A DNA stretch of 64,000 nucleotides from positions 1 to 64,000 of the IMG/VR virus record IMGVR_UViG_3300007538_000026; one strand, given 5' to 3'. Position 1 is the stretch's first letter, and every line of letters starts with the position of its first letter. Under the pieces are notes generated by a model. It was not told where the DNA came from, did not search any database, and saw nothing but the letters and a program-made list of their open reading frames with translations. Shown piece by piece: positions 1 to 64,000 of this stretch. This DNA is from a virus. The position numbers and the translations under genes are program-made.

Positions 1-1
1 C

Positions 2-151
2 GGAGAAGAGGCGCTCTACGACCGCATGTTCCTGTACGAGGAGCTACACAGCATTCTCGGCACCCTGTTCACCAGCTTCGCCGTGGAGCGCTCGTCCACC
101 GACTGGGCCTATGTCATGGACGATATCCACGAGTGGATGGAGAAGAAGTGA
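2..151 (+). CDS. Hypothetical protein, 5'-truncated by window edge
   Basis: The open frame runs from the left edge and ends in TGA at 149-151, leaving 49 visible residues, so the true start lies upstream. The visible part is acidic, probably helical and rich in aromatic residues, ending in EWMEKK. I recognise no domain. The stop overlaps the next ATG by one base (TGATG), the coupling seen throughout this genome, which supports a real gene in the same operon. Function unknown. Confidence 0.6.
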   Translation, partial: GEEALYDRMFLYEELHSILGTLFTSFAVERSSTDWAYVMDDIHEWMEKK

Positions 152-399
152 TGGAAGGCATCCCCGAGCTCCCCGACCGCCCGGCCTTTGGCCACCTGCA
201 ACTGGTCCCCAACGTCGACGCGCGCTTCGGCTCCGCGTCCCACTACGTCCGCGTGCTGACCTACGATCCCGAGGCTGAGGAGTTCATCACGCTGCTGCTC
301 ACCGAGGCCGACATGCGCACGCAGGAGCACCGGCGGAGCATGAACCCCGAGGAGTGCATCGAGCCTGGCCCCATGGACAAGCTCAAGGCGCGGGTGTGA
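151..399 (+). CDS. Small hypothetical protein (82 aa)
   Basis: ATG at 151 is chosen because it overlaps the upstream stop (TGATG); an in-frame ATG at 133 lies inside the previous gene. The 82-residue product is soluble and acidic with no signal peptide or membrane segment. The C-terminal part is charged and probably helical. No family recognised. It sits second in a run of five small overlapping genes and overlaps the next gene's GTG start (GTGA). Confidence 0.65.
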   Translation: MEGIPELPDRPAFGHLQLVPNVDARFGSASHYVRVLTYDPEAEEFITLLLTEADMRTQEHRRSMNPEECIEPGPMDKLKARV

Positions 400-584
400 C
401 GGGCCAGGCGGCCCGCTGCTTCCTCGACAAGACCCGGGTCTGCGGCGGGATTGCGACCGATCACCCCTGCAAGGCCTACAAGGACGGAAAGTGCCAGCTC
501 CTGACCAACACCTCGAGGGCCAGGCGCGTTCTGGAGCAGCTCCTCAGCGCGCTGACCAAGAAGCCCCCACCGCCCTTCAGCTGA
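396..584 (+). CDS. Small cysteine-containing protein (62 aa)
   Basis: GTG start at 396 overlaps the preceding TGA as GTGA. The product has four cysteines (residues about 8, 16, 25 and 32), the last two as CKAYKDGKC, which could bind a metal. This is a suggestion only. The C-terminus is basic and proline-rich. No family recognised. The stop TGA overlaps a possible CTG start for the next gene. Confidence 0.55.
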   Translation: MTGQAARCFLDKTRVCGGIATDHPCKAYKDGKCQLLTNTSRARRVLEQLLSALTKKPPPPFS

Positions 585-901
585 GGACTGGGCAGGCTGC
601 TCGGGTGCTCGGCGTGCGCTTGCGGCAGCTGCAGTACCTTCGTGAAACTGGCGTGGTCGTGCCCTCTGCGGTGGGGCGTGGCCGCGGGCACACCAGCCGG
701 TACACCTACCTCGACCTTCTGCGAGCACACCTGGCTCTCGGCGACTTGAAGGACGTGTCCCAGGCTGCCCAGCGAGTCATCTTGGCCGACGTGGAAGCGG
801 CTCCCCCGAAGGCGCTCCGGACGTGGCGTCTCGGAGATCACACCACCATCACGGTGGACCTTGCCCAGGTCCACCGTGAGCTGCAGCGGAGGCTCCCATG
901 A
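581..901 (+). CDS. MerR-like HTH DNA-binding protein
   Basis: The first ~45 residues after position 581 read as a MerR-type winged helix-turn-helix: TGQAARVLGVRLRQLQYL (helix-turn-helix) followed by RETGVVVPS and a basic wing ending in RYTYLDLLRAHLAL. Known MerR-fold proteins bind DNA at promoters or as phage accessory factors; the target here is unknown. The start is unresolved. GTG 491 would overlap the upstream gene by 94 bp, GTG 605 would remove the first helix, and CTG 581 fits the domain and overlaps the upstream stop as CTGA but lacks a clear Shine-Dalgarno site. The C-terminal ~60 residues match nothing I know. Confidence 0.6.
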   Translation: MRTGQAARVLGVRLRQLQYLRETGVVVPSAVGRGRGHTSRYTYLDLLRAHLALGDLKDVSQAAQRVILADVEAAPPKALRTWRLGDHTTITVDLAQVHRELQRRLP

Positions 902-1266
902 GCTCGCCGACTCCCATCTCCATCTCCTACACCTACATCACCGAGCTCAAGAAGTTCCGCCTCGAGGTCAGGCACCGTCCGAGCGGGCAGTTCATCTCGG
1001 TGATCATGGAACCTCACGAGGCCATCGGCCTGTACAACCTGGTCCTCGAGGAGACGCGGAAGTGCGCGCAGAACCCGGCAGCGCTGCCGGCTCCGCTGCG
1101 CATCATCCATGGCGGGCCCGATGGCGGGCAAAAGGAGAAGGAGGCGGCCGAGCACGGGCAGACCGCGCCCGCGGATCCGGGGAGCCCCTCGGTGACCGTG
1201 GACGACGACCTCCCGGCCGGTCTCGTGCTCGTCCACGGCGCGCAGGGCTCCGACTCCGAGCACTAG
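898..1266 (+). CDS. Hypothetical protein (122 aa)
   Basis: ATG at 898 overlaps the upstream TGA (ATGA). The N-terminal ~55 residues look like a compact alpha/beta domain (ISYTYITELKKFRLEV, then EAIGLYNLVLEE). The remainder is proline-, glycine- and acid-rich and probably disordered. No family recognised. It is the last gene of the first rightward run, and a strong hairpin terminator follows about 60 bp downstream. Confidence 0.65.
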   Translation: MSSPTPISISYTYITELKKFRLEVRHRPSGQFISVIMEPHEAIGLYNLVLEETRKCAQNPAALPAPLRIIHGGPDGGQKEKEAAEHGQTAPADPGSPSVTVDDDLPAGLVLVHGAQGSDSEH

Positions 1267-1323
1267 TTGCCTCGCGACTCGCTCTGGACTACTATTGGCC
1301 GTGAAGTGGGTGCGACCTAAGCG

Positions 1324-1362
1324 AACCACCCCCGGGCCCTGCGACGGCCCGGGGGCTTGGTT
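1324..1362. terminator. Bidirectional intrinsic terminator between convergent genes
   Basis: A perfect 10-bp GC stem, CCCCCGGGCC (1329-1338) with GGCCCGGGGG (1346-1355), has a 7-nt loop. It is extended by AACC/GGTT outside, giving T-rich DNA on one side and A-rich DNA on the other. It lies between the + gene ending at 1266 and the - gene ending at 1366, so it can stop transcription from both directions. The rest of 1267-1365 holds only a TACTAT hexamer with no credible gene behind it. Confidence 0.8.
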
Positions 1363-1365
1363 CCA

Positions 1366-2367
1366 TCAATCCCGCTCTCGCTGGAAGTGGGTGACCATGT
1401 CGTCCACCGTCTGCCCGGCCAGGCTCCGCGGAGTACCGCCGGCCATCTCGGCGGCTTGCCGGTAGGACGCCATGCGCACTTCGCCTGCGTCGTAGAACTT
1501 CTGGCGGATCCACTCGGCGTTGACGGGGGAGTGCGGGCACTCGGTGTAGGTGCACTTCCCGCCGATGTTGTGCTCGTCGGCGTGGTGTGGGCAGTGAGGG
1601 TAGGCCAGCCGCTCGTCCCGCTCATCCATCGTCTCCTCACCGGCCTGGAAGTACAAGACGGCGCAGTGGTTGCAGGCGTACTTCCAGGTGTCGGAGATGA
1701 AGAGCCCATCGACACACCACAGCTTCTTGCCGCAGCAGAAGCAGGTGTGCACCTCGCGCTCCGTGCAGACGACCTTGCGGGGGTCCAAGAGCTTCCCGTC
1801 CCAGCGAGAGTAGTAGGCGACGCTGTACTTGAGCACGCACTGGAACATGGGGTCCAGCGTGGCCAGCCAGTCCTCGCCGTTCTCGGACATCACCCACATC
1901 ATCGTGCCGTAGACGATGACCTCGAGGTACATCTGCGGTGGGGGCTCCCGTTCGTAGAGCTGGAAGAGCTCGGCGACCTGGGGCAAGGAGCGCGCGCGCT
2001 CGTCGTCCGTGATGCCCGGGGTGTGCCAGCGCTGCTCGAACATGTTCTTCTTCGGTTCGTTGCGCAGGATGATCAGCTGGTCCGGGTCGAACTCGTACCC
2101 CATGTAGTCGAAGACCCACCTGTAGGGCTCGTCCGTCTGGTAGAAGCCGGTGTTGAGCCAGATCCACCAACCGCTGATGCAGAGCCAGTCGAGGGTGGCG
2201 ACGATGCCCAAGGGGAGCCAGTAGTCAGGAAGGACGGTGGAGTCGAAGCCCTGCTCGCCGAAGCGGTGGTTCAGCAGGTCGGCGACGAAGTGGTACACCC
2301 CCGGATCCGGCATCCAGTCGGGCCTGGCTCCGAGGTTCTGTCCAGTGTGCTCTACGAGGTCGTGCAT
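1366..2367 (-). CDS. Cysteine-rich hypothetical protein, putative zinc-binding
   Basis: A 333-residue product. The N-terminal two-thirds is rich in tryptophan, tyrosine and acidic residues. The C-terminal third carries clustered metal-ligand candidates: CFCCGKKLWC, CNHC, CPHH and CTYTECPH, consistent with two or more zinc sites. No enzymatic motif was seen. It is the only sizeable leftward gene in the left virion region and is isolated by a terminator on one side and a divergent promoter region on the other. That suggests an independently regulated accessory gene. Start ATG 2367 is preceded by GGAGG. Confidence 0.7.
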   Translation of the reverse strand: MHDLVEHTGQNLGARPDWMPDPGVYHFVADLLNHRFGEQGFDSTVLPDYWLPLGIVATLDWLCISGWWIWLNTGFYQTDEPYRWVFDYMGYEFDPDQLIILRNEPKKNMFEQRWHTPGITDDERARSLPQVAELFQLYEREPPPQMYLEVIVYGTMMWVMSENGEDWLATLDPMFQCVLKYSVAYYSRWDGKLLDPRKVVCTEREVHTCFCCGKKLWCVDGLFISDTWKYACNHCAVLYFQAGEETMDERDERLAYPHCPHHADEHNIGGKCTYTECPHSPVNAEWIRQKFYDAGEVRMASYRQAAEMAGGTPRSLAGQTVDDMVTHFQRERD

Positions 2368-2471
2368 GGTGCCTCCAGGTTGTTGGAAGTCTTATGCCAG
2401 AAACAGAAATCCTCCTGCTCTCTGTTTCCTCACGTTTTCAGCCGGTTATGCCGAGGGCGTAAGAAATCCTG

Positions 2472-2501
2472 TTGACTGAGTACCTCTCGACCGGGTAGCT
2501 T
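2472..2501 (+). promoter_or_regulatory. Promoter driving a leaderless gene
   Basis: TTGACT (2472-2477), an 18-nt spacer, then TAGCTT (2496-2501). The next gene's ATG begins 6 nt after the hexamer and no Shine-Dalgarno sequence precedes it, so transcription should begin at or next to the ATG. The divergent region 2368-2507 also holds two copies of AGAAATCCT (2407-2415 and 2462-2470), possible operator half-sites. Confidence 0.55.
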
Positions 2502-2507
2502 CCTCGC

Positions 2508-2969
2508 ATGTACCTCATCTTCGTCCGTGGCGGAAACCTCGTTCTCGTGTCCCACACGAGGATCGAGCCTGCCGCGCGCCTGGCGGCGCTGCAGAAGTGC
2601 TCCCCTGTGGAGCTCGAGCTTCTTGGCGCCATTCCTGGGAGCAAGCGGGCTGCTGGTAGGGTACGCGACGAGTTGCAGGGCGCCTCGGTACGGGACGACT
2701 GGTTCGAGTACGAATCCGTGAAGTCTCGGATCGACGAGCTGCTTGCTCTCGATGGGGTGTTCCTGCTGGCCCCGTCGCAGTCCAGTGAGAAGCGAGGGCA
2801 CGTCCCCGTCAGCCAGGCGGCTGCCGCGTTGGGCGTTCCTGTGGTTGATGTGCAGAAGTACGTGCAGGTGCGAACGACCGCCGGCGGGCACCGCAGGGTG
2901 TTCGTCGATGAGCTGCAGGCCGCGGCCGCGGCTCGAGTAGAACCCGATCTCTCCTTCAGGAGTTCCTGA
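2508..2969 (+). CDS. Mug113/T5orf172-like (GIY-YIG superfamily) domain fused to HTH
   Basis: A 153-residue protein. Residues 1-85 resemble the Mug113/T5orf172 branch of the GIY-YIG nuclease superfamily: a YLIFV strand, then RIEPAARLAALQKCSP, a conserved arginine region and a DDWFEY end. Residues ~100-140 form a helix-turn-helix/excisionase-like domain (VPVSQAAAALGVPVVDVQKY, then GGHRRVFVDEL). Inference: a DNA-binding protein with a possibly inactive nuclease fold; the classical GIY and YIG tripeptides are not intact. It is first in its operon and apparently leaderless, and its stop overlaps the next ATG (TGATG). Confidence 0.6.
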   Translation: MYLIFVRGGNLVLVSHTRIEPAARLAALQKCSPVELELLGAIPGSKRAAGRVRDELQGASVRDDWFEYESVKSRIDELLALDGVFLLAPSQSSEKRGHVPVSQAAAALGVPVVDVQKYVQVRTTAGGHRRVFVDELQAAAAARVEPDLSFRSS

Positions 2970-3517
2970 TGTGCCCCGAATCCCCTCCGCCCCCGGGCGT
3001 GAGCTCTCTCGACGATACCGGCAGCCGTACCCCGGTCGACGCCGGCCCGAAGCCCCCGCGACCCCGGAGGCACGACCCGCGAGCCGACCCGCTCTCCGAC
3101 GCGGCGCACGCCCGTGCGCGCGAGGTCGACCCCCGCACCCCGCCTCCCGGCACCAACCGCTCCAAGCGGGACGTCGTCGAGGTGCCCATCCAGACCCAGC
3201 GCTCGCGGCGCTTCCTGGTCACCTGGGACTCGGTCGACGGGCATCGTCGCCAGGTCAGCAAGGCCGACGTGCAGGGCAAGCTCCTGTCGCGCGCCGAGCA
3301 GTTCTCCCTGTGCTTCATCCTCGCCTTCCGTGAGCTGTCGCTCGGCGGCGACCCCGGTACCGTGCTGAAGGCCTTCGGCGTGCGTGTCGAGGACATCGAT
3401 GGCGCCCTGCTCTTCCCCTTCCCCCTCCTCGTGCACCCGCCCGAGGCCGCGTTCGAGGACTCGCTCGACCCCGCCGCGGCCCCCGCCGCGTTCGCGCTCG
3501 CCGAGGACGGCGAATAG
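2969..3517 (+). CDS. Hypothetical protein with disordered proline/arginine-rich N-terminus
   Basis: 182 residues. The first ~70 are proline-, arginine- and aspartate-rich and probably disordered. The rest is a folded domain starting near VPIQTQRSRRFLVTWD, with a helical middle (AEQFSLCFILAFREL) and an acidic alanine-rich tail. No family recognised. ATG 2969 overlaps the previous stop. A clear GAGGAGG follows the stop and serves the next gene. Confidence 0.65.
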   Translation: MCPESPPPPGVSSLDDTGSRTPVDAGPKPPRPRRHDPRADPLSDAAHARAREVDPRTPPPGTNRSKRDVVEVPIQTQRSRRFLVTWDSVDGHRRQVSKADVQGKLLSRAEQFSLCFILAFRELSLGGDPGTVLKAFGVRVEDIDGALLFPFPLLVHPPEAAFEDSLDPAAAPAAFALAEDGE

Positions 3518-3535
3518 CCCTCGAGGAGGTCACCC

Positions 3536-3826
3536 GTGTCTGAGATGAAGCCCCCGTACGTTCACGTCGCTCTGGTCACCGAGGCGTTCTGCGTCGAAGC
3601 CGATGTCAGCCTGCACCCCGTGCAGCGCTGGTGGGACAAGCTGACCGCGAACACCATGCTCTCGCGGATGCGCGACGAGGCAGGGGCTCCCTTGCTCACG
3701 GTGCGGGTGGCCTGCCCGGAGTGCTACGCCCAGGCTCACCGCCTCACCAAGGTCGACCGCCCGGAAGGTGTGCGCCGGAAGTGCGGGAGCTGCGGGCACG
3801 AGTTCCCGGTGGGCGGAGAGGAGTAG
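3536..3826 (+). CDS. Small zinc-ribbon protein (96 aa)
   Basis: GTG start at 3536 is preceded by GAGGAGG at a good distance. The C-terminal third is a classic zinc ribbon: CPEC, about 23 residues, then CGSCG. The N-terminal part has no recognised family. Such ribbons bind nucleic acid or proteins; there is no direct evidence for either here. It is next to a second CxxC protein at 3837. Confidence 0.65.
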   Translation: MSEMKPPYVHVALVTEAFCVEADVSLHPVQRWWDKLTANTMLSRMRDEAGAPLLTVRVACPECYAQAHRLTKVDRPEGVRRKCGSCGHEFPVGGEE

Positions 3827-3836
3827 CTGCCTCCCC

Positions 3837-4052
3837 ATGGCGTGGTTCGACGAGATCCAATCTCCCCTGACGCGTCGATCCGCTCGGCGCATCCGAACCT
3901 GCCGAGTGTGCCAGCGCGACTTCCGCTTGGACTACGCCGAGATGGAGCGTACCCTCGACCAGCCTTTCGTCTGTGCCAACTGCGAGGAGCAAGAACGTGA
4001 GCGATCACAACAGCCCGGGTTCCAAGGGCAAGCTCATCACCGCCATCGATAA
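3837..4052 (+). CDS. Small CxxC zinc-ribbon protein (71 aa)
   Basis: ATG 3837 is the first start after the previous stop. A CRVC ... CANC pair separated by about 24 residues predicts one zinc ribbon, which makes up most of the protein. The tail is glutamine- and histidine-rich. It overlaps the next gene's start by 56 bp, unusually large here, so the last residues may be dispensable. Function unknown. Confidence 0.55.
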   Translation: MAWFDEIQSPLTRRSARRIRTCRVCQRDFRLDYAEMERTLDQPFVCANCEEQERERSQQPGFQGQAHHRHR

Positions 4053-4533
4053 CGTCCAGGCGCAGTCGTCCGGCCTCAAGTCCCTGTACACCATCGAGTT
4101 GGCGCTGACGCGCTCTCCCCAGCGGGAGGAGCTCTGCGGCGCCATCGTGGTGTTCAAGCAGAACGTGAAGCTCGATCTACCCGAGGGCGTGCCGATGCAG
4201 GAGGCCATGCAGCAGGCGGCCAAGGAGCAGACCGAGGTCATGCTGCGCGACCCGGAGAAGTTCAGGGAGTCCGCGGGTCAGTGGATTGCCTGGGCGGTCG
4301 GACGCGTCATGGAGATCTACCGCGAGGTGGGCGGGGCCAAGGTCGTCATCAAGGCGCCCAAGCTGAAGGTGCGCCAGTCGCTCTCCCAGGCCACCGTGGC
4401 CGCGCAGGGCCTCAAGCCGGCCGAGAGCACTCTTCGGAGGATCGACCAGCTGCTGCGCCAGGGGTACACCTACGACCCGTGGACCAAGACCATCCGTCGT
4501 GGGGCTGTCAACGCCGGGATGGCCAAGCGATGA
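3997..4533 (+). CDS. Hypothetical protein (178 aa)
   Basis: GTG 3997 is preferred because AGGAG lies 7 nt upstream. A longer GTG at 3973 would extend further into the previous gene. The protein is mixed alpha/beta with a basic centre (GGAKVVIKAPKLKVRQ) and a helical C-terminus. No family recognised. Lying upstream of the tape measure-like gene, it and the next gene occupy the place where many phages encode tail assembly chaperones, but no sequence evidence confirms that role. Confidence 0.7.
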   Translation: MSDHNSPGSKGKLITAIDNVQAQSSGLKSLYTIELALTRSPQREELCGAIVVFKQNVKLDLPEGVPMQEAMQQAAKEQTEVMLRDPEKFRESAGQWIAWAVGRVMEIYREVGGAKVVIKAPKLKVRQSLSQATVAAQGLKPAESTLRRIDQLLRQGYTYDPWTKTIRRGAVNAGMAKR

Positions 4534-4802
4534 AGTTCGGCCAGGCGATCCAACTCATCCGCGAGCAGGCTCACATGAAGGCGGTGTGGGCCGAGTGTCT
4601 CGACCACCTCCAGGAGATGAAGGCGGACGAGGACGGCATTCAGATGGAAGGCGGTGCCGACGAGAAGGTCGATGAGGACTACATCGACCAGGGCATCGCC
4701 GTCCTCGAGGGCCTCATCGAGGCCTGTGAGATCGAAACCGCCAAGCTGGAGGCACTCGATGTCCGACCACCAGAGTCCACCGACGGTCAGGGTGACGGCT
4801 GA
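4530..4802 (+). CDS. Small acidic helical protein (90 aa)
   Basis: ATG 4530 overlaps the upstream stop (ATGA). The product is strongly acidic and probably helical throughout (DEDYIDQGIAVLEGLIEACE). No membrane segment or known motif. It overlaps the next gene by 44 bp. Possibly a tail assembly partner by position; function unknown. Confidence 0.65.
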   Translation: MKFGQAIQLIREQAHMKAVWAECLDHLQEMKADEDGIQMEGGADEKVDEDYIDQGIAVLEGLIEACEIETAKLEALDVRPPESTDGQGDG

Positions 4803-4974
4803 CCCCGCCACCGACTTGACCGGACTGCCCCTCGTCACCGCGGTGATCGACCCGGAGATTGCCCGCTTCGAGGAGTGGTTCCGCTCCAACGTGGACGCCA
4901 ACACGGGCCTGTCCAGGTTGGAGCACGAGATGTTCCGTTCCTACCTCTACCAGAAGCTGACCGGAGCGTTCTGA
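4759..4974 (+). CDS. Small hypothetical protein (71 aa)
   Basis: ATG 4759 is preceded by GGAGG (spacing about 7). The product has a short disordered start and then a helical region (PEIARFEEWFRSNVDA ... LEHEMFRSYLYQKLTG). No family recognised. Its stop overlaps the next ATG (TGATG), placing it in the same translationally coupled run. Confidence 0.6.
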   Translation: MSDHQSPPTVRVTADPATDLTGLPLVTAVIDPEIARFEEWFRSNVDANTGLSRLEHEMFRSYLYQKLTGAF

Positions 4975-5378
4975 TGCGCCTCATCCTCGAGATCCCGCCC
5001 GCCAAGCGTGGTGCCCACATGGAGTGGCCCAAGCCAGCGGACGATATGACATCGCTCCTGTTCAAGCTGCCCCGCCCTGCCCGCACACTGGACTGCAAGC
5101 GCTACGATGCAGATGTCGTCGCGTGGTTCCCGGCGAGCGACCGAGCCCCCATGTTCACTCTGGCTTCGGGTCGGCGCTCCGACGGGGCCGAGGCAGCTGT
5201 GCGCGAACTCGACGAGTACGTGCGCGAACTGGAGACTCTCGGCACCGTGGTCATCGTCACCGCGGGGGCCGTGTCCCCGGAGGGCTTCAAGGTCTACGAC
5301 GCCGAAGGGCAGCAGGCCTGGTTCGATGGCTTCGTCGTCGAGGGGGAGTGGACGCGCGAGGAACTGCTGGGCGAGTAG
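4974..5378 (+). CDS. Hypothetical protein (134 aa)
   Basis: ATG 4974 overlaps the previous stop. The 134-residue product appears alpha/beta, with a helix (AEAAVRELDEYVRELE) followed by a hydrophobic strand (TVVIVTAGAV). No family recognised. Last gene before a 54-bp gap that carries a possible promoter for the KH-domain gene. Confidence 0.65.
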   Translation: MRLILEIPPAKRGAHMEWPKPADDMTSLLFKLPRPARTLDCKRYDADVVAWFPASDRAPMFTLASGRRSDGAEAAVRELDEYVRELETLGTVVIVTAGAVSPEGFKVYDAEGQQAWFDGFVVEGEWTREELLGE

Positions 5379-5399
5379 CCGCACACGTAGGGGAAGTGG

Positions 5400-5408
5400 T
5401 GTTATCGT
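5400..5408 (+). promoter_or_regulatory. Possible extended -10 promoter upstream of KH-domain gene
   Basis: TG-T-TATCGT at 5400-5408 resembles an extended -10 element. No good -35 is visible. It lies 24 nt before the ATG at 5433, and a GCGGAGA Shine-Dalgarno sequence (5421-5427) lies between. Weak evidence. Confidence 0.3.
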
Positions 5409-5432
5409 AGTCTCCACACAGCGGAGACATCG

Positions 5433-5732
5433 ATGTCGGATTCCCTCCTGAAGCAGTGCAGCGACGAGCAGCTGTTGCGTGAAGTGGTGGCGCGCCTGGT
5501 AGACCAGCCCGAAGCGCTCCAGATCGAGAGTAGCATCACCGACGGCCTGGCCGTGTTCGAGGTGGCGTGCCCAAAGGACGACACCGGGAAGCTCCTGGGG
5601 CGAAAGGGCGCGCACGCCAACGGCATCCGTGCCGTGTTCACCGCGATCTTCGGGAAGCGCGGGCGCCGGTTCCACTTCAACGTGAACGACGGCAAGCCCC
5701 GCTCGAGCCGGAGTCGCCAACGCGGGAGCTGA
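5433..5732 (+). CDS. KH-domain RNA-binding protein, KhpA-like
   Basis: A 99-residue protein with a single KH domain. The GxxG nucleic-acid-binding loop is GRKG at about residues 53-56 in DTGKLLGRKGAHANGIRAVF, followed by a strand (RRFHFNVND) and a basic tail. Size and layout match the bacterial KhpA/YlqC family, which binds RNA and affects mRNA stability or translation. In a phage it could regulate late mRNA, but that is inference. It stands immediately upstream of the tape measure-like gene with its own Shine-Dalgarno site. Confidence 0.75.
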   Translation: MSDSLLKQCSDEQLLREVVARLVDQPEALQIESSITDGLAVFEVACPKDDTGKLLGRKGAHANGIRAVFTAIFGKRGRRFHFNVNDGKPRSSRSRQRGS

Positions 5733-5735
5733 TAG

Positions 5736-8700
5736 GTGCACCCCGGATACCCAGGAGCGCCGCCGGGCATGATGCCGGGCCCGCCGCCCGGGCCGGGGCT
5801 GTTCGGTGCATCGGCACAGGCGATGGGCTTCGGCGCAGCGCCCGGGCAGATGTACGGGACCATGGGCATGGGCATGCAGCAGGGCGCCATGGGGGCCGGC
5901 GGTGCGGCTGTCAACACCATGGCCAACCTGGCCTTCCCCGCGGCAGTGGGTACGGTCGGTTTCGGCGCATGGGCGTTGGCCCCCATGATGCAGCGTGCTG
6001 GCATTGGAGGGGCTGCCGGTGCCGTGGGCTTCGGCGCCATGCGTGCTCTGGACCCATTCACGTGGGCGGCCCCGTTCTGGCGGGGTGGCTTCGGCGTGGG
6101 GCGCGGGATGCTCGGGGTGACGGGGCGTGGCTTCGCTGGCACCGTGGCCTCGACGGTCAGGGCGCAGGGGATGCTCCGGGGAGGCGCGGCGCTCGCGGGC
6201 GCTGGTACACTGGGGTTGGCGGGGGCTGCTCTCCCTATCGCGGGCGGCATGCTCGCTACCGAGGCTGTGCTCAAGATGGGGCGCGAGGCCTGGGGAGGCG
6301 CCCAGGACACCATGGCAGGTCAGGCGCTCCTCTCCCAGATCGGCCCTTCGATCGCGCCTGGGCAGCGGATGACGCGCTCGCAGGGCGCCGGCGTCGGAAG
6401 CATGTTGCGCGGGATGTCCGACGAGCTCGGCGTAGGCGTCGATGATGTCAGCGCCATCGCGAAAGAGATGAACAGCATGAAGCTGTTCCAGACCACCAAG
6501 TCGGTGGATGAGTTCAAGACGCGCTTCCGCGACATGCTCGATGTGGTCAAGGACGTGGCCAAGACGCTCCAGACCTCGCTCGACGACGCCGTCGGTGTCA
6601 TGGGCGAGCTCCGGCAGCAGGGCTTCTACTCCGCGGGCGACATCCAGGGGCAGGCCGCTCGCATGCAGGCTCGCTCGGCCTCTACGGGGATCTCGACCTC
6701 GACTTACAACGCACTGGGCCGTGCGGGTTCGCAGTATGCCCGCAGCCGCGGCATGCGCGGGCGCTTCGGCTCCGAGGCGTTCCAGCAGTCCACCGAGGCG
6801 GTCTCCTACGCTGTCCGCCACGGGATGATGGACGAGAACGAGGTCATGGAGATGGGCGGGGTCGAGTCCGTCGGAGCTCGCCTGGCGGCGAAGCAGATGG
6901 ACTTCCTGCGCACCTCCAGGGGCCGCGTGATGATCGCCAACGCCTACGGGCGGGGGGCTCAGGGGCTGGGAGGCATTCTCAACCCCAACGTCACCACCGA
7001 GTCCCTGGTGACCGGCGCCGCAGGCCGCGGTCTGGGAGTCCTGCGCGCTGCCGGCAGTCGGGAGGCCAGGGAAGACTTCATGCCCTACGCCGGCATGGCG
7101 ATGGTCTCCATGGCGGCCTCCCAGCAGCGGCAGCTCTACGGCGGTGTCTCCGAGCGAGGCGTCATCGGCATGCTCGGTACGATGGGGCTGGGGCGCGAAG
7201 AGGCCAAGATGCTCATGCAGCAGACCATGGCCATGCCCCAGGCGCTCGCCGAGCGGCGACAGCAGGAGTTCGCTGCGGACCAGAAGCGCGCCTACGAGGA
7301 CATCCGCCGCCACTACTCCGTCGGGTCGCGCTGGGACCGCCTCATGGACCGTACGGGCCTCGGCGGGATGTGGGACAGCTCGCGGGACTGGGGAGCCGCT
7401 GCCTACGCGTCCTACGGGCAGGGGTACCAGAACCTCATGGAGGGCATTACCGGGCGCCGGGAGTACGTGGCCGGCGGGGCCGAGCATCTTCGCTCAGCTC
7501 GCGAGTATGCCCGGAGCGGGCGCATCGTCTCGCTCACGGGAGAGGTGTCGGGGCGGGAAGGCGGCTGGCTCATGCCGTCCGAGCGTGACCGCGCGCGCTC
7601 TCTGTACCGGCCCTACCTGATCGGGGAGCACCTCGGCCGCGGGCTATCAGCGAAGGGGAAGGACGTCATCCAGCTCGGGAAGGGAGTGGCTATCCGCACG
7701 CAGGACATGGAGCGGGCGCAGTCGGTGCTGGAGACAGGCTTCAAGCCCGGATCGGCTCCGTCCGCGTCGGCCGTGTTGCGGCTCTCTCAGAAGCAGCAGG
7801 CGAAGCTGCGGGACCTGTCCATGCGCGGTGACCTCGACGACGTGGGGGACCTCGAGCGCTCCGACGACAGGTGGGGTCGGGGCAACCTGTCCAACGAGGA
7901 GCAGAATGCGTTCCTCATGGCGAGGGAGATCGGGGTGTTGGGGGAGGATGCGTCCATGGCGTCCTTCGCGGCGTCGAAGGACGAGAGGCTGCGTGTGTTG
8001 GGGGTCATGCAGCGCGGGTTGGCCGAGGAAGACCGCCGGCGTGGCACGGACCTGCGCAAGCTGGTCTCCGGAGACAGCACGCCGATCAGCGCAGGGGCGA
8101 TGACCCTGTCCGAGCTTCGTGACAGGTCAGACGCTGCGGTCAAGGACTTGCTCACCACTGCGGGCACGTCCGAGCTGTTCGGCGTCAACATCGACCGCGG
8201 CGGCTTGCTCGGCAAGTTCGTGGAGGCGACTGGGATCTGGACGGGGGATCGCCTGTCTGACGCCGGGGACGCCCTCAAGGGGTCTGTGGAGAACGACCCG
8301 AAGGCCCGAGCAGCCCTGGCCCGGTACATGCGTGCCTGGGCCGAGCAGGCCACGGACAAGAACGGGTTCAACGCGGGCGCTGTGGAGGAGCTGGAGCAGC
8401 TGGAGAAGGTGCTTGGGGCAGAGTCCCCCGCATTCCGGGAGCTGCAGCACATCCACAAGAAGATGACTTCGGATCCGGATGTCCGCTCCCGCGCGGTGGC
8501 CAAGGCCCGGCAGGAAGGCGGGATGCTCGACATCTTCGGTGCTCTGCCTTTCGAGGAGCGTCGCCAGCAGCAGATTTCAGCGGAGAACTCGCGTATCCGT
8601 GGCGCGATGGGGAAGCTTCGGCTGTCTGACGAGATGGAGGCGCGCGCCAAGAAGCTGCTCAACTCGCCGACGGGGCCCAGCGAGGGTTCGCGTCAGGCGC

Positions 8701-9200
8701 GCGCTGCGGCCCGCATGGGCCTCTTCGACGAAGCGCTCAAGACGCAGGGCACCATCGACGCGGGCGAGCAGGAGACGCTCCAGGCGCTCCTGGGCGACGG
8801 CGCTGGGGCGATGTCCACTGGCATCAACCGGCTGATGAGCGGGAAGAGCGAGTACGAGCTCGGAGAGTTCCTCGAGAAGCGCATCGGTATGACGGGAGAC
8901 GACAAGTCCGCGGCGCTGGAGCGCCTGCTCAAGACCAAGTCCGGCTCCGGCGCTCGGGCCGACGAGGTCATGTCCCTCATCAAGGAGATGCGCCTGGAGA
9001 ACCCCGAGTTGTGGGGCTCCGGCGGCGCTGAGGTGGCCGGTGTGGAGGGCGCTACCGGGCAGGGACTGACTACCGCCTACGTGGAGGCCAACACGCGCTT
9101 CGTGACCACCGTGGAGCGCTTCGTCAGCGCGATGAAGGAAGCCAACATCGATGGGCTCGATCTCTCGGACCTCGAGTTCAAGGGCGCCAGCCCGAAGTAG
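5736..9200 (+). CDS. Putative tail tape measure protein
   Basis: At 1154 residues it is the second-longest gene here, starting at GTG 5736 with GGGAG upstream. It opens with a Gly/Pro/Met-rich stretch, then a long Gly/Ala hydrophobic region (residues ~50-190, several potential membrane-spanning segments), then a very long helical, coiled-coil-prone part to the C-terminus. That architecture, the length and the position just before hub-like genes are typical of tape measure proteins, which set tail length and help DNA entry. No lytic transglycosylase or peptidase motif was found. No aromatic-xxxL tag is present. Confidence 0.65.
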   Translation: MHPGYPGAPPGMMPGPPPGPGLFGASAQAMGFGAAPGQMYGTMGMGMQQGAMGAGGAAVNTMANLAFPAAVGTVGFGAWALAPMMQRAGIGGAAGAVGFGAMRALDPFTWAAPFWRGGFGVGRGMLGVTGRGFAGTVASTVRAQGMLRGGAALAGAGTLGLAGAALPIAGGMLATEAVLKMGREAWGGAQDTMAGQALLSQIGPSIAPGQRMTRSQGAGVGSMLRGMSDELGVGVDDVSAIAKEMNSMKLFQTTKSVDEFKTRFRDMLDVVKDVAKTLQTSLDDAVGVMGELRQQGFYSAGDIQGQAARMQARSASTGISTSTYNALGRAGSQYARSRGMRGRFGSEAFQQSTEAVSYAVRHGMMDENEVMEMGGVESVGARLAAKQMDFLRTSRGRVMIANAYGRGAQGLGGILNPNVTTESLVTGAAGRGLGVLRAAGSREAREDFMPYAGMAMVSMAASQQRQLYGGVSERGVIGMLGTMGLGREEAKMLMQQTMAMPQALAERRQQEFAADQKRAYEDIRRHYSVGSRWDRLMDRTGLGGMWDSSRDWGAAAYASYGQGYQNLMEGITGRREYVAGGAEHLRSAREYARSGRIVSLTGEVSGREGGWLMPSERDRARSLYRPYLIGEHLGRGLSAKGKDVIQLGKGVAIRTQDMERAQSVLETGFKPGSAPSASAVLRLSQKQQAKLRDLSMRGDLDDVGDLERSDDRWGRGNLSNEEQNAFLMAREIGVLGEDASMASFAASKDERLRVLGVMQRGLAEEDRRRGTDLRKLVSGDSTPISAGAMTLSELRDRSDAAVKDLLTTAGTSELFGVNIDRGGLLGKFVEATGIWTGDRLSDAGDALKGSVENDPKARAALARYMRAWAEQATDKNGFNAGAVEELEQLEKVLGAESPAFRELQHIHKKMTSDPDVRSRAVAKARQEGGMLDIFGALPFEERRQQQISAENSRIRGAMGKLRLSDEMEARAKKLLNSPTGPSEGSRQARAAARMGLFDEALKTQGTIDAGEQETLQALLGDGAGAMSTGINRLMSGKSEYELGEFLEKRIGMTGDDKSAALERLLKTKSGSGARADEVMSLIKEMRLENPELWGSGGAEVAGVEGATGQGLTTAYVEANTRFVTTVERFVSAMKEANIDGLDLSDLEFKGASPK

Positions 9201-9206
9201 GCAAGC

Positions 9207-9419
9207 ATGGCAGAAGCAACGGAGACCGCACGGCAGCGCATCGTCACGACCGACGGCATCGTCACCGCGACGGTGCTCGACCGCCTCGCGCCCGAGCGCC
9301 TGGCTCTCGCGCTGGTGCGGGGAGCTGCCGGCGCCCGCTATACTGGGAAGGCTGACGGGACCGCCCTGGTTCCTCGTGCCCTCAAGGACTTGCTGGTCAA
9401 CCCGGAATCGGAGGCGTAG
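9207..9419 (+). CDS. Small hypothetical protein (70 aa)
   Basis: ATG 9207 follows the preceding stop by 6 nt. The protein is compact and alanine/leucine-rich with no recognised domain. Its stop TAG overlaps the next GTG (TAGTG). It sits between the tape measure-like and baseplate-like genes, which suggests a small tail or baseplate component. Confidence 0.6.
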   Translation: MAEATETARQRIVTTDGIVTATVLDRLAPERLALALVRGAAGARYTGKADGTALVPRALKDLLVNPESEA

Positions 9420-10324
9420 TGGCTGTCCTCTTGCTGGAGAAGGATCCCTTCGCGGATGCTGTGGCGGACATGAGCTCGGAGCAGACGGGCTTCTCCCAGG
9501 CGAATGTGCGGCGTCCCCTCTGGGGGCTCATCCCCAAGGAAGACAGGTTCGCCTTCATCTCGGTCTACCGCGCCTCCAGCGAGGGAGGCAGCAGCATCAC
9601 CCCCATCAGCCTCTTGGACTCGTCGGCCCCCATCGTGACCGATGCGGAGGACCCTCGGGGGCGCTCCACCTCCAACCACAACTTCATCCTCCAGCGGGTC
9701 ACCATCCAACGGAAGGAGAAGGCCCAGATCGTGGAGACCTTCGGGGACCACTTCGTGTTCCTCTACGGGGAGAAGCCCGAGTTCCTCGCAGTGCAGGGGA
9801 TGCTCTTCAACACCCGGGACTTCAACTGGAAGAACGAGTGGCTGGCGAACTACGACCAGTTCTTGCGAGGAACCAAGTGCGTGGAGAACCGCGCGCGGGT
9901 CTTCATCGGCTTCGATGACGTGCTGATCGGGGGCTACGTTCTGGGAACGGGAGTGGACCACGCAGAGAACCAGCCCATGTTGTGCCCCTTCAACTTCCAG
10001 ATGGTCGTGACGGACTACCACGACCTCTCGGATGCCAACGACCCGGTGAAGGGCGCGGAGCATGCGCGGACCCTCGAAGGTCGGACGGACTACTACCCCG
10101 AGTACTTGCGCGAGATCGCCGCCGAGCCGTACTACGTGGTCAACGAGCTGACGGGCGAGATCGAGATCTACCAGAACAGCGTCTTCGGCGGCACCACTCA
10201 GCTCGGGACGTCGCTGGTCAGCTCGGATGCGGATGTCGGAGCACTGGCGGGCTACGGCGACGCCTCGGTCGCCATGGGGAATGCGCTCGGCACAGGGGCG
10301 GGCACTCACATGGCAGCGATGTAG
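9419..10324 (+). CDS. Putative tail/baseplate protein (301 aa)
   Basis: GTG 9419 overlaps the previous stop. Beta-rich protein with the segment IVETFGDHFVFLYGEKPEFL followed by NTRDFNWKNEW and ENRARVFIGFDDV. From memory, this resembles tail-tube or baseplate-hub proteins of large myovirus-like phages; the similarity is weak and could not be tested. The C-terminal ~60 residues are Gly/Ala-rich. Position between the tape measure-like gene and the 813-residue hub candidate supports a tail role. Confidence 0.5.
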   Translation: MAVLLLEKDPFADAVADMSSEQTGFSQANVRRPLWGLIPKEDRFAFISVYRASSEGGSSITPISLLDSSAPIVTDAEDPRGRSTSNHNFILQRVTIQRKEKAQIVETFGDHFVFLYGEKPEFLAVQGMLFNTRDFNWKNEWLANYDQFLRGTKCVENRARVFIGFDDVLIGGYVLGTGVDHAENQPMLCPFNFQMVVTDYHDLSDANDPVKGAEHARTLEGRTDYYPEYLREIAAEPYYVVNELTGEIEIYQNSVFGGTTQLGTSLVSSDADVGALAGYGDASVAMGNALGTGAGTHMAAM

Positions 10325-10333
10325 GGAGCGCCC

Positions 10334-12775
10334 ATGGGTACCATCGCCTCCAGGCTGAATCTGCGGCTGTTCCCCGATGGGGTGGAGGTCCCTGTCATCG
10401 GAGCTCGGTGCACCTTCTCCGACGGCGCGCCGGCGACAGCTGAGGTCCAGATCGTGGCCACCAACGCCGTGCACGACATCCTGCCGCGCACGCTGGTCAC
10501 CCTGTTCTACTACGAGACCTACGACTACGAGAGGACCTCGGGCACCGTGGCGCTCACCAAGCTCGGGGTCGAAGACCCCCGGCGCTGGAAGTTGCTGTTC
10601 CTCGGGGAGGTGACAGGCCTGGCCATCCAGCAGCAGAACCAGCAGCGCGCCTGCGTGCTCTCCTGCGTGGATCCGTCTACCTACTGGGACTCCATCCGGC
10701 AGCACTACATCAACTTCCGCAACGCCGGCGTCGAGCTGTTCGAGAACGCCTTCATGGGCGTGCGGCTGGACCGCCTCAAGCACTTCGATGTCGTCACCAA
10801 GGATGCGCACTCCAACCTGTTCGTGTGGTTGTCGCAGTCCAAGGTGAAGACGGGCAAGACCGAGACCAAGCTCGCAGGCTACCGTCACACCATGTCGGGG
10901 AAGACCATCTCGGTGGACGAGTACAACTCGCTGGCGACGGCTGAACTGAGCTCCGATGAGCAGCACGTGCTGTCGCAGGGGGCGGTGAAGACCACCTCGG
11001 TCACCGAGGATGGCGAGAGCGCGAGTGACTACGCCCCGTACTATGCCGAGGTCGACGAGGAGTACTCCAACCTCTACGTCGGCATCCAGCGGATGCTGCG
11101 TGAGATGTTCTTCGCGTCCAACCTCTTCTACGCCAAGGCGTTCAACCGGCTGCGTCTCGGGGATATGCTCGTAGGGCTCCCCGAGGACAAGACCGCGGCG
11201 AAGCTGATGAAGCTCGACTACTTCGAGAAGTTCATCAAGGGCCAGGTCGGGGGTGCTGGAGGCTATGTCACGGCGCGGCAGCTCATCCAGCTCATGCTGG
11301 GGACGGTCTTCCACACCTACACGGCCGTGCCATGCCCGAAGTTCGACCCGGAAGGGACCTCGCGCGGCATGACCATGAGCGTGGAGCAGGACGCGCACCT
11401 GCTCAAGGAGATCCTCCCAAGGTACACCCGCCCGGGCGCGACGTTGAACTACCAGCTCATCAAGCCGGATGCCTGGTTCCTCGCTCCGCCTGCCTGCAAC
11501 GTCATCCTGCCCCACCAGATCAACAGCCTGGCCTACCAGCGCAACTTCTTGCAGGAGCCCACCAGGCTGTTCATGCGCACCAGCCTGCTGTTCACCGGGA
11601 CCAACAAGTGGCTCACGGAGCGTTTCTACGCTCCGGACTTCGCTGCCTTCGACGTGCAGATGTACGACAAGGGGGGCTTCAACGAGCGCATGGCCAGCAC
11701 GCTCCTCCCGCACGAGAAGTGGATCGGAATTGCTCCTATCGAGCACTGGCAGCACGACCTTCAGGCCTACGTCGCCAAGGGCCCGCGGCGGGAGTACCTC
11801 GCCCACCTGGCCGACTACCTCTTCTGGAAGCAGCGCTTCGCGCCGCGGACGGCCAACGTGGCGCTGCCCTTCACCCCCGACCTGGTGGTGGGGTACCCCG
11901 GGGTAGTTGTCACGGAGACCGGCCGGGTAGGCACGGCTGGGCGCCACATCATCGGGCACATGCAGACGCTCGTGCACAGCATCACCCAACAGGGAGGCTG
12001 GACCCACGTGACGATGCAGGGGTGCCGTAACCACGATGAAACCGCTGACTTCGACGCCGAGAAGCGCACCCTCGAGGAGCTCACCTCTCGGGGAGCTGAC
12101 GGGTTCCTCGATGACCGTTACGACGTGGGGCGCATCGGGCAGGAGGTCTACCAGCCCATCTTCGGGTGCGACAGCCTGGTGGACGCTGTCACTACGGACG
12201 ACCTCACCGAGGAGATCGAGCAGACGATCCTCACCGACCTGCAGTTCCTCCTGGACACCGAGGACTCGCCGCTGGCGGCGTCCGTCGTGGCGCTGCAGGT
12301 GCTCTACAGGTCTGCCGTACGCGCGAAGCTCGACATCAACGCGTTCACCAGGTCGCTGACGCACCGGCCCAAGGCCAACATGGTGGAGGTCATCGGGCTG
12401 CCTACCACGCAGGGCGCCACTAGTGAGATGGAGCAGATGATCTTGTCGCAGTCCGGCGAGGTCGAAGGGTTCCACTCCATCGCGGTCGATGTCGACGCCT
12501 CGGATCACAGCTACGACCAGTACACCACGACGCGCTACGAGAACGTGTCGGAGGTGAAGCACACTCCCGCGGTGATGGAGGAGCAGATCTTCCCGGACGG
12601 CGGCGTTATCTCGGTCGAGGAGGTCGAGGTCGAGAAGGCGAAGACCGAGAAGGTCACGTACACGCGGGAGATCAACGAGACGGCGACCTACGGCCTCAAG
12701 GACGATCTTGCGGAGCGGCAGGAGAGGATTCGGCTGTACCTTGATAGTCTGGTGATGCGAGGTATCCGCGGATGA
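10334..12775 (+). CDS. Putative baseplate hub protein (813 aa)
   Basis: A large protein whose N-terminus (RLNLRLFPDGVEVPVIGARC, then LFLGEVTGLAIQQQ) looks like the beta-barrel start of phage hub proteins such as gp27/gpD-like proteins. The middle is helical and aromatic. The C-terminal 100 residues are acidic and coiled-coil-like. ATG 10334 has GGGAG upstream. Its stop overlaps the SNF2 gene (ATGA), so the helicase is translated from the same late transcript. Hub assignment is inferred from order and the N-terminal fold. Confidence 0.5.
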   Translation: MGTIASRLNLRLFPDGVEVPVIGARCTFSDGAPATAEVQIVATNAVHDILPRTLVTLFYYETYDYERTSGTVALTKLGVEDPRRWKLLFLGEVTGLAIQQQNQQRACVLSCVDPSTYWDSIRQHYINFRNAGVELFENAFMGVRLDRLKHFDVVTKDAHSNLFVWLSQSKVKTGKTETKLAGYRHTMSGKTISVDEYNSLATAELSSDEQHVLSQGAVKTTSVTEDGESASDYAPYYAEVDEEYSNLYVGIQRMLREMFFASNLFYAKAFNRLRLGDMLVGLPEDKTAAKLMKLDYFEKFIKGQVGGAGGYVTARQLIQLMLGTVFHTYTAVPCPKFDPEGTSRGMTMSVEQDAHLLKEILPRYTRPGATLNYQLIKPDAWFLAPPACNVILPHQINSLAYQRNFLQEPTRLFMRTSLLFTGTNKWLTERFYAPDFAAFDVQMYDKGGFNERMASTLLPHEKWIGIAPIEHWQHDLQAYVAKGPRREYLAHLADYLFWKQRFAPRTANVALPFTPDLVVGYPGVVVTETGRVGTAGRHIIGHMQTLVHSITQQGGWTHVTMQGCRNHDETADFDAEKRTLEELTSRGADGFLDDRYDVGRIGQEVYQPIFGCDSLVDAVTTDDLTEEIEQTILTDLQFLLDTEDSPLAASVVALQVLYRSAVRAKLDINAFTRSLTHRPKANMVEVIGLPTTQGATSEMEQMILSQSGEVEGFHSIAVDVDASDHSYDQYTTTRYENVSEVKHTPAVMEEQIFPDGGVISVEEVEVEKAKTEKVTYTREINETATYGLKDDLAERQERIRLYLDSLVMRGIRG

Positions 12776-14547
12776 GTGTTCGGTGGTTCCAGAAGCTGGC
12801 GCAGTCGGCGCCCGTCACGCCGCGGGCCCCCGAGGTCCCGAAGGCCCCAGCTCGGCCGAAGACCCCGAAGCTCCCCAAGCCCCCGAGCGCTACCAAGGGG
12901 CCGAACGGTCACTGGCGCACGCTCCCGCCCGGGCACCAGGGGCACGACGCCCAGGGGAACGCCCAGGCAGGACGTACCTGGGTACGGCGTGGGGGCGGAC
13001 TCAAGCCCTCTGCCACCCCGATGAAGCACCAGGCCGACTTCACCAAGGCGGTCACCAAGCTCCCGACGAAGAAGCCCTCGGGCCTCATCGCGGCCCACGG
13101 GACGGGTACGGGCAAGACGTTCTCGGCCATCGCTGCGGTGGAGAAGCTGCGCGAGAAGGGCCAGGTGGAGCGCACCCTCGTCGTGGCCCCTGCAGGCCTC
13201 CGGTCGAACTTCTTGGCCAAGGGCGTGAACAAGTTCACCACCTCCAAGGGCGTCATCGCCAACCGCCCCGGGGACATCCCGAAGGATGCGCACTACGTGG
13301 TGGTGTCCTACGCTGCCTTCCGGCAGAACCCAGACGCCTACATCGACGCCTACCAGCCCGACACGCTCATCGTGGACGAGGCGCACCGACTCACCAACAT
13401 GGAGAGCGCGTCCTACAAGGCCATCCGGCACGCCCGTACGCGGATCCCCCGAGTGATCCCGCTCACCGCCTCCATCGTGCAGAACGACCCCTCTGACGTG
13501 GTACCCCTGCTGAACATCGTCGCCGGGCAGGACCACACCCGGAAGGAGTTCAAGCAGCGCTACGTGCGCCGGGTGCCCACCGGGCAGAAGGGGGTGTTCG
13601 GCGGGAAGGTCTACGCGAAGAAGATCGTGCGGCAGGAGGAGCTCAAGCGCACCATCGGTCCGCACATCCACTACATCGAGGACCTCGACGCGGACAAGAA
13701 GCCGGCCAAGGAAGTGGAGACCGTAGAGGTCCCTATGAATGCGGAGCAGCTCAAGCTCTACCGCATGTCGATGAAGGGCGTGGACCCCAAGCTCCAGGCG
13801 CGCATCGCCGCCGGCGAGGCGGTCTCCCAGCGGGAGGCCATGACGGTGTTCACCCGGCTGATGCGTGCTCGCCAGGTGTCGAACAGCATCCACACGGTGC
13901 AGCCGAGCATGACGCCAGGACAGGCGGCGGACGCCACTCCCAAGATCAAGCAGATCTTGGACGACGCGGCTGCGCACATCGACAGCACGCCGGACGCCCA
14001 GATCATCATGTACTCCAACATGGTCCACGGGGGCGTTGACGTGCTCAAGGCGGGGCTCGAGAAGCGGGGCATCCCCTTCGGCATCTTCGCTGGGAAGGGC
14101 GTCAAGGGCATCACCGAGGAGACACGGCAGCAGGCGGTCGACGACTACCTGGCCGGGAAGATCAAGGCGATCATCATCACAGGCGCGGGTGCGGAGGGCC
14201 TGTCTCTCGGCAACACGACGCTGGTGCAGCTGGTGGACGGGCACTACAACCCTGAGCGCATCAGCCAGGCCGAGGCCCGCGGGGTGCGCGCCGGTGGACA
14301 GGCCCACCGGCCGCAGAGCGAGCGTCGGGTAGCAGTGAAGCGCTACGTGTCTACGCTCCCTCGAGGCTTCTGGAAGACCATCACGATGCAGCCGCGTGAG
14401 AAGAGCGTGGGGCAGTGGGTCTACGCTACGGCCGAGCGCAAGCGCGCTGCCAACGAGCAGTTCCGTGCTGTCCTCTCAGCGCGGCACGAACACGAGCAGA
14501 AGAGTCGGGAGAGCACGCTCTACCGACTCTTCGGAGGAGGCCCATGA
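12772..14547 (+). CDS. SNF2-like SF2 helicase/translocase, candidate virion cargo
   Basis: 591 residues. Motif I GTGTGKT (110-116), motif II DEAH (202-205), motif III LTAS (231-234), motif V GAGAEGLSLGNT (471-482) and motif VI QAEARGVRAGG (499-509) identify an SNF2/SWI2-type DNA translocase with both RecA-like lobes intact. No nuclease domain is present. Residues 14-80 are proline- and basic-rich and probably disordered. The first 13 residues contain the tag W5-F-Q-K-L9-A-Q11-S-A13 shared with other nearby virion genes. Encoded among tail genes and not with the replication genes, it may be carried in the particle to act on incoming or host DNA, as known for P1 DarB. Confidence 0.85.
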   Translation: MSVRWFQKLAQSAPVTPRAPEVPKAPARPKTPKLPKPPSATKGPNGHWRTLPPGHQGHDAQGNAQAGRTWVRRGGGLKPSATPMKHQADFTKAVTKLPTKKPSGLIAAHGTGTGKTFSAIAAVEKLREKGQVERTLVVAPAGLRSNFLAKGVNKFTTSKGVIANRPGDIPKDAHYVVVSYAAFRQNPDAYIDAYQPDTLIVDEAHRLTNMESASYKAIRHARTRIPRVIPLTASIVQNDPSDVVPLLNIVAGQDHTRKEFKQRYVRRVPTGQKGVFGGKVYAKKIVRQEELKRTIGPHIHYIEDLDADKKPAKEVETVEVPMNAEQLKLYRMSMKGVDPKLQARIAAGEAVSQREAMTVFTRLMRARQVSNSIHTVQPSMTPGQAADATPKIKQILDDAAAHIDSTPDAQIIMYSNMVHGGVDVLKAGLEKRGIPFGIFAGKGVKGITEETRQQAVDDYLAGKIKAIIITGAGAEGLSLGNTTLVQLVDGHYNPERISQAEARGVRAGGQAHRPQSERRVAVKRYVSTLPRGFWKTITMQPREKSVGQWVYATAERKRAANEQFRAVLSARHEHEQKSRESTLYRLFGGGP

Positions 14548-14972
14548 GCGATGCCCTGGTGACCAGCTACTTCAACGAGCTGGAGAAGATCGCAGAGACC
14601 GGAGGGCACGCTGACGTGTTCGCTGCGCTGGACAAGCTGGCGAACGAAGCGGATGCCGAGACCGAACCCACGGACGACTACGCCCCGACGCGTTGCCCGA
14701 AGTGCAAGACCCCGTGCACGCGGGACGACGTGAAGTGCAAGAAGTGCGGGACCAAGCTGAGGTCCGATGACCAGCGTGAGGACGCTGCGCAGCTGCAGGC
14801 CGAGGCCGAGAGTCCCGGACAGCACGAAGCACCCCCCGGACACGAGAAGACCGCGAAGACGGGCGATGCCCCGGACAAGCAGAAGCGCAAGGGGCCGAAC
14901 CCCATCCTGAATCTCCGCAAGGGGAAGAAGTCCAAGCGCATCCGAGCCCGGCTGGCCTCCTGCGCGGAGTAG
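14544..14972 (+). CDS. Zinc-ribbon protein with N-terminal cargo-like tag
   Basis: 142 residues. ATG 14544 overlaps the helicase stop and follows a perfect GGAGGAGG. The tag Y9-F-N-E-L13-E-K15-I-A17 is at the N-terminus. Residues ~51-72 form a zinc ribbon (CPKCKTPC ... CKKCG). The rest is highly charged, with a basic C-terminus (LRKGKKSKRIRAR) suited to nucleic-acid binding. No enzyme motif. Cotranscribed with the SNF2 helicase; a possible partner of it by position only. Confidence 0.7.
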   Translation: MSDALVTSYFNELEKIAETGGHADVFAALDKLANEADAETEPTDDYAPTRCPKCKTPCTRDDVKCKKCGTKLRSDDQREDAAQLQAEAESPGQHEAPPGHEKTAKTGDAPDKQKRKGPNPILNLRKGKKSKRIRARLASCAE

Positions 14973-14981
14973 TGCTACGAT
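14973..14981 (+). promoter_or_regulatory. Extended -10 promoter for the 15064 virion gene
   Basis: TG-C-TACGAT (14973-14981) straddles the end of the zinc-ribbon gene. The predicted start site near 14988 would give a leader of about 76 nt with two hairpins and an AGAGGAG ribosome site before the ATG at 15064. No convincing -35 box is visible, as is common with extended -10 promoters. Confidence 0.5.
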
Positions 14982-15005
14982 CCTGTCACCGCGTGAGCGG
15001 TAGTG

Positions 15006-15040
15006 CAGGCTCACCAGCCTGTCCTCCGGAGGTCCGGAGG
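15006..15040 (+). promoter_or_regulatory. Structured 5' leader (two hairpins)
   Basis: CAGGCT-CACC-AGCCTG (15006-15021) is followed at once by CCTCCGG-AGGT-CCGGAGG (15023-15040). Both hairpins are perfect and lie in the untranslated leader upstream of the ribosome site of the 15064 gene. Such 5' stems often protect abundant phage mRNAs; a regulatory role is possible but unproven. Confidence 0.5.
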
Positions 15041-15063
15041 CTATCCACTCAGAGGAGTCCCCC

Positions 15064-15693
15064 ATGTCCCAGCTCGGCAAGAGCCCCGTCCAGAACCTTC
15101 TCTCCTGGAGCCCCAAGAAGAAGGGCTGGTACCCCAAGACCATCGTCTCCCTGATGCAGCGCATCGTGAACGACATCTGGAAGTGCAACGAGATCCTCGA
15201 GGGCTGCAGCGCCATCGCGGACGGCGCCTCCATCAGCGCCACCACGCTCAACGTCACCACCACGGGCGCCCTGCGCTGCAAGCTCAACGGCCGCCTGATG
15301 GCCGCCCTGGCCATCCTGGACGATGCCGATCTCCTGGCCGACGTCGGCACCCCCATCTGGTCCGACGGTTCGCCGGTGGAGGCCTTCGAGCTCGGTGCGG
15401 GGGAGGACGTCACCGTCACCCTCATCGTCACCAACTCCGACGACGCGGGCGACGTGGACGAGGACGACGCGGGCACCCCGCTCCTGGTCCCGGTGCTCTC
15501 CGGCACGGCCGCGGCCTACACCGGCGGGCTGGACCAGCTCTCCTCCTACGAGATCCAGAGCGCCCTCGAGGCCAGCGATGAGCATGCCGGGGTCACCGGC
15601 TGGGCTCACGTGCTCCAGGCCGTGTTCACCGAGGACACCGGCGTCACCGGCGCCTACGTCCTGAACCGCAACAACGTCGTGTCGGAGGCCTAG
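15064..15693 (+). CDS. Putative structural protein, possibly abundant
   Basis: 209 residues with a helical N-terminus (SLMQRIVNDIWKCNEILEG) followed by an acidic beta-rich domain (DVTVTLIVTNSDDAGDVDED). No recognised family and no tag. It has its own extended -10 promoter, a structured leader and the strong ribosome site AGAGGAG, the signals expected of an abundant virion component. Decoration, head-tail joining or tail roles are all possible. Confidence 0.6.
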   Translation: MSQLGKSPVQNLLSWSPKKKGWYPKTIVSLMQRIVNDIWKCNEILEGCSAIADGASISATTLNVTTTGALRCKLNGRLMAALAILDDADLLADVGTPIWSDGSPVEAFELGAGEDVTVTLIVTNSDDAGDVDEDDAGTPLLVPVLSGTAAAYTGGLDQLSSYEIQSALEASDEHAGVTGWAHVLQAVFTEDTGVTGAYVLNRNNVVSEA

Positions 15694-15694
15694 C

Positions 15695-15714
15695 CCTGCC
15701 TCTGCGGAGGTAGG
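15695..15714 (+). promoter_or_regulatory. Hairpin burying the ribosome site of the metallopeptidase gene
   Basis: CCTGCCTC (15695-15702) pairs with GAGGTAGG (15707-15714) across a TGCG loop with one G-T wobble. The paired strand contains the GGAGG Shine-Dalgarno site for the TTG start at 15717. Folding would reduce initiation of the downstream gene relative to the abundant gene upstream. Confidence 0.45.
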
Positions 15715-15716
15715 TC

Positions 15717-17552
15717 TTGGACTGCGTCCTTCCGAGCTTCGCGGCTGAGCTGACCAAGATCGCCGCCTCCGAGAGCAAGAGGCGGCGCTCCGGGTACGCA
15801 GCAGCTGTGGGAGCAGCCGCCCCCTTCGCCGCGGTGCAGGCCGCGACCGACTACCCTCGCGGGTGGGTCGACAAGGCGGTCGAGAACCGCGTGCTGGGCA
15901 AGCAGAACGTGGCCAAGCTCGGCCCGAAGGTCGCCCCGTGGTCCGTGGGGCTCGGCCGCGCAGCAGGCCGGCTCGGACCCGGCTTGCTGACGACGCCGAT
16001 CTTTCTCAGCGGCATCAAGGACCTGAGCAACGCGCAGTCGGATGCCGACAGGAAGAAGGGCTACGCCAAGATCCTGGGATCCGGCGTAGCCTTCTCGGGC
16101 GGCAAGGGGGCCATCGAAGGTGGCGTCCAGCGGCTCGGCGGGCTCTCGTCGAAGCAGGCCCTGCAGAAGGTCAAGAACCTGGCCAGCTCGCGGATGATCA
16201 CCGGGAGCCTGGCGGGCGCCCTCACGGCGCGGTCTGTGGCCAACAGCGTGCGCGACGACCGCAAGGGCAAGAAGAACAAGGGCCTGCTCATCCCCGCGGT
16301 GACTGGCGCGGCAGTGGGCGCGGGCAAGGGCGGCTTCGACAAGGCCTACGGGATCGTCAACCCCAAGTTCCGCAGGCAGCTCCCCAAGGCCGAGCGCCTG
16401 GTCGGGACCAAGAGAGCGATTCCGGCGGCCATGGCAGGGCGCGCGGCCGCGGGTGCGCTGTCCGCTGTGGTGCTCTCCCGCCTGGCCCGTGCGTACATGA
16501 AGAAGGGCAAGGAGAAGCAGGCCGCGGTGGAGGCACCCCCTGGACCGGGGCACACCTACGAGCAGGTACGGGCCTGGGCCGCGGACAAGTCGCCGGAAGA
16601 GGTGGCGCAGCAGTTCGCCCACACGCACAAGCGCGGGGACCCCGAGGCAACCCCCACTCGACGAGCGGTGTACTACGCCCTGCACGACGACCTCGCCCGG
16701 CGGGGGGCCACGGAGCTCCCGCCGCCCAAGAAGCGGGGGGAGGCTACCGGGGTGGCGCGCACCCCCAACGTGGCTCACGCAGCTGCGCTCTCTACCATCC
16801 TGGTGGCGCCGGAGCTGGTGTGGCACGGCATGACGCACACCATGGCCCCCGGGGAGAAGAGCCTGGTCATGTCCGAGGCCCTGGACCGCATGATCGCTGA
16901 GCGAGGGATCGAGCGGATGAACTCCGGACACCCCTTCTGGGGCACGTCCATGCGGCCCGGGGCCTACATGCGCCTGGAGGAAGAGGCGACGGACAAGGCG
17001 ACTCGGGAGCTCCTCGAGGTCGCTCGAGGGGCGAACAACTCCGAGGCGCGCAAGCTGCTGGCTGCCTACGGCACGGGGAAGCGCAAGTTCATCCTCGCCC
17101 CGGAGAAGGCGTTCCCAGACGTGCTCGCGCACGAGCTCGGTCACGCCACGGCGGGCTCCCTCCGGCAGAAGACGCTCCAGCACCCCATGGCGTCCGTCGT
17201 GGCGCGCTATGCTCGCCTGCCCGCCATCGCCCTCCCCATCATCGCCATGGCAGGGATCGGTGACGGCTCCTTCGCGACCAAGAAGGACTTCGAGAGCCGC
17301 GCCAAGTTCGTGCAGGGCGTCGGCATCGCCACGGCGCTCCTGAGTGGACCGAACCTGGCAGAGGAGGCGGTGGCCAGCGGGAAGGCGCTCAAGTACTTGA
17401 GCCGTGCCGGGGCGTCCCCTCGGCAGGCGACCCTGAAGGCGCTCAAGCGCCTCGTGCCAGCCTTCGGGACCTACGCGGCTCCCGTGGTCTTCCCCTTCGC
17501 CGTGGCACACTCCCTTCGTCGCAGAGCCGAGAAGGCTGGGAGAGACGGATGA
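15717..17552 (+). CDS. Putative zinc metallopeptidase with hydrophobic/glycine-rich segments, candidate virion cargo
   Basis: 611 residues from a TTG start with GGAGG upstream. Residues 472-476 are HELGH, the gluzincin/metzincin-like zinc motif, in the context FPDVLAHELGHATAGS. E549/E550 downstream are candidates for a third ligand. Hydrophobic or glycine-rich stretches occur at about 25-45, 190-206, 236-256 and 501-545. The N-terminal tag is F8-A-A-E-L12-T-K14-I-A16. Inference: a membrane-associated protease in the particle that could act on cell-envelope proteins during entry. Known substrates: none. The TTG start and the hairpin over its ribosome site suggest low expression. Confidence 0.65.
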   Translation: MDCVLPSFAAELTKIAASESKRRRSGYAAAVGAAAPFAAVQAATDYPRGWVDKAVENRVLGKQNVAKLGPKVAPWSVGLGRAAGRLGPGLLTTPIFLSGIKDLSNAQSDADRKKGYAKILGSGVAFSGGKGAIEGGVQRLGGLSSKQALQKVKNLASSRMITGSLAGALTARSVANSVRDDRKGKKNKGLLIPAVTGAAVGAGKGGFDKAYGIVNPKFRRQLPKAERLVGTKRAIPAAMAGRAAAGALSAVVLSRLARAYMKKGKEKQAAVEAPPGPGHTYEQVRAWAADKSPEEVAQQFAHTHKRGDPEATPTRRAVYYALHDDLARRGATELPPPKKRGEATGVARTPNVAHAAALSTILVAPELVWHGMTHTMAPGEKSLVMSEALDRMIAERGIERMNSGHPFWGTSMRPGAYMRLEEEATDKATRELLEVARGANNSEARKLLAAYGTGKRKFILAPEKAFPDVLAHELGHATAGSLRQKTLQHPMASVVARYARLPAIALPIIAMAGIGDGSFATKKDFESRAKFVQGVGIATALLSGPNLAEEAVASGKALKYLSRAGASPRQATLKALKRLVPAFGTYAAPVVFPFAVAHSLRRRAEKAGRDG

Positions 17553-18403
17553 CCATCGCCAAGGATGTCGCAGCGGGCGTAGACCCGTTTGGTGTGTGGA
17601 CTACGCGCTTGGCTGCTGACGCGGAGCGTGCACGCACTTCGCGGAGGAAGCACCGCACCAAGACGCTGGCCGCAGCGGTCGGCGGCAGTATCGGCGGCGG
17701 CGTGGTGGTCCCCTCGGTCGTGTCCGGCGTCATCGGGGCGGCCAAGGGCGCCGGCGGCGGGGCGAGCTTCAAGCAGCGTCTCCGCGGAGCTGCCAAGGGG
17801 GCGGTTCGCGGCGCCCAGGCACCGCTCAAGAACCTGGTGCAGGGCGGCAAGGCTCTGCGGACGGCACGCCGGGCGGAGAAGAAGGGCCTGGCAGGCTTGT
17901 CGGAGCGCGAGATCGCGCGTACTCGGAAGATGATCGGCAACCTGCGGCTGAGCGACGTCTACGCGCATCGCAAGCACATGAAGCCCACCAAGGCGCTCAT
18001 GCGCGAGCTGCGCAGTGCCAAGAAGGGGGACTCGCCTGCCCGGAAGCACGTGGTCGAGCAGCTTGCAGGCAAGTACAAGGGCGTGCCCAAGGAGAAGCGC
18101 GACGAGATGGGCAAGCTCCTTCTCGGAGGCAGCGGCATCGTCAGCGCCGCCCGGAAGAAGGGTGAGCGGGCCTTCGCCAGTGGCGTGGCCGCCATGGGCA
18201 TGGCGGCCGGCGTCGGAGGCGGGGGCGCGGCCCTGCAGTACCAGAAGGGGCGAGAGATCGAGCAGGAGACGCGCCGCCGTCTGCGCGAGGCGCGCAAGCG
18301 CATGGGTGACGGCGGCAAGGAGAAGCAGAGCACTGCGCTCCCCGCGCTGACCGAGGCTGCGGTCAGGAGTTTTTGGCAGGAGCTCGCCCAGATCGCAGCA
18401 TAG
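17549..18403 (+). CDS. Basic glycine-zipper protein with C-terminal tag
   Basis: 284 residues; ATG 17549 overlaps the upstream stop (ATGA). A glycine-rich hydrophobic segment at about 48-72 (GGSIGGGVVVPSVVSGVIGA) is followed by very basic helical regions and a second glycine-rich stretch near 213-230. The last eleven residues contain F275-W-Q-E-L279-A-Q281-I-A283. This is the same nine-position tag seen at the N-terminus of its neighbours, here at the extreme C-terminus. Suggests a membrane-inserting or DNA-associated virion protein. Confidence 0.65.
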   Translation: MTIAKDVAAGVDPFGVWTTRLAADAERARTSRRKHRTKTLAAAVGGSIGGGVVVPSVVSGVIGAAKGAGGGASFKQRLRGAAKGAVRGAQAPLKNLVQGGKALRTARRAEKKGLAGLSEREIARTRKMIGNLRLSDVYAHRKHMKPTKALMRELRSAKKGDSPARKHVVEQLAGKYKGVPKEKRDEMGKLLLGGSGIVSAARKKGERAFASGVAAMGMAAGVGGGGAALQYQKGREIEQETRRRLREARKRMGDGGKEKQSTALPALTEAAVRSFWQELAQIAA

Positions 18404-18457
18404 TTGGCACGTGCCTCGGGTCTCGGGGTACAACGATGAAGACAGAGAGGTTCCCAC

Positions 18458-19075
18458 ATGGACAGCATCTACGGACACTTCACGTCGGCCGCGCTCGAGC
18501 TGGTGGCCCAAGCAGGCAACGCGGGTGCGAGGGTTCTCGGGGCCTTCGACGGCGAGCTCGAGAAGATCGCGGCGCGCATCCCCCAGGCCCGTCCGGAGTT
18601 CGCTCGGATGCGTATCCGGGCGTACCGCCAGCAGGTGCTCGAGCGGGCGGCCAGGCAGCCGAAGCCCGACATGCGCTCTCCCGGTGTCCGTCTCGCAGAG
18701 CGGGTGGCGCAGGGAGGCCCCGTGGCCACGCCGCCTGTGCGGTCTGCCCCGGTGCGCCCGCGTTCCGCTCCGAAGCCTGAGCCGGCCAAGCCGGCGCCGG
18801 CCAAGCCGGCGCCCGAGCCAGCCCAGGCCGCCCCCGTGGGAGCGGCTGACTCCGCCAAGCCCAAGAAGCCCAAGAAGGACAAGGGCAAGGGACTCCGCCC
18901 TTGGCAGGCCGTCGCTGGCGGCACCGCGGTCGCGGGCAGCGCGCTCGCGGGCGGCTACGCACTGTCGCAGCACAAGGAGCGCCGCGAAGACGAAGATCGC
19001 CGACGGCGCATCCTCAGCTACCTCCGCTCCCGCCCCCAGCAGCAGTCCCTGTCGCGTCAGCTTCGCGGAGCCTGA
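18458..19075 (+). CDS. Tagged virion protein with Pro/Ala repeat and glycine-rich membrane segment
   Basis: 205 residues. The tag F30-D-G-E-L34-E-K36-I-A38 follows a short helical leader. Residues ~90-128 are Pro/Ala/Lys-rich with PAKPAP repeats, a flexible linker. Residues ~150-172 form a glycine/alanine hydrophobic segment (AVAGGTAVAGSALAGGYALS) followed by a strongly charged, arginine-rich end, a layout typical of a single membrane anchor with a cytoplasmic basic tail. No enzyme motif. Adjacent to two other tagged proteins. Confidence 0.65.
   Translation: MDSIYGHFTSAALELVAQAGNAGARVLGAFDGELEKIAARIPQARPEFARMRIRAYRQQVLERAARQPKPDMRSPGVRLAERVAQGGPVATPPVRSAPVRPRSAPKPEPAKPAPAKPAPEPAQAAPVGAADSAKPKKPKKDKGKGLRPWQAVAGGTAVAGSALAGGYALSQHKERREDEDRRRRILSYLRSRPQQQSLSRQLRGA
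18781..18810 (+). repeat. Short tandem repeat encoding PAKPA units
   Basis: The 15-mer GCCGGCCAAGCCGGC occurs twice in tandem (18781-18795 and 18796-18810, the second starting GCCGGCC), giving a PAKPAPAKPA linker in the protein above. Such repeats can change copy number by slippage. Confidence 0.55.
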
Positions 19076-19076
19076 G

Positions 19077-19619
19077 ATGTACGACTTCGCGCGCATCATC
19101 GACGTCTTCGAGGATGAGCTGGAGAAGATCGCCAGGTTCCGGCACGCCTCCAACGAGGGGCTGCACGTGGTGCAGCAGGCGCTGCTCGGCAACAAGGCTG
19201 CGCTCAAGCAGCAGACTCGCGGTGAGGTCAAGGCGCTCGGCCTCGGGCGCTTCGTCCCGTTCACCTCGTCTCATCGCGCGGCCCACCAGGCCAAGCAGAG
19301 CGCGAAGTTCCAACGCCGCGCCTACGACAAGGAGCTGGCCGAGGTGCAGCAGGAGGTCAAGCGCCGTGCCCAGGAGGGCAAGTGGGCGGGGACGACGCGC
19401 CCCCGGTTCTTCGGCACGACGCCCACCGCGGGTGAGGTCGAGAAGGCCACGCGGAAGGCCATCAAGAACGAGCGGAAGGCCAAGCGGACGAAGACCCTGC
19501 GCATGGTGGGCGGCGGTGTGGCCGGTACCGGCGCGGTCGTCGCGGGCGGCGTGGCCGGGAAGAAGTACATCGATCATCGGCGGCGCACGAGGGCCTACGG
19601 CGGCTATGCGGGGTACTGA
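19077..19619 (+). CDS. Tagged basic glycine-zipper virion protein (180 aa)
   Basis: ATG 19077 starts one base after the previous stop TGA (19073-19075). The tag F11-E-D-E-L15-E-K17-I-A19 is at the N-terminus. The body is basic and helical, and residues ~143-163 are a glycine/valine membrane-type segment (VGGGVAGTGAVVAGGVAG) ending in an arginine-rich tail. This layout parallels the previous gene, suggesting related function despite little overall similarity. The stop overlaps the sigma factor ATG (TGATG). Confidence 0.65.
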   Translation: MYDFARIIDVFEDELEKIARFRHASNEGLHVVQQALLGNKAALKQQTRGEVKALGLGRFVPFTSSHRAAHQAKQSAKFQRRAYDKELAEVQQEVKRRAQEGKWAGTTRPRFFGTTPTAGEVEKATRKAIKNERKAKRTKTLRMVGGGVAGTGAVVAGGVAGKKYIDHRRRTRAYGGYAGY

Positions 19620-20344
19620 TGGTCCGGAGGCGGCGCACCAAGAAGGCGGATGATGAGCTCCAGCTCTGGCAGAGCTGGAAGCAGGCTCCGTCCGACGCTA
19701 CGCTGACTCCGGTTCTGGACTCGCTGCAGCCAGTCATCCAGCGCAAGGCGCGTGAGTTCTCCACGGCACCCGTACCTCCCGGGGCCGTGCTCGGGGCTGC
19801 CAACGAGCTCGCGCTGCGTGCCATCAACACCTACGACCCGAACCGAGGCGCCTCTCTCCGCACGCACGTGGACTGGAACCTGCGCAAGGTTCGCTCCTTC
19901 GTCGTGAAGCACCAGAACCTGGGCAAGATCCCTGACCAGCGAGCCTACGGCATCGGGCGGTTCAAGGCTGTCGAGGACGAGCTCACGGAGAAGCTGGGGT
20001 ACCCGCCGGACGCGCAGACCATGGCAGAGGCACTGGGGCCGAAGTGGTCGGTGGCGGAGGTGCGCCGGATGCGGTCAGAGGACCGCCCGGACCTCATCGC
20101 GTCCCTCAACCTCGAGCCTGACCTGCTCCCCGAGATGGAGTCCAGCGCTGAGCGTGAGGTGCTTCGCTACATCTGGCAGGACCTCACGCCGGACGAGCGC
20201 ACCGTGTTCGAGTACTCCATCGGCGCGAACGGCAAGCCGAAGATGCGTGCAGGTCAGATCGCCGCCATGATGGGGATCTCCCAGCCGAAGGTCAGCCGCA
20301 TCCGTCGCAAGATCGACCGCAAGCTGCAGGAGCGTGGCGTATGA
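19619..20344 (+). CDS. RNA polymerase sigma factor, sigma-70 family
   Basis: 241 residues. Residues ~30-100 match sigma region 2 (ELALRAINTYDPNRGASLRT, then HVDWNLRKVRSFV). A region 3-like helical part follows (KLGYPPDAQTMAEAL). Region 4 ends the protein with LTPDERTVFEYSI and the helix-turn-helix AGQIAAMMGISQPKVSRIRR. No region 1.1 is present. It would redirect host RNA polymerase to phage promoters. It lies in the tagged virion cluster, not with early genes, so it may serve late transcription or be packaged; it carries no tag itself. Confidence 0.8.
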   Translation: MVRRRRTKKADDELQLWQSWKQAPSDATLTPVLDSLQPVIQRKAREFSTAPVPPGAVLGAANELALRAINTYDPNRGASLRTHVDWNLRKVRSFVVKHQNLGKIPDQRAYGIGRFKAVEDELTEKLGYPPDAQTMAEALGPKWSVAEVRRMRSEDRPDLIASLNLEPDLLPEMESSAEREVLRYIWQDLTPDERTVFEYSIGANGKPKMRAGQIAAMMGISQPKVSRIRRKIDRKLQERGV

Positions 20345-20526
20345 CGTCGGTAGACACCGCGCTCGAGTTGGTCAACGCAGCCGATGAGAAGCTGCAGGCC
20401 GACATCACGGCGATGGCGGAGCTGCTCACGTCGACCACCACCCCGATGGAGCGCTGCGCCGAGGATGCCCAGGAGGCGGCACTGGCTGAGGCCGAGGCCA
20501 TCGTGGCAGACATCTGGGGGGCGTGA
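20341..20526 (+). CDS. Small acidic helical protein (61 aa)
   Basis: ATG 20341 overlaps the sigma factor stop (ATGA). The 61 residues are acidic and predicted helical over nearly the full length, with one cysteine. The tight coupling to the sigma factor gene invites the idea of a partner or anti-sigma protein, but nothing in the sequence proves it. Its stop overlaps the next ATG. Confidence 0.6.
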   Translation: MTSVDTALELVNAADEKLQADITAMAELLTSTTTPMERCAEDAQEAALAEAEAIVADIWGA

Positions 20527-20915
20527 TGCAGATGATCGCTTCCGGGCTCTCGGGACTGTACCCCTATGACGCGGGTGAGGCTGGGATCGCTGTAGGCATG
20601 CCCGTCGCCTTGGCCGCGGCCGCGCCGGGCGCGGTCATCAAGGCAGACGCGGGGGAGCCCGCACGGATGCCTGCCATCGGCGTCGTGGCTCGCGTCAGGG
20701 GAGCCCGGGTCTACGTGAGTCGGGAGCAGCCCGTTGCAGGGTACAGTGACCTGACGCCCGGCGCGGCCTACTTCGTGGCCGAGGGCGATCCCGGCACGAT
20801 CTCGGAAGAGGCCCCGGACCTCGCAGACGGCGGAACCACGCAGGTGATCGGGAGGGCCAGCAGTGCAACTACCCTGCTGGTGTGGCCCGGCGAGTATTCT
20901 GCGGTTGATGTGTAA
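20526..20915 (+). CDS. Decoration- or fibre-type beta domain protein (129 aa)
   Basis: ATG 20526 overlaps the previous stop; GTG 20523 is one codon earlier. A single beta-rich domain: G-x-PVALA, then KADAGEPARMPAIGVVARV, a G-rich turn and SATTLLVWPG. The same arrangement appears at the C-terminus of the 901-residue fibre gene at 21621 (ARVLGLAAASIADAASGRVW ... TPVYLGTAGGLT). It resembles DUF2190-like capsid decoration or fibre tip domains. Likely exposed on the virion. Confidence 0.6.
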   Translation: MQMIASGLSGLYPYDAGEAGIAVGMPVALAAAAPGAVIKADAGEPARMPAIGVVARVRGARVYVSREQPVAGYSDLTPGAAYFVAEGDPGTISEEAPDLADGGTTQVIGRASSATTLLVWPGEYSAVDV

Positions 20916-20933
20916 GCGGCAAGGCGCTACTAT
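20905..20933 (+). promoter_or_regulatory. Near-consensus promoter for the 20987 operon
   Basis: TTGATG (20905-20910), exactly 17 nt, then TACTAT (20928-20933). Transcription should start near 20940, giving a ~45-nt C-rich unstructured leader before the ATG at 20987. The -35 box overlaps the last codons of the previous gene. Confidence 0.65.
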
Positions 20934-20986
20934 CTTCACCTACGCACCCCTCCCCCACCAACCTCACCTACAGGAACGTCCCCACC

Positions 20987-21292
20987 ATGTCGAAGCGCGA
21001 AGCAGAACTGGAAGCCGAGCTGGCCGCCATCCGGCAGCAGGGCGCCGATGCCGATGCCGCCGCCCCCAAGGCGGACACCCCGACCAATCCCGACCTCGAG
21101 CGCCTCCACGCGCGCAAGGCCGAGATCGAGGCCGAGAAGAAGGAGAAGATCGAGGACTTCCAGGCGTACGCCACCGGGCTCCAGAAGCGCTTCGACGAGA
21201 AGCGCCAGGCGCACTCCGATGAGCTGAACGGCCTGGACACCCAGATCGCCGAGATCGACGGGGCCATCAAGTTCCTGGAGGGCACCCTCTAG
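20987..21292 (+). CDS. Coiled-coil protein (101 aa)
   Basis: Two heptad-rich helices (EAELEAELAAIRQQ at 4-17 and a longer one from ~38 to 97) separated by an Ala/Pro linker: a helical hairpin with no catalytic residues. First gene behind the promoter at 20905 and just upstream of fibre genes, so it may be a trimerisation or assembly factor. ATG 20987 has only a weak AGGA ribosome site. Confidence 0.65.
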   Translation: MSKREAELEAELAAIRQQGADADAAAPKADTPTNPDLERLHARKAEIEAEKKEKIEDFQAYATGLQKRFDEKRQAHSDELNGLDTQIAEIDGAIKFLEGTL

Positions 21293-21304
21293 AACGAGGA
21301 CCTC

Positions 21305-21547
21305 ATGGCCCAGTTCAAGTACGTCGGCCACGAGCAGGGGGTTGACACCCCTGCTGGCGGCCTGATCACCATCCGTGGTCTGAAGAACGCCTTCAATGGC
21401 GGCGAAGAAGACAACCGCTTCGAACTCCAGGTGGAGCCCGGGGAGATCTTCGAGATCCCCGACTCCTGGGAGACGGCGGTGCAGTCGCTGGAGCTGAAGA
21501 AGAGCCCGACCGACAGCAGCAAGTTGCTGTACGAGCGCGTGTCTTAG
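21305..21547 (+). CDS. Small beta-rich protein (80 aa)
   Basis: 80 residues, mainly beta, with a FELQVEPGEIFEIPDSW motif suggestive of a small jelly-roll or SH3-like head or tail component. No family recognised. ATG 21305 is preceded by GAGGA. The 73 bp after its stop are pyrimidine-rich with no gene and end in the CAGGAGA ribosome site of the fibre gene. Confidence 0.6.
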   Translation: MAQFKYVGHEQGVDTPAGGLITIRGLKNAFNGGEEDNRFELQVEPGEIFEIPDSWETAVQSLELKKSPTDSSKLLYERVS

Positions 21548-21620
21548 CGCGCTTCCGCACCCACAAGCCCCTCTTCTCTTCCCAGTGCCCCTGCACTGAC
21601 CTCACTCTCAGGAGACTCAC

Positions 21621-24326
21621 ATGACTCAGGTCACCCTGGTTCGTCTCAACGCCGGTCGCCCCAAGGTCGTGAACCCGGCCCTCGAGACCGCCCGCCTCGA
21701 CACCGGCTTCCAGGTCGGCGGCTCCGACGCCTCCGGCGGCGCCACCTACATGTCCATCATCCCCAAGACCGGCGAGTCCGACTCGCAGGTCATGCTCGAC
21801 ATCAGCAACGGGGCCTTCCAGTTCAAGAAGGACGGTTCCGCTTCGCTGGGCGTGAGCGGCAAGACCATCACCTTCCAGGGCGCCATCCAGGTCGAGGGCA
21901 CCCACACCATCGTCGGCGGCACCACCTTCCGCGGCGACGTGGACCTCGGCGATGACGCTGCGGACACCATCACCTTCGTGGGCATCGTCGACTCCAACAT
22001 CACCCCCGACGGCGCGGGCACCCGCAGCCTCGGCTCCGCCACGGCCGAGTGGAAGGACATCTTCATCGCCACCGGCGCCACGGCCATCAAGATGGGCTCC
22101 GGGCAGGAAGCCAGCGTGGGCTACGACGCCGGCACGGGCCTGAACCTGACCTCGGATCACTCCGTGCAGGTCACCCTGGGCGACGATGCGGGTACCTACG
22201 CCTTCAAGGTCTTCGACTCCACCCCCGGTGTGGCGCTGTTCTCCGTCAACTCGCTGGGCGTCGCGGCCTTCTCCGGCACCGTGGGCGTCGCGGGCGACTT
22301 CGATGTCAACACCGACAAGTTCACCGTGGCCGCGGCCACCGGCAACGTCGGCATCGGCGGCACCCTCACCACGGGCGATGACAAGGCCGTCACCTTCGGC
22401 GACACCGTGCTGACCAGCACCAGCGCCAGCAGCGCCATGGTCGTCACGGGAGACGCCTGGGTGTTCTCGAACACCAGCGGCATCGCGCTCGCCGACAACC
22501 TGGGCATCGCCTTCGGCAACATCGGTGGGGCGCCCGACATGGCCGTGTCCTCCGACGGCACCGACGGCTACATCAGCGCCACCAACGTGCTGAACCTCAT
22601 CGCCAACGGCGGCAACCTGGTCCTGGACGCCAGCGGCGACAGCGTCATCGCCGAGGACGTCTACATCACCGACAACCAGATCGGCGTCTCGGGTGACCTC
22701 GACCTGATGACCCTGACCTCCGGCACCCTGACGGTGGCCGGCAACGTGGTCGCCAGCACGGACGGCTACGTCTCCTCGGGCCTCCTGCGCCTCACGGAGC
22801 AGAGCAGCGCCCCGTCTCACGTCGCCAACACGGGCCTGGTCTACTCCAAGGAGATCGGAGGCCTCACCGAGCTGTTCTACCGTGACAGCAACGGCACGGA
22901 CACCGGGCAGGAGATCCAGCTCACCAGCAACGGCTCCATCAACGTCGGCTCCATCAGCTTCTCCCTGGACGATGCCTACAACGACGGCTCGACCGTGACC
23001 GTGGACAACACCGACGTGCTCTGGGACATGTCGGTCAACAGCGCGACCGCCTTCAAGGTGCAGGGCAGCGGCGGCAACTTCATCGTCTGCAGCAACGCCA
23101 CGGGTGCGAACACCCTCCTGCTGGGCGGCGCTTCCGTGCCGGTGGCGTTCGTCAGCGCGATCGGAGGAGCGGACACCGTCCAGCTCGCCTCCAATGCCAA
23201 CCGCTCCCTCATGGTGATGGGCTCCGGTGGCGAGTCCGCCGGCAAGTCGTTCACCCTGGCGGCCGGTGCGGCCAACCCCGTGGCCTCCGGTGACTTCAAC
23301 GGTGGTGACCTGATCCTGAACGCGGGCGCCAAGGTCAACGGCGGCACCAACGGCGCGGTCAAGCTGGGCAACGCCTCCACCTCCGTGGTCAAGGTCGAGG
23401 CAGCGCTCCAGGTCACCGCTGGGCTGACCCAGACGACGGGCATCTTCAGCGTGGCCTCGGCCATCGCTGGGGGCGGCATCACCATCACGGGCCAGGACTT
23501 CGGCATCAACACCGTGTCCAGTGGTACCCTGACCCTCGGGTCGGCGGGCCTGATGGACGTGAACGCCAGCGGCGGGTTCGACCTGGACGTGACCGGCGGC
23601 AACTCCATCAGCCTGAACACGGTGGGCGCCGGCGGCAACGTCAGCATCGGGGCCGATGGAGGCACCGTCACCCTGACCGGAGCCAACGGCATCAACCTCT
23701 CCGTGAGCGGCAGCAACGAGCTCGACATCACCGCCGGCGTCCTCGACGTCAACGTGCAGTCCTTCACCCTCGACGGCACCAGCGCCTCCTCCGTCACCGT
23801 GACGGGCGCGAACCTGACCCTGTCCACGGCGACCTCCGGTACCGTGGAGCTGAGCGGCGCCGACGGCATCAACGTGAACAGCGCCCTGGAGCACAAGGGC
23901 AACGTCACCTTCGATGCGCAGACGCGGACGCTCAACGGCATCGAGGTGCGTGACCTGCCCTCCGCCACCACCGCCTACACCAACAACACCGGCGGCGAGA
24001 TCGCCCAGTACACCGTGGTGGCCGCGACCACCACGGGCGGCGAGATCATCAAGGCCGACAACAGCGCCGCGGCCTCCGCGCGGGTGCTGGGCCTGGCCGC
24101 TGCGTCCATCGCAGACGCCGCCTCCGGCCGCGTGTGGGTCCGTGACGGCGAGGCCATCACCAACGGCGCCTGGGCCTGGACCATCGGCACCCCGGTGTAC
24201 CTCGGCACCGCGGGCGGGCTGACCCAGACCGCTCCCACCGCCGCGGACAGCGTGGTCTACCAGGTGGGCATCGCCACCAGCGCCACCACCATGCAGGTGC
24301 AGCTGCAGTTCATCCTCGAGAACTAG
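21621..24326 (+). CDS. Large beta-helical tail fibre/adhesin (901 aa)
   Basis: Long series of short Gly/Thr/Asp/Asn beta repeats (GTLTVAG, LNVTT-like turns) from about residue 60 to 780, as in beta-helical fibres. A fibre-type motif, TRSLGSATAEWKDIFI, is at ~130-150. The C-terminal ~110 residues repeat the decoration-like domain of the 20526 gene. It lacks a recognisable intramolecular chaperone. Strong ribosome site CAGGAGA. A perfect hairpin terminator follows, so this closes the operon started at 20905. Likely receptor-binding or virion surface fibre. Confidence 0.75.
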   Translation: MTQVTLVRLNAGRPKVVNPALETARLDTGFQVGGSDASGGATYMSIIPKTGESDSQVMLDISNGAFQFKKDGSASLGVSGKTITFQGAIQVEGTHTIVGGTTFRGDVDLGDDAADTITFVGIVDSNITPDGAGTRSLGSATAEWKDIFIATGATAIKMGSGQEASVGYDAGTGLNLTSDHSVQVTLGDDAGTYAFKVFDSTPGVALFSVNSLGVAAFSGTVGVAGDFDVNTDKFTVAAATGNVGIGGTLTTGDDKAVTFGDTVLTSTSASSAMVVTGDAWVFSNTSGIALADNLGIAFGNIGGAPDMAVSSDGTDGYISATNVLNLIANGGNLVLDASGDSVIAEDVYITDNQIGVSGDLDLMTLTSGTLTVAGNVVASTDGYVSSGLLRLTEQSSAPSHVANTGLVYSKEIGGLTELFYRDSNGTDTGQEIQLTSNGSINVGSISFSLDDAYNDGSTVTVDNTDVLWDMSVNSATAFKVQGSGGNFIVCSNATGANTLLLGGASVPVAFVSAIGGADTVQLASNANRSLMVMGSGGESAGKSFTLAAGAANPVASGDFNGGDLILNAGAKVNGGTNGAVKLGNASTSVVKVEAALQVTAGLTQTTGIFSVASAIAGGGITITGQDFGINTVSSGTLTLGSAGLMDVNASGGFDLDVTGGNSISLNTVGAGGNVSIGADGGTVTLTGANGINLSVSGSNELDITAGVLDVNVQSFTLDGTSASSVTVTGANLTLSTATSGTVELSGADGINVNSALEHKGNVTFDAQTRTLNGIEVRDLPSATTAYTNNTGGEIAQYTVVAATTTGGEIIKADNSAAASARVLGLAAASIADAASGRVWVRDGEAITNGAWAWTIGTPVYLGTAGGLTQTAPTAADSVVYQVGIATSATTMQVQLQFILEN

Positions 24327-24350
24327 CGGCTTCGCGTCGCTGCCTCTCTC

Positions 24351-24380
24351 GAAGCCCCGCGGCTGCAGCCGCGGGGCTTC
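24351..24380 (+). terminator. Intrinsic terminator after the fibre gene
   Basis: Perfect 13-bp inverted repeat GAAGCCCCGCGGC-TGCA-GCCGCGGGGCTTC, 24 nt after the fibre stop. A short pyrimidine-containing tail (TCTCGCGTT) follows and there is no long U tract, as is usual in GC-rich genomes. Symmetric, so active in both directions. Confidence 0.8.
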
Positions 24381-24418
24381 TCGCGTTACGGGACCTTCGC
24401 GGGAGCGCTCCCCCCGGG

Positions 24419-24447
24419 CTGACTGGGAGCATCGAAGGCGGTATAGT
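24419..24447 (+). promoter_or_regulatory. Promoter driving a leaderless gene
   Basis: CTGACT (24419-24424), 17-nt spacer, TATAGT (24442-24447). The ATG at 24454 begins exactly 6 nt after the hexamer, with no Shine-Dalgarno site, so the predicted transcript starts at the ATG. It follows the terminator at 24351, restarting transcription for the surface protein operon. Confidence 0.65.
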
Positions 24448-24453
24448 TGCTCC

Positions 24454-24861
24454 ATGCAAGACGTAGATGCCCCCATCGCTGATATCTTCGAGTTCGTGGA
24501 TCGAGGTGAGCACGGGCTCGTCCCCAAGCGCATCTCGGGCGTGAAGAAGGGCTTGGCTCTGCGCTACTTCATCGCGCTGCTGCGCGGGTTCACGGCCCGC
24601 CGTGGCGGGGTGTTCCGCGCGTACGACGAGACCAACACGCACGCGGGTGAGATGTGCATGGAGGGCGAAGTCCTCACCTTCCGTGTGCTGGGCAAGCCCG
24701 TGCTCGGGATCACCCGGAAGAAGGCCAAGGTGCCCGTCCTCGAGGTGGGAGAGCCGGGAGCCTCGTGGCTGGAGATGTGGTGCGGCGATGAGCTGCGCTA
24801 CGTGTCCCTCACCCCTTCGGGCCGCCTGACGGTCCGCAAGACTCCCCCGGGGAAGGCATGA
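24454..24861 (+). CDS. Hypothetical protein, leaderless (135 aa)
   Basis: 135 residues, basic in the middle (SGVKKGLALRYFIALLRGF) and beta-rich at the end. No recognised domain or membrane segment. Expressed from the leaderless promoter just upstream, and its stop overlaps the next ATG (ATGA). It leads the operon of Ig-like proteins. Confidence 0.65.
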   Translation: MQDVDAPIADIFEFVDRGEHGLVPKRISGVKKGLALRYFIALLRGFTARRGGVFRAYDETNTHAGEMCMEGEVLTFRVLGKPVLGITRKKAKVPVLEVGEPGASWLEMWCGDELRYVSLTPSGRLTVRKTPPGKA

Positions 24862-25796
24862 GCACGCGCCACGCCAAGGTCGAAGAAGCCCTCGTCGAGG
24901 TCTTCACGGTGTTCGACCTTGACGGGTACACCCCCGTCTCTGGCCTCACGGCGGACGACTTCGAGCTGACGGTCTACCAGAACGGGGCCGTCGCCGCCGG
25001 GGTTGAGTGCGCACTGACCGAGGTGGGGTCCTCGGGGGACTACGTGCTCTCGGTGGCAGCCGGGCTGCCTGCGTCAGGGGTCTGGGTCATCACGGCCTAC
25101 TGCACGTTCAACGAGGCGCGCTACCGTTCGGTCATCGAAGTGCGCGAGCACGACGTGGACGACATCTTCGACATCATGGTGTCCGGCGGCTCCGGTACTG
25201 AGAGCGTGACTGTGCGCATCGTGGACACGGTCCACGACGACACTCCGCTGGCCGACGTCCTGGTCAACGTCTTCAACGAGGACGAGACGGTGTTCGTCAC
25301 CTTCGGGCGCACGGATGTTGACGGGGAGCGTACCTTCTTCCTTGACGAAGGGACCTACGCCTTGCGGTGCTTCTCGCCCGGGGTGAGCTTCGACTCGGAG
25401 ATGCAGCTTGTCGTGGAGACGGGCGGCGGTGTCGAAGTCATCGAAGCCGAGGCTACCGTGGTGACCCCTCCGTCGAACCCGCAGCTCTGCCGCTTCTACG
25501 CTGACCTCATGCAGCAGAACGGGCAGCCGCTGGCAGACTTCCGCATCAGGGTCACCAACCTGCACAAGCCTACCGACTCCACAGCACTGGCGGTGGTGGA
25601 CAACGAGGCCCTCTACACGACCGATGCCGCGGGACACGTCGAGTTCGATGTGGTCCGGGGAACGCGGATCCGGGTATCCTTCGTGAAGTCCCGCTTGACG
25701 CGTGAGATCATCGTGCCCTCTCAGTCCGTGGCCAACCTGCTGACTGTGTTCGGCGCCGCCTCGGACGCCTTCGCTGTGGTGAGGAGAACCGGATGA
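24858..25796 (+). CDS. Multi-domain Ig-like virion surface protein
   Basis: 312 residues of beta-sandwich domains: N-terminal ~100 residues, a CarboxypepD_reg/Ig-like domain at ~115-195 (VNVFNEDETVFVTFGRTDVD ... GTYALRCFSPG) and a third at ~210-310. The last domain is clearly paralogous to the N-terminal half of the 29029 gene (shared LCR, TxDxxGxVxFD, REIxVP positions). No signal peptide. Likely adhesin or head/tail decoration. Confidence 0.65.
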   Translation: MSTRHAKVEEALVEVFTVFDLDGYTPVSGLTADDFELTVYQNGAVAAGVECALTEVGSSGDYVLSVAAGLPASGVWVITAYCTFNEARYRSVIEVREHDVDDIFDIMVSGGSGTESVTVRIVDTVHDDTPLADVLVNVFNEDETVFVTFGRTDVDGERTFFLDEGTYALRCFSPGVSFDSEMQLVVETGGGVEVIEAEATVVTPPSNPQLCRFYADLMQQNGQPLADFRIRVTNLHKPTDSTALAVVDNEALYTTDAAGHVEFDVVRGTRIRVSFVKSRLTREIIVPSQSVANLLTVFGAASDAFAVVRRTG

Positions 25797-27388
25797 CCAG
25801 CCCGAACCCTACCCTGGTGCGCCAGTCCAAGGCGTCGGACCTGCCCGTGTTGGTAGGGCCCAACCTGCTCATCAACCCTGTGTTCGAGCACATCATCACC
25901 AAGCGCGGGGCGTCGGGCACCATGGCTCTCCCCACGGCGTTCTCGGACACCTTCCAGTATGCTCCTGGGTGGTACGACTGGGGCGGGGAGAACTGTGGGA
26001 GCCTCGGTCAGCCGAATCCGGCCTCCCAGCAGTACAACCCGTTCCGTGCGGGGGCCAACTGCGACAGCGGCATCGAGATCGAGCAGACGGCCCAGTGGCA
26101 GAAGGGCGTCGTCCAGCTCGTGCCGCGGGGAGCCACCCTCAGGGGGCGGCGCATCCGCGTCTCCGGGTGCTACCGCATCCCGACGGGAGGCAACCCGGAC
26201 GACCTGACGGGCATCTCCATCTGGCTCAAGGGCGCGGTTGTCGACGAAGCCGGGGCCGGCGCCTGGGTCAGCAACACCGACTACAGCATGCAGGAGGACT
26301 GCATGCACGTCATCCGGGTCACGACCGAGCTCGACGCCGCGGATGCCGCGAACACCTACGACTCGGGGGAGGAGTTGTTCTTCCGCGCGTTCGACTCCTG
26401 GACCTTCGACGGCGTGGACGACTCGATCACGTTCGGCGGTGCGGGGGTGCGCTCGCAGCAGGCGATTCGGGTGTTCCTCCTGAACGGTACCTTCAACGAC
26501 GACGCCGCCTTGGGTGACGTCGAGGTCTACACCGAGACCCAGGTCGGGGACGGGGCCACCCACTACTTCGAGGCATTCTTCGACGTGCCCGACGAGGCAG
26601 GGCTCTTCCCCGAGGACGACGTCTGGATCATCGCCATGCCCGTCTCGCCGGACAGCCAGGGGGACATGACCGGGGACGCCACCATCGTGGTGTGGGGCTT
26701 GTCCCTCGAGGTCGTGGTGCAGGAGGCCGAGGGGCAGGTGCTCACCGGGCTCCTCAGTCCCGCGCCCTTCGGCTCCGCGATGGGCTACGGCTCGGGAGGC
26801 CTCCCCCTGGAGCAGCTGTACCGCTACCCCATCTACGTCCCTACGATCTACCCGCTGGACGTCCACGGTGCGCCGAAGATCGCGAGTGACTACTCCAACG
26901 TCTACAAGCACATCGACGTCGGGGATCGCGAGAACCTGCTCTCCTTCTACGGCAGTGGGTCGGTGGCGCTGGTCGCCAAGCAGCACACGCCGCCTCCTGG
27001 GGCGCACATCATCTCGGCCGCGTGGCGCTACGCGCTGGACACCAACAGCGGCTCGGCCACGGCCTCCGAGCTGTACCAGGTCCTCACCTTCGACCCGGCT
27101 GACACTGCCACCAAGGCGTCGCAGCAGGTCGTGTGCGACTGGGGCGCGCTCGGTACGACGGGCTGGAAGGAGTGCGACGCTGTGCGCAACCGCGTCGGCA
27201 TGTACTGGCCCGCGGACGCCGCTGATGCTCTCGAGGACTTCGGAGCGCAGGCTGCGGCCAGCCTGTGGTTCGAGCAGACGCTCACGGGCAACGGCTCGGG
27301 ACACACCGCGGTGCAGGACGGCTTCATCTACGCTGTCGAGGATCCCCGCCTCGGGCGTGCCTGCTGGAAGAACCCGAGCGGGAGCTGA
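25793..27388 (+). CDS. Putative tail fibre/adhesin with jelly-roll carbohydrate-binding-like domain (531 aa)
   Basis: The start GPNLLINPVFEHI is typical of fibre and carbohydrate-binding jelly-roll modules that begin N-L-L-x-N-x-x-F. A Trp/Tyr/Gly-rich beta region follows to ~residue 290, then a second beta domain to the end (SYGSGSVALVAKQH-type strands). ATG 25793 overlaps the upstream stop. No enzyme motif. Likely receptor-binding. Confidence 0.6.
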   Translation: MTSPNPTLVRQSKASDLPVLVGPNLLINPVFEHIITKRGASGTMALPTAFSDTFQYAPGWYDWGGENCGSLGQPNPASQQYNPFRAGANCDSGIEIEQTAQWQKGVVQLVPRGATLRGRRIRVSGCYRIPTGGNPDDLTGISIWLKGAVVDEAGAGAWVSNTDYSMQEDCMHVIRVTTELDAADAANTYDSGEELFFRAFDSWTFDGVDDSITFGGAGVRSQQAIRVFLLNGTFNDDAALGDVEVYTETQVGDGATHYFEAFFDVPDEAGLFPEDDVWIIAMPVSPDSQGDMTGDATIVVWGLSLEVVVQEAEGQVLTGLLSPAPFGSAMGYGSGGLPLEQLYRYPIYVPTIYPLDVHGAPKIASDYSNVYKHIDVGDRENLLSFYGSGSVALVAKQHTPPPGAHIISAAWRYALDTNSGSATASELYQVLTFDPADTATKASQQVVCDWGALGTTGWKECDAVRNRVGMYWPADAADALEDFGAQAAASLWFEQTLTGNGSGHTAVQDGFIYAVEDPRLGRACWKNPSGS

Positions 27389-27391
27389 GTC

Positions 27392-28228
27392 ATGCCTGAT
27401 GTCTACCAAGGAGTCGTAGGTCGACAGCTGCGGGTACCCCTGCGCGATTCGTTGGGGACCACGGGCCTGGCGCTGGAGGACTTCACCATCTACGCCGCCT
27501 CGGAGGCTTCCTGGGTGGCGGATGCGGAAGCTACGCTGGCACTCATCCTCATCGAGGTCGACAGTGAGAACTTCCCCGGGTACTACGAGCTGGCGCTCAC
27601 GCCTGTGGGCGAGGGCTTGCTCTATCTGTCCGTCGCCGGGACCGATACGCATCACCTGGCGGTGCAGGCCGCCCACGAGGGTGTGGACCTGGTCGGTACG
27701 GTGCAAGCTGGTGCGGAAGGGACGTACACCGTCACCGTCGAGGACGACGGCGGGAGTCCGGTTTCGGGAGCGACGGTCAAGATCTACTCGAGCGGCGGGA
27801 CCCGCCTCGTAGCTCGAGGTACGACCAACGCAGCTGGGCAGGTAGCCTTCGGGCTGCCCACTGGCTCGTACTACGTGCGGGTCTACGTGGATGGCTACGA
27901 CTGCACCGAGGTGAACCCCACGGAGATCCTGGTAGTGGCTGACCCGACGGTAGACCCCGTGGTGCTCAGCGCGGTGCCGGAATCCCCGCTCGCCGGCGGC
28001 AGCGTCACCCTGCTCGGCACGTGCCTGGGGGACACCCTGGCCGACGTGGATGTGCTGTTCGACGGGGAGGTCGTGGCAGCCTCGGCGCTGGCGGAGGGCG
28101 GCACGGCCGTGGTGGCCTCCGTGCCCGAGGCTGCTGGAGGGCCCGTGTCCCTGCAGGTACGCAAGCCGGATCCCAGCAACCCGGGGGAGTACCTGGTGTC
28201 CAACATCGTGTGGGTGGAGATCGTATGA
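27392..28228 (+). CDS. Ig-like / IPT-TIG domain surface protein (278 aa)
   Basis: Three beta domains. An N-terminal one runs to ~100. A CarboxypepD_reg-like domain spans ~105-185 (TVEDDGGSPVSGATVKIYSS, then GQVAFGLPTGSYYVRVY). A C-terminal IPT/TIG-like domain spans ~190-278 (LAGGSVTLLGTCLGDTLADV). No signal peptide. Cotranscribed with other Ig-like genes and overlapping the next gene (ATGA). Confidence 0.65.
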   Translation: MPDVYQGVVGRQLRVPLRDSLGTTGLALEDFTIYAASEASWVADAEATLALILIEVDSENFPGYYELALTPVGEGLLYLSVAGTDTHHLAVQAAHEGVDLVGTVQAGAEGTYTVTVEDDGGSPVSGATVKIYSSGGTRLVARGTTNAAGQVAFGLPTGSYYVRVYVDGYDCTEVNPTEILVVADPTVDPVVLSAVPESPLAGGSVTLLGTCLGDTLADVDVLFDGEVVAASALAEGGTAVVASVPEAAGGPVSLQVRKPDPSNPGEYLVSNIVWVEIV

Positions 28229-29025
28229 GGCCCTACCTACAGCACCTCGAGAAGACTGCGGCGCACCCGGTCGTGGCGCGCGCCGTGGAGGCGCTGGTCG
28301 GGGCCATCCTCGGCGGCGGTGTCGGCGCAGGCGCGGGGGCCATCACCTACAAGCCCGATGAGCCGAAGACCCTGCGCCTTCCCGACGGCTCGCTCTACAC
28401 GCGCAAGTTCACGCAGGACGAGCGCAGCCAGCTGCTCGACCGGGCGCTCAAGGGGGCCCTCATCGGGGGTCTGGTGGGCGGCGGTGCTACGGGTGGCCTG
28501 GCAGCCCTCATGCGACGCTCCACCGCCCGGAAGGAGAAGGCCGACGCGCCGTACCTGGTCAACAAGTACCTCACGTCGCTGCGTTCGCTGGAGCGCGGTG
28601 CCAAGAGGGACGTGGCTTCGGGGCAGCGGCATCTCGGGGATCTGCGGGCAGCTCAGCGCGGGCCCGCGGCAGAGCGTCCGGGAGCCATGCGGCTGTTGGA
28701 GGTCCAGGAGCGCATCACGGAGGCCCACCGCCGCCAGCAAGCCATCGACGCGCTCATGCAAGCCGAGAAGGCGCAGTTCGAGGGGTTCCTCGGAGCGGCC
28801 AAGAAGGCGCGCGCGCGTTCCCTCTTCGGCGGCCCGCGCTTCATGATCGCCAAGCAGGACGGGGAGAAGCTGTTCCTGCCGGCGCCGACGCGGCACGAGG
28901 GCCAGATCTTGCAGCACCTCGGCATCGACAACCCGGCCCTGTCCTTCCGTCCTCGAGGACGGCGGCATGATGCGGTCATCCCGGAGGCGTACTGGCAGCA
29001 GCGCCTGCAGGGCGCAGCGAGGTAG
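28225..29025 (+). CDS. Tagged glycine-zipper virion protein (266 aa)
   Basis: ATG 28225 overlaps the previous stop. The tag Y4-L-Q-H-L8-E-K10-T-A12 is at the N-terminus. Two glycine-rich membrane-type segments follow, ~24-40 (LVGAILGGGVGAGAGAI) and ~70-95 (ALIGGLVGGGATGGLAAL). Then a long charged helical region and a C-terminal part with GGPRFMIAKQDGEKLFLP. Paired glycine zippers are typical of membrane-disrupting or channel proteins. Second location of the tag family, outside the 12-20 kb cluster. Confidence 0.65.
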   Translation: MRPYLQHLEKTAAHPVVARAVEALVGAILGGGVGAGAGAITYKPDEPKTLRLPDGSLYTRKFTQDERSQLLDRALKGALIGGLVGGGATGGLAALMRRSTARKEKADAPYLVNKYLTSLRSLERGAKRDVASGQRHLGDLRAAQRGPAAERPGAMRLLEVQERITEAHRRQQAIDALMQAEKAQFEGFLGAAKKARARSLFGGPRFMIAKQDGEKLFLPAPTRHEGQILQHLGIDNPALSFRPRGRRHDAVIPEAYWQQRLQGAAR

Positions 29026-29028
29026 CCC

Positions 29029-29703
29029 ATGGCCAACTCGATCACCCTCACGGTCACCCGGCTCGGGACTACGACGGCCGACAACCCGGCGCTGTGCCGC
29101 GTGTCCGGCTACCTCCGGGACATTCACGGCAACGCCCTGCCCGGGGAAGCGCTGACCGTGCGCCACGTGTACAACCCCATCGTCGTGGGGACGGACACGC
29201 TCATCCTGAACGAGGAGCAGGAGGTCGTTTCGGACGGCAACGGGCTGGTGCAGTTCGACCTGTACCGCGAAGCCACCGTGCGCATCGAGCTCCCCAACAG
29301 GGTGCTCGACCTGGTGCGCGAGGTCACGGTGCCCGACGCTTCCAGCGTTGACCTGGTGGCCCTGGTCTTCCCCTACATCGTCAGCGTGGCTTTCGAGGAT
29401 ACGAGCCCCGTGCTGGCTTCGGTGGGAGCCTCGCTCTCGCTGGCGGCCGTGGCCACGTTCTCGGACGGAACCGAGGTCGATGTGTCGGTCCAGGCTACCT
29501 ACGAGGTCAGTGACTCCGACGTGCTGGCAGACCTCGGGGCGGGTGCGTTCAGTGCGCTGGCGGCCGGCTCTGCGACGGTGAGCATCACTGCCGTCGATAC
29601 CGACGAGCTCACGCAGTACCAGGACCTCGACGGCGAAGTACTCGGGAGGCTCGACCTGCCGGACATCACCTACCCTGACGCGATCACCGTCGAGGTGTCC
29701 TGA
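29029..29703 (+). CDS. Ig-like surface protein with BIG2-like domain (224 aa)
   Basis: N-terminal ~105 residues are paralogous to the C-terminal domain of the 24858 gene. Residues ~115-224 resemble a bacterial Ig-like BIG2 domain (VGASLSLAAVATFSDGTEVD, then ATVSITAVDTD). No signal peptide or tag. Stop overlaps the next ATG (TGATG). Confidence 0.7.
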   Translation: MANSITLTVTRLGTTTADNPALCRVSGYLRDIHGNALPGEALTVRHVYNPIVVGTDTLILNEEQEVVSDGNGLVQFDLYREATVRIELPNRVLDLVREVTVPDASSVDLVALVFPYIVSVAFEDTSPVLASVGASLSLAAVATFSDGTEVDVSVQATYEVSDSDVLADLGAGAFSALAAGSATVSITAVDTDELTQYQDLDGEVLGRLDLPDITYPDAITVEVS

Positions 29704-29951
29704 TGCTCCCCAGCTTCGCAGCAGCGCTCGAGAAGTACGCCAAGGCGGAGCGTCTCTCGGTCTCCCCGAAGGACCGCGTTGCGTGGAAGGCGCGCCTGGC
29801 GCAGGCGAAGGTCCCGGAGGGCGACACCCCTTCGGTGGGGCGGGACAAGCAGGGGTTCTACGTCTACACGCACAGGGCGCGCTCGTCCTCCTACCCCACC
29901 CCCGGCGCGATCCCCCTGGCCAAGATCCGGTTCGTCGGCTCTACGGGGTGA
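29703..29951 (+). CDS. Small tagged protein (82 aa)
   Basis: The tag F5-A-A-A-L9-E-K11-Y-A13 in MLPSFAAALEKYA closely matches the start of the metallopeptidase gene (LPSFAAELTKIA). The remaining ~65 residues are a small basic domain with YVYTHRARSSSYP and no recognised family. The shortest member of the tagged set; almost a fifth of it is tag. Followed by a leaderless promoter. Confidence 0.65.
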   Translation: MLPSFAAALEKYAKAERLSVSPKDRVAWKARLAQAKVPEGDTPSVGRDKQGFYVYTHRARSSSYPTPGAIPLAKIRFVGSTG

Positions 29952-29962
29952 GGATCGCAGGA

Positions 29963-29968
29963 TAGAAT
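29963..29968 (+). promoter_or_regulatory. -10 element for a leaderless gene
   Basis: TAGAAT (29963-29968) ends exactly 6 nt before the ATG at 29975. No Shine-Dalgarno site precedes that ATG. The -35 region is poor. Same geometry as the promoters at 2496 and 24442. Confidence 0.5.
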
Positions 29969-29974
29969 CCCTGC

Positions 29975-32900
29975 ATGACCATCACCTCTGACCAGCTCCG
30001 CGCCGCTGTCGAGCAGTACCTCCCCACCACGGTGAACTACGCCGCGGACCCGGACACGGGGGACATCGACAAGGCGGCGGTGTTCGCGCGGGTGCGTCAG
30101 GTGCTCAACGTCGCCCTGGCGCTCGATGCCGAGGCGGTGTTCTACCTGGTGCACTTGGCGGTACAGCGGCTGGTTGAGCAGGTCGAGGAGACCCAGGCCA
30201 TCCTGACCACACTGCAGGACAGCGACCACCTGCGCGCCGTCACCCCCGAAGCTCCCCGCGGGATCGCGAGTACGCAGCGACTCCGCGCAGCTCGGTTCCG
30301 GGTGTTGCAGGTGAAGGGGAGCATCCGGCGGCAGGGCTCCGTAGGTGCCACCGCATACGCAGCGCTGCAGGACGATCTCATGGGGTTCTTGCAGGAGGAA
30401 GTGCACCCCAATGCGCGCAACCGGGCGCTGGTGGCGCGCGCGCTGCGCGAGCAGGCCGAGCTGCTCGATGCAGCCTGGGTGGCTTCTCTGGCTGAGTGCG
30501 CGAGTACCTTTGCGGTCTACGACGACTTCGTCGAGCAGGACCTGGCCACGGCCGCGGTGGCGGCGCTGCTCGATGACGTCACCCAACGCATCGTAGAGCT
30601 CGAGGCACAGATCGCGCAGGCATCGGCCGGCGGTGCCCTGGATGTCGAGAGCCTCCTGGTAGACGTAGCTGCAGCTGTGGCTGCGCTGCGCATCGCAGGG
30701 AGTCCCCCGAGCATTGCGGGCACGGTGACGCGGGAGATCGCAGCCGACGGCTCCACGGAGCCCGACTACCGGCTCCTCGAGGGGACAGCTCTCACCAAGC
30801 CCCCGTGCATCGTGGACGAGGGGACGGGTTCGCTGGATATCCTCCCCCTGGCGGCGGCGGATAGCGGCGTTCCTGTCGACGACGGCGACGGGGACCTGAC
30901 CACGCCCACGTATCAGGATGCCTCCGCTGATTTCGTGGCAGCGGGCATCGTTGCAGGGCACTACCTCACGGTGGTGGTGACGGGAGCGAGCTACCGCATC
31001 ACGCAGGTGACCGAAACGGCGCTGGAGGTCGCCCCCGAGATCCCTACGGGCCTCAGCGATGGGCGCTACGTGGTTACCGAGGATGTGCCCGGTGCGCGCT
31101 TCGCTGCTGAGGCGGGCAGTTTCATGGCGTCCTACTCGGGAGGGGCCACCGGGACGTCGGCGCTGCTCTCCGGCACCGCGGGGGCCTTCGTGCGCTCCGA
31201 GACAGGCGGCGCGGATGGAAGCAATCTGCGGACGCGCGGCAGTGACGGTCAGGTGCTGGCCGAGTTCTGCGCGGGGAGTGCCGGGGAGATTGACTCCGGA
31301 GCAGACGACACGCTGTTCACCGACGCGACCGCGGCCTTCGTCACCGATGGCGTTTCTCCGGGTGACGTGCTCCATCTCGATGATGGAGACCCAGGAGACT
31401 ACACGGTCAGCGCAGTGTTGTCCGAGACCGAGCTGACCATCGCGGAGACGTTCTCCGGTACCGCGAGCGGCATCTCCTGGCAGGTTCACCAGGCGGGCGA
31501 TGTCTTCGTGGCTCCTGGAGCCGGGCTCATCGCTGCGGGGGTTGCCCCCGGGCACACCATCACGGTGGCTGGGACCGACTACACCGTCTCCGATCTGCTG
31601 AGCTCGACGAGCTTGCGCATCACGGGGACGTTCCCGGGGGCGCTGGCCGCGGCCGAGTGGTGCGTGCCCCTCGACGCGGACGAGTTCACCACCGCGGAGG
31701 CCCTGGCTGCGGACGCGACCTATGTGCTCGAGATCTTTGGCACTGGCGGTGCGCTGGACGGGGTCTACGCCATCGCGTCGGTGGCCGGGCGTGTCGTCAC
31801 GATCAGCGAGGACTTTCCGGTGACCGGCTTCGACGCCGTGGACTGGCTCGTCTACGAAGCGGATGGCTTGACCCAGCAGTTCGTGCAGACCGATGAGGAC
31901 CTGCAGGCCGCGGGTATCGCTGCTCTCATGGAAGATGCCGACGGCCGGTGGCTCACCACGCGCCTGCTGGTCGGGGCTGCCGAGTACGCCGTGGCGCGCG
32001 TCGCCGACACGGAGACGCTGCACGTGGCTGGGCGAGCGGCGCCCACCGCTCCCGGGGCATGGACGCTCTGCCTGGGCAGCACGACGCGGACGCTGCGCGA
32101 CAGTGTCAACAGCCCCTTCGGCGCGCACGCTCCTGGGGACGTCGTGATCCTGAACCCCGGGGCGAACAACGAAGCGGTCTCCACCATCGCCGAGGTGGTC
32201 GCCGCTGACGAAGTGCTTCTCGGCGCCCCCGTACCGGCAGACCTGGGCGGGGTCGACTACCTGGTGGGCACCTCGGTCACGTCGGGGATGGACCTGGTGG
32301 TGCGCGGGAAGCGAAGCCAGATCCGAGAGGTCATCAACGGCACTTCCCTACGCGTCGATCCGCCGTTGCCCCTCTACGTCGGAGTGGACGTACCCTACCT
32401 GGTGGTGCCCCGCGGTGCCGGGTTGACCACGCGCAAGTTGGTGGACACCTCCAGCGTGCTCACGGATGATCTCGTGGGCTGTGAGCTGCAGCTGATGCTG
32501 GGTCGCCCGTGGCGTGCGGTCGTGGAGGCGGTCGACGGAGACGAGCTGTTGCTCGACCGAGAGGTGCCGTCCGGACGCCGCGAGATCCCCTACCGTGTGC
32601 TGGCCCTGGCTGAGGGGACGGCCGAGATGGTGCGTGTGCCTGCAGTCGGCGCCGAGGTGGCCGCAGGAGACCTCTTGACCATCTGGGGGGATGGGACCGC
32701 CTACACGGTGGCCAGCGCTCCGACGGGCACCGGGATGCCGGTGACCCCCCAGGTCCCGGCGAACTACGCAGGGCGCACGCTCATCACGGTGCGTGGAGGT
32801 GCGCAGAGCTACGGGCGCTACCTGCTGTTGGTGCACGCGTATGAGGCGCTCTCGCTGGATACCGAGCTCGCCCAGCTGCGGCTTCATCTGGCTGAGGTGC

Positions 32901-33799
32901 TGACCGACTGGGGGGTTGATCGGACCGAGGTCACCGTCGGCGACGCTGGAACCGTGACGCCGGACGGGGACGCCGACGGGGTGTCTCCGTACTTCGACGC
33001 CCCCGCAGCGGACTTCATGGCCGCGGGGGCTCGCGCGGGCGATGTGCTCACCGCGGTGCTGAGTGTGGACGGGACACCCACGCCGACCGAGACCTACGTC
33101 ACCGAGGTAGCCTCAGCGACGCGCCTCGAGGTGGCCCCCGAGCTCGGGGAGTACCCGGTCATCACGTGGGTGCTCGAGCGGTCGAGCGTGTCGTGCGCGC
33201 TCTACGAGTGCTCGCGGCTAGAGGCTCAGCTCACCCAGCTCACCGGCGTGCTGGGAGGCTACACCACGCCGAGGTGCCCCGCCGTGGAAAACGTGCTCAC
33301 GTTGCTCAGCGACCAGGGCATGGACCGCGCAGCCGACTTGCTGCGCAGCGGGGACATGGAGGCGTTCGCCGCGCTGACCGAGAACGACACCAGCTACGCG
33401 AGCGCTGCGCGTACCGCGGTCCAGGAGGTGGGCGCGAGCACCCAGGACGGCACGGAGAGCAGCGCTACGTCCGCGACGGCCTATTCCCCGTCTTCCGGAA
33501 CCTCGCAGGAGATCGATATCCGCTCGAGCCTGTCCTCCGGGGCGGAGTTCTTGTCAGGGGAGGACCGCACGGCCACCGCACACAGCACCAGCGTGGACGA
33601 GATGCGCAACCGGGCGGTCTACGAGCTCACGGGGGAGGTTACCAGCTCCGCTGTGACTGACCAGGATGCTACGCTACCCTGGTTGGCCAAGACGGGCTCA
33701 CGGTCTGCTCGGATGAGTGCTCGCCTGGCTGAGATGCGTGCAGCTCTGGAGTACATCCGGGACCACCCGGAGGAGTTCGAGAGCGCGGAGGTTTCGTGA
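29975..33799 (+). CDS. Giant baseplate/neck-type structural protein with repeated beta modules (1274 aa)
   Basis: The longest gene here. Residues 1-250 are helical and coiled-coil-like. From ~290 to 1080 it carries repeated beta modules of ~45-60 residues with the signature D-x-x-A-x-F-x-x-x-G-[IV]-x-x-G-[HD]-x-L, then a Y-x-[IV] strand and a V-x-x-x-x-L-x-[VI] strand. Examples are ASADFVAAGIVAGHYLTVVV and DATAAFVTDGVSPGDVLHL. The C-terminal 200 residues are Ser/Thr-rich and then helical. No enzyme motif. The same module occurs in four other virion genes. Starts from a leaderless promoter. Confidence 0.65.
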   Translation: MTITSDQLRAAVEQYLPTTVNYAADPDTGDIDKAAVFARVRQVLNVALALDAEAVFYLVHLAVQRLVEQVEETQAILTTLQDSDHLRAVTPEAPRGIASTQRLRAARFRVLQVKGSIRRQGSVGATAYAALQDDLMGFLQEEVHPNARNRALVARALREQAELLDAAWVASLAECASTFAVYDDFVEQDLATAAVAALLDDVTQRIVELEAQIAQASAGGALDVESLLVDVAAAVAALRIAGSPPSIAGTVTREIAADGSTEPDYRLLEGTALTKPPCIVDEGTGSLDILPLAAADSGVPVDDGDGDLTTPTYQDASADFVAAGIVAGHYLTVVVTGASYRITQVTETALEVAPEIPTGLSDGRYVVTEDVPGARFAAEAGSFMASYSGGATGTSALLSGTAGAFVRSETGGADGSNLRTRGSDGQVLAEFCAGSAGEIDSGADDTLFTDATAAFVTDGVSPGDVLHLDDGDPGDYTVSAVLSETELTIAETFSGTASGISWQVHQAGDVFVAPGAGLIAAGVAPGHTITVAGTDYTVSDLLSSTSLRITGTFPGALAAAEWCVPLDADEFTTAEALAADATYVLEIFGTGGALDGVYAIASVAGRVVTISEDFPVTGFDAVDWLVYEADGLTQQFVQTDEDLQAAGIAALMEDADGRWLTTRLLVGAAEYAVARVADTETLHVAGRAAPTAPGAWTLCLGSTTRTLRDSVNSPFGAHAPGDVVILNPGANNEAVSTIAEVVAADEVLLGAPVPADLGGVDYLVGTSVTSGMDLVVRGKRSQIREVINGTSLRVDPPLPLYVGVDVPYLVVPRGAGLTTRKLVDTSSVLTDDLVGCELQLMLGRPWRAVVEAVDGDELLLDREVPSGRREIPYRVLALAEGTAEMVRVPAVGAEVAAGDLLTIWGDGTAYTVASAPTGTGMPVTPQVPANYAGRTLITVRGGAQSYGRYLLLVHAYEALSLDTELAQLRLHLAEVLTDWGVDRTEVTVGDAGTVTPDGDADGVSPYFDAPAADFMAAGARAGDVLTAVLSVDGTPTPTETYVTEVASATRLEVAPELGEYPVITWVLERSSVSCALYECSRLEAQLTQLTGVLGGYTTPRCPAVENVLTLLSDQGMDRAADLLRSGDMEAFAALTENDTSYASAARTAVQEVGASTQDGTESSATSATAYSPSSGTSQEIDIRSSLSSGAEFLSGEDRTATAHSTSVDEMRNRAVYELTGEVTSSAVTDQDATLPWLAKTGSRSARMSARLAEMRAALEYIRDHPEEFESAEVS

Positions 33800-34455
33800 G
33801 CTACGACATCCAGACCATCTCCTTCGTGGACTCGCTCGCGGTGGAATCGATCACCGAGGTAGCTGGAGCGTCCCCCCGGGCGCTGCGGGTTGTGGGGGAG
33901 GGCTTCCGCTCCGCACAGCGCCTCGAGGTCAACGGCTACTACGTGGACACCTTCACGGTGGTCAACGACAGCTTGATGCTGGTCTACCCCGGCGCGGCCT
34001 TTGACTCGATCGGGACGGCCGACATGGTCATCTACGTCCTCTCGAGCTCATGGACGCGTGCGCGCAACACGCGCATCGTGTTCGGCCCCACGTCTCACGT
34101 GCGGAAGGTGACCGGGCTCTTGAAGCTGGCGCAGCAGGTGCTGAAGGTGCTCATCTCGGCGCCGGGGTCGAACAGGTTCAGCCTGGCCTCGGGCGGGGGC
34201 CTGACCTCCATGCTGGGAGCGAGCCTCTCGCCCGACGACAAGCCGGCGATCGCGGCCACGGTGGCGCAGGCGGTGGCCAGCACGCAGGAGCAGTTCGTGG
34301 CAGCCCAGACCGGCCGGCGCATCCCGGCTGACGAGCGGCTGATGGGGCTCTCGCTCCGCGGCGTGGCGTTCAACCCGGTGAGCATGGAGGTCGTTGCGTA
34401 CCTCCGCCTGCTGTCGTTCGCGGGCCGCTCGGTCGACATCCCCCTGACCCTCTGA
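33796..34455 (+). CDS. Putative baseplate wedge protein, gp25-like with IPT-like N-terminus
   Basis: GTG 33796 overlaps the previous stop. Residues ~18-100 look like an IPT/TIG beta domain. Residues ~105-219 have a pattern reminiscent of gp25-like wedge proteins (LLKLAQQVLKVLISAPGSNR, a glycine-rich turn, IAATVAQAVASTQEQ, RIPADERLMGLSL, C-terminal strands). Such proteins initiate sheath assembly in contractile tails. The call is inferred from pattern and from the gp6/J-like gene next door. Confidence 0.5.
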   Translation: MSYDIQTISFVDSLAVESITEVAGASPRALRVVGEGFRSAQRLEVNGYYVDTFTVVNDSLMLVYPGAAFDSIGTADMVIYVLSSSWTRARNTRIVFGPTSHVRKVTGLLKLAQQVLKVLISAPGSNRFSLASGGGLTSMLGASLSPDDKPAIAATVAQAVASTQEQFVAAQTGRRIPADERLMGLSLRGVAFNPVSMEVVAYLRLLSFAGRSVDIPLTL

Positions 34456-34462
34456 GGCACAC

Positions 34463-37015
34463 ATGGCTACCAACGTCGAGACCCTTCTGCAGGAACTCGT
34501 CGCCATCTACGACGACACCATCGACACCGGCACGGGGTCCTCCTTCCACTCCCAGGTCATCACGCCGCTGCTGGCCCGCCTCGGGGACGACCCGCTGTCG
34601 GTGGATGCCGAGGCGCTCATCCAGCAGGTGGTGGAGGAATACGACGACACCATCGATACGTCTGACTACTCGGACTTCCGGGACCTGGTCATCCGGATCA
34701 TGTCCATCATCCAGGAGCCGCTGCGGCGCGAGATCGCTGGGATCAAGGTCGGGCTGAGCCTCAACGACTACGAGGCGGCGACGCGCGCCGAGGTCGATGC
34801 CCTGTTGGGCAACTACTTCACCGCTCTGGGAGAGGGCGGAGTCGCGACGGGCACCGTGCGTGTCTGGTTCTACTCCCCGCAGTCGGCCACCTTCTCCACG
34901 CTGATGCGGTTCTACACGGGCGGGGGGTTGAACTTCTACCCCAGCGCGACGCAGAGCATCAGCGCTACCCAGATGAGCTTCCAGCAAGCCGGGAGCCTCT
35001 ACTACGCCGACGTGACCGTCACGGCGGAGGCGCGGGGATCGGACTACAGCGTGGGGGCCGGGGCGATCATCGGCGTGAGCGGCTTGGCGGGAGTCGCGCG
35101 GGTGAGCAACACGTCGTCGTTCGCTGTGGTGGCTGACGACGAGACCAAGGCGGAGGGGGTCGAACGGGCGCAGACCTCGGTGACGCAGCGTACGCTGGCC
35201 ACGCTGCAGGGCATCGGCTTCGTCCTGGACGAGAGCTACAGCGCCTACGCGCCGTTTCAGGTCATCGGCAAGGGCGAAGACGAGATGGAGCGCGACATCG
35301 TCTGGGGACCTGCGATGGTGTCCGGTCTTCCCGGCGGCATCGTCGGCGACAGCCTTCCGTCCGTGGGCGCCGGTGCCCACATCCACATCGGAGGCATGAC
35401 CGATGTGTACGCGTACCAGCCGACCCCCGACACGGGAACGCTGGAGATCGCGGACATCACCGACTGGGGCGTGCGTGTGGCTGCGGGGACGCACGGGTAC
35501 ACCCAGGCAGGGGGAGCTACGAGCATCTGGCGGGATGACCACGGGCACTTCGCCACCAAGGGGGTGGCTGCCGGGGACAAGCTGCGCCTCGGAGCTGATC
35601 TCTATGACATCGACGTGGTGAGCGAAGGCGAGCTCGAGATCGACGGGTCGCTCGACGGCTCGATGTACGAGCAGACCTACGAGGTCGTGCGGCAGTATGA
35701 GGGGTACATCGACATCCCGCTGTTCGACCTCGTGGCTCTCGACAGCTCGGGCGAGGCTGTGCTGGATGACGACGACAACCCGGTCCAGCCGACGCCGGGG
35801 GATCCCGACCTGGGGCAGCTACTCGATGAGCTCGGCGAGCCCGTGGTCAAGAGCGACAACATCTGCGAGGGGAACCTGCAACTCCCGCTGGTGGCCCCAG
35901 TCTCGGTGCAGCATCTCGACCCCCTCACCCTGGAGGCCACGGGGACCTACATTCCCTGCTGCGACGTGGTGCTGGTGACGACGCCGGCGGGGTTCACCGG
36001 CGGTGGGCCGGCGGCGAAGGCTGCGGGCTTGGTGCGCGTGTTCTTCCGGGAAGCGGTCAACGCCTGGGCGGACTGGCTGACGACTCGCTTCACCTACCAG
36101 ACGAGGACGTTCCGCCCTGTGCGGTTGACGGGCCCCACCTACACTGCGCGCATCGCGGATGTGGGAGGCACGCTCACGCTCATCCTCGAGGATGACTACA
36201 CCGCGGAGTTCTCCGGCGGCTGGCGCTTCCTCTTCGACGGCACGGTGTGGGAGGCCTTGAGCCTGACCGAGGTGGCGGGGGAGACGCACGTGACCACGAG
36301 GGTCGAGCCTGCGGCGGCCAAGCCGTCGGCGACGTTCTCGGCACTCAAGGGGGTGCTCGAGGCCGACATGCAGCAGGACGAGGACACGGGGCTCTACTAC
36401 ATGGACGTGCTGGTCGAGGCGCTGCTCAACGGGGCCGCGGGCAACCTGGCCGCGGACACCGAGCTCGCGGTGACAGCGTTCAAGGCCGAGGGGTGGACCG
36501 TCCACAACCTGAGCGCATCCGATGCGTTCAGCACACGAGAGAAGGCCTACCTGCGGCTGACTCGCTGGGTCAACGACGACGTGGATCTCGAGGATCCGCT
36601 GACCGCGCCGGCGGTGCAGCTCTACTACAGGTACGCGTCGGGCTTGAGTTCGCTGCAGGACTTCGTCGAGAGCGAGGACGAGCGCTGCGTCGGAGAGGAC
36701 ATCCTCATCAAGCACTACCGCCCGCTCTACGTCGCCGGCGACTTCCTGGTAGGTGGCATCACCGAGGAAGCGGCGGGAGACCTCCTGGAGGAGACCATCA
36801 ACGCGGTCGCGCCCGACGACGGCCTCGAGGTAGCTGACCTGGTAGATGAGCTGAAGGGAAGCGCCACGCGGGTGCGGTCTCCGCTCACCCTGGTGGCCTT
36901 GGGACAGGATGCCCAGCGCAGGTGGACTGCCGAGGTGGTCGACGACACGGTGAGCACCACGCGCATCCAGCACCTGGTCTACGATGCCGAGAGGACGACC
37001 ATCACGGCGGAGTAG
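34463..37015 (+). CDS. Putative baseplate wedge protein, J/gp6-like (850 aa)
   Basis: The helical acidic N-terminus is followed by a baseplate J-like region (SDYSVGAGAIIGVSGLAGVA, then DDETKAEGVERAQTSVTQRT). At ~350-400 it carries one copy of the shared beta module (GHFATKGVAAGDKLRLGADL). The C-terminal part has AALLNGAAGNLAADTEL-type loops and a final helical domain. J-like proteins form the baseplate wedge ring. ATG 34463 follows the gp25-like gene by 7 nt, the usual wedge gene order. Confidence 0.6.
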   Translation: MATNVETLLQELVAIYDDTIDTGTGSSFHSQVITPLLARLGDDPLSVDAEALIQQVVEEYDDTIDTSDYSDFRDLVIRIMSIIQEPLRREIAGIKVGLSLNDYEAATRAEVDALLGNYFTALGEGGVATGTVRVWFYSPQSATFSTLMRFYTGGGLNFYPSATQSISATQMSFQQAGSLYYADVTVTAEARGSDYSVGAGAIIGVSGLAGVARVSNTSSFAVVADDETKAEGVERAQTSVTQRTLATLQGIGFVLDESYSAYAPFQVIGKGEDEMERDIVWGPAMVSGLPGGIVGDSLPSVGAGAHIHIGGMTDVYAYQPTPDTGTLEIADITDWGVRVAAGTHGYTQAGGATSIWRDDHGHFATKGVAAGDKLRLGADLYDIDVVSEGELEIDGSLDGSMYEQTYEVVRQYEGYIDIPLFDLVALDSSGEAVLDDDDNPVQPTPGDPDLGQLLDELGEPVVKSDNICEGNLQLPLVAPVSVQHLDPLTLEATGTYIPCCDVVLVTTPAGFTGGGPAAKAAGLVRVFFREAVNAWADWLTTRFTYQTRTFRPVRLTGPTYTARIADVGGTLTLILEDDYTAEFSGGWRFLFDGTVWEALSLTEVAGETHVTTRVEPAAAKPSATFSALKGVLEADMQQDEDTGLYYMDVLVEALLNGAAGNLAADTELAVTAFKAEGWTVHNLSASDAFSTREKAYLRLTRWVNDDVDLEDPLTAPAVQLYYRYASGLSSLQDFVESEDERCVGEDILIKHYRPLYVAGDFLVGGITEEAAGDLLEETINAVAPDDGLEVADLVDELKGSATRVRSPLTLVALGQDAQRRWTAEVVDDTVSTTRIQHLVYDAERTTITAE

Positions 37016-37187
37016 GGCAGGTAGGGCAGCGGTAGACGATGCGGCCGCTCGCGTTGACCTCCGGGGCCATGAGGCGCTGGCAGTCAGGGCAGCGTTCGGG
37101 CTCCAGCAGGCTCTGCAGAGGCTGATGGTCTTTCAGGAGCTCCGCGGCCAGGCTCGGGGGGAGCGCTCTCGGCTTCTGGGTCGTCAC
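37002..37187 (-). CDS. Small zinc-ribbon protein on the opposite strand (61 aa)
   Basis: GTG start at 37187 is preceded by a perfect AAGGAGG at 6-nt spacing, strong evidence for translation. The product ends in a zinc ribbon, CPDC ... CPTC. The N-terminus is Pro/Leu-rich. It is antisense to the end of the J-like gene by 14 bp and overlaps the next leftward gene by 104 bp. Confidence 0.65.
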   Translation of the reverse strand: MTTQKPRALPPSLAAELLKDHQPLQSLLEPERCPDCQRLMAPEVNASGRIVYRCPTCPTPP

Positions 37188-37431
37188 GGCGGCCTCCTTG
37201 GATGACCCGAAGGGTGGGTACTCCGGGGATGGGATATGCTAGTTTCCTCGCGGCCGCAGATACTTCGTGTTCGAGGTAGGCTGGGTCCACGTCCCCGCTG
37301 GCGCGGAGCTGCTCCAGGACGAAGGAGAGGTAGTCCAGATGGTCGCCGCAGAAGTTGAACCGCAGGAAGTCCAGCTCTTCGGGAGGCTCCACGGCGCTAC
37401 TTCGGCAGGTCTTCGCGTTGCAGGTGAACAT
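37084..37431 (-). CDS. Small cysteine-containing protein, inverted in the baseplate operon (115 aa)
   Basis: Begins MFTCNAKTC and continues with an acidic, helical domain (EELDFLRFNFCGDHLDYLSF, then LEHEVSAAARKLAYPIPG). Three early cysteines plus D/H residues could bind metal. The last ~30 residues are low-complexity and overlap the zinc-ribbon gene in another frame, so a frameshift or an alternative end cannot be excluded. Its ATG (37431-37429) shares CATG with the divergent start at 37430. A longer start at 37539 is less likely. Confidence 0.5.
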   Translation of the reverse strand: MFTCNAKTCRSSAVEPPEELDFLRFNFCGDHLDYLSFVLEQLRASGDVDPAYLEHEVSAAARKLAYPIPGVPTLRVIQGGRRDDPEAESAPPEPGRGAPERPSASAEPAGARTLP

Positions 37432-38962
37432 GTCTGAGCTCAGCACCACCGCACTGGACAGGAACGGCATCCAGCGGCTCCTGAACGATAACATCAGGGA
37501 CCTGCAGTTCGTGGATGTCAGCTCGTCCGAGTTCGCCAACCCGTCAGCGGGCTACACGGGCTACGCAGCGAACGGCTACTGGTACTTCCAAGGAGCTCTA
37601 CGGCCGCTGGAGGTACCGTACAAGGCGCTGTGGGCGCAGGAGGGCGAAGGCGCCCCGTCGCTGCACCGGGGGGATCTCGACTCCTTCCCTGACCGCATCC
37701 TCGTGGTGACGACCGACGTGGAGGTGGTGCTGCTCGACGCCGACAGCCTCGACGTGTGGATGCGCTTCGTCCTGCTGCTCGGACCGGCTGGCGGCGCCTA
37801 CGGCAACTTCCTTGGCGGGCCTGCCACCGAGATCTACCAGGCCAGGTTCTGCGAGGGTTACCTGGTAGTAGCCACCAGTGCGGGACTGCGCGTCGCAGAC
37901 TTCCGCCAGGATAGGGGGACGGTGCACGCGCAAGGGGACTCCATGCGCTCGCGGTACAAGGACGACGGGGCGCCCTACGTCGGACTCTCGCTGCGCAACG
38001 CCGATGAGTACCTCGAGTACGCCCCGCTGGCGGCGTCCGCTGACCTGGCTGACGACGTGACCTCTTGCTGTGCCGTGGCTCCTGTGGGGGACTCCGTTGT
38101 CGCGGCGCTGGGGACCCCGACGGGGCTCGCAGCGCTCGTGCTCTACGAAGGCGCTCTGGGGGTACCAACAGCCAAGACCCACGCGACGTTCTCGCAAGAC
38201 TACGCAGCCTCCGGCGGGCGCGCGCTGGACGACGCTGACGGCGACGCGGTGACGCCCTACTTCACGGACGACCCGCGCACGTGGGAGAGCGATGGAGTGC
38301 GCCCGGGAGACGTGCTCGCGCTGCCAGGGAGCTCCCACCGGGTGGTCGAGGTGACCGACCAGCACCTCGAGGTGGTACCGGAGCTCTCCGTGACTGCGCT
38401 GGAGGACGACTACACCATCTTCCGCCCGGTGTCTGCCGTGCTGGTGCGCGATGGCGGCGTGCTCTACTACGCGAACGGCACGACGCGGGTGGCGCGAGAG
38501 AGCACCGAGGACTGGTACACGGGCCCGGGCTTGCTGGACCCCTTCGGGGCGTCGGCCAACGGGGTGCCGCTGCACAGCTTGGTCACCGCGGTACACTGCA
38601 TCGTCCCGCGAGGCACGGACTACTACGTGGGCACCGACCTCGGTGTGTTCTTCGCCCCGGATGCGTCCTTCGACACGCAGACTGCCGCCGAGCTGCGCTA
38701 CGCCGCTTCCGAGGGCAGCGTGGCGGTCACCTACCCGGTCTTGGAGGGAGTGATCAACGAAGTGGTCGCCCTGGCAGTCGACCCGGAGACCGGGCACGTG
38801 CTGGTGGCCGCCACGGACGAGGCGGCCTCTTGCGTGACCGAGATCGACGTGAGCATCCACCAGGCGTTCCGCTACTTCGCGACCGACGACCTCGGGGGAA
38901 CAGTCAACGCCCTGGCGGCTTTCCGCAACCCCCAAGGCCCGCCTGACGCGGAGGTGAGCTGA
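37430..38962 (+). CDS. Putative baseplate/fibre protein with propeller-like repeats (510 aa)
   Basis: ATG 37430 is preferred (CAGGTG upstream); a TTG at 37355 would read through the inverted gene. Sequence has repeated RILVVTTDVEVVLLDADSL, YLVVATSAGLRVADF and YYVGTDLGVFFAPD blades, resembling a beta-propeller. At ~285-340 it carries one copy of the shared beta module (PRTWESDGVRPGDVLALPG). No enzyme motif. Stop overlaps the next ATG (TGATG). Probably a tail or baseplate-attached fibre component. Confidence 0.6.
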   Translation: MSELSTTALDRNGIQRLLNDNIRDLQFVDVSSSEFANPSAGYTGYAANGYWYFQGALRPLEVPYKALWAQEGEGAPSLHRGDLDSFPDRILVVTTDVEVVLLDADSLDVWMRFVLLLGPAGGAYGNFLGGPATEIYQARFCEGYLVVATSAGLRVADFRQDRGTVHAQGDSMRSRYKDDGAPYVGLSLRNADEYLEYAPLAASADLADDVTSCCAVAPVGDSVVAALGTPTGLAALVLYEGALGVPTAKTHATFSQDYAASGGRALDDADGDAVTPYFTDDPRTWESDGVRPGDVLALPGSSHRVVEVTDQHLEVVPELSVTALEDDYTIFRPVSAVLVRDGGVLYYANGTTRVARESTEDWYTGPGLLDPFGASANGVPLHSLVTAVHCIVPRGTDYYVGTDLGVFFAPDASFDTQTAAELRYAASEGSVAVTYPVLEGVINEVVALAVDPETGHVLVAATDEAASCVTEIDVSIHQAFRYFATDDLGGTVNALAAFRNPQGPPDAEVS

Positions 38963-41937
38963 TGGCGTACGTTCTGGGAGGATCGTTTGGCGGGGTGTTC
39001 GAAGCAGCCTCGCTCTCGGTCATCGAGCAGCAGTACGATCCCGTCTACGGGACGGCCATCGACACCAGCTTCCTCTGGAACCTCTTGGGGAGCTACTACC
39101 GCACGGTCATGGCCGATCACGAGGTGTTCGAGGCCGTGTGGGACGCCATGCTTCGCGTGCAAGCGGCGGACCTGCTGCACCTCTGGGAGGTGGACTACTC
39201 CAAGAGCCTGCGAGACGTTCCGGTCTACTCGCAGCGGATGTGGCTGAAGTACGAGTTCATGCAGGACGTGGCGTTCACGGAGGACCCGGGCTTCCTCGAA
39301 GCGGGGACGCCGGACATGTTCGCCTACGGGAGCAGTGAGCTCGCAAGCGTCTGGACGAACCGTGCGGCGTTGTCCGATGGAGCTTGGCTGGAGCTGCGGG
39401 GAGAAGTCACCGAGGCGGCCTCGCTGGCGTGGACTGCGCGCATGCGGTTCGACGCGGTGGAGCGGCACGGGACGGCGCTGTGCGGCTACGGCAGCTCGAC
39501 GGCGACGGGCATGGCAGGGATGATCCTGGCGGGCGTCGTCGGGGACTCGTCCAGCGAGGATGCCCCGTACCCGGTCCTCGTGCACCTGGATCCCGCCGGC
39601 GGGTTGACCTACCGGAAGGCCGCTGCCGTGCTGTCGACCGAGGTCGAGTACGACTTCGTGGTCGCCTACCGGGCAGCCGATGGCGCCCTGACCCTCGAAG
39701 TGCTCGAGGTAGAGGCGGTGAAGGTCTCCGGGGTGAGCGGGTACACCGGGGACGAGAACGAGATCTACTCGTCGGAGTTCGCCGATGACACGGCCGAGTT
39801 CGTGTCGGAGGGGGTCGTGCCCGGGGACTACCTGGTCTACGCCGGTACGAGCTACGAGATCCTGACGGTGACGGAGACCACCCTGACCGTCACCACCGGC
39901 CTGCTCCCCGCCAGCGCTACTGGACTGAGCTACGAAGTGCGCGGAGCGCACCAGGTGGCGGCGTTGGCCATGACGCTACCGGCAGTGGCGGCTGACCCGG
40001 GGTTCACCGTGGACAGGTTCGGTACGTGCGCGTTCGACTTGAGGCACCGCGCGGCGGGCTTCATAGGGACCGTGGCTGTGGCGAATCGCCGGCGAGTGCG
40101 CGGCGCCGTGACTGGACTGAGCTACTTCGACCCGGTCGACGCCAACACGGTTGTCTCCGTGCCGTTGCTGCAGGACAAGGTGGGCGCCCCGACGGCGATG
40201 CTCTACGAGGGCACGGACTTCACCATCCAGGACTCGGTGTTCCTCTTCCAGGAGCCGCCCACGGCCGCCTGGTGGGCGCCGTACGCTCGCTACGACGAGG
40301 CCTTCATCGAGAACAACTTCGGCGTCGCCGTCGGCTTGTCGGAGGCGTCGTCCGAGGACTACCTGGCCAAGGTGCGCGGCCTCTTCTACGCCTACTACAA
40401 GGGCCCCACCCCCGCGGCGCTTCGGACAGGAGTGCAGATCATGCTCGGGCTCCCCATTGCGGCGAGCGCGGGCGCAGTCGAGGCGGTCAACCCGAGCTAC
40501 TCGGGGCAGTACGGGCAGATCGTGATCGGCGGGAAGGGGTACCTGTACCCGCTGGCTGTGGGGACCGACCTCGTAGTCGGGGACGAGGTGGATGCCTACC
40601 AGCCGCTCTCCCTTGGCGTGGAGATCCGGGACTGGCTGAGTCACCCCGAGTGGTTCCTTCCCCTGGGGCTCTCGGAGATCGAGAAGTACCACACCTTCTG
40701 TGTGCTGGTGAACCTCGATGCGTTCAACACCGCCGACCTCACGCAGGCCGCCAGCTTCGTCGAGCGGCTCCGGCCTACGTGGAAGTCTGCCCTCTTCGTG
40801 GGCTACAAGGAGGTCGCGGACACCATCGATATCGACGACAGCATGACGGTGGCCATCGCGTACACCTTGGTGGACACGCTGTGCTCCGGTCCCCTGGTGG
40901 CCTACGACGACGCTGAGTGGGAAGGCGACGAGGCCGACTGGAGGTTCGACCAGGGGGAGGTTGACTGGGAGGCCACGAGTGCGGCCATGCGGGGGAGTGC
41001 CGTGCACCGTACCAAGGTGCTGACGCTCGGACTGTACGGCCCTGCTGGGCAGCGTGAGCGCCTCTCGGGAGTGCTCACGCTCACGGATGCCAGCGCGGTG
41101 GTTCTGGGCACGGGTACGGCCTTCCTCTCCGAGATCGGAGGCCCCGGCGCTGTGGCGGACACCTACCTTCTGTTCGAGGACCCGGTGACCGGCGAGCTCG
41201 CTACCTGGTGCCGCGTGCTCGCCGTGCTCGACGATGAGACCCTCACGCTCACCGCGGCCTTCTCGGGAGACACCGGGGACTACCTGGCCGCTCTCGGGGA
41301 TCCTGACTACCGCAAGGTCTACTTCGACCAGTACCACGAGCTGCATCCGGAGGAGCGCCTCACGGTGGTGCTGGGAACTTCCCCCGGCATCGCGGAGACC
41401 ATGCTGACCGGGAGAGCCAGCTGCGGCGTCGGGGAGACCTGGCTCCACGGAGAGCTGTCGGACTGGCTGGCAGAGATCGGCAGTGGAGCCGTGGTGGACA
41501 AGTACGTCGTCTTCCCGGACGGGGAGTGGGTGCGCGTGTCCTTCGTGGACGACCCCGAGTCCGCTACGCTGGCCTCCCCCGCGCCCGCGACGCACACCGA
41601 GGTGCTCATCTTCTTGGCAGACGATGTGCTCGCCGGGACGCTGGACTTCCTCGCCGGCAGCGCCACGGTGGCGACGACGGACAACCTCGTAGGCGTCGTG
41701 GCCCCTGGTGACTGCGTGCAAGCGGTCCCCGGGAGCGGGCCGGTGGTCGAGGTGCAGAGCGTCGCGGCCGGAAGCCTCACGCTGGTGGACGACTACCCGG
41801 GCGCCGACGCTCTCGGGACCAAGGCCATCAACCGGGGCGCGTGGTCCGACGTCGTGACGGGGCTCGGGGACCTCACAGGGTGGTACGGGACGGCTGGAGG
41901 GACTGCCACCTACCAGGTGCCCGAGGAGTCCCCATGA
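38962..41937 (+). CDS. Large tail/baseplate protein with shared beta modules (991 aa)
   Basis: The N-terminus (FLWNLLGSYYRTVMADHEVF, then SQRMWLKYEFMQDV) is aromatic and helical. A LamG-like sandwich may lie at ~120-240. Shared beta modules occur at ~270-325 (DTAEFVSEGVVPGDYLVYAG) and near the C-terminus (NLVGVVAPGDCVQAVPG). The centre has a helical gp7/tail-protein-like region (EDYLAKVRGLFYAYYKGP). Probably a baseplate wedge or tail-tip component; no enzyme motif found. Confidence 0.6.
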   Translation: MAYVLGGSFGGVFEAASLSVIEQQYDPVYGTAIDTSFLWNLLGSYYRTVMADHEVFEAVWDAMLRVQAADLLHLWEVDYSKSLRDVPVYSQRMWLKYEFMQDVAFTEDPGFLEAGTPDMFAYGSSELASVWTNRAALSDGAWLELRGEVTEAASLAWTARMRFDAVERHGTALCGYGSSTATGMAGMILAGVVGDSSSEDAPYPVLVHLDPAGGLTYRKAAAVLSTEVEYDFVVAYRAADGALTLEVLEVEAVKVSGVSGYTGDENEIYSSEFADDTAEFVSEGVVPGDYLVYAGTSYEILTVTETTLTVTTGLLPASATGLSYEVRGAHQVAALAMTLPAVAADPGFTVDRFGTCAFDLRHRAAGFIGTVAVANRRRVRGAVTGLSYFDPVDANTVVSVPLLQDKVGAPTAMLYEGTDFTIQDSVFLFQEPPTAAWWAPYARYDEAFIENNFGVAVGLSEASSEDYLAKVRGLFYAYYKGPTPAALRTGVQIMLGLPIAASAGAVEAVNPSYSGQYGQIVIGGKGYLYPLAVGTDLVVGDEVDAYQPLSLGVEIRDWLSHPEWFLPLGLSEIEKYHTFCVLVNLDAFNTADLTQAASFVERLRPTWKSALFVGYKEVADTIDIDDSMTVAIAYTLVDTLCSGPLVAYDDAEWEGDEADWRFDQGEVDWEATSAAMRGSAVHRTKVLTLGLYGPAGQRERLSGVLTLTDASAVVLGTGTAFLSEIGGPGAVADTYLLFEDPVTGELATWCRVLAVLDDETLTLTAAFSGDTGDYLAALGDPDYRKVYFDQYHELHPEERLTVVLGTSPGIAETMLTGRASCGVGETWLHGELSDWLAEIGSGAVVDKYVVFPDGEWVRVSFVDDPESATLASPAPATHTEVLIFLADDVLAGTLDFLAGSATVATTDNLVGVVAPGDCVQAVPGSGPVVEVQSVAAGSLTLVDDYPGADALGTKAINRGAWSDVVTGLGDLTGWYGTAGGTATYQVPEESP

Positions 41938-42092
41938 GCTTCCTGAAGCCCCTGGTCGACCGCCTCCGACCGCGGGACACCGTGCAGGTGTTGTTGAAGA
42001 AGGACGGGAAGCCTGTCGCCGCGGCGTACGCGGATGATAAGGTGAAGCACGCAACGACCCCGGAGAAGCCTGATGTTCGCCCTCATCGTTAA
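41934..42092 (+). CDS. Small basic protein (52 aa), partial paralogue of the next gene
   Basis: ATG 41934 overlaps the previous stop (ATGA) and follows CGAGGAG. The 52-residue product is basic. Its core, PLVDRLRPRDTVQVLLKKDG, parallels the start of the next gene (FVDTLKPSGHVEVVLRYADG), suggesting a partial duplication. It overlaps the next gene by 20 bp. Confidence 0.55.
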   Translation: MSFLKPLVDRLRPRDTVQVLLKKDGKPVAAAYADDKVKHATTPEKPDVRPHR

Positions 42093-42654
42093 GGCCAGGT
42101 TCTGGCTGCGGTCTCTGGTCAAGGCTGGCCAGGCGTTCGTGGATACGCTGAAGCCCAGCGGTCACGTTGAGGTCGTTCTGCGGTACGCAGACGGCCCGTT
42201 GGCGGGGCAGGTGGCCCGCGTGCTGCGCGGACGCAACGTGGTGACGGGGTTCGTGTCCTTCCCGGCGACGCCCCCCTACTCGGGGAGGGACATCGTCCGG
42301 CGCCTCATCGTTCCCGCGGCCCAGGCCGGGAGTCTGAGCACCAACGATGACGTCACGGTGCAGTACTGTGAGCTGGGCGACGGCACCGCCGCCGAGACCG
42401 CAGCGGACACCGACCTGCAGTCCGCCATCTCACCGAGTACCCTGAAGGCACTGGCCGAGGTGGAGTACGACACCGCCAACCCCTACGTCACCTTCATCTT
42501 CAACTACGACGAGAGCGAGGCCAACACGGAGATCTCCGAGATGTGCTTGCGCTCTGGTTCGACACCTGCCGACTTCTGGGCGCGGAAGACCATCACGCCG
42601 TTCACGAAGACCTCGGAGTTCACGATGCAGGTGCGCTGGCAGATCCGGGTGTAG
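42073..42654 (+). CDS. Hypothetical tail-region protein (193 aa)
   Basis: ATG 42073 with GGAGAAG upstream. A short hydrophobic-basic N-terminal helix is followed by the segment shared with the previous gene and then a beta-rich domain (NPYVTFIFNYDESEANTEIS, then TSEFTMQVRWQIRV). No recognised family. Lies directly upstream of the fibre genes, so it may link fibres to the baseplate. Confidence 0.6.
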   Translation: MFALIVKARFWLRSLVKAGQAFVDTLKPSGHVEVVLRYADGPLAGQVARVLRGRNVVTGFVSFPATPPYSGRDIVRRLIVPAAQAGSLSTNDDVTVQYCELGDGTAAETAADTDLQSAISPSTLKALAEVEYDTANPYVTFIFNYDESEANTEISEMCLRSGSTPADFWARKTITPFTKTSEFTMQVRWQIRV

Positions 42655-42657
42655 CGC

Positions 42658-45168
42658 ATGAGCATCTCCGACAAGCTCAGTACCCATGCCGAGATGACGG
42701 CGGACCTCGAGTTCGTCCAGTACCTCGAGCAGCTCGTCTCGGGCTCCGAGGCATCCGGCACGGGCGTCAACAGGTCGCTGGAGCGCCTGGCCTACGGGCT
42801 CGACGCGCTGCTGGATACGGTCCAGGGGACCAAGGGGCTGTTCATCACGGGCGGGGGTGTCATCGCCTGGAGCCATGCCACCAACCAGCTGACGTGGTCG
42901 GCCCACATCTACTTCTACTTCCCCCACGAGCTCGGCGGCGCCGCCTGGAATCGCCTCCCCGTGGGGTCGAGTCCTCTCACCATCGACGCTTCCGGGAAGG
43001 TGGCCTACGTCGTCTTTGACCGTACGACGGACGCCAACGTGGCATCCGTGGGCGTGGCGAACAGCATGGCGGCGTTCATGGCCACGCTCTCGGGGGACAA
43101 GGACCGCCTGGACTACCATCCTGTGGCCTACCGGGACGGCGACGACCTCATCCTGTGGGACGGCCGTAGGGTGCGCTCGGGCTACTCCCTCTCGGTCAAC
43201 GGCTTCCGGGACACCCAGTATGCGCAGCAGACCGAGGTCACGGCCATGCGCGCCCGGGAACGGGATGACCTCAAGCTGAGGCTGCACGGCGGAGGTACGG
43301 TCTCCTGGGACGAGGGTACTGGGGAGCTCGCTTGGGACGGCCAGCTGCACATCGCCTTCCCCCACAAGAGCGGGGACAACTACATCCCGGCCGGGAGCGT
43401 GACCCTGACTGCGGGTGACGTGGCCTACGTGACTCTGAACAGGGCGCCCGGGGGAGGGAGCATCGATCTCGGAGCCCCTACGGTCGTCGCAGACGGGTCT
43501 GTCCCCGACGGGGACGGGCAGGAGGATGTCTTCGTCATCGCCCTGCGCGACGCGACAGACGGCCGCGTGTACCTGGCGGACGGGACGGCCCTGTCCGACG
43601 GCGAAGCGGTGCTGCTCGGCGGCGTGCGTTCCGGGCTCCAGTGGGCCTACTTCTCTGCGGGGGATGACGCTCAGGTCACGGACCTGACCGAGGGAGGGGC
43701 CTACAGCAACCGGGCCTATCGGGTTGGCTCCAAGGAGCTGATGGTCTACAGGAACGGTGCGAAGGCTCGCGGGGCGCTGAACTGCTACTGGGCAGGCGGG
43801 GTCTACCCCTTCACGGGGGCGCTGGTGGGGACGTACACCGACGAGGACCACTACGTCGAGTACGACGACGGAGACGGCACGGGGTCCAAGATCATCTGGA
43901 TCGCTGACCTGCAGGCCGTGGCAGAGCCCATCTACCACGCCCCGGGCGCTCGCCTTCCTGCTACGCGCGCGCTCTTCACGTGGCCCAGCACGGACGACTG
44001 GCTGGAGGTCTTCGTCGGGCTGCACGGTGAAGGGCCCAGCCCGGTCGAGTCCATCGGCTTGGAGCCCGAGCCGGGTGACGGTCCCTTGGAGGGTGCCGTC
44101 AAGCTGAAGGAAGGCACCAACATCACGATGACCTACGAGTTGGCGACGAACTCGATCATCATCTCCGCGTCGGTCACCGCTGGCGTGAACAGCCTCTCCG
44201 TGGATGGCGGAGACCAGCGCACGGGCAACATCGATATCGTCAGCGGGCCGGGGATCGAGGTCGTCGACGGCGAGACCACGTTCACCATCAACAACCTCAT
44301 CACGTCCCTGGCGGACCTGACCGGGGTCGATGCAGACCTCGAGGATGCCATCCTCGATGCCGGGGACTCTCCCCTGGGTACCTTCCCGCCCAGCGCGGAC
44401 AACCCCCTGGTGACCTACGAGGGCCTGCTCGCGTCGCTGGGCGTGAGCTCGACGACGTCCCCTGTGTGGGGCTTCGACGTGATCCTGTTCACGGCGGATG
44501 CAGTCCACCTCGGGATCGGTGCGGTTCACCTCGACGGAACGGTCTACCAGGCAACCGCCGCCCTCTCGGTCGAAGTCTCCGACGTCGTGGCCGGCGAAGC
44601 TGTGCTGACCGACGACTGGAACTTCATCTACGTGGGCTACGACGAGGGCGCCGGCGCGCTGGCGGGCTTCGTCTCGCCGACGGCCCCAGGCCTCGGAGGG
44701 CTGCACCCATCGCCGCCCGGGGACTACGCTCTGCGGTGCCTCACCAGCGTCTACGTGACCTCGGGCAGTGAGTTCAAGCGGGGGGTGAAGCAGGGCGGCT
44801 GGGTCACGCTCGAAGACCCGGTCAGCACCGGGACGTCCGTGGACATCGCCGGCGGGAGTGCGCTGAACGACATCGGCGCGGCGCTCCCCGACGGCGGGAG
44901 TCACGTGCCCGCTGTTGCGCTGCGCATCTCCCTCCTGCTGTACAGCTCGGGGAGCCTTCGGCTCGGCTACGACGGCTCGGAGGGGACGGACTACACCTAC
45001 GTCTACCAGGGCGGGGATGCTGGGGAGTACGTCACCTACGACATCAAGACCACCATCGGAGCTGAGCGGAAGGTGCGGACGATCCTCAACGCTCAGGTCA
45101 GTGCCCAGCTCGGCTACTGGCTCGTCGGGTATGCCGAGAGCTTCCACGCGTTCGGGGACTGGAGGTAG
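42658..45168 (+). CDS. Tail fibre protein with duplicated beta domains (836 aa)
   Basis: A helical N-terminus is followed by two copies of a ~120-residue domain: residues ~60-170 (LFITGGGVIAWSHATNQLTW, then VGSSPLTI, VAYVVFDR) and ~200-320 (LKLRLHGGGTVSWDEGTGEL, then PAGSVTLT, VAYVTLNR). A third copy starts the next gene. The middle contains a fibre shaft-like part (VDGGDQRTGNIDIVSGPGIE). The C-terminus is a globular beta domain. Likely receptor-binding fibre. Confidence 0.7.
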   Translation: MSISDKLSTHAEMTADLEFVQYLEQLVSGSEASGTGVNRSLERLAYGLDALLDTVQGTKGLFITGGGVIAWSHATNQLTWSAHIYFYFPHELGGAAWNRLPVGSSPLTIDASGKVAYVVFDRTTDANVASVGVANSMAAFMATLSGDKDRLDYHPVAYRDGDDLILWDGRRVRSGYSLSVNGFRDTQYAQQTEVTAMRARERDDLKLRLHGGGTVSWDEGTGELAWDGQLHIAFPHKSGDNYIPAGSVTLTAGDVAYVTLNRAPGGGSIDLGAPTVVADGSVPDGDGQEDVFVIALRDATDGRVYLADGTALSDGEAVLLGGVRSGLQWAYFSAGDDAQVTDLTEGGAYSNRAYRVGSKELMVYRNGAKARGALNCYWAGGVYPFTGALVGTYTDEDHYVEYDDGDGTGSKIIWIADLQAVAEPIYHAPGARLPATRALFTWPSTDDWLEVFVGLHGEGPSPVESIGLEPEPGDGPLEGAVKLKEGTNITMTYELATNSIIISASVTAGVNSLSVDGGDQRTGNIDIVSGPGIEVVDGETTFTINNLITSLADLTGVDADLEDAILDAGDSPLGTFPPSADNPLVTYEGLLASLGVSSTTSPVWGFDVILFTADAVHLGIGAVHLDGTVYQATAALSVEVSDVVAGEAVLTDDWNFIYVGYDEGAGALAGFVSPTAPGLGGLHPSPPGDYALRCLTSVYVTSGSEFKRGVKQGGWVTLEDPVSTGTSVDIAGGSALNDIGAALPDGGSHVPAVALRISLLLYSSGSLRLGYDGSEGTDYTYVYQGGDAGEYVTYDIKTTIGAERKVRTILNAQVSAQLGYWLVGYAESFHAFGDWR

Positions 45169-45170
45169 AC

Positions 45171-46694
45171 ATGACCGGTGGTGGACTGAAGCGCGAGCAG
45201 ACCGCATCGGCGGAGAGCACGCAGAACACGCGGCAGGACAGGAACCTCTTCATCACCGATGGCGGGGTGTTCACCTGGGACGCCTCGACGGGCATCGTGG
45301 AGTGGGACGCGCCCATCAAGGTGCGCGTAGGCACCTTGGGGGAGCACACCATCCCGGCGGGGAGCCAGCCGGGCCTGGCTTCGGACGGCTTCGCTGCGGT
45401 CATCCAGCTCGACCGGGAGGCCGAGGATCCCACGCTCAGCGTGGTGCTCCGGGAGATGGACAACACCACCATGCTCCAGTCGGACACGGGGCTCGTGCTC
45501 TGCGTGCGCGCGGCTGACGGGCGGCTGCACTTCCGGGACGGCACGGTGTTCAACTCAGGAGACCAGCGGCGCCTCGGAACCACGCAGCCGTCGGACGTCG
45601 AGCGCACCGACTTCGAGTCGGACGGGCGCGCCTGGCCGGCTACCTACTACGCTCTCGGGGACACGGTGATCGCTGGCAGTGACGGCGTCATCTCGGCTGA
45701 CGGCAACACCTTCAGCAGCGCCACGGGTGGCTTCCTGGCCGCTGTGGCCGAGGGCGACTACGTCGCTCTGCGCGCGTACCAGGAGCACGTCGAGGTCATC
45801 TCCGTCGACGACGACAACACCCTCACCATCGACGGCTCCGCGAACGGGCCCTCGACCGGGGAGCCCTTCCGGGTGATTCGGGCGCCTGTCGTCTACTTGA
45901 CCGGGGCCGAGCAGCTGCGCGTGGAGGTCGGTGGACTGGGCCAGGTCGCCGGGACTCACTACAACGAGGTCGGACCTCTCGGGACCCTTTCTTCGTGGAT
46001 CCGGTTCGCGAACGGGGAGGAGCCCGGTGCGGGCGAGAGCATCACGGCCTACAACCTGGCAGGCGCACAGGGGCCTGCCGGGCCCGCCCAGTACCAGGAC
46101 CTCCAAGAGGTCTACGACCATGGTAGCTCCAAGAAGGTCGATACGACGGCGGACGACGAGCCTGTCGTGCTGACGGGTTCGGGAGCGAACCCTGTGATCG
46201 AGGTCGGAACCGAGGGCGGAGTCGAGGACCTCATCAAGCTCTGCGCTGATGGCACCATCGAGTGCGCGGGGTTGCGCATCCCAGACGGTACGGGATCCTA
46301 CTGGGTCTTCGGCATCGGCGGGGCCGCTTCGCTGAGCGTGGCGAACGACGGCGACGCGGACAGCCAGGCCCGCTTCCACAAGACGGGAGGCCTCGGCTGG
46401 GGAGCAGGAGACGAGCTCCGCTGGGCCGAGTTCGCGGGGTCCATGAACGCCGGCGGCGCTACGATCATCGCAACGGGCTTGGCGGGCATCAAGGGGTGCC
46501 TGCTGCTCCTCGAGGACACGGTCACCGGGTTCCACTACGCGGTGGAGATGCAGCTCGCCGACAACGCCAACCGGCGGAGCGTCGTCTCCTGGGACCCTGC
46601 GGGCAATCTCCAGATCTCGGGGGACTGGCTGGTGACCGCTCCGGTAGGGGTCAACCTGCAGGGCGGAGACTACACCCTCATCGTCTTCTACTGA
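45171..46694 (+). CDS. Tail fibre protein, paralogous N-terminal domain (507 aa)
   Basis: Residues ~20-125 match the duplicated domain of the previous gene (NLFITDGGVFTWDASTGIVE, then IPAGSQPGLA, FAAVIQLDR). At ~165-225 it carries a copy of the shared beta module (GGFLAAVAEGDYVALRAYQE). A short collagen-like GAQGPAGPAQ patch and a C-terminal globular domain follow. Starts 2 nt after the previous stop. Likely interacts with or replaces the preceding fibre. Confidence 0.7.
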   Translation: MTGGGLKREQTASAESTQNTRQDRNLFITDGGVFTWDASTGIVEWDAPIKVRVGTLGEHTIPAGSQPGLASDGFAAVIQLDREAEDPTLSVVLREMDNTTMLQSDTGLVLCVRAADGRLHFRDGTVFNSGDQRRLGTTQPSDVERTDFESDGRAWPATYYALGDTVIAGSDGVISADGNTFSSATGGFLAAVAEGDYVALRAYQEHVEVISVDDDNTLTIDGSANGPSTGEPFRVIRAPVVYLTGAEQLRVEVGGLGQVAGTHYNEVGPLGTLSSWIRFANGEEPGAGESITAYNLAGAQGPAGPAQYQDLQEVYDHGSSKKVDTTADDEPVVLTGSGANPVIEVGTEGGVEDLIKLCADGTIECAGLRIPDGTGSYWVFGIGGAASLSVANDGDADSQARFHKTGGLGWGAGDELRWAEFAGSMNAGGATIIATGLAGIKGCLLLLEDTVTGFHYAVEMQLADNANRRSVVSWDPAGNLQISGDWLVTAPVGVNLQGGDYTLIVFY

Positions 46695-46701
46695 GGTCGC
46701 G

Positions 46702-47037
46702 ATGTTCTACTACGTGGTGAACGTGAAGAGTGAGCAGGTGCTGCTGCGAGGGTCGCGCCCGATCACTCCCCGGCAGGGCGAAGCAGTCATCGGAAGTGCG
46801 CTGAAGCTCAAGCCGCGAGAGGCGGCGGTGGTGGATGGCGTGATCGTCCGCAAGCCCCCCAGTGAGGTGGCGCAGGAGCGCAGGCAGCATGCCGAGGCCG
46901 CAGACGTGGTCGAGATGCAGACGATGCGGGACCTCTCCGAGTTCGAGCAGCTGTACGCCGCTCAGTCGGAGGACATGAAGCGGCTCATCTGCTTGGCCCT
47001 GATGCTCCCCCGGGACCTCGTACTGGGCCGCATGTAG
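46702..47037 (+). CDS. Hypothetical protein, last gene of the virion module (111 aa)
   Basis: The beta-rich start (MFYYVVNVKSEQVLLRG) is followed by an acidic, probably helical tail ending in LICLALMLPRDLVLGRM. No recognised family. Positioned after fibre genes where fibre assembly proteins are often found. A strong terminator follows within 25 bp. Confidence 0.65.
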   Translation: MFYYVVNVKSEQVLLRGSRPITPRQGEAVIGSALKLKPREAAVVDGVIVRKPPSEVAQERRQHAEAADVVEMQTMRDLSEFEQLYAAQSEDMKRLICLALMLPRDLVLGRM

Positions 47038-47060
47038 GCGAAAGGCGACCCTAAGCAGGT

Positions 47061-47093
47061 GGAGGGGTCGCCCTTTCTCGGGGCGACCCCTCC
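47061..47093. terminator. Bidirectional terminator separating virion and replication modules
   Basis: GGAGGGGTCGCC (47061-47072) pairs perfectly with GGCGACCCCTCC (47082-47093) around a 9-nt loop. The two operons converge here (+ gene ends 47037, - gene ends 47122). The rest of the interval holds nothing else. Confidence 0.8.
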
Positions 47094-47121
47094 GGGGTTG
47101 CGGGAGGAGGCAGTACCCGCG

Positions 47122-48471
47122 CTACTGGTTGAGAGCCGCGGCCTGGCGGAGGATCTTCCGGATCAGGCCCTTCTCGTACATGTGGGCGTAGGGGTCCGGG
47201 ACACCGACGTGATCGGCCACGCGCTGCAGCTCCTGCAGGGAGAGCGTGCGGAGCCAGTCCGCGGTGATCTCGTCGGGGATCTCGACGTCAGCGGAGTCGC
47301 TGGCGGCCGGCTGCTGGACCTGCTGCCGCGGGGCCTCCGGCTTCGGGTCCGCGGGCTGCTGGACGAGCTGCGCCTGATGCGCCGCCACCTGCACGGGGGA
47401 GGGCTCGGTGTTCTCGGCGGGCGCGGCCTCGTCCGCCCCGGCGTCGCCGATGAGGTTCGCGACCGCGCGCATGTCGTTCTTGATGTCGTTCGGCACCTCG
47501 GCGGGCTCGGCGTGCTCATCGACGAACATCATGAGCGTGGCGATCTGCTCGAGCACGATCTCCTGCATGCCGTAGAGGCTGACGAAGCCGCGAGCGAGCG
47601 TGCTGCGTGCCGTGGTGTTGAGGTCGTGCAGGTCGCCGAACATGCTCCGGAGCTCCTCGACCTGGCCCTGCATGGCCTCGGTCAGGCGCCCCTCCAGCTC
47701 CTCGAGGGCACCCGCGAGGGCCTCTCCGTCGATGCCCACCTGGACCTGCTGGACCGGCTGCTGCTGGACCTGCGGGGAGGGGTGCTCGGTGTGCGGGATG
47801 ATGACCTCATCCTCGGGGACCTGCTGCTGCTGCTGCTGCTGGACCTGCTGCGGGACCTGGGCCGCGTCTCCGATGAGCGCCTCCAAGCCCTCGACCAGCT
47901 TGGCGCGGTTGCGCCCGGCCTTCTCGACCTGCAGGAGGCTCTGGAGCGCGGGAACGTCCCAGTCGCCCACATGGCGGATGATGCTGGGGAAGCGCTTCCC
48001 GAGCAGCTCGTCGTAGTTCGGGGCCGCGGCGGCCTGCTGCTGGGCCTGCGGAGGCGGCTGGACCTGCTGCTGCTGAACCTGCTGCTCCTGCTGCTGCGGG
48101 GCCTGGCCCTGCTGCGGGGCAGCGCCGTCGGCCTGGGGGAACACCTGGGGGAAGAGCGAGACGTCGAGCCCCAGCTCGGTCATGATGCTCTCGTCGGCCA
48201 GGTCGTTCCGGGCGGCGGCCAGCGCCTCCATGACGGCGTCGGACTTGGGCCACTGGAGCCCGTTGTCGCCTTCCACGATGCAGGCCTTGTAGGAGAAGAT
48301 GCCCTCACGCTCGGCGTCGATGAGGGAGGCGAGGTCGGCGTTCCTGAACTGGGTGACGGACTTGGCCGCGGCCAGGCCGTTGCCGATGCCGAACACCAGC
48401 TGGGCGAGAGCGAGGATGTTCGGGCGCCGCTTGGCGGCGTCGGCGGTGGGGGTGTTGATGTCGATACTCAT
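47122..48471 (-). CDS. Glutamine-rich low-complexity protein (449 aa)
   Basis: The N-terminal ~110 residues are folded (LALAQLVFGIGNGLAAAKSV). A Q/P/A-rich region with runs of Q follows (residues ~120-150 and ~205-245), then a helical middle (EALAGALEELEGRLTEAMQG). The C-terminal ~40-residue helical domain (RTLSLQELQRVADHVGVPDP) resembles small SAP/Rho-N-like nucleic-acid-binding modules; that is a weak inference. AGAGGA precedes the ATG. Last gene of the leftward operon. Role unknown. Confidence 0.65.
   Translation of the reverse strand: MSIDINTPTADAAKRRPNILALAQLVFGIGNGLAAAKSVTQFRNADLASLIDAEREGIFSYKACIVEGDNGLQWPKSDAVMEALAAARNDLADESIMTELGLDVSLFPQVFPQADGAAPQQGQAPQQQEQQVQQQQVQPPPQAQQQAAAAPNYDELLGKRFPSIIRHVGDWDVPALQSLLQVEKAGRNRAKLVEGLEALIGDAAQVPQQVQQQQQQQVPEDEVIIPHTEHPSPQVQQQPVQQVQVGIDGEALAGALEELEGRLTEAMQGQVEELRSMFGDLHDLNTTARSTLARGFVSLYGMQEIVLEQIATLMMFVDEHAEPAEVPNDIKNDMRAVANLIGDAGADEAAPAENTEPSPVQVAAHQAQLVQQPADPKPEAPRQQVQQPAASDSADVEIPDEITADWLRTLSLQELQRVADHVGVPDPYAHMYEKGLIRKILRQAAALNQ
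47821..47841. repeat. (CTG)7 trinucleotide repeat
   Basis: Seven tandem CTG triplets on the + strand, read as CAG on the - strand and encoding Q7 within the glutamine-rich protein. Prone to copy-number slippage. Confidence 0.8.
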
Positions 48472-48483
48472 CTTCTGCGTCCT

Positions 48484-48933
48484 CTACTGTGGGGTCACCT
48501 TGCGGTGGTTGGCGGTGTAGCACTCAACGACGCGGTTGTGCGGGCACTGGAAGCACTCGAAGCCGCAGGTGCTGGCGGAAGGCATGATCTGGGTGTTGCC
48601 GTGGGTGAACTCGTAGGTGCGCTCGCGCACTACTTCGAGTGGGTCGGGGGTCTCGATGGGCTCTCCCAGTAGGAGAGCGATGAGGTCTTCTCGGGGGAGC
48701 TGCCTGCTGGCCGACGCGTGCCCTTGCATCTGGCACAACTGGGCGATCTCCGTGGTGCTCATATCGTTGACGAGGGTGAAGTCGAGGCAGATTTCGTCCG
48801 CCTTCTTCTTTCGCTTCCGGGCCATGGGTCCTTCCTCGGGGAACAGCTCTTCCAGCTCGGCAATCCGACTCTCCATGCGCTCGAGCTGGGAGTGCATGTC
48901 GAGTACGAGCCTAACCAGCCGCTCCTGCTTCAT
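48484..48933 (-). CDS. Small protein with coiled coil and cysteine cluster (149 aa)
   Basis: A coiled-coil start (RLVRLVLDMHSQLERMESRI) is followed by a basic patch (MARKRKKKAD), a helical HTH-like stretch (STTEIAQLCQMQGHAS) and a C-terminal cluster (CGFECFQCPHNRVVEC) that could bind zinc. No family recognised. It overlaps the RusA-like gene by 23 bp, suggesting coexpression in recombination or replication. Confidence 0.65.
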   Translation of the reverse strand: MKQERLVRLVLDMHSQLERMESRIAELEELFPEEGPMARKRKKKADEICLDFTLVNDMSTTEIAQLCQMQGHASASRQLPREDLIALLLGEPIETPDPLEVVRERTYEFTHGNTQIMPSASTCGFECFQCPHNRVVECYTANHRKVTPQ

Positions 48934-49369
48934 GGGGGTCGTCCTCCAGCGCGGAAGGGTAGAGGTAAGCGACCACGCGTGGTCCTTGTGAGTAGGCTTC
49001 CCGCTTATGCAGGAGAACGTCGAAGTTATTCCGGTCGCTCAGGCCCACCAGCTTGGCGATGCAGTCCTCTACCAGCTTGATGAGGTTGGACACGTCGACG
49101 TTCTTGTAGGGGTGCTTGGTCTTCGCCTTCACGCCCCAGGAGAGGTTGTAGAGGTCTTCGGGGGCGATGTAGAACCAGACCTCGAGGGTGTAGGCCTGCT
49201 CCCGCTCTACTCGGATAGCGAGGAAGTCCTTGGTGGACATCCCTCCTTGGGCGGCGAGGAAGGCCTGCCTCCAGTTCCTACCTGCCGTGGTGAGGATCTT
49301 GCGTCCCCGGGCCACGGTGTAGAGCTTGTTGACGGACACGGGGAGGGCGGGGAACTGGAAGCAGTACAT
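48911..49369 (-). CDS. RusA-like Holliday junction resolvase
   Basis: 152 residues, near the RusA norm. The N-terminus LPVSVNKLYTVARGRKI and the core D92-V-S-N95-L-I-K98-L-V-E-D102, then D112 and K122, match the RusA family, whose catalytic acidic residues cut four-way junctions with metal ions. The family usually has two aspartates separated by one residue at the first site; only D92 is obvious here. Would resolve recombination intermediates made by the phage RecA and debranch DNA before packaging. Start overlaps the upstream stop. Confidence 0.8.
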   Translation of the reverse strand: MYCFQFPALPVSVNKLYTVARGRKILTTAGRNWRQAFLAAQGGMSTKDFLAIRVEREQAYTLEVWFYIAPEDLYNLSWGVKAKTKHPYKNVDVSNLIKLVEDCIAKLVGLSDRNNFDVLLHKREAYSQGPRVVAYLYPSALEDDPHEAGAAG

Positions 49370-49992
49370 CAGCGGGGCCTACGCCAGCGCTGGGGGTTGA
49401 CGACCGGCGCGGTGCGCTCCTGCCGATCCTGGTTCTCGACGTCCTGGGCCTTCCTGGTCTGCTCACGGGAGATGAGGTTGAGGGAGCGCTTCATCTGCTC
49501 GAACCGCTCCTGCGTCTTGCGCATGTAGACCTCCATGCGCAGCAGGCCAGCGTCGGCGGAGACGAAGCGCTCATCCATGTCGATCTTGGCGTCCAGCATG
49601 GCCGCTGCGATGCCGCAGTCCTCCTTGTAGTAGATCTTCAGCGCACTCTGAAGCACCCGGACAGTTCGGGACTGGACCAGGTGCATGGCCTTGGAGCGCA
49701 TGTACTCGGCGGACAGGTAGTTGGTCCAGCCGCTGGCGTAGCCGAAGAGCTTGCCCAGTGTGACCAGGTCGAGCTCGGTGACGTCGGCGGGCACGATGGG
49801 GTCCCCGTTCTCAGCGAACTCGATGTGGCCCTCGAGGCCAGTCGGGAGCGCGGGGATGGGGAGCCTGTCGCTGATCGCACGTTCGGCCAAGCTGCGGTCG
49901 ACATCGTCGATGATGTTGTCGTAGATGTCGATGAGCTCGTCGATGCGGACGTTGCTCGGGACGGGGAACGCGGCACCGCCTGTGTGGGACAT
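49369..49992 (-). CDS. Hypothetical protein between RusA-like and Cas4-like genes (207 aa)
   Basis: ATG at 49992 is chosen because AGAGGAGG lies just upstream and it overlaps the Cas4-like gene's stop. A more distal start would run into that gene. Mostly helical (DELIDIYDNIIDDVDRSLAE, then RFEQMKRSLNLISREQTRKA) with a basic C-terminus. No known motif. Position suggests a recombination or replication accessory. Confidence 0.65.
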   Translation of the reverse strand: MSHTGGAAFPVPSNVRIDELIDIYDNIIDDVDRSLAERAISDRLPIPALPTGLEGHIEFAENGDPIVPADVTELDLVTLGKLFGYASGWTNYLSAEYMRSKAMHLVQSRTVRVLQSALKIYYKEDCGIAAAMLDAKIDMDERFVSADAGLLRMEVYMRKTQERFEQMKRSLNLISREQTRKAQDVENQDRQERTAPVVNPQRWRRPR

Positions 49993-51311
49993 CAGAACCT
50001 CCTCTGCCGCTTGTACGCAGCGGGCTTGCAGGTCCACATGTAGGGGCACTCCCCGCACTTGGACTTGATGTCGATCTGCGGGGGGAGCAGGCCCTGTTGG
50101 ACCGTCTTGATGATGTGGGCGCAGCGGGTGGCTGTCTTCTTCCAGGACACCCGGTTGTGCGGCGTCACGAACTGCTTCATGACGCCCTCTTCCTTGTTGA
50201 CGTAGAGGTAGAGGACGCGCTCCAAGCCGAGCAAGGCGCAGTAGATGTTGGCCTGGTCAACATGCTCGCGCTTCGCCTTGGTGAACTTCTTGTAGCTGCT
50301 GCCCCCCGCACTCTTGATCTCGTAGCCGAGCACGTCTTCCTGCCCGTCACAGTGCCCGGTGATCTTGAGCTGCTCGTGCTGGACACGCACTTCCTCCTGG
50401 AAGGCGTCTCCCTTGGCGATGGCCAGGGCCATCTGCACGATGTCGTGGAGCGCGTGCCCGGCGTTGAAGATGCGGCGCAGGTGCGACGAGATCTGCCCCA
50501 TCTGACGGATGCCCATGAGGCCATAGGCGATGCGGCGGTCGCAGGGCGTCATGGAGAGCTCGGACGGATGGATGCAGTGCGTAGCCCGCCCCGAGTCCTT
50601 GAAGTTCAGGCTGAACAGGTACCTGTCGAGCTCGATGATGATGTCGGTGGTGGGCACCGCCCGGATGCCGTTGCTCGGCCAAGGGTCGGGAGGGCCGAAG
50701 CGGTCTGCATCACACTTGGTGGCGTAGGGGCAGGCCGCGCAGTCGTTGTCGGACGCTGTCCCGCCGGGGAAGCCCTCACCGCGCCAGAGGCTCGCCAGGT
50801 AGGCGGGTACCTTCGCCACAGCTTTCCCGGCCTCGTCGATGTCCGTGAGCGTCCAGGCTGACCACTTCTGCGTGTTGCGGTCCACCAGGATGACGATGAC
50901 TGCCTCCGCGCCGAGCATGTGGGCGCGGGCCGCTGCGATGAGCTTGGAGCGCGCAGGGAACTGGGGGAACACCCGGGTGGACTCGTGGGAGAGCATCACG
51001 GGAAGTCCGTCGAGGTAGCCCAGGTGCTGTACTTGTACCCCGGAGTACAGCGTAGGAGCTGCGCGAGAGAAGCGGGTGGGGAAGCACGCGGCCAGGTAGC
51101 GCTGCACGTGCTCCCCGAACTTGTACTCGTAGAGCCGCAGCAGGACCTTGGCGGGATCCTCGAGGCGGTCGGGTTCTTCCCCGATGAGCTGTAGGTAGAG
51201 GCGCCAGCTGCACGGCGTCTTGACGACGTCAGCGACCTCTACCTCTTGGGGGTAGCTGCCGATGCGGCTCAGCACCTGCTCAACGGCTGCTACTGCGTCC
51301 ACTGTCTGCAT
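49992..51311 (-). CDS. Duplicated Cas4/RecB-like PD-(D/E)XK nuclease with one degenerate half
   Basis: 439 residues in two homologous halves. The C-terminal half has GHCDG (319-323), D322, E331-I-K333 and Q353, plus cysteines C257, C419, C422 and C428, as in Cas4/AddB-type Fe-S nucleases. The N-terminal half repeats the plan: C34, GYLDG (D101), E110-S-T112 at the same 9-residue spacing, then C191, C194 and C200. There the ExK lysine is Thr and the Q position is lost, so it is probably inactive but may keep the metal cluster. SD AGGAG. Sits between recombination genes. Confidence 0.7.
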   Translation of the reverse strand: MQTVDAVAAVEQVLSRIGSYPQEVEVADVVKTPCSWRLYLQLIGEEPDRLEDPAKVLLRLYEYKFGEHVQRYLAACFPTRFSRAAPTLYSGVQVQHLGYLDGLPVMLSHESTRVFPQFPARSKLIAAARAHMLGAEAVIVILVDRNTQKWSAWTLTDIDEAGKAVAKVPAYLASLWRGEGFPGGTASDNDCAACPYATKCDADRFGPPDPWPSNGIRAVPTTDIIIELDRYLFSLNFKDSGRATHCIHPSELSMTPCDRRIAYGLMGIRQMGQISSHLRRIFNAGHALHDIVQMALAIAKGDAFQEEVRVQHEQLKITGHCDGQEDVLGYEIKSAGGSSYKKFTKAKREHVDQANIYCALLGLERVLYLYVNKEEGVMKQFVTPHNRVSWKKTATRCAHIIKTVQQGLLPPQIDIKSKCGECPYMWTCKPAAYKRQRRF

Positions 51312-51887
51312 GGAATCTCCTGAAGGCGGCTTCCGACATGACCACGGCCCGGGGTTCCAAGGGGATCTCCAAGGGCTCGGGGTAGTCGTGTCGTGCGAAG
51401 GTCACACCCCCGCGGGTGAGCGGGAGGGCCCCGCGGTCGGGTAGGTGCCCCTCCAAAGCTGCAGCTCGGGCGAGGACGATGGTGATGTGGGGGTGCTGGG
51501 TGAACACGACACGCAGGAGGGGTTCCTCGCCGGCGGCGAGGGCTCCTTGGACGAAGTCAGTCCAGGTGGAGCCCTTCAGCCGGTAGCGGTCGCTGCGAGT
51601 ACTCTTGTTCTCGACGCGCCACGCGCCGAGCGTCCGGACGTCGCCGTCCATGTTCTCGGCGCCAGAGCGCAGGGTCTCTCGGCCTCCAACCAGGGCGGCA
51701 GCTCCCTTCTCGGTAGAGCGCCAGGCCTGCTTCTTGAGGTGCTTGGGTTGTGCCCGCTTCTTGCGTGGGCAGTCGTCGGCGTGGTCGATCCCGTCCAGGA
51801 TGTTGGCGGTCCTGTTCTTCAGGACGCGCTTGACCCGGACGGGTCCCTCGCGGCCGCACAGTAGGCAGCGGCTCTGGCGCCAGTCGC

Positions 51888-51891
<4 letters not shown>
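51280..51891 (-). CDS. Putative PD-(D/E)XK nuclease with N-terminal cysteines
   Basis: 203 residues. Starts with a CLLC pair and DDC, a likely metal site. The core contains [15 protein letters not shown], a GDV aspartate at ~84 and VENKS (E-N-K) at ~93-97 with a following W/Q region, which fits the D-x(n)-E-x-K nuclease layout of Hjc-like and phage nucleases. No clear family member identified. It overlaps RecA (ATGA) and the Cas4-like gene by 32 bp, so it is part of the recombination operon. Confidence 0.6.
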
Positions 51892-52954
<1,063 letters not shown>

Positions 52955-52955
<1 letters not shown>

Positions 52956-53101
52956 TACTTCTTCTCCTCACGCACGGGCTGCTTGCGCTCGCGGACTTCG
53001 CCCTTCTCGGGGCGGGACAGCTGCTTGGCCTGGGCTTCGGCCGCGGCGTGGGCCTTCTTCTCCATGTCGGTCTGGACGACACCGTGCTTCTCGATGGTCA
53101 T
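52955..53101 (-). CDS. Very small charged protein between polymerase and RecA (48 aa)
   Basis: ATG at 53101 with AGGAG at 6-nt spacing; the stop overlaps the RecA start. The 48 residues are basic and acidic mixed, probably a single helix ([16 protein letters not shown]) with a charged tail. Too short for domain searches. The strong ribosome site and exact coupling support a real gene, perhaps modulating RecA or polymerase. Confidence 0.65.
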
Positions 53102-53120
53102 GGCGGACTCCTGGTGGGCC

Positions 53121-55013
53121 TTAGCCCTTGGCGGCTCCCCAGTTCTCCACAGCGGCAGGCTCTGCCGGCAGGGGAACGGGGAGGGGTTGATCGAAGGGAC
53201 GCTCCATCACGTACTGGACGTACTCCATGGCCTCGGCGTGGGTTTCCCGCGGGCCGCAGAAGACGAGCTCGTCGTGCACCTGCAGGCGCAGGGTCGTACC
53301 GAGCTCGTGCACGAGGTAGGCGTCGTTGTTGAGGCGGATCATCGCTTTCTTCACGATGTCCGCAGCGCTGCCCTGGATGGGCGCGTTGATGGCCTGGTTC
53401 TCTGCGTGCCCTCGCAGGCGCCAGTTCTTGGCCTTCGCTTTGGACAGCCGCCGCAGGCGGCCACAGATGGTCTGCACGTACCCCTTCTTGCGCGCGTGCT
53501 CGATCATCGAGTCCATGTAGGTCTGCACCCCGGGGTAGATGGCGAGGTACTGGTCGATGTAGCCCTGGGCCTCTTCCCGAGACACTACGCGACCCAGCTT
53601 CTGCGTGAGCTGGACAGCCAGGCCCACCGAGGTGATCCCGTAGACGATACCGAAGCCGACGTTCTTGGCTCCCTGACGCATCTGGAGCGCAATGGCGTCC
53701 CCGATGGTCTTGAGCGCGACGAACTCGTCGTATTCGATGCCCATCATCATCGCCGCCGTGAACGAGTGCATGTCCAGGCCTTCGTTGATGGCACGGATCA
53801 TGGTCGGGTCGTTCGCGAAGCACGCGAGGATGCGCATCTCCAGCTGGGCATAGTCTGCGACGATGAGCAACTGGCTCGGGTCGTCAGGCACGAAGACGGA
53901 GCGGATGCCGTGGGGGTCGTTGTCCGGGCGAGGGACGTTCTGGAGGTTGGGGTCGGACGAGCCGAGACGGCCCGTGAGCTTCGTAGCGGAGTACGTAGTG
54001 TGGATGCGCCCGTCGGCCTGAATCCACTTCGCCAGGCCCTCGGCGTAGGTGCCCTTGAGCTTCGACGCCTTTCGGTACTGCAGGATGAGCTCGCACTCCT
54101 TGACTCCCTGGCCCACGAAGTACTTCAGCGTCTTCTCGTCACAGCTCGGGTCCCCTCCGGGGGTCTTGCTTCGCGGCGTCAGGCCGAGGTCGCGGAACAG
54201 CAGTTCGCGCACCTGCTTGGTGCTGTTCGGGTTGAAAGGCTTCCCGACCATGCAGTTGAGCTCGAAGGCGACATCGTCCATCTCCCGCTGGAGAGAGACT
54301 CCCATGTGCTCGAGCCCATCCCGGTCCACGCGGATACCGCGCCGTTCCATGTCGAAGAGGCACAGCAGCTGCGGTTCTTCGGTGTCCCAGTAGTGGCTGA
54401 GCAGGGTGGTGTCGAGGTCAGGCCACAGGCGCACCTGGCCCAGCTTCTCCATGTGGTGCTCGGCCAGCTTGCGGGTCACCCACGGGTCCAGGGACGCATA
54501 GTCGAGGAACTTGGCCCAGAGGGCGTGCCCAGGCTGGACCTCGCGAGGGTCGGCCTTGCCGAACAGCTCCTTGTACTTGCCCATCGGGATGCCGAAGTAG
54601 TCCCACGAGCACTGGTCGAGGCTGTGGCGGTTCTCCCGCGTGTCCTCGTCGTAGAGGAAGTCCCCCATGAGCGTGTCGAAGGTGTGGCCCCCCACCGCGA
54701 TGCCTGCGTTGGCGAAGCGGTGGAAGTCGTACTTCATGTTGTGCATCGCCTTGACGCTGTGCTCGTTCTCCAGCACGGGGGCGAAGTGGCGCAGGTAGCG
54801 GTACGGCACCAGGTAGCGGGTGTACTCGTCCGGACTCAGGCCCGTGTACAGGGCCTGGTCCGTCATGTTGGTGTAGATGGTGGTGCTGAGGATCTGCAGG
54901 GTCTCGGTGTCGGCACCCAGCAGGGTAGCGTCCATGCAGCGCCGTACACTCTCCTCCACAGCTTCGGGGGTGTCCACATAGACGGGCGGCGGCGCCGCGG
55001 TCACGAACTCCAT
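53121..55013 (-). CDS. Family A DNA polymerase with 3'-5' proofreading exonuclease
   Basis: 630 residues. The exonuclease domain has D35-T-E37, N92/D96 and Y172-D176, so proofreading should be intact; no 5'-3' exonuclease domain. Polymerase motif A DYAQLEMR (387-394), motif B R446 ... K450 ... F454 ... Y458-G459 and motif C HDE (580-582) are all present. F454 aligns with E. coli Pol I F762, and a glycine replaces N in the KxxNF pattern. The main replicative polymerase candidate. Start overlaps the upstream gene's stop. Confidence 0.95.
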   Translation of the reverse strand: MEFVTAAPPPVYVDTPEAVEESVRRCMDATLLGADTETLQILSTTIYTNMTDQALYTGLSPDEYTRYLVPYRYLRHFAPVLENEHSVKAMHNMKYDFHRFANAGIAVGGHTFDTLMGDFLYDEDTRENRHSLDQCSWDYFGIPMGKYKELFGKADPREVQPGHALWAKFLDYASLDPWVTRKLAEHHMEKLGQVRLWPDLDTTLLSHYWDTEEPQLLCLFDMERRGIRVDRDGLEHMGVSLQREMDDVAFELNCMVGKPFNPNSTKQVRELLFRDLGLTPRSKTPGGDPSCDEKTLKYFVGQGVKECELILQYRKASKLKGTYAEGLAKWIQADGRIHTTYSATKLTGRLGSSDPNLQNVPRPDNDPHGIRSVFVPDDPSQLLIVADYAQLEMRILACFANDPTMIRAINEGLDMHSFTAAMMMGIEYDEFVALKTIGDAIALQMRQGAKNVGFGIVYGITSVGLAVQLTQKLGRVVSREEAQGYIDQYLAIYPGVQTYMDSMIEHARKKGYVQTICGRLRRLSKAKAKNWRLRGHAENQAINAPIQGSAADIVKKAMIRLNNDAYLVHELGTTLRLQVHDELVFCGPRETHAEAMEYVQYVMERPFDQPLPVPLPAEPAAVENWGAAKG

Positions 55014-56167
55014 CAGGCGACTCCTTCGAGCTGATCGGTGAGTTGTACGAGGGCCGGGAGATCTCCCATGGGGAGGTCCTCGCCGAGCAGGGCAGATAGG
55101 GTCTCGAGGGCGGTGCAGTACAGCCTGGCGTTACGCTGCATGTTCTTGACCCACCAGTCCGCGGGAGGCTCTCGGCGGTGCTGGATGTCGTCTACGCGGG
55201 CAGCGACATTCTCGAGCAGCCGGCGGTGGTTCTCCCGGTAGGCCTCGGGCGCGCGCGCCTCTATCTCCTGCACGATGTCTGCGTCGGAGATGCCGTGCCA
55301 GCGTAGCGACGAGACGGCGACCTTCATCTCCCAGGAGATCTGCCCGTTCTCCAGGCGCAGCTTCCACGGGTTGTCCTGGTCGAAGCGCAGGGGATCGTAG
55401 GTCTCCAGGCAGGACAGCAGGCGCTCCCAGGACAGCATCTCACCTGCCCAGCAGGCGCGGGAGGCGTGCACCCACAGGGGCCTCCCGTCTGCCGACGTGG
55501 TGCCGCTGTGCGCCTTCGCGTTGCGGTCCCGTTCGGGGTGGAGGTACCCCATGACCTGGTGCTCCGGGTGGAACAGCACGAGGGGAGGTGGGGCGTCGAG
55601 CGGGGGCTCGCTGTCGTAGATCGCTTCGGGGGAGGGCACGAATACCTGGACACCCGCCGCATGCAGGTGGCGGAACACCGGAGCGCTGATGCTCGCGTAG
55701 ATCTCGCCGTCGTTGTAGACGTAGTAGAGCTCCTTGTCGCGCAGGGGAACGGGGGTGTCGCGCTCCTGCTCGGAGTCGTACACCGTCGTCATCTTGCCCG
55801 CGACGTACGCTTCGGTCATCGAAGCGTGCATGTCTCGGCGGGTGAGCACGTCGTAGCGGGGTAGGCCTGCAGTCGCGGCGGTGATGGTGGGGACGTTGTA
55901 GCCCTCGGCCATCACGGGGACGAACTTGCGGCAGTAGGGGGGAAGGAACCTGTCAGGAGTGATGCTGCTGGCGTAGATGACGCGCCAGTCAACCGGGGCA
56001 TCGCCCGCCTGGGCCAGGATGTCCCTGGCGTGGGCGGGCAGCAAGCCGCTGTGCGGGAGGAGTAGGCACCACTGCGTGTTGCCCAGGTACACCCGCCCGT
56101 CGTCGAGCTGCAGCAGCACGACGTTGTCACCCATCTGGCGGGTTGACTCCTTGCTCAAAAAGAACAC
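55013..56167 (-). CDS. Hypothetical protein in replication operon (384 aa)
   Basis: GTG 56167 is preferred because AGAGGAGG lies just upstream; an ATG at 56134 would have poor spacing. Mixed alpha/beta with several aromatic-rich segments and a helical C-terminus (LYCTALETLSALLGEDLPMG). No recognisable catalytic motif. Placed directly upstream of the polymerase with a 1-bp overlap, suggesting a replication accessory or metabolic enzyme. Confidence 0.65.
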   Translation of the reverse strand: MFFLSKESTRQMGDNVVLLQLDDGRVYLGNTQWCLLLPHSGLLPAHARDILAQAGDAPVDWRVIYASSITPDRFLPPYCRKFVPVMAEGYNVPTITAATAGLPRYDVLTRRDMHASMTEAYVAGKMTTVYDSEQERDTPVPLRDKELYYVYNDGEIYASISAPVFRHLHAAGVQVFVPSPEAIYDSEPPLDAPPPLVLFHPEHQVMGYLHPERDRNAKAHSGTTSADGRPLWVHASRACWAGEMLSWERLLSCLETYDPLRFDQDNPWKLRLENGQISWEMKVAVSSLRWHGISDADIVQEIEARAPEAYRENHRRLLENVAARVDDIQHRREPPADWWVKNMQRNARLYCTALETLSALLGEDLPMGDLPALVQLTDQLEGVA

Positions 56168-56342
56168 TCAGCCTCCTCTTGGGACGCACGGCGAGGGTGT
56201 GGCACAGGCGGAGGTAGGCCTCGTAGGACCTCCTCGCCTGTGCCACGTCACCGAGCTCGAGTTGTACGAGGGTGTGCATGTGGGCCAGGGCCAAGCGGTG
56301 CCTCAAGCACCGCAGGGCGTCTGACCGCTCATGCCAGCCCAT
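56127..56342 (-). CDS. Small helical TPR-like protein (71 aa)
   Basis: 71 residues; pattern ALAHMHTLVQLELGDVAQAR, then YEAYLRLCHTL, resembles one TPR-type helical pair. ATG at 56342 follows the upstream stop (TAG) by 4 nt and lacks a strong ribosome site. It overlaps the next gene by 41 bp. Moderate evidence only. Confidence 0.45.
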   Translation of the reverse strand: MGWHERSDALRCLRHRLALAHMHTLVQLELGDVAQARRSYEAYLRLCHTLAVRPKRRLSVLFEQGVNPPDG

Positions 56343-56346
56343 CTAT

Positions 56347-57537
56347 CTACTGGGGCCGGCGGAACTGCCGCTGGCCTCCGCCACCGCCCCAGGGGGCGGA
56401 GCGGGTCTGGGTCTGGGCCTGGTAGGGGTTGGGGCGCTTGAGCTGCTTGGCCTGCACGTCCAGCACGGCCGCCACGTACTCGGCGTCGGAGCTGAACTTG
56501 GAGCGGTCCACGCGCTCGGGACGGAAGCGGTGGTGCAGGTCCCAGTGCTGGAGCAGCGCCTTGAGCTCGGCGTCGTCCAGCCCGTAGCCCTGCAGGTCGT
56601 TGTGGATGTTGGAGAAGGGCTGGCTGCGGTCGAAGTTCAGCGTGGTGTACTTCCGCTGACGGCCCGAACGGTCGGTCTTGACCTCGCCCGCGCAGTTGAC
56701 CTCGAGGGTCTTGTCGAACACGGTAGCCGGGACGGGGTCATGCGCCTCGCTGGCGCACATCTGGATCTCCTTGGGGTAGCCGCGCTTCCCGCACTTGGGG
56801 CACTCGTGCTCCTGCTCGATGAACTCCAGGATCTTCTCGGGGGGTTCGGTCTGCAGGTGATGCTCCTCGAACCAGGCGTGCATCTGGCAGTGGGGGCAGA
56901 CGAACTCGACGGGGAACACGTCCTGACCGCAGACCTGGCCCGTGGCCTGGTCGTAGTGCAGGCAGGTCTGCCCGAGGATGTCGTTGACCGCGTACAGCTG
57001 CTGGAAGTGGGTCTTGCCCATCTCCCAGACCTTGTGCCCGCCCATGAAGCGCTCGGCGACGGAGGGGTCGTGGCTGTTGCAGAAGCGGCAGCGGTTGCGC
57101 TGGGGCAGGATCTCGTCGGACATGCAGCGCTCGAAGGCGATCTTGCCGTCGGAGCCCTTGACCCGGTGGTAGAAGCGCAGGTCGATGACCTCGATGGCGT
57201 AGACCAGGCGCGGGTACAGCTTGTCGATGTCCTTCTGCTGCTGTTCCGTGAGGCTACCTCCGGCGTTCCGGGCCTGCTGGGCCTGGTGGAGGTAGTGGCA
57301 GTAGACGCAGTGACCCTCGAACCCGGGCCACTCGCTGGTGCAGGTACGGGGCCCGGCGCCGGGCAGCCAGTGACGCTTGAGCACGAGCAGCTCATCGTTG
57401 GCCGGCGCGAGCACGCGCACCATGCCACGCTCGCCCGCAGCGATCTTGTAGATCTCGGCCTCCCACGGATCGTAGGCCGTGGTCGGCGCGAGCTGCTCCG
57501 CCTGGCGGCGGGCATTGCGGAATGCACTCCAGCTCAT
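56347..57537 (-). CDS. Putative ssDNA-binding/replication protein with zinc sites (396 aa)
   Basis: Several CxxC/CxxH clusters (CVYCH, CRFC, CPHC, CPKCG) occur between ~77 and 240. The C-terminal tail is glycine-, glutamine- and arginine-rich (SAPWGGGGGQRQFRRPQ), as in SSB proteins, though it lacks their acidic end. The middle contains KTLEVNCAGEV, a strand-rich stretch. Located between primase and polymerase genes, the usual place for SSB/gp32-type proteins. Assignment rests on context and architecture. Confidence 0.5.
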   Translation of the reverse strand: MSWSAFRNARRQAEQLAPTTAYDPWEAEIYKIAAGERGMVRVLAPANDELLVLKRHWLPGAGPRTCTSEWPGFEGHCVYCHYLHQAQQARNAGGSLTEQQQKDIDKLYPRLVYAIEVIDLRFYHRVKGSDGKIAFERCMSDEILPQRNRCRFCNSHDPSVAERFMGGHKVWEMGKTHFQQLYAVNDILGQTCLHYDQATGQVCGQDVFPVEFVCPHCQMHAWFEEHHLQTEPPEKILEFIEQEHECPKCGKRGYPKEIQMCASEAHDPVPATVFDKTLEVNCAGEVKTDRSGRQRKYTTLNFDRSQPFSNIHNDLQGYGLDDAELKALLQHWDLHHRFRPERVDRSKFSSDAEYVAAVLDVQAKQLKRPNPYQAQTQTRSAPWGGGGGQRQFRRPQ

Positions 57538-58586
57538 GGGGTACTCCTTCTTCGACTTCGTCGTGTCCAGGCAACGCCTGGTAGGGTGGCCAGCTGACCG
57601 ATGGTCTTGGCGTTTGTCACGGCAGCTGAGAGGTGAGTGGTGTCAAGGTCATCCGGGCTCGTTCCTTCGGGGGAACCGTCCGGGTAGAGGCAGACGTAGG
57701 CACGCCCACTTCGCGATAGGCGCTGTGCAATCCTTATCGCAGAACACCGCCGGTTTTTGTCCGGGTCGGGGAAGTAGACGCCCTTTCCAGGCTCGTGATC
57801 CAAGAGGACGTAGTAGGGTCCCCGGAGCCGTGTGATGAGGCGCTCCTGCTGCTTGGTCAGCGTGGAGCCCTGCAGGGCTACGGTGTGCGGGAAGCCGTGC
57901 TCTATGCACCACAGGCATCCCTTGTAGCCCTCGACGATGACCAGCGGCGGCCGCGCTCCCTCATCTGCGAAGAAGCGCGCGGCGTAGATGCGGTCGAAGG
58001 CGTACAGGTGCTTGCGGTTGGCCCCCGTGTAGCCGGGAACGATATCGTGGAACTCCTTCTCGTAGACGTAGTAGCGAGGCTCTACCCAGTCGTCGTAGGC
58101 GCGTCCGCTGATACCCACGAGCCTCCCGAGATAGTCTCGGATGGGGAAGGTGATGCGGTCGCGGCTCGCGTCATACCCGATGAACATCTCTTGGAGGATG
58201 TCTTCGGAGAAGCCCAGGTCGAGCATCTTGAGGGGGCACTGGTTGTAGGCGCCGAGCACGTACTCGGGCAGGACGTGCCACTCCCACCCCTGCTTCCCCT
58301 CCAGCTTCCGCTGGGCCAGTTCGGGCAGGGGAGGCGGGAGCCGCAGCTCCCCGATCTCCTGCTGTACGCGCTCTCCGGAGAGGCCCAGCTTGTAGAGGAG
58401 GTGGTAGACGGACCCGCCCGCGTGGCAGGAGAAGCAGGTCCAGCTCCCTTCCTTGGTGACGTAGAGCGAGCGCGAGGCTGACTTGGACTTGTGGAACGGG
58501 CACTCTGCACGCAGGTTCCCTTCACCAGAAGGGCGCACGTTGCGCAAGTAGCGCTCTGCCAGCCTCCTGATCTTGTCCGAGAGCAT
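57534..58586 (-). CDS. DnaG-like primase
   Basis: 350 residues. CHC2-type zinc domain: C29-P-F-H32 ... C51-F-S-C54. TOPRIM: IVEGYKG (E219) and LLDHEP (D263). It lacks the C-terminal helicase-binding domain of bacterial DnaG, so it is shorter than the ~600-residue bacterial enzyme. Synthesises RNA primers for the phage fork with the neighbouring DnaB-like helicase. Start overlaps the next gene by 4 bp. Confidence 0.9.
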   Translation of the reverse strand: MLSDKIRRLAERYLRNVRPSGEGNLRAECPFHKSKSASRSLYVTKEGSWTCFSCHAGGSVYHLLYKLGLSGERVQQEIGELRLPPPLPELAQRKLEGKQGWEWHVLPEYVLGAYNQCPLKMLDLGFSEDILQEMFIGYDASRDRITFPIRDYLGRLVGISGRAYDDWVEPRYYVYEKEFHDIVPGYTGANRKHLYAFDRIYAARFFADEGARPPLVIVEGYKGCLWCIEHGFPHTVALQGSTLTKQQERLITRLRGPYYVLLDHEPGKGVYFPDPDKNRRCSAIRIAQRLSRSGRAYVCLYPDGSPEGTSPDDLDTTHLSAAVTNAKTIGQLATLPGVAWTRRSRRRSTP

Positions 58587-58595
58587 CGGCTTCGG

Positions 58596-59948
58596 CTATC
58601 CTCCAGTCGGCCGGCGAGGGGGCTTGAAGCTGCTCAGGTCCACCTTCGTGGGAATGTCCCCAGCGGGGGCGGCCCCTGTGCGCTTCTTGCTCTGCTCGGC
58701 AGACGTTTCGTTGGCGTTGTACTCTTCGACCCACGAGGTGTTGTCGGCTACGGCCTGGCCGAAGCCGTCACACAGGCGAGCGCTGATGGTGAGGGAGATC
58801 TCCTCGTTCATGCCACGAGCGGCGTTGGGGATGAGGGCGAGGAGGTCCTGTTGCTTGTTGCAGATGATGCGCAGCGCGAGGTCCACCTTGCGGGCGATGT
58901 GGTCCGACCAGGCGTGCTCCACCGAGCTGCGCCCACGGGTCTTGTCCCCTTCCCGGTTGGCGTGCCCGCAGATGATAGCCGGCAGCTTCGCCTTGGAGAT
59001 CAGGTAGGCCTTGAGCATGTCGATGGTGCGCGCCACGTAGACGTGCTCGCGTGCGTTGGACTTCTCGGCCATCGCATCGTCGGCCATCGCCTTCCAGTAG
59101 TCGTGGATGATGATGTGCGGCTTGACGTCCTCGACCTTGCCCTTGAACCCGCTCAGCCCACCTTCGACATCGGTGAAGATGAGCTTGCCTCGCGTCCGGA
59201 GGTCGCGGAGGAGCTGCTCTATGCGCTGCATCCCAGCGGGCGAGACGTCTCCCTTGAGCAGGCGCCCGTAGTCGAACTGCCCTCGGATAGCGATGACACG
59301 CCACTCCAGCTCTTCGGCGGTCATCTCCCGCGTGAAGAAGAGCACACGGAGGCCGAGAGCCTCATAGAACAGGGCGAGGAACAGCAGGAGGAAGGTCTTC
59401 CGGGTCTTGTGTCTCCCGTAGATGTAGATGAGGTTGCCAGGACAGAGCCCGGCCGAGTTGTTGTTGAACAGGTCCCAGGGCCAGGGGTAGCCCAGGAGGC
59501 CTTGCCCGGTCTGGAGACGCTCGAGCTTCTTGAAGATGGCGTCCGGATCGGACCCGACCACGAGGTCCGTGCGTCCCCGTTGGTTGAGTAGGTTGATCCG
59601 ATCGGCAGCGTCCACCAGGAACTTCTTGGCTGCCCAGGGATCGCCTACGTTGACCTCTGCCGTGCGGTGCAGAGCGTCGTCGATCTCGGAGCCGAGCTTG
59701 TAGGTCTGGAGCTCAGCGATGATGGCCGAGAGGCCGTCGGACGGGGTGTGGTGCTGGTAGGTGGGGCAGAGTCCCTGGAAGTAGGGGACGGACGGCACTT
59801 CGTGGTGGTTCTCGTAGTGCTCGGTGATCACGTCCCAGAACAGCTTGGCTTCGTCGCCGAGCAGCGAGGGATGCGCCCCCGCTTTCAGCGCCTCCGCCAA
59901 GTCTCTACTTTCCAGCACTGCTGCGACCAGCGCCAGATCGAGGTTCAT
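58596..59948 (-). CDS. DnaB-like replicative helicase
   Basis: 450 residues with a helical N-terminal domain and RecA-like core. The P-loop is G178-R-H-K-T-R-K184-T185, in which the usual glycine before Lys is Arg. Similar GRPKSxKT variants are known to me from phage DnaB-like helicases. Walker B is IIIHDYW (D283). The C-terminus is basic and disordered. ATG 59948 has GGAGGAGG and is preceded by the promoter at 60031. Unwinds the fork, paired with the primase next door. Confidence 0.85.
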   Translation of the reverse strand: MNLDLALVAAVLESRDLAEALKAGAHPSLLGDEAKLFWDVITEHYENHHEVPSVPYFQGLCPTYQHHTPSDGLSAIIAELQTYKLGSEIDDALHRTAEVNVGDPWAAKKFLVDAADRINLLNQRGRTDLVVGSDPDAIFKKLERLQTGQGLLGYPWPWDLFNNNSAGLCPGNLIYIYGRHKTRKTFLLLFLALFYEALGLRVLFFTREMTAEELEWRVIAIRGQFDYGRLLKGDVSPAGMQRIEQLLRDLRTRGKLIFTDVEGGLSGFKGKVEDVKPHIIIHDYWKAMADDAMAEKSNAREHVYVARTIDMLKAYLISKAKLPAIICGHANREGDKTRGRSSVEHAWSDHIARKVDLALRIICNKQQDLLALIPNAARGMNEEISLTISARLCDGFGQAVADNTSWVEEYNANETSAEQSKKRTGAAPAGDIPTKVDLSSFKPPRRPTGG

Positions 59949-60030
59949 GCCTCCTCCGCGTACTGGACCCTCCCTGCTCTGCGCCGCAGGGGGTCCGCTG
60001 CTTCAGGTGAAGTGAGTGCGCAGCTCGCTG

Positions 60031-60059
60031 ACTCTAGAGGGCTGGGAGGAGACCGTCAA
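60031..60059 (-). promoter_or_regulatory. Near-consensus promoter for the helicase-primase operon
   Basis: Reading the - strand: TTGACG (60059-60054), exactly 17 nt, TAGAGT (60036-60031). The predicted start site near 60024 gives a leader of ~75 nt before ATG 59948. It is in the only sizeable gap (59949-60061) of the leftward module and may set the expression of helicase, primase, polymerase and RecA independently of the genes to the right. Confidence 0.75.
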
Positions 60060-60061
60060 CC

Positions 60062-60376
60062 CTATCCCGCAAAGGAGAGCCCCCCGCTGGGCTGCGGCGG
60101 TTCATCGAAGGGGTCGTCGTCGAGGGGCCGGTGGGCCGGCGGCGGGGTGTGCCGCGTCAGGTGTGCGGCCACGTCGTCCTCGATGGACTCCTTGAGGGCG
60201 TGCAGGATCTGCAGGGACCGCTCGCTCCATGCCCCGTAGGTGAGGAAGGAGACGGTGTTGCCGTTTGGGTCCATGAAGGACATCTTGGCGAGGGGGTTGA
60301 GCCCGCCGATGAAGCGAACGCGAAGCTCGCCCACCACGACGTGCGCGATGTCGTTGTTGGGGGGAATCTGGGCCAT
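60062..60376 (-). CDS. Hypothetical protein (104 aa)
   Basis: ATG 60376 with GGAGG upstream. Residues 8-75 are folded (HVVVGELRVRFIGGLNPLAK, then SLQILHALKESIED). The C-terminal ~35 residues are Pro-rich and acidic, ending in SGGLSFAG, reminiscent of SSB or clamp-interaction tails, though no known motif is matched. No other homology recognised. Confidence 0.6.
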   Translation of the reverse strand: MAQIPPNNDIAHVVVGELRVRFIGGLNPLAKMSFMDPNGNTVSFLTYGAWSERSLQILHALKESIEDDVAAHLTRHTPPPAHRPLDDDPFDEPPQPSGGLSFAG

Positions 60377-60377
60377 G

Positions 60378-60746
60378 TCAGCCTCCGCTGGAAGCGATGT
60401 CCGGGAAGAACTCGGCGACGATCTCGTCGCGCCGAGCGTGCAGCTCCGACTTGACGAAGTCCACGCAGTCTTGAAGGGCCGCGCGCTTCTCTGGCTCGGT
60501 AATCCCGCAAGGGACCGTGCACCAGGCCGTGACCTCGACCTTCTCTCGGGAGAACTCGGTCGAGGTGCCGATAGCGATGGAGATGCCGACGCTGGCAGGG
60601 TGCGGGGGGAGCGCCTTTCGCGGGTCGAGCGGAGGCGCCTCGGTCGGGCGAGCGATCTGGTGAGGAGGGGAGCCCGGGCGCCGGGCCGTGGCCACGGAGC
60701 CGCGCTTGCCCGAGTCGGGCGGGCGGCGGAACGGAGAGTCACTCAT
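60378..60746 (-). CDS. Hypothetical protein (122 aa)
   Basis: The N-terminal ~45 residues are Pro/Arg-rich and disordered. The rest has a beta-strand pair (SVGISIAIGTSTEFSREKVE) and a helix (EKRAALQDCVDFVKSELHAR). No recognised family. 8-bp overlap with the upstream gene. Confidence 0.6.
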   Translation of the reverse strand: MSDSPFRRPPDSGKRGSVATARRPGSPPHQIARPTEAPPLDPRKALPPHPASVGISIAIGTSTEFSREKVEVTAWCTVPCGITEPEKRAALQDCVDFVKSELHARRDEIVAEFFPDIASSGG

Positions 60747-61305
60747 CGGAGAGCTCCTTGATACGGATCTGAGGGTGCTTGCGGCGCGAGGTGCGCTTGA
60801 AGGGGGCGACGACGTCTTCCGTCAGGTCGCCCTGGGCCACGAGGCGGTCCACCAGGTCGGCGTCGATGACCTGGCGCACTACGGGGTCGCCGTCCACCTC
60901 GAGCGTGCGCAGCTCGGGGCACTGGACGAGCAGGCCGTCCGAGTAGGAGCTGTCCACCTGGATGCGCGACGAGGTGACCTGCCACGGGGTGTTGTCAGCC
61001 TCGAGGCGGAGGCCTGCGGCCAGGTCGGTGTCCGGGAGGGCGCGGATGTTCTCCTTGATGCGCTCTTCGGTGGCTGCGATCTCTTCGGTCACGGTGTCGA
61101 GGTCCTGGTAGGTGTCCAGTTCCTGCTCGCGCAGAAGGAGCTGCTCTTGAGCGATCTGGCCCTCGAGCAGGGAGATGTGATCGCGGAGCTCGCGCACCTT
61201 CGCCGCTCTGGCGTTGTCCTCCAGGTACTCCTCGATGTCGCGCCGTCTGCGGTGCAGCTTGGCGAGGGCCTGTAGGTCGTGTTCGATGGAAGTGGTGTCC
61301 GGCAC
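60739..61305 (-). CDS. Coiled-coil protein in replication module (188 aa)
   Basis: Residues 1-95 are a long coiled coil with heptads (EDNARAAKVRELRDHISLLE). The C-terminal half is a small globular domain (GLLVQCPELRTLEVDGDPVV) ending in a basic patch. Architecture is loosely like Gam-type DNA-end-protecting proteins, but similarity is not evident. Function unknown. Confidence 0.6.
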   Translation of the reverse strand: MPDTTSIEHDLQALAKLHRRRRDIEEYLEDNARAAKVRELRDHISLLEGQIAQEQLLLREQELDTYQDLDTVTEEIAATEERIKENIRALPDTDLAAGLRLEADNTPWQVTSSRIQVDSSYSDGLLVQCPELRTLEVDGDPVVRQVIDADLVDRLVAQGDLTEDVVAPFKRTSRRKHPQIRIKELSDE

Positions 61306-61306
61306 G

Positions 61307-62017
61307 TCACTCTCCTCGGGTGGGCAGGGTGGCCCCGGTGTAGATGTGGTGGTACATGTCGGCGGTCTGGAACGCCTTGAGCCAGGTACGGAAGGCGTGG
61401 TGGCGGTCGCTCCCGTGCTCCATGGCAGCGTTCTCGGGGCGCAGCAGGTACTGCATGGGGAAGCTCACGTAGGCCGTGCGCTTCACGAGCGTGCATTGGC
61501 CCTGCGTGTAGGCGTCGTAGGTGGGTACCGTCGGGTTGCGCGCCATGGAGGTGACGCTGGGGCGCACCTTGAGGAGCGCCTTGATGGCCGTGTTCCCGAG
61601 CACCAGGAGGACGTAGGGGTCGATGATCTCGATGACCCGGTGCAGCCGTGCCTGGCAGGCCTGCACCTCTTCCTTGGCCGCGGGCCTGTGCCGCAGGTAG
61701 CCGTCGTCCTCTGCGCGGGTGGCGCGGCAGCCTACGGCCTTGAGCAGGAACACCTCCGCTCGGCTGGAGTGCACGCCGGCGAGGTAGCTGTCGAGCAGGG
61801 CACCGTCGTTCCCGCTGAAGATCTTGCCCGAGGCGTCCTCGTGCTCGTCGGGAGCCTCGTCGATGATGACGACCTTCGCATCGGGGTTGCCGCTGCCGAA
61901 GACCATGTGACGTCGGTCGCGGCCTTCCGGGTGGGCCAGTGCGCACAGCTCGCAGGCAGCGTACTCTTCCCAGAGGGCCATGAGGAGGTCTTGCTTCTCC
62001 TGGGTGGGCATGGTCAT
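61307..62017 (-). CDS. Uracil-DNA glycosylase, family 4-like
   Basis: 236 residues. The four cysteines C22-x-x-C25, C97 and C121 match the [4Fe-4S] ligands of family 4 UDGs. The active-site segment GSGNPDAKVVIIDEAPDEHE-type (E/D-A-P at 53-56) and GNTAIKALL are present. Removes uracil from DNA. ATG 62017 overlaps the helicase stop (ATGA), with AGGAGA at 8-nt spacing. Longer open frames upstream are artefacts. Why the phage needs its own enzyme is not clear. Confidence 0.8.
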   Translation of the reverse strand: MTMPTQEKQDLLMALWEEYAACELCALAHPEGRDRRHMVFGSGNPDAKVVIIDEAPDEHEDASGKIFSGNDGALLDSYLAGVHSSRAEVFLLKAVGCRATRAEDDGYLRHRPAAKEEVQACQARLHRVIEIIDPYVLLVLGNTAIKALLKVRPSVTSMARNPTVPTYDAYTQGQCTLVKRTAYVSFPMQYLLRPENAAMEHGSDRHHAFRTWLKAFQTADMYHHIYTGATLPTRGE

Positions 62018-63372
62018 ACTGCGGGTCTCTCCTGAACAGCGTAGGGGTACTGGAAGCCGGCGAGGTGGTGCATGAGCTTGTTGCACATGTTTCGCGCGGA
62101 TGGGATCAAGTTGTCGTAGATGACCACGACGACAGGCGGCTTCTTCCCGGCGCATTTGCGCTGGATGCGCCCGATGATCTGGCGGAGGCGTCCTTCGTCT
62201 ACGAAGGGCATGCAGATGAAGATGGTGTCGAGGTCCTTGCGGTCGAGACCTTCCTTGGCCAGCGGTGTCGTAGCGAAGACGAGGTCGTAGCTCTGCAGGA
62301 TCTCTTCCCGGGCCTCTCCCTTCACGCCGCCGTAGATGAGCCCGTGTGGGGTGGGCCACTGGAAGGACGCCATGAACTTCAGGTGGTTGACCCGCTCCGA
62401 GAGCACGAGGGGCTTGCGCCCGTCCTGCACAGCGCCCCAGAGCATGTTGCAGATGATGTCGTTGCGCTCGGCGCAGTCGGCCAACCAGTTGTAGAGCTTG
62501 GCCAGGTTCGCCCCAGAGGACGTAGACATCGACGCCAGGTCTTCCTTCGTAGGGTTGATGTCCGTCTTCACGAAGAAGACTTCCGGTACGATGTCTGCTT
62601 GCATGCTCTCGAACAGCACCCCGCCGATGTGCGCCATGTAGAGCCGGTCGAGGCCATCGGCCCGCAGCGGCGTCCCGGACAGTCCCCAACGAACACCTCC
62701 GCAGAGGGGAGCCGTCGTGTTGAACCAGGGCGCTCCCAGGTGGTGCACCTCGTCGTAGACCGCGATCCCGAAGTGGTTCCGCATCTCGACGGGGAGGTCA
62801 TCGTACTTGGCTGCGAGGGTCTGAATCATGGCCAGGGTGACAGGCTTCTCCCAGTCCATGGTCGTCCCCTGGACGATGCCGATGTCCTCGCGCTCCAAGG
62901 ATGCGTGCTCCGTCAGGCGAGTGATCCACTGGTAGAGCAGGTCCTTGGTATGAACGACCACGAGCGCAGGCATGCCGAGCGCGGCCATGGCGTGAATGGC
63001 GACGACCGTCTTGCCCTTGCCTGGCAGCAAGGCGAGCACACCGTCCCCCTCGTCCACCATCGAGGCGTAGCCCATGCGCTGAATGGGCCCGCGGAGATCG
63101 TAGGTCAGGGGGCCGATCTCCACCTGGGGGAACCTCTTGGGCCGGATATCCACGATCTCGAAGTCGTACTGGTCCTCATCGCTGGGCGGGATGAATGCAC
63201 GAGGCACCACGAGGTGCGTGCTGGTGGTTCCCCAGGCACACACAGGCGCCTTGTCGGAGAGCGGGAAGGTCAGGGAGGCTTGGATACCCGCTCGGTTGGG
63301 TACGTGCTCCAGGGGCAGCCAGAGGTAGTCCCCTCGGTAGCCCTTGCGCGGGTCCATGCGGCGGTACTTCAT
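62014..63372 (-). CDS. SF2 DNA helicase, XPB/UvsW-like
   Basis: 452 residues. Motif I PGKGKT (GKGKT 118-122), motif II DEVHH (207-211), motif III SGTP (232-235), motif VI QIIGRIQRK (398-406). The DEXH form with LGAPWF after it and the compact two-lobe length suit UvsW/XPB-type recombination helicases that remodel forks and R-loops. Lies with UDG and recombination genes. Start overlaps the upstream stop. Confidence 0.85.
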   Translation of the reverse strand: MKYRRMDPRKGYRGDYLWLPLEHVPNRAGIQASLTFPLSDKAPVCAWGTTSTHLVVPRAFIPPSDEDQYDFEIVDIRPKRFPQVEIGPLTYDLRGPIQRMGYASMVDEGDGVLALLPGKGKTVVAIHAMAALGMPALVVVHTKDLLYQWITRLTEHASLEREDIGIVQGTTMDWEKPVTLAMIQTLAAKYDDLPVEMRNHFGIAVYDEVHHLGAPWFNTTAPLCGGVRWGLSGTPLRADGLDRLYMAHIGGVLFESMQADIVPEVFFVKTDINPTKEDLASMSTSSGANLAKLYNWLADCAERNDIICNMLWGAVQDGRKPLVLSERVNHLKFMASFQWPTPHGLIYGGVKGEAREEILQSYDLVFATTPLAKEGLDRKDLDTIFICMPFVDEGRLRQIIGRIQRKCAGKKPPVVVVIYDNLIPSARNMCNKLMHHLAGFQYPYAVQERPAV

Positions 63373-63770
63373 GGGCGACTCACTGCGGCGGTCAGCTTCT
63401 GCTCGAGGGCCTCCCGTAGCGCCTTGCGCTCCCGGGCGTCCAGCTGCAGGCGCAGGACGTTCTCGGCTTCGACGGCAGCCAGGGCTGCGATGTCTCTGAG
63501 CAGAACATCTGGGTGTGGAGAGAGGGTGACGTGGGCACGCACCTCGGGGTCGAGTTGGTGCTCGGCGAGGAGGCGCCAGGCGACCAAGCGCCTGTCGGGC
63601 GGAACCTCGAGGGCGTTGAGCAAGTACTCCAGCAGCTCCCCCGACGGGTAGGACGTTCCGAGGAAGATGCGGCGAATGTGCTCCGGGGACACGCCGACCC
63701 CGGCCGCTACTTCATGCTGGGCTATCCACGGGGCCTTGGCTGCCGCCAGTAGCTTCCCCAGGGTCGTCAT
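63369..63770 (-). CDS. HTH-type DNA-binding protein (133 aa)
   Basis: ATG 63770 overlaps the upstream stop (ATGA). Residues ~5-60 fit a Cro/CI-type helix-turn-helix (WIAQHEVAAGVGVSPEHIRR, IFLGTSYPSGELLEYLLNAL). The C-terminal half is helical with a basic end. Possibly a regulator of the leftward module or a replication initiator accessory; no evidence decides. Confidence 0.65.
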   Translation of the reverse strand: MTTLGKLLAAAKAPWIAQHEVAAGVGVSPEHIRRIFLGTSYPSGELLEYLLNALEVPPDRRLVAWRLLAEHQLDPEVRAHVTLSPHPDVLLRDIAALAAVEAENVLRLQLDARERKALREALEQKLTAAVSRP

Positions 63771-64000
63771 GACGTGCCCTGGTGGTACTTGGAGCCGAAG
63801 CGCCGACGTGTGAAGAAGTAGGCGACCTCGGCGGCGATCGCCTGCACCCCGGCTTCGACCATGCGCAGACCGAGGTCCTTCATGATGTCCCAGAACGAGG
63901 GGCGTTTCCACTTGCGCACTTCCCCCGGCTTCTGGGCGGCGACGGGAGCGTAGGCGGAGGGGCGGTCACCGTCGGCTTGACGGGGCGGCGTGGCGGCCGG
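63767..64000 (-). CDS. Hypothetical protein, 5'-truncated by window edge
   Basis: The frame is open from the right edge and ends in TGA at 63769-63767, giving about 78 visible residues. An Ala/Pro-rich disordered stretch is followed by an amphipathic helical end (FWDIMKDLGLRMVEAGVQAI, then AAEVAYFFTRRRFGSKYHQG). The stop overlaps the next ATG (ATGA). No family recognised. Confidence 0.6.
   Translation of the reverse strand, partial: PAATPPRQADGDRPSAYAPVAAQKPGEVRKWKRPSFWDIMKDLGLRMVEAGVQAIAAEVAYFFTRRRFGSKYHQGTS

Follow-up and report, generated by a model that had tools for sequence, protein, structure and literature searches.

Many otherwise unrelated proteins in one lineage of large phages share a nine-residue peptide near a terminus, and we propose that it is a capsid-targeting propeptide working like the capsid-targeting sequence (CTS) of T4 in a lineage of large myoviruses, a reading to which we give a probability of roughly three in four. 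The tag, the lineage and the proteins that carry it can be read directly from the sequences. An earlier note on this DNA had described eight such proteins and suggested a docking or packaging peptide; its observation was confirmed and extends far beyond the stretch in which it was made, and its interpretation, right in kind, is partly supported.

The stretch analysed (the window) comprises the first 64,000 bases of the 74,380-base IMG/VR record IMGVR_UViG_3300007538_000026. The phage is extended by a 110,689-base contig (G001) that matches the record at 99.9% identity along 67,980 bases. All eight ungapped 9-mers described by the earlier note were found where it had placed them (Table 1). Its regular expression, aromatic-x-x-x-L-x-[K/Q]-x-A, matched 9 of the 64 called proteins of the record, against a mean of 1.1 (maximum 6) in 2,000 composition-preserving shuffles. 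One of the nine matches was C-terminal and the other eight began in the first 35 residues, where the shuffles gave 0.13 matches (maximum 3 in 2,000). The ninth match, in the gene at 66097-66468 that adjoins the portal gene, lies outside the window, so it could not have been seen when the pattern was drawn up and is an independent success of that pattern.

Each protein was also scored with a profile whose training set excluded this phage, and its score was compared with 2,960 shuffled nulls. The tags of the proteins encoded from 14544, 15717, 17549, 18458, 19077 and 66097 scored above all of the nulls, so that five of the eight cases in the window are strong, that of 29703 is moderate, that of 28225 is weak and a full tag on the SNF2 helicase is unsupported. 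The helicase match, WFQKLAQSA, was rejected as a full tag (p 0.09) and counted as a half motif only; two of the four helicase relatives in other contigs (in G009 and G042) have full tags. The Zn_ribbon_3 match of 14544 (E 1.7e-05) reached 24.5 bits, under the Pfam cut-off of 27, the peptidase matches of 15717 were all sub-threshold, and 17549 and 18458 had no match in Pfam searches. A match to a stricter pattern in the replication module (WEAEIYKIA, gene 56347) was rejected as chance-like, being absent from the other N-termini of its 12-member family. The statement that tagged genes are rightward only held for the window and failed for the phage, where G001 has a minus-strand tag at 98905-100002, just past the tail genes.

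Table 1. Genes with the nine-residue pattern and their peptides in the window, with profile scores and p values
Feature	Position	Strand	Evidence
SNF2-type helicase	12772..14547	+	Pfam SNF2-rel_dom 6.6e-18
Half motif FQKLA, N-terminal, in SNF2 12772	12787-12801	+	profile score -2.8, p 0.09
N-terminally tagged protein, probable zinc ribbon	14544..14972	+	tag score 20.3
Tag YFNELEKIA, residues 9-17 of 14544	14568..14594	+	pattern and profile
Possible zinc metallopeptidase, Gly-rich segments, N-terminal tag, TTG start	15717..17552	+	tag score 22.3
Tag FAAELTKIA, residues 8-16 of 15717	15738..15764	+	pattern and profile
Gly-rich protein, C-terminal tag	17549..18403	+	tag score 18.1
Tag FWQELAQIA, residues 275-283 of 17549, one residue short of the C-terminus	18371..18397	+	pattern and profile
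Small protein, Gly-rich segment, N-terminal tag	18458..19075	+	tag score 20.9
Tag FDGELEKIA, residues 30-38 of 18458	18545..18571	+	pattern and profile
Small protein, Gly-rich C-terminal segment, N-terminal tag	19077..19619	+	tag score 19.1
Tag FEDELEKIA, residues 11-19 of 19077	19107..19133	+	pattern and profile
Small protein, Gly-rich segment, weak N-terminal tag	28225..29025	+	score 1.0, p 0.024
Weak tag YLQHLEKTA (half motif LEKTA), residues 4-12 of 28225	28234..28260	+	pattern and profile
82-aa protein, moderate N-terminal tag	29703..29951	+	score 10.3, p 0.0014
Tag FAAALEKYA, residues 5-13 of 29703	29715..29741	+	pattern and profile

We scanned viral contigs for DNA encoding FxxELEKIA. 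At least 118 stretches were found, and 50 of the 118 listed were terminal tags (profile score of at least 18, our own gene calls), as were 10 of 60 stretches in bacterial and archaeal genomes by the same measure. About 20 of the 118 listed, counted by eye, were set aside as background because they match the interior of an unrelated protein that recurs and that we take to be a T4-like portal. The pattern ELxKIA was present in 42 of 42 queried records, all preselected as having at least one, and occurred at 128 places compared with 5 for a reversed control pattern. Eighteen of these records, picked by length and number of matches, were fetched entire and their genes were called by script. A 13-column profile was then trained on 109 sites from 17 contigs with G001 held out, and a score of at least 13 was counted as a tag. 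The consensus of the 109 sites was [AS]-F-[FLS]-D-E-L-[EQ]-K-I-[ASG], or in short form [AS]-F-x-D-E-L-[EQ]-K-I-[ASG].

In the held-out G001 the profile had 14 matches (12 N-terminal, one C-terminal and one internal) and its shuffled proteome 0.0. Across all 18 contigs 149 genes were tagged, 120 of them terminally; in the other 29 the tag was internal to the called protein, probably in some cases as a result of wrong gene starts. The contigs, although found by the peptide, have a common core genome, with one family in 17 of the 18, four in 16 and six in 15, and the tag appears to belong to one phage lineage.

The bodies of the tagged proteins are unalike. A blind alignment of 131 of them (137 genes with a score of at least 17, minus six crossing tile borders) gave a clear consensus in the tag only, and none of the 461 within-genome tagged pairs in the 18 contigs was similar outside the tag at E 1e-3, as the earlier note had stated for its eight. 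ELEKIA was spelled by 23 distinct DNA sequences among 30 cases, from which we conclude that selection acts on the peptide and that a DNA-level element is ruled out. The tagged genes are mostly accessory: 100 of the 149 lacked homologues elsewhere among the contigs and 6 were in families of at least eight genomes, and the tag was kept by 36 of the 62 members of families having a terminally tagged protein. Domains recognised among the 131 proteins included SNF2 helicase, DNA ligase (3), inorganic pyrophosphatase, C39 peptidase, zinc ribbon, DnaJ, glycine zipper and DUF5661 (3).

The right half of the tag, LxKxA, was found by itself in proteins of the head. Within the first 70 residues it was present in 14 of 14 members of an untagged coiled-coil family adjoining the capsid gene (expected 2.8), in 8 of 8 members of the protease family (0.9) and in five other core head families (10 of 12, 10 of 13, 9 of 16, 9 of 12 and 7 of 12 members, with 1.6, 2.8, 1.3, 1.2 and 1.2 expected, respectively). 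The sigma factor had it in 6 of 10 members (expected 1.1) and the capsid protein in 5 of 16 (expected 1.9). None was found in this region of the terminase or connector families, replication families had 0–3 members with the motif (expected 0.6–2.5) and most tail families 0–2, but the tail-side family 22629 was also above expectation (6 of 11, 0.6 expected).

Among 106 untagged head-core proteins K-x-A was the top residue pair (806 occurrences, 341 expected, z 29.6). The ratio of [LIMVF]xKx[AS] to expectation was 3.95 in the head core, 0.60 in tail, 1.00 in replication and 0.88 in packaging, RNA polymerase and portal proteins; the capsid protein as a whole was little enriched (1.39), and the portal, terminase and RNA polymerase set was unenriched. 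The surroundings of K-x-A were [LMFI]-[EVT]-K-[TVLI]-A↓[SA] (arrow, predicted cut), with Ser after Ala enriched 3.4 times. LxKxA reached z 38 in the lineage head core, compared with 5.8 for [LI]xE, and [AS]xE was not enriched there (z 0.9). As a control of the method, the head core of T4 (gp67, gp68, gp21, gp22 and the N-termini of gp23 and gp24) recovered [LI]xE (37, 15.7 expected, z 6.4) and not the lineage motif (3, 3.0 expected), plain K-x-A standing at 14 against 8.8 (z 2.0), and neither [LI]xE nor the lineage motif was enriched in T4 tail, terminase and UvsW proteins.

Since the set of 106 had been picked partly by the motif, we retested gene by gene without preselection (p 0.02). In G001, 4 of 119 genes passed, all in the virion module, the protease not among them. 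We also searched 50 kb of each of three cultured relatives, Arash (180,819 bases), D69 (186,708) and phage G (497,513). The unselected test passed 4 of 49 genes in Arash, all at 40214-45171 of the stretch, and 6 of 71 in D69, five of them at 33121-37835, in both phages around the protease and scaffold-like genes (a label given by position and composition only); in phage G it passed 3 of 72, including the protease gp19. Head proteins had 39 half motifs in Arash (7.8 expected) and 35 in D69 (7.5 expected), and other proteins 12 (14.7) and 13 (12.5), respectively. The half motif was thus present in Arash and D69, but a terminal tag was not found in their 50-kb stretches (best scores 9.8 and, internally, 12.4). 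The phage G stretch had FLDALEKLK at the C-terminus of gp72, which ends in Lys and, despite a score of 16.3, above the threshold of 13, is probably a chance match.

The protease gene lies near the capsid gene. Relatives of the protease (family G001_81143) occurred in 16 of the 18 contigs, partial matches included, in Arash, D69 and phage G, and 423 times in one IMG/VR scan. Of 80 loci fetched via the protease, 4 of them from training contigs and some near-duplicates, 54 had a terminal tag no more than about 10 kb away in either direction (17 of these with Leu-starting forms only), with 83 tags in total and 0 in shuffles.

Pfam searches recognised neither the protease nor the capsid protein, and the protease profile had no informative match among the sequences of solved structures. 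The AlphaFold model of the protease (pLDDT 82) places the first K-x-A site in a disordered leader. In a structure comparison where a best Z of 7–8 is common, it matched T4 gp21 at Z 9.6 (rmsd 2.8 over 131 residues), followed by herpesvirus assemblins from Z 8.2 down to 4.6, with the first unrelated row at 4.5. Foldseek ranked gp21 first among solved structures, but only at E 0.11; among predicted viral structures the model matched phage G gp19 and many named prohead proteases. The predicted fold is that of the gp21/assemblin type.

K-x-A was invariant just before and just after the protease domain in 12 aligned sequences. In a wider set of 48 proteases the second site was kept in at least 90%, the first lying beyond the ends of many fragments. 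Flanking sites of this kind would look like the pattern expected from self-processing. H119 and S175 were invariant in the 48 sequences and, by our own reading of the motifs, form a putative catalytic pair. LxKxA is probably the cutting site of the phage's own prohead protease, K-x-A↓S.

We collected 52 major capsid proteins from loci found via the protease. Their N-terminal 26 residues were variable except for F12 (52/52), L16 (48/52), G21 (49/52), K24 (52/52) and A26 (51/52, one Gly), so that F...L and K-x-A repeat the four residues of the tag, with a wider gap between the two pairs. The capsid model has an HK97 fold, and a search with the protein matched the phage G capsid protein at E 0.00026. 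K24-A26 lies inside a confidently predicted helix (residues 19-40), so that cutting would need unwinding.

We propose that the tag consists of two overlapping parts, [AS]-F-x-D-E-L on the left and L-x-K-I-A on the right. The left part, with helical spacing (F and L four apart), would dock cargo onto the core or scaffold of the prohead while the shell is still open. The right part, whose spacing of every second residue is like that of an extended protease substrate (P5, P3, P1), would be cut by the gp21/assemblin-type prohead protease after Ala, with Ser or Ala preferred as the next residue, and the cut would free the cargo within the head. Helicases, ligases, peptidases, zinc proteins and Gly-rich proteins would in this way travel inside the head and leave it together with the DNA. 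With somewhat less assurance than for the propeptide reading itself, we favour a broader proposal: one portable peptide code would load a changing protein arsenal, F...L and K-x-A would be common to the cargo and the capsid propeptide, the protease would cut at K-x-A↓S and not after Glu, like herpesvirus assemblins after Ala, and the injected proteome would be readable from sequence.

The earlier note had likened the peptide to encapsulin cargo peptides. Encapsulin cargo peptides sit at a terminus, bring unrelated cargo into a shell of HK97 fold and are not known to be removed by a protease. A permanent cargo-loading peptide, bound to a head protein and left uncut, would agree with the presence of the tag at N- or C-termini of unrelated proteins, with the helical spacing of F...L and with the predicted helix around the capsid K-x-A, but we regard it as unlikely. 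The right half occurs alone and in several copies per protein in scaffold-like and protease proteins, which would be odd for a cargo peptide, it invariantly flanks the protease domain in the 12 sequences, and the alternating spacing and the preference for Ser after Ala are protease-like. The tag, unlike the encapsulin peptide, ends in a probable cleavage site. A shared docking or packaging peptide on unrelated virion-side proteins is well supported; because LxKxA by itself in protease, capsid, scaffold-like and other head-core proteins resembles a cutting site, the closer parallel is the T4 CTS, a removable propeptide.

Conversely, the 9-mer could be an extended protease site and nothing else, with head proteins recruited in another way, and the many head proteins that have LxKxA without the other half would suit this. 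We find it less probable still, as the FxDE half is present on accessory proteins that are otherwise unalike and missing from most core head families, which suggests a second function, and the T4 CTS is likewise split into targeting and processing residues (PMC9026906).

It is very improbable that the peptide is an intracellular localisation or interaction signal unconnected to heads, directed to a membrane, a host protein or import into a phage nucleus. GxxxGxxxG segments were commoner in tagged than in untagged proteins (45 of 135 and 118 of 1968), but the value for shuffled tagged proteins was already 0.21, so this excess is mostly one of Gly-rich composition. The location of the tagged genes is evidence for the propeptide reading, although such a signal would agree with part of it. 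We counted non-core genes in the 14 contigs that have replication core genes, excluding the four without them; tags were found on 56 of the 297 genes closest to head core genes and on 34 of 752 closest to tail core genes, 3 of 82 closest to packaging genes, 8 of 302 closest to replication core genes and 6 of 503 distant from all of these. Close to virion core genes, 92 of 93 tagged genes were on the strand of the core genes, compared with 671 of 1038 untagged genes. Virion-near and replication-near genes differ only modestly (Fisher p 0.00035), a contrast that does not prove a location in the head, and many tags lie closest to tail genes, as a localisation signal would allow. Against such a signal, six of the eight replication-nearest tagged genes form one cluster in a single contig (G024), only 1 of 11 replication core families had a match, weak, internal and in one member (G009_59208, score 14), and the half motif is common to capsid, protease and scaffold-like proteins.

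Chance or common ancestry of the tagged proteins, for which one could cite the two weak or unsupported cases among the eight in the window, is refuted by shuffles that yield almost no tags and by 461 pairs without similarity outside the tag.

The propeptide reading can be compared with known systems. In T4, ten residues suffice for import into the head, the first part targeting and the last residues directing the cut, the internal proteins vary between relatives and C-terminal processing is also known (Alt) (PMC9026906). Like our tag, the T4 CTS is short and sits at the N-terminus of several accessory proteins whose bodies differ; its division into a targeting part and then a processing part matches the one that we propose for the tag (PMC9026906). 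The gp21-like model of our protease, and the position of its gene close to that of the capsid protein, are further likenesses. The tag differs in its sequence, in its inferred site (K-x-A, not [LI]xE, the consensus ending in KI[ASG]), in being found also on large enzymes and in number, G001 alone having 13 terminal tags. By sequence and cleavage motif it is not a member of the T4 CTS but a different version of the same logic. The view that no described family matches it therefore stands for the sequence, as the tag strings we tried were absent from the literature searched, and falls for the logic.

Cutting after Glu is described for the proteases of T4, phiKZ, 201phi2-1 and SPN3US (PMC5694885), and Ser is preferred after the cut in SPN3US (PMC10052503). 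Head and ejection proteins of SPN3US and phiKZ lose N-terminal propeptides to the prohead protease, and the authors think that these may act like the T4 CTS (PMC5694885, PMC10052503). The preference for Ser is a likeness to our phage, where it is suggested by the surroundings of K-x-A, whereas in SPN3US the cut follows A-x-E and the propeptides mostly exceed 100 residues (PMC5694885, PMC10052503), and [AS]xE is unenriched here. The assemblin of pseudorabies virus ends in Ala in vivo (PMC4498786). By model comparison the fold of our protease is similar to that of herpesvirus assemblins. These generally cut between Ala and Ser, and we know of no terminal cargo tag of this kind in herpesviruses.

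If the propeptide reading is true, a nine-residue pattern would flag head-packaged and probably injected proteins across many uncultured phages, mostly accessory proteins annotated without a function. A gp21-like prohead protease would have a new specificity, and the cut would be open to a check in the cultured relatives Arash and D69 and perhaps phage G. We consider the significance high because the cargo of a large uncultured lineage would become readable and a testable protease specificity is predicted. The finding would also suggest that foreign proteins could be brought into phage heads by a second, portable system.

The small tagged genes clustered in two related phage contigs had no similarity detectable outside the tag, the short, mostly terminal peptide that is a putative head-targeting signal, and these clusters resemble an internal-protein cassette. 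Within the DNA-ligase-like family, the homologues in G004, G017 and G025 carried the tag at or towards the C-terminus, and those in G026 and G030 had an LxKLA-type motif near the N-terminus. In bacteria, an identical N-terminus, MSEHIVSAFTDELEKIAADL, was found on a 230-aa protein at three loci (L244, L258 and L287) in two Hyphomonas genomes and one alphaproteobacterial MAG, reflecting either chance or a phage remnant.

The prohead protease domain spanned 668 to 1420 residues in four contigs, compared with the usual ∼300, and therefore contains insertions. In the G026 protease, one of the insertions, located within the conserved domain, begins with Cys and in this resembles an intein. Separately, the phage encodes two DNA helicases, one on the replication strand and a second, SNF2-type helicase on the virion strand.

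Features of the window, the full record and related contigs
Feature	Sequence	Position	Strand	Locus or family
DNA helicase	window	62014-63372	-	
SNF2-type DNA helicase	window	12772-14547	+	
Sigma factor	window	19619-20344		core family G001_13219
RNA polymerase-like protein, near portal gene	record	68680-74380		
	G001	62280-68390		
Cluster of 14 small tagged genes	G038	18388-27588		L232-L233
Cluster of six small tagged genes	G024	30122-32648		L203
Enlarged prohead protease genes	G026, G030, G009, G027			L169, L161, L178, L239
DNA-ligase-like family	G004, G017, G025, G026, G030			

The RNA polymerase-like protein, a single chain of 2036 residues, matched several RNA polymerase beta-subunit families and is apparently a fused multisubunit-type RNA polymerase. 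An N-terminal LxKxA, the right half of the tag and a putative prohead-protease cutting site, was found on the sigma factor in 6 of 10 genomes; the window's own copy is without it. Because of this N-terminal motif, the sequences suggest that the sigma factor may also be packaged in some of these phages.
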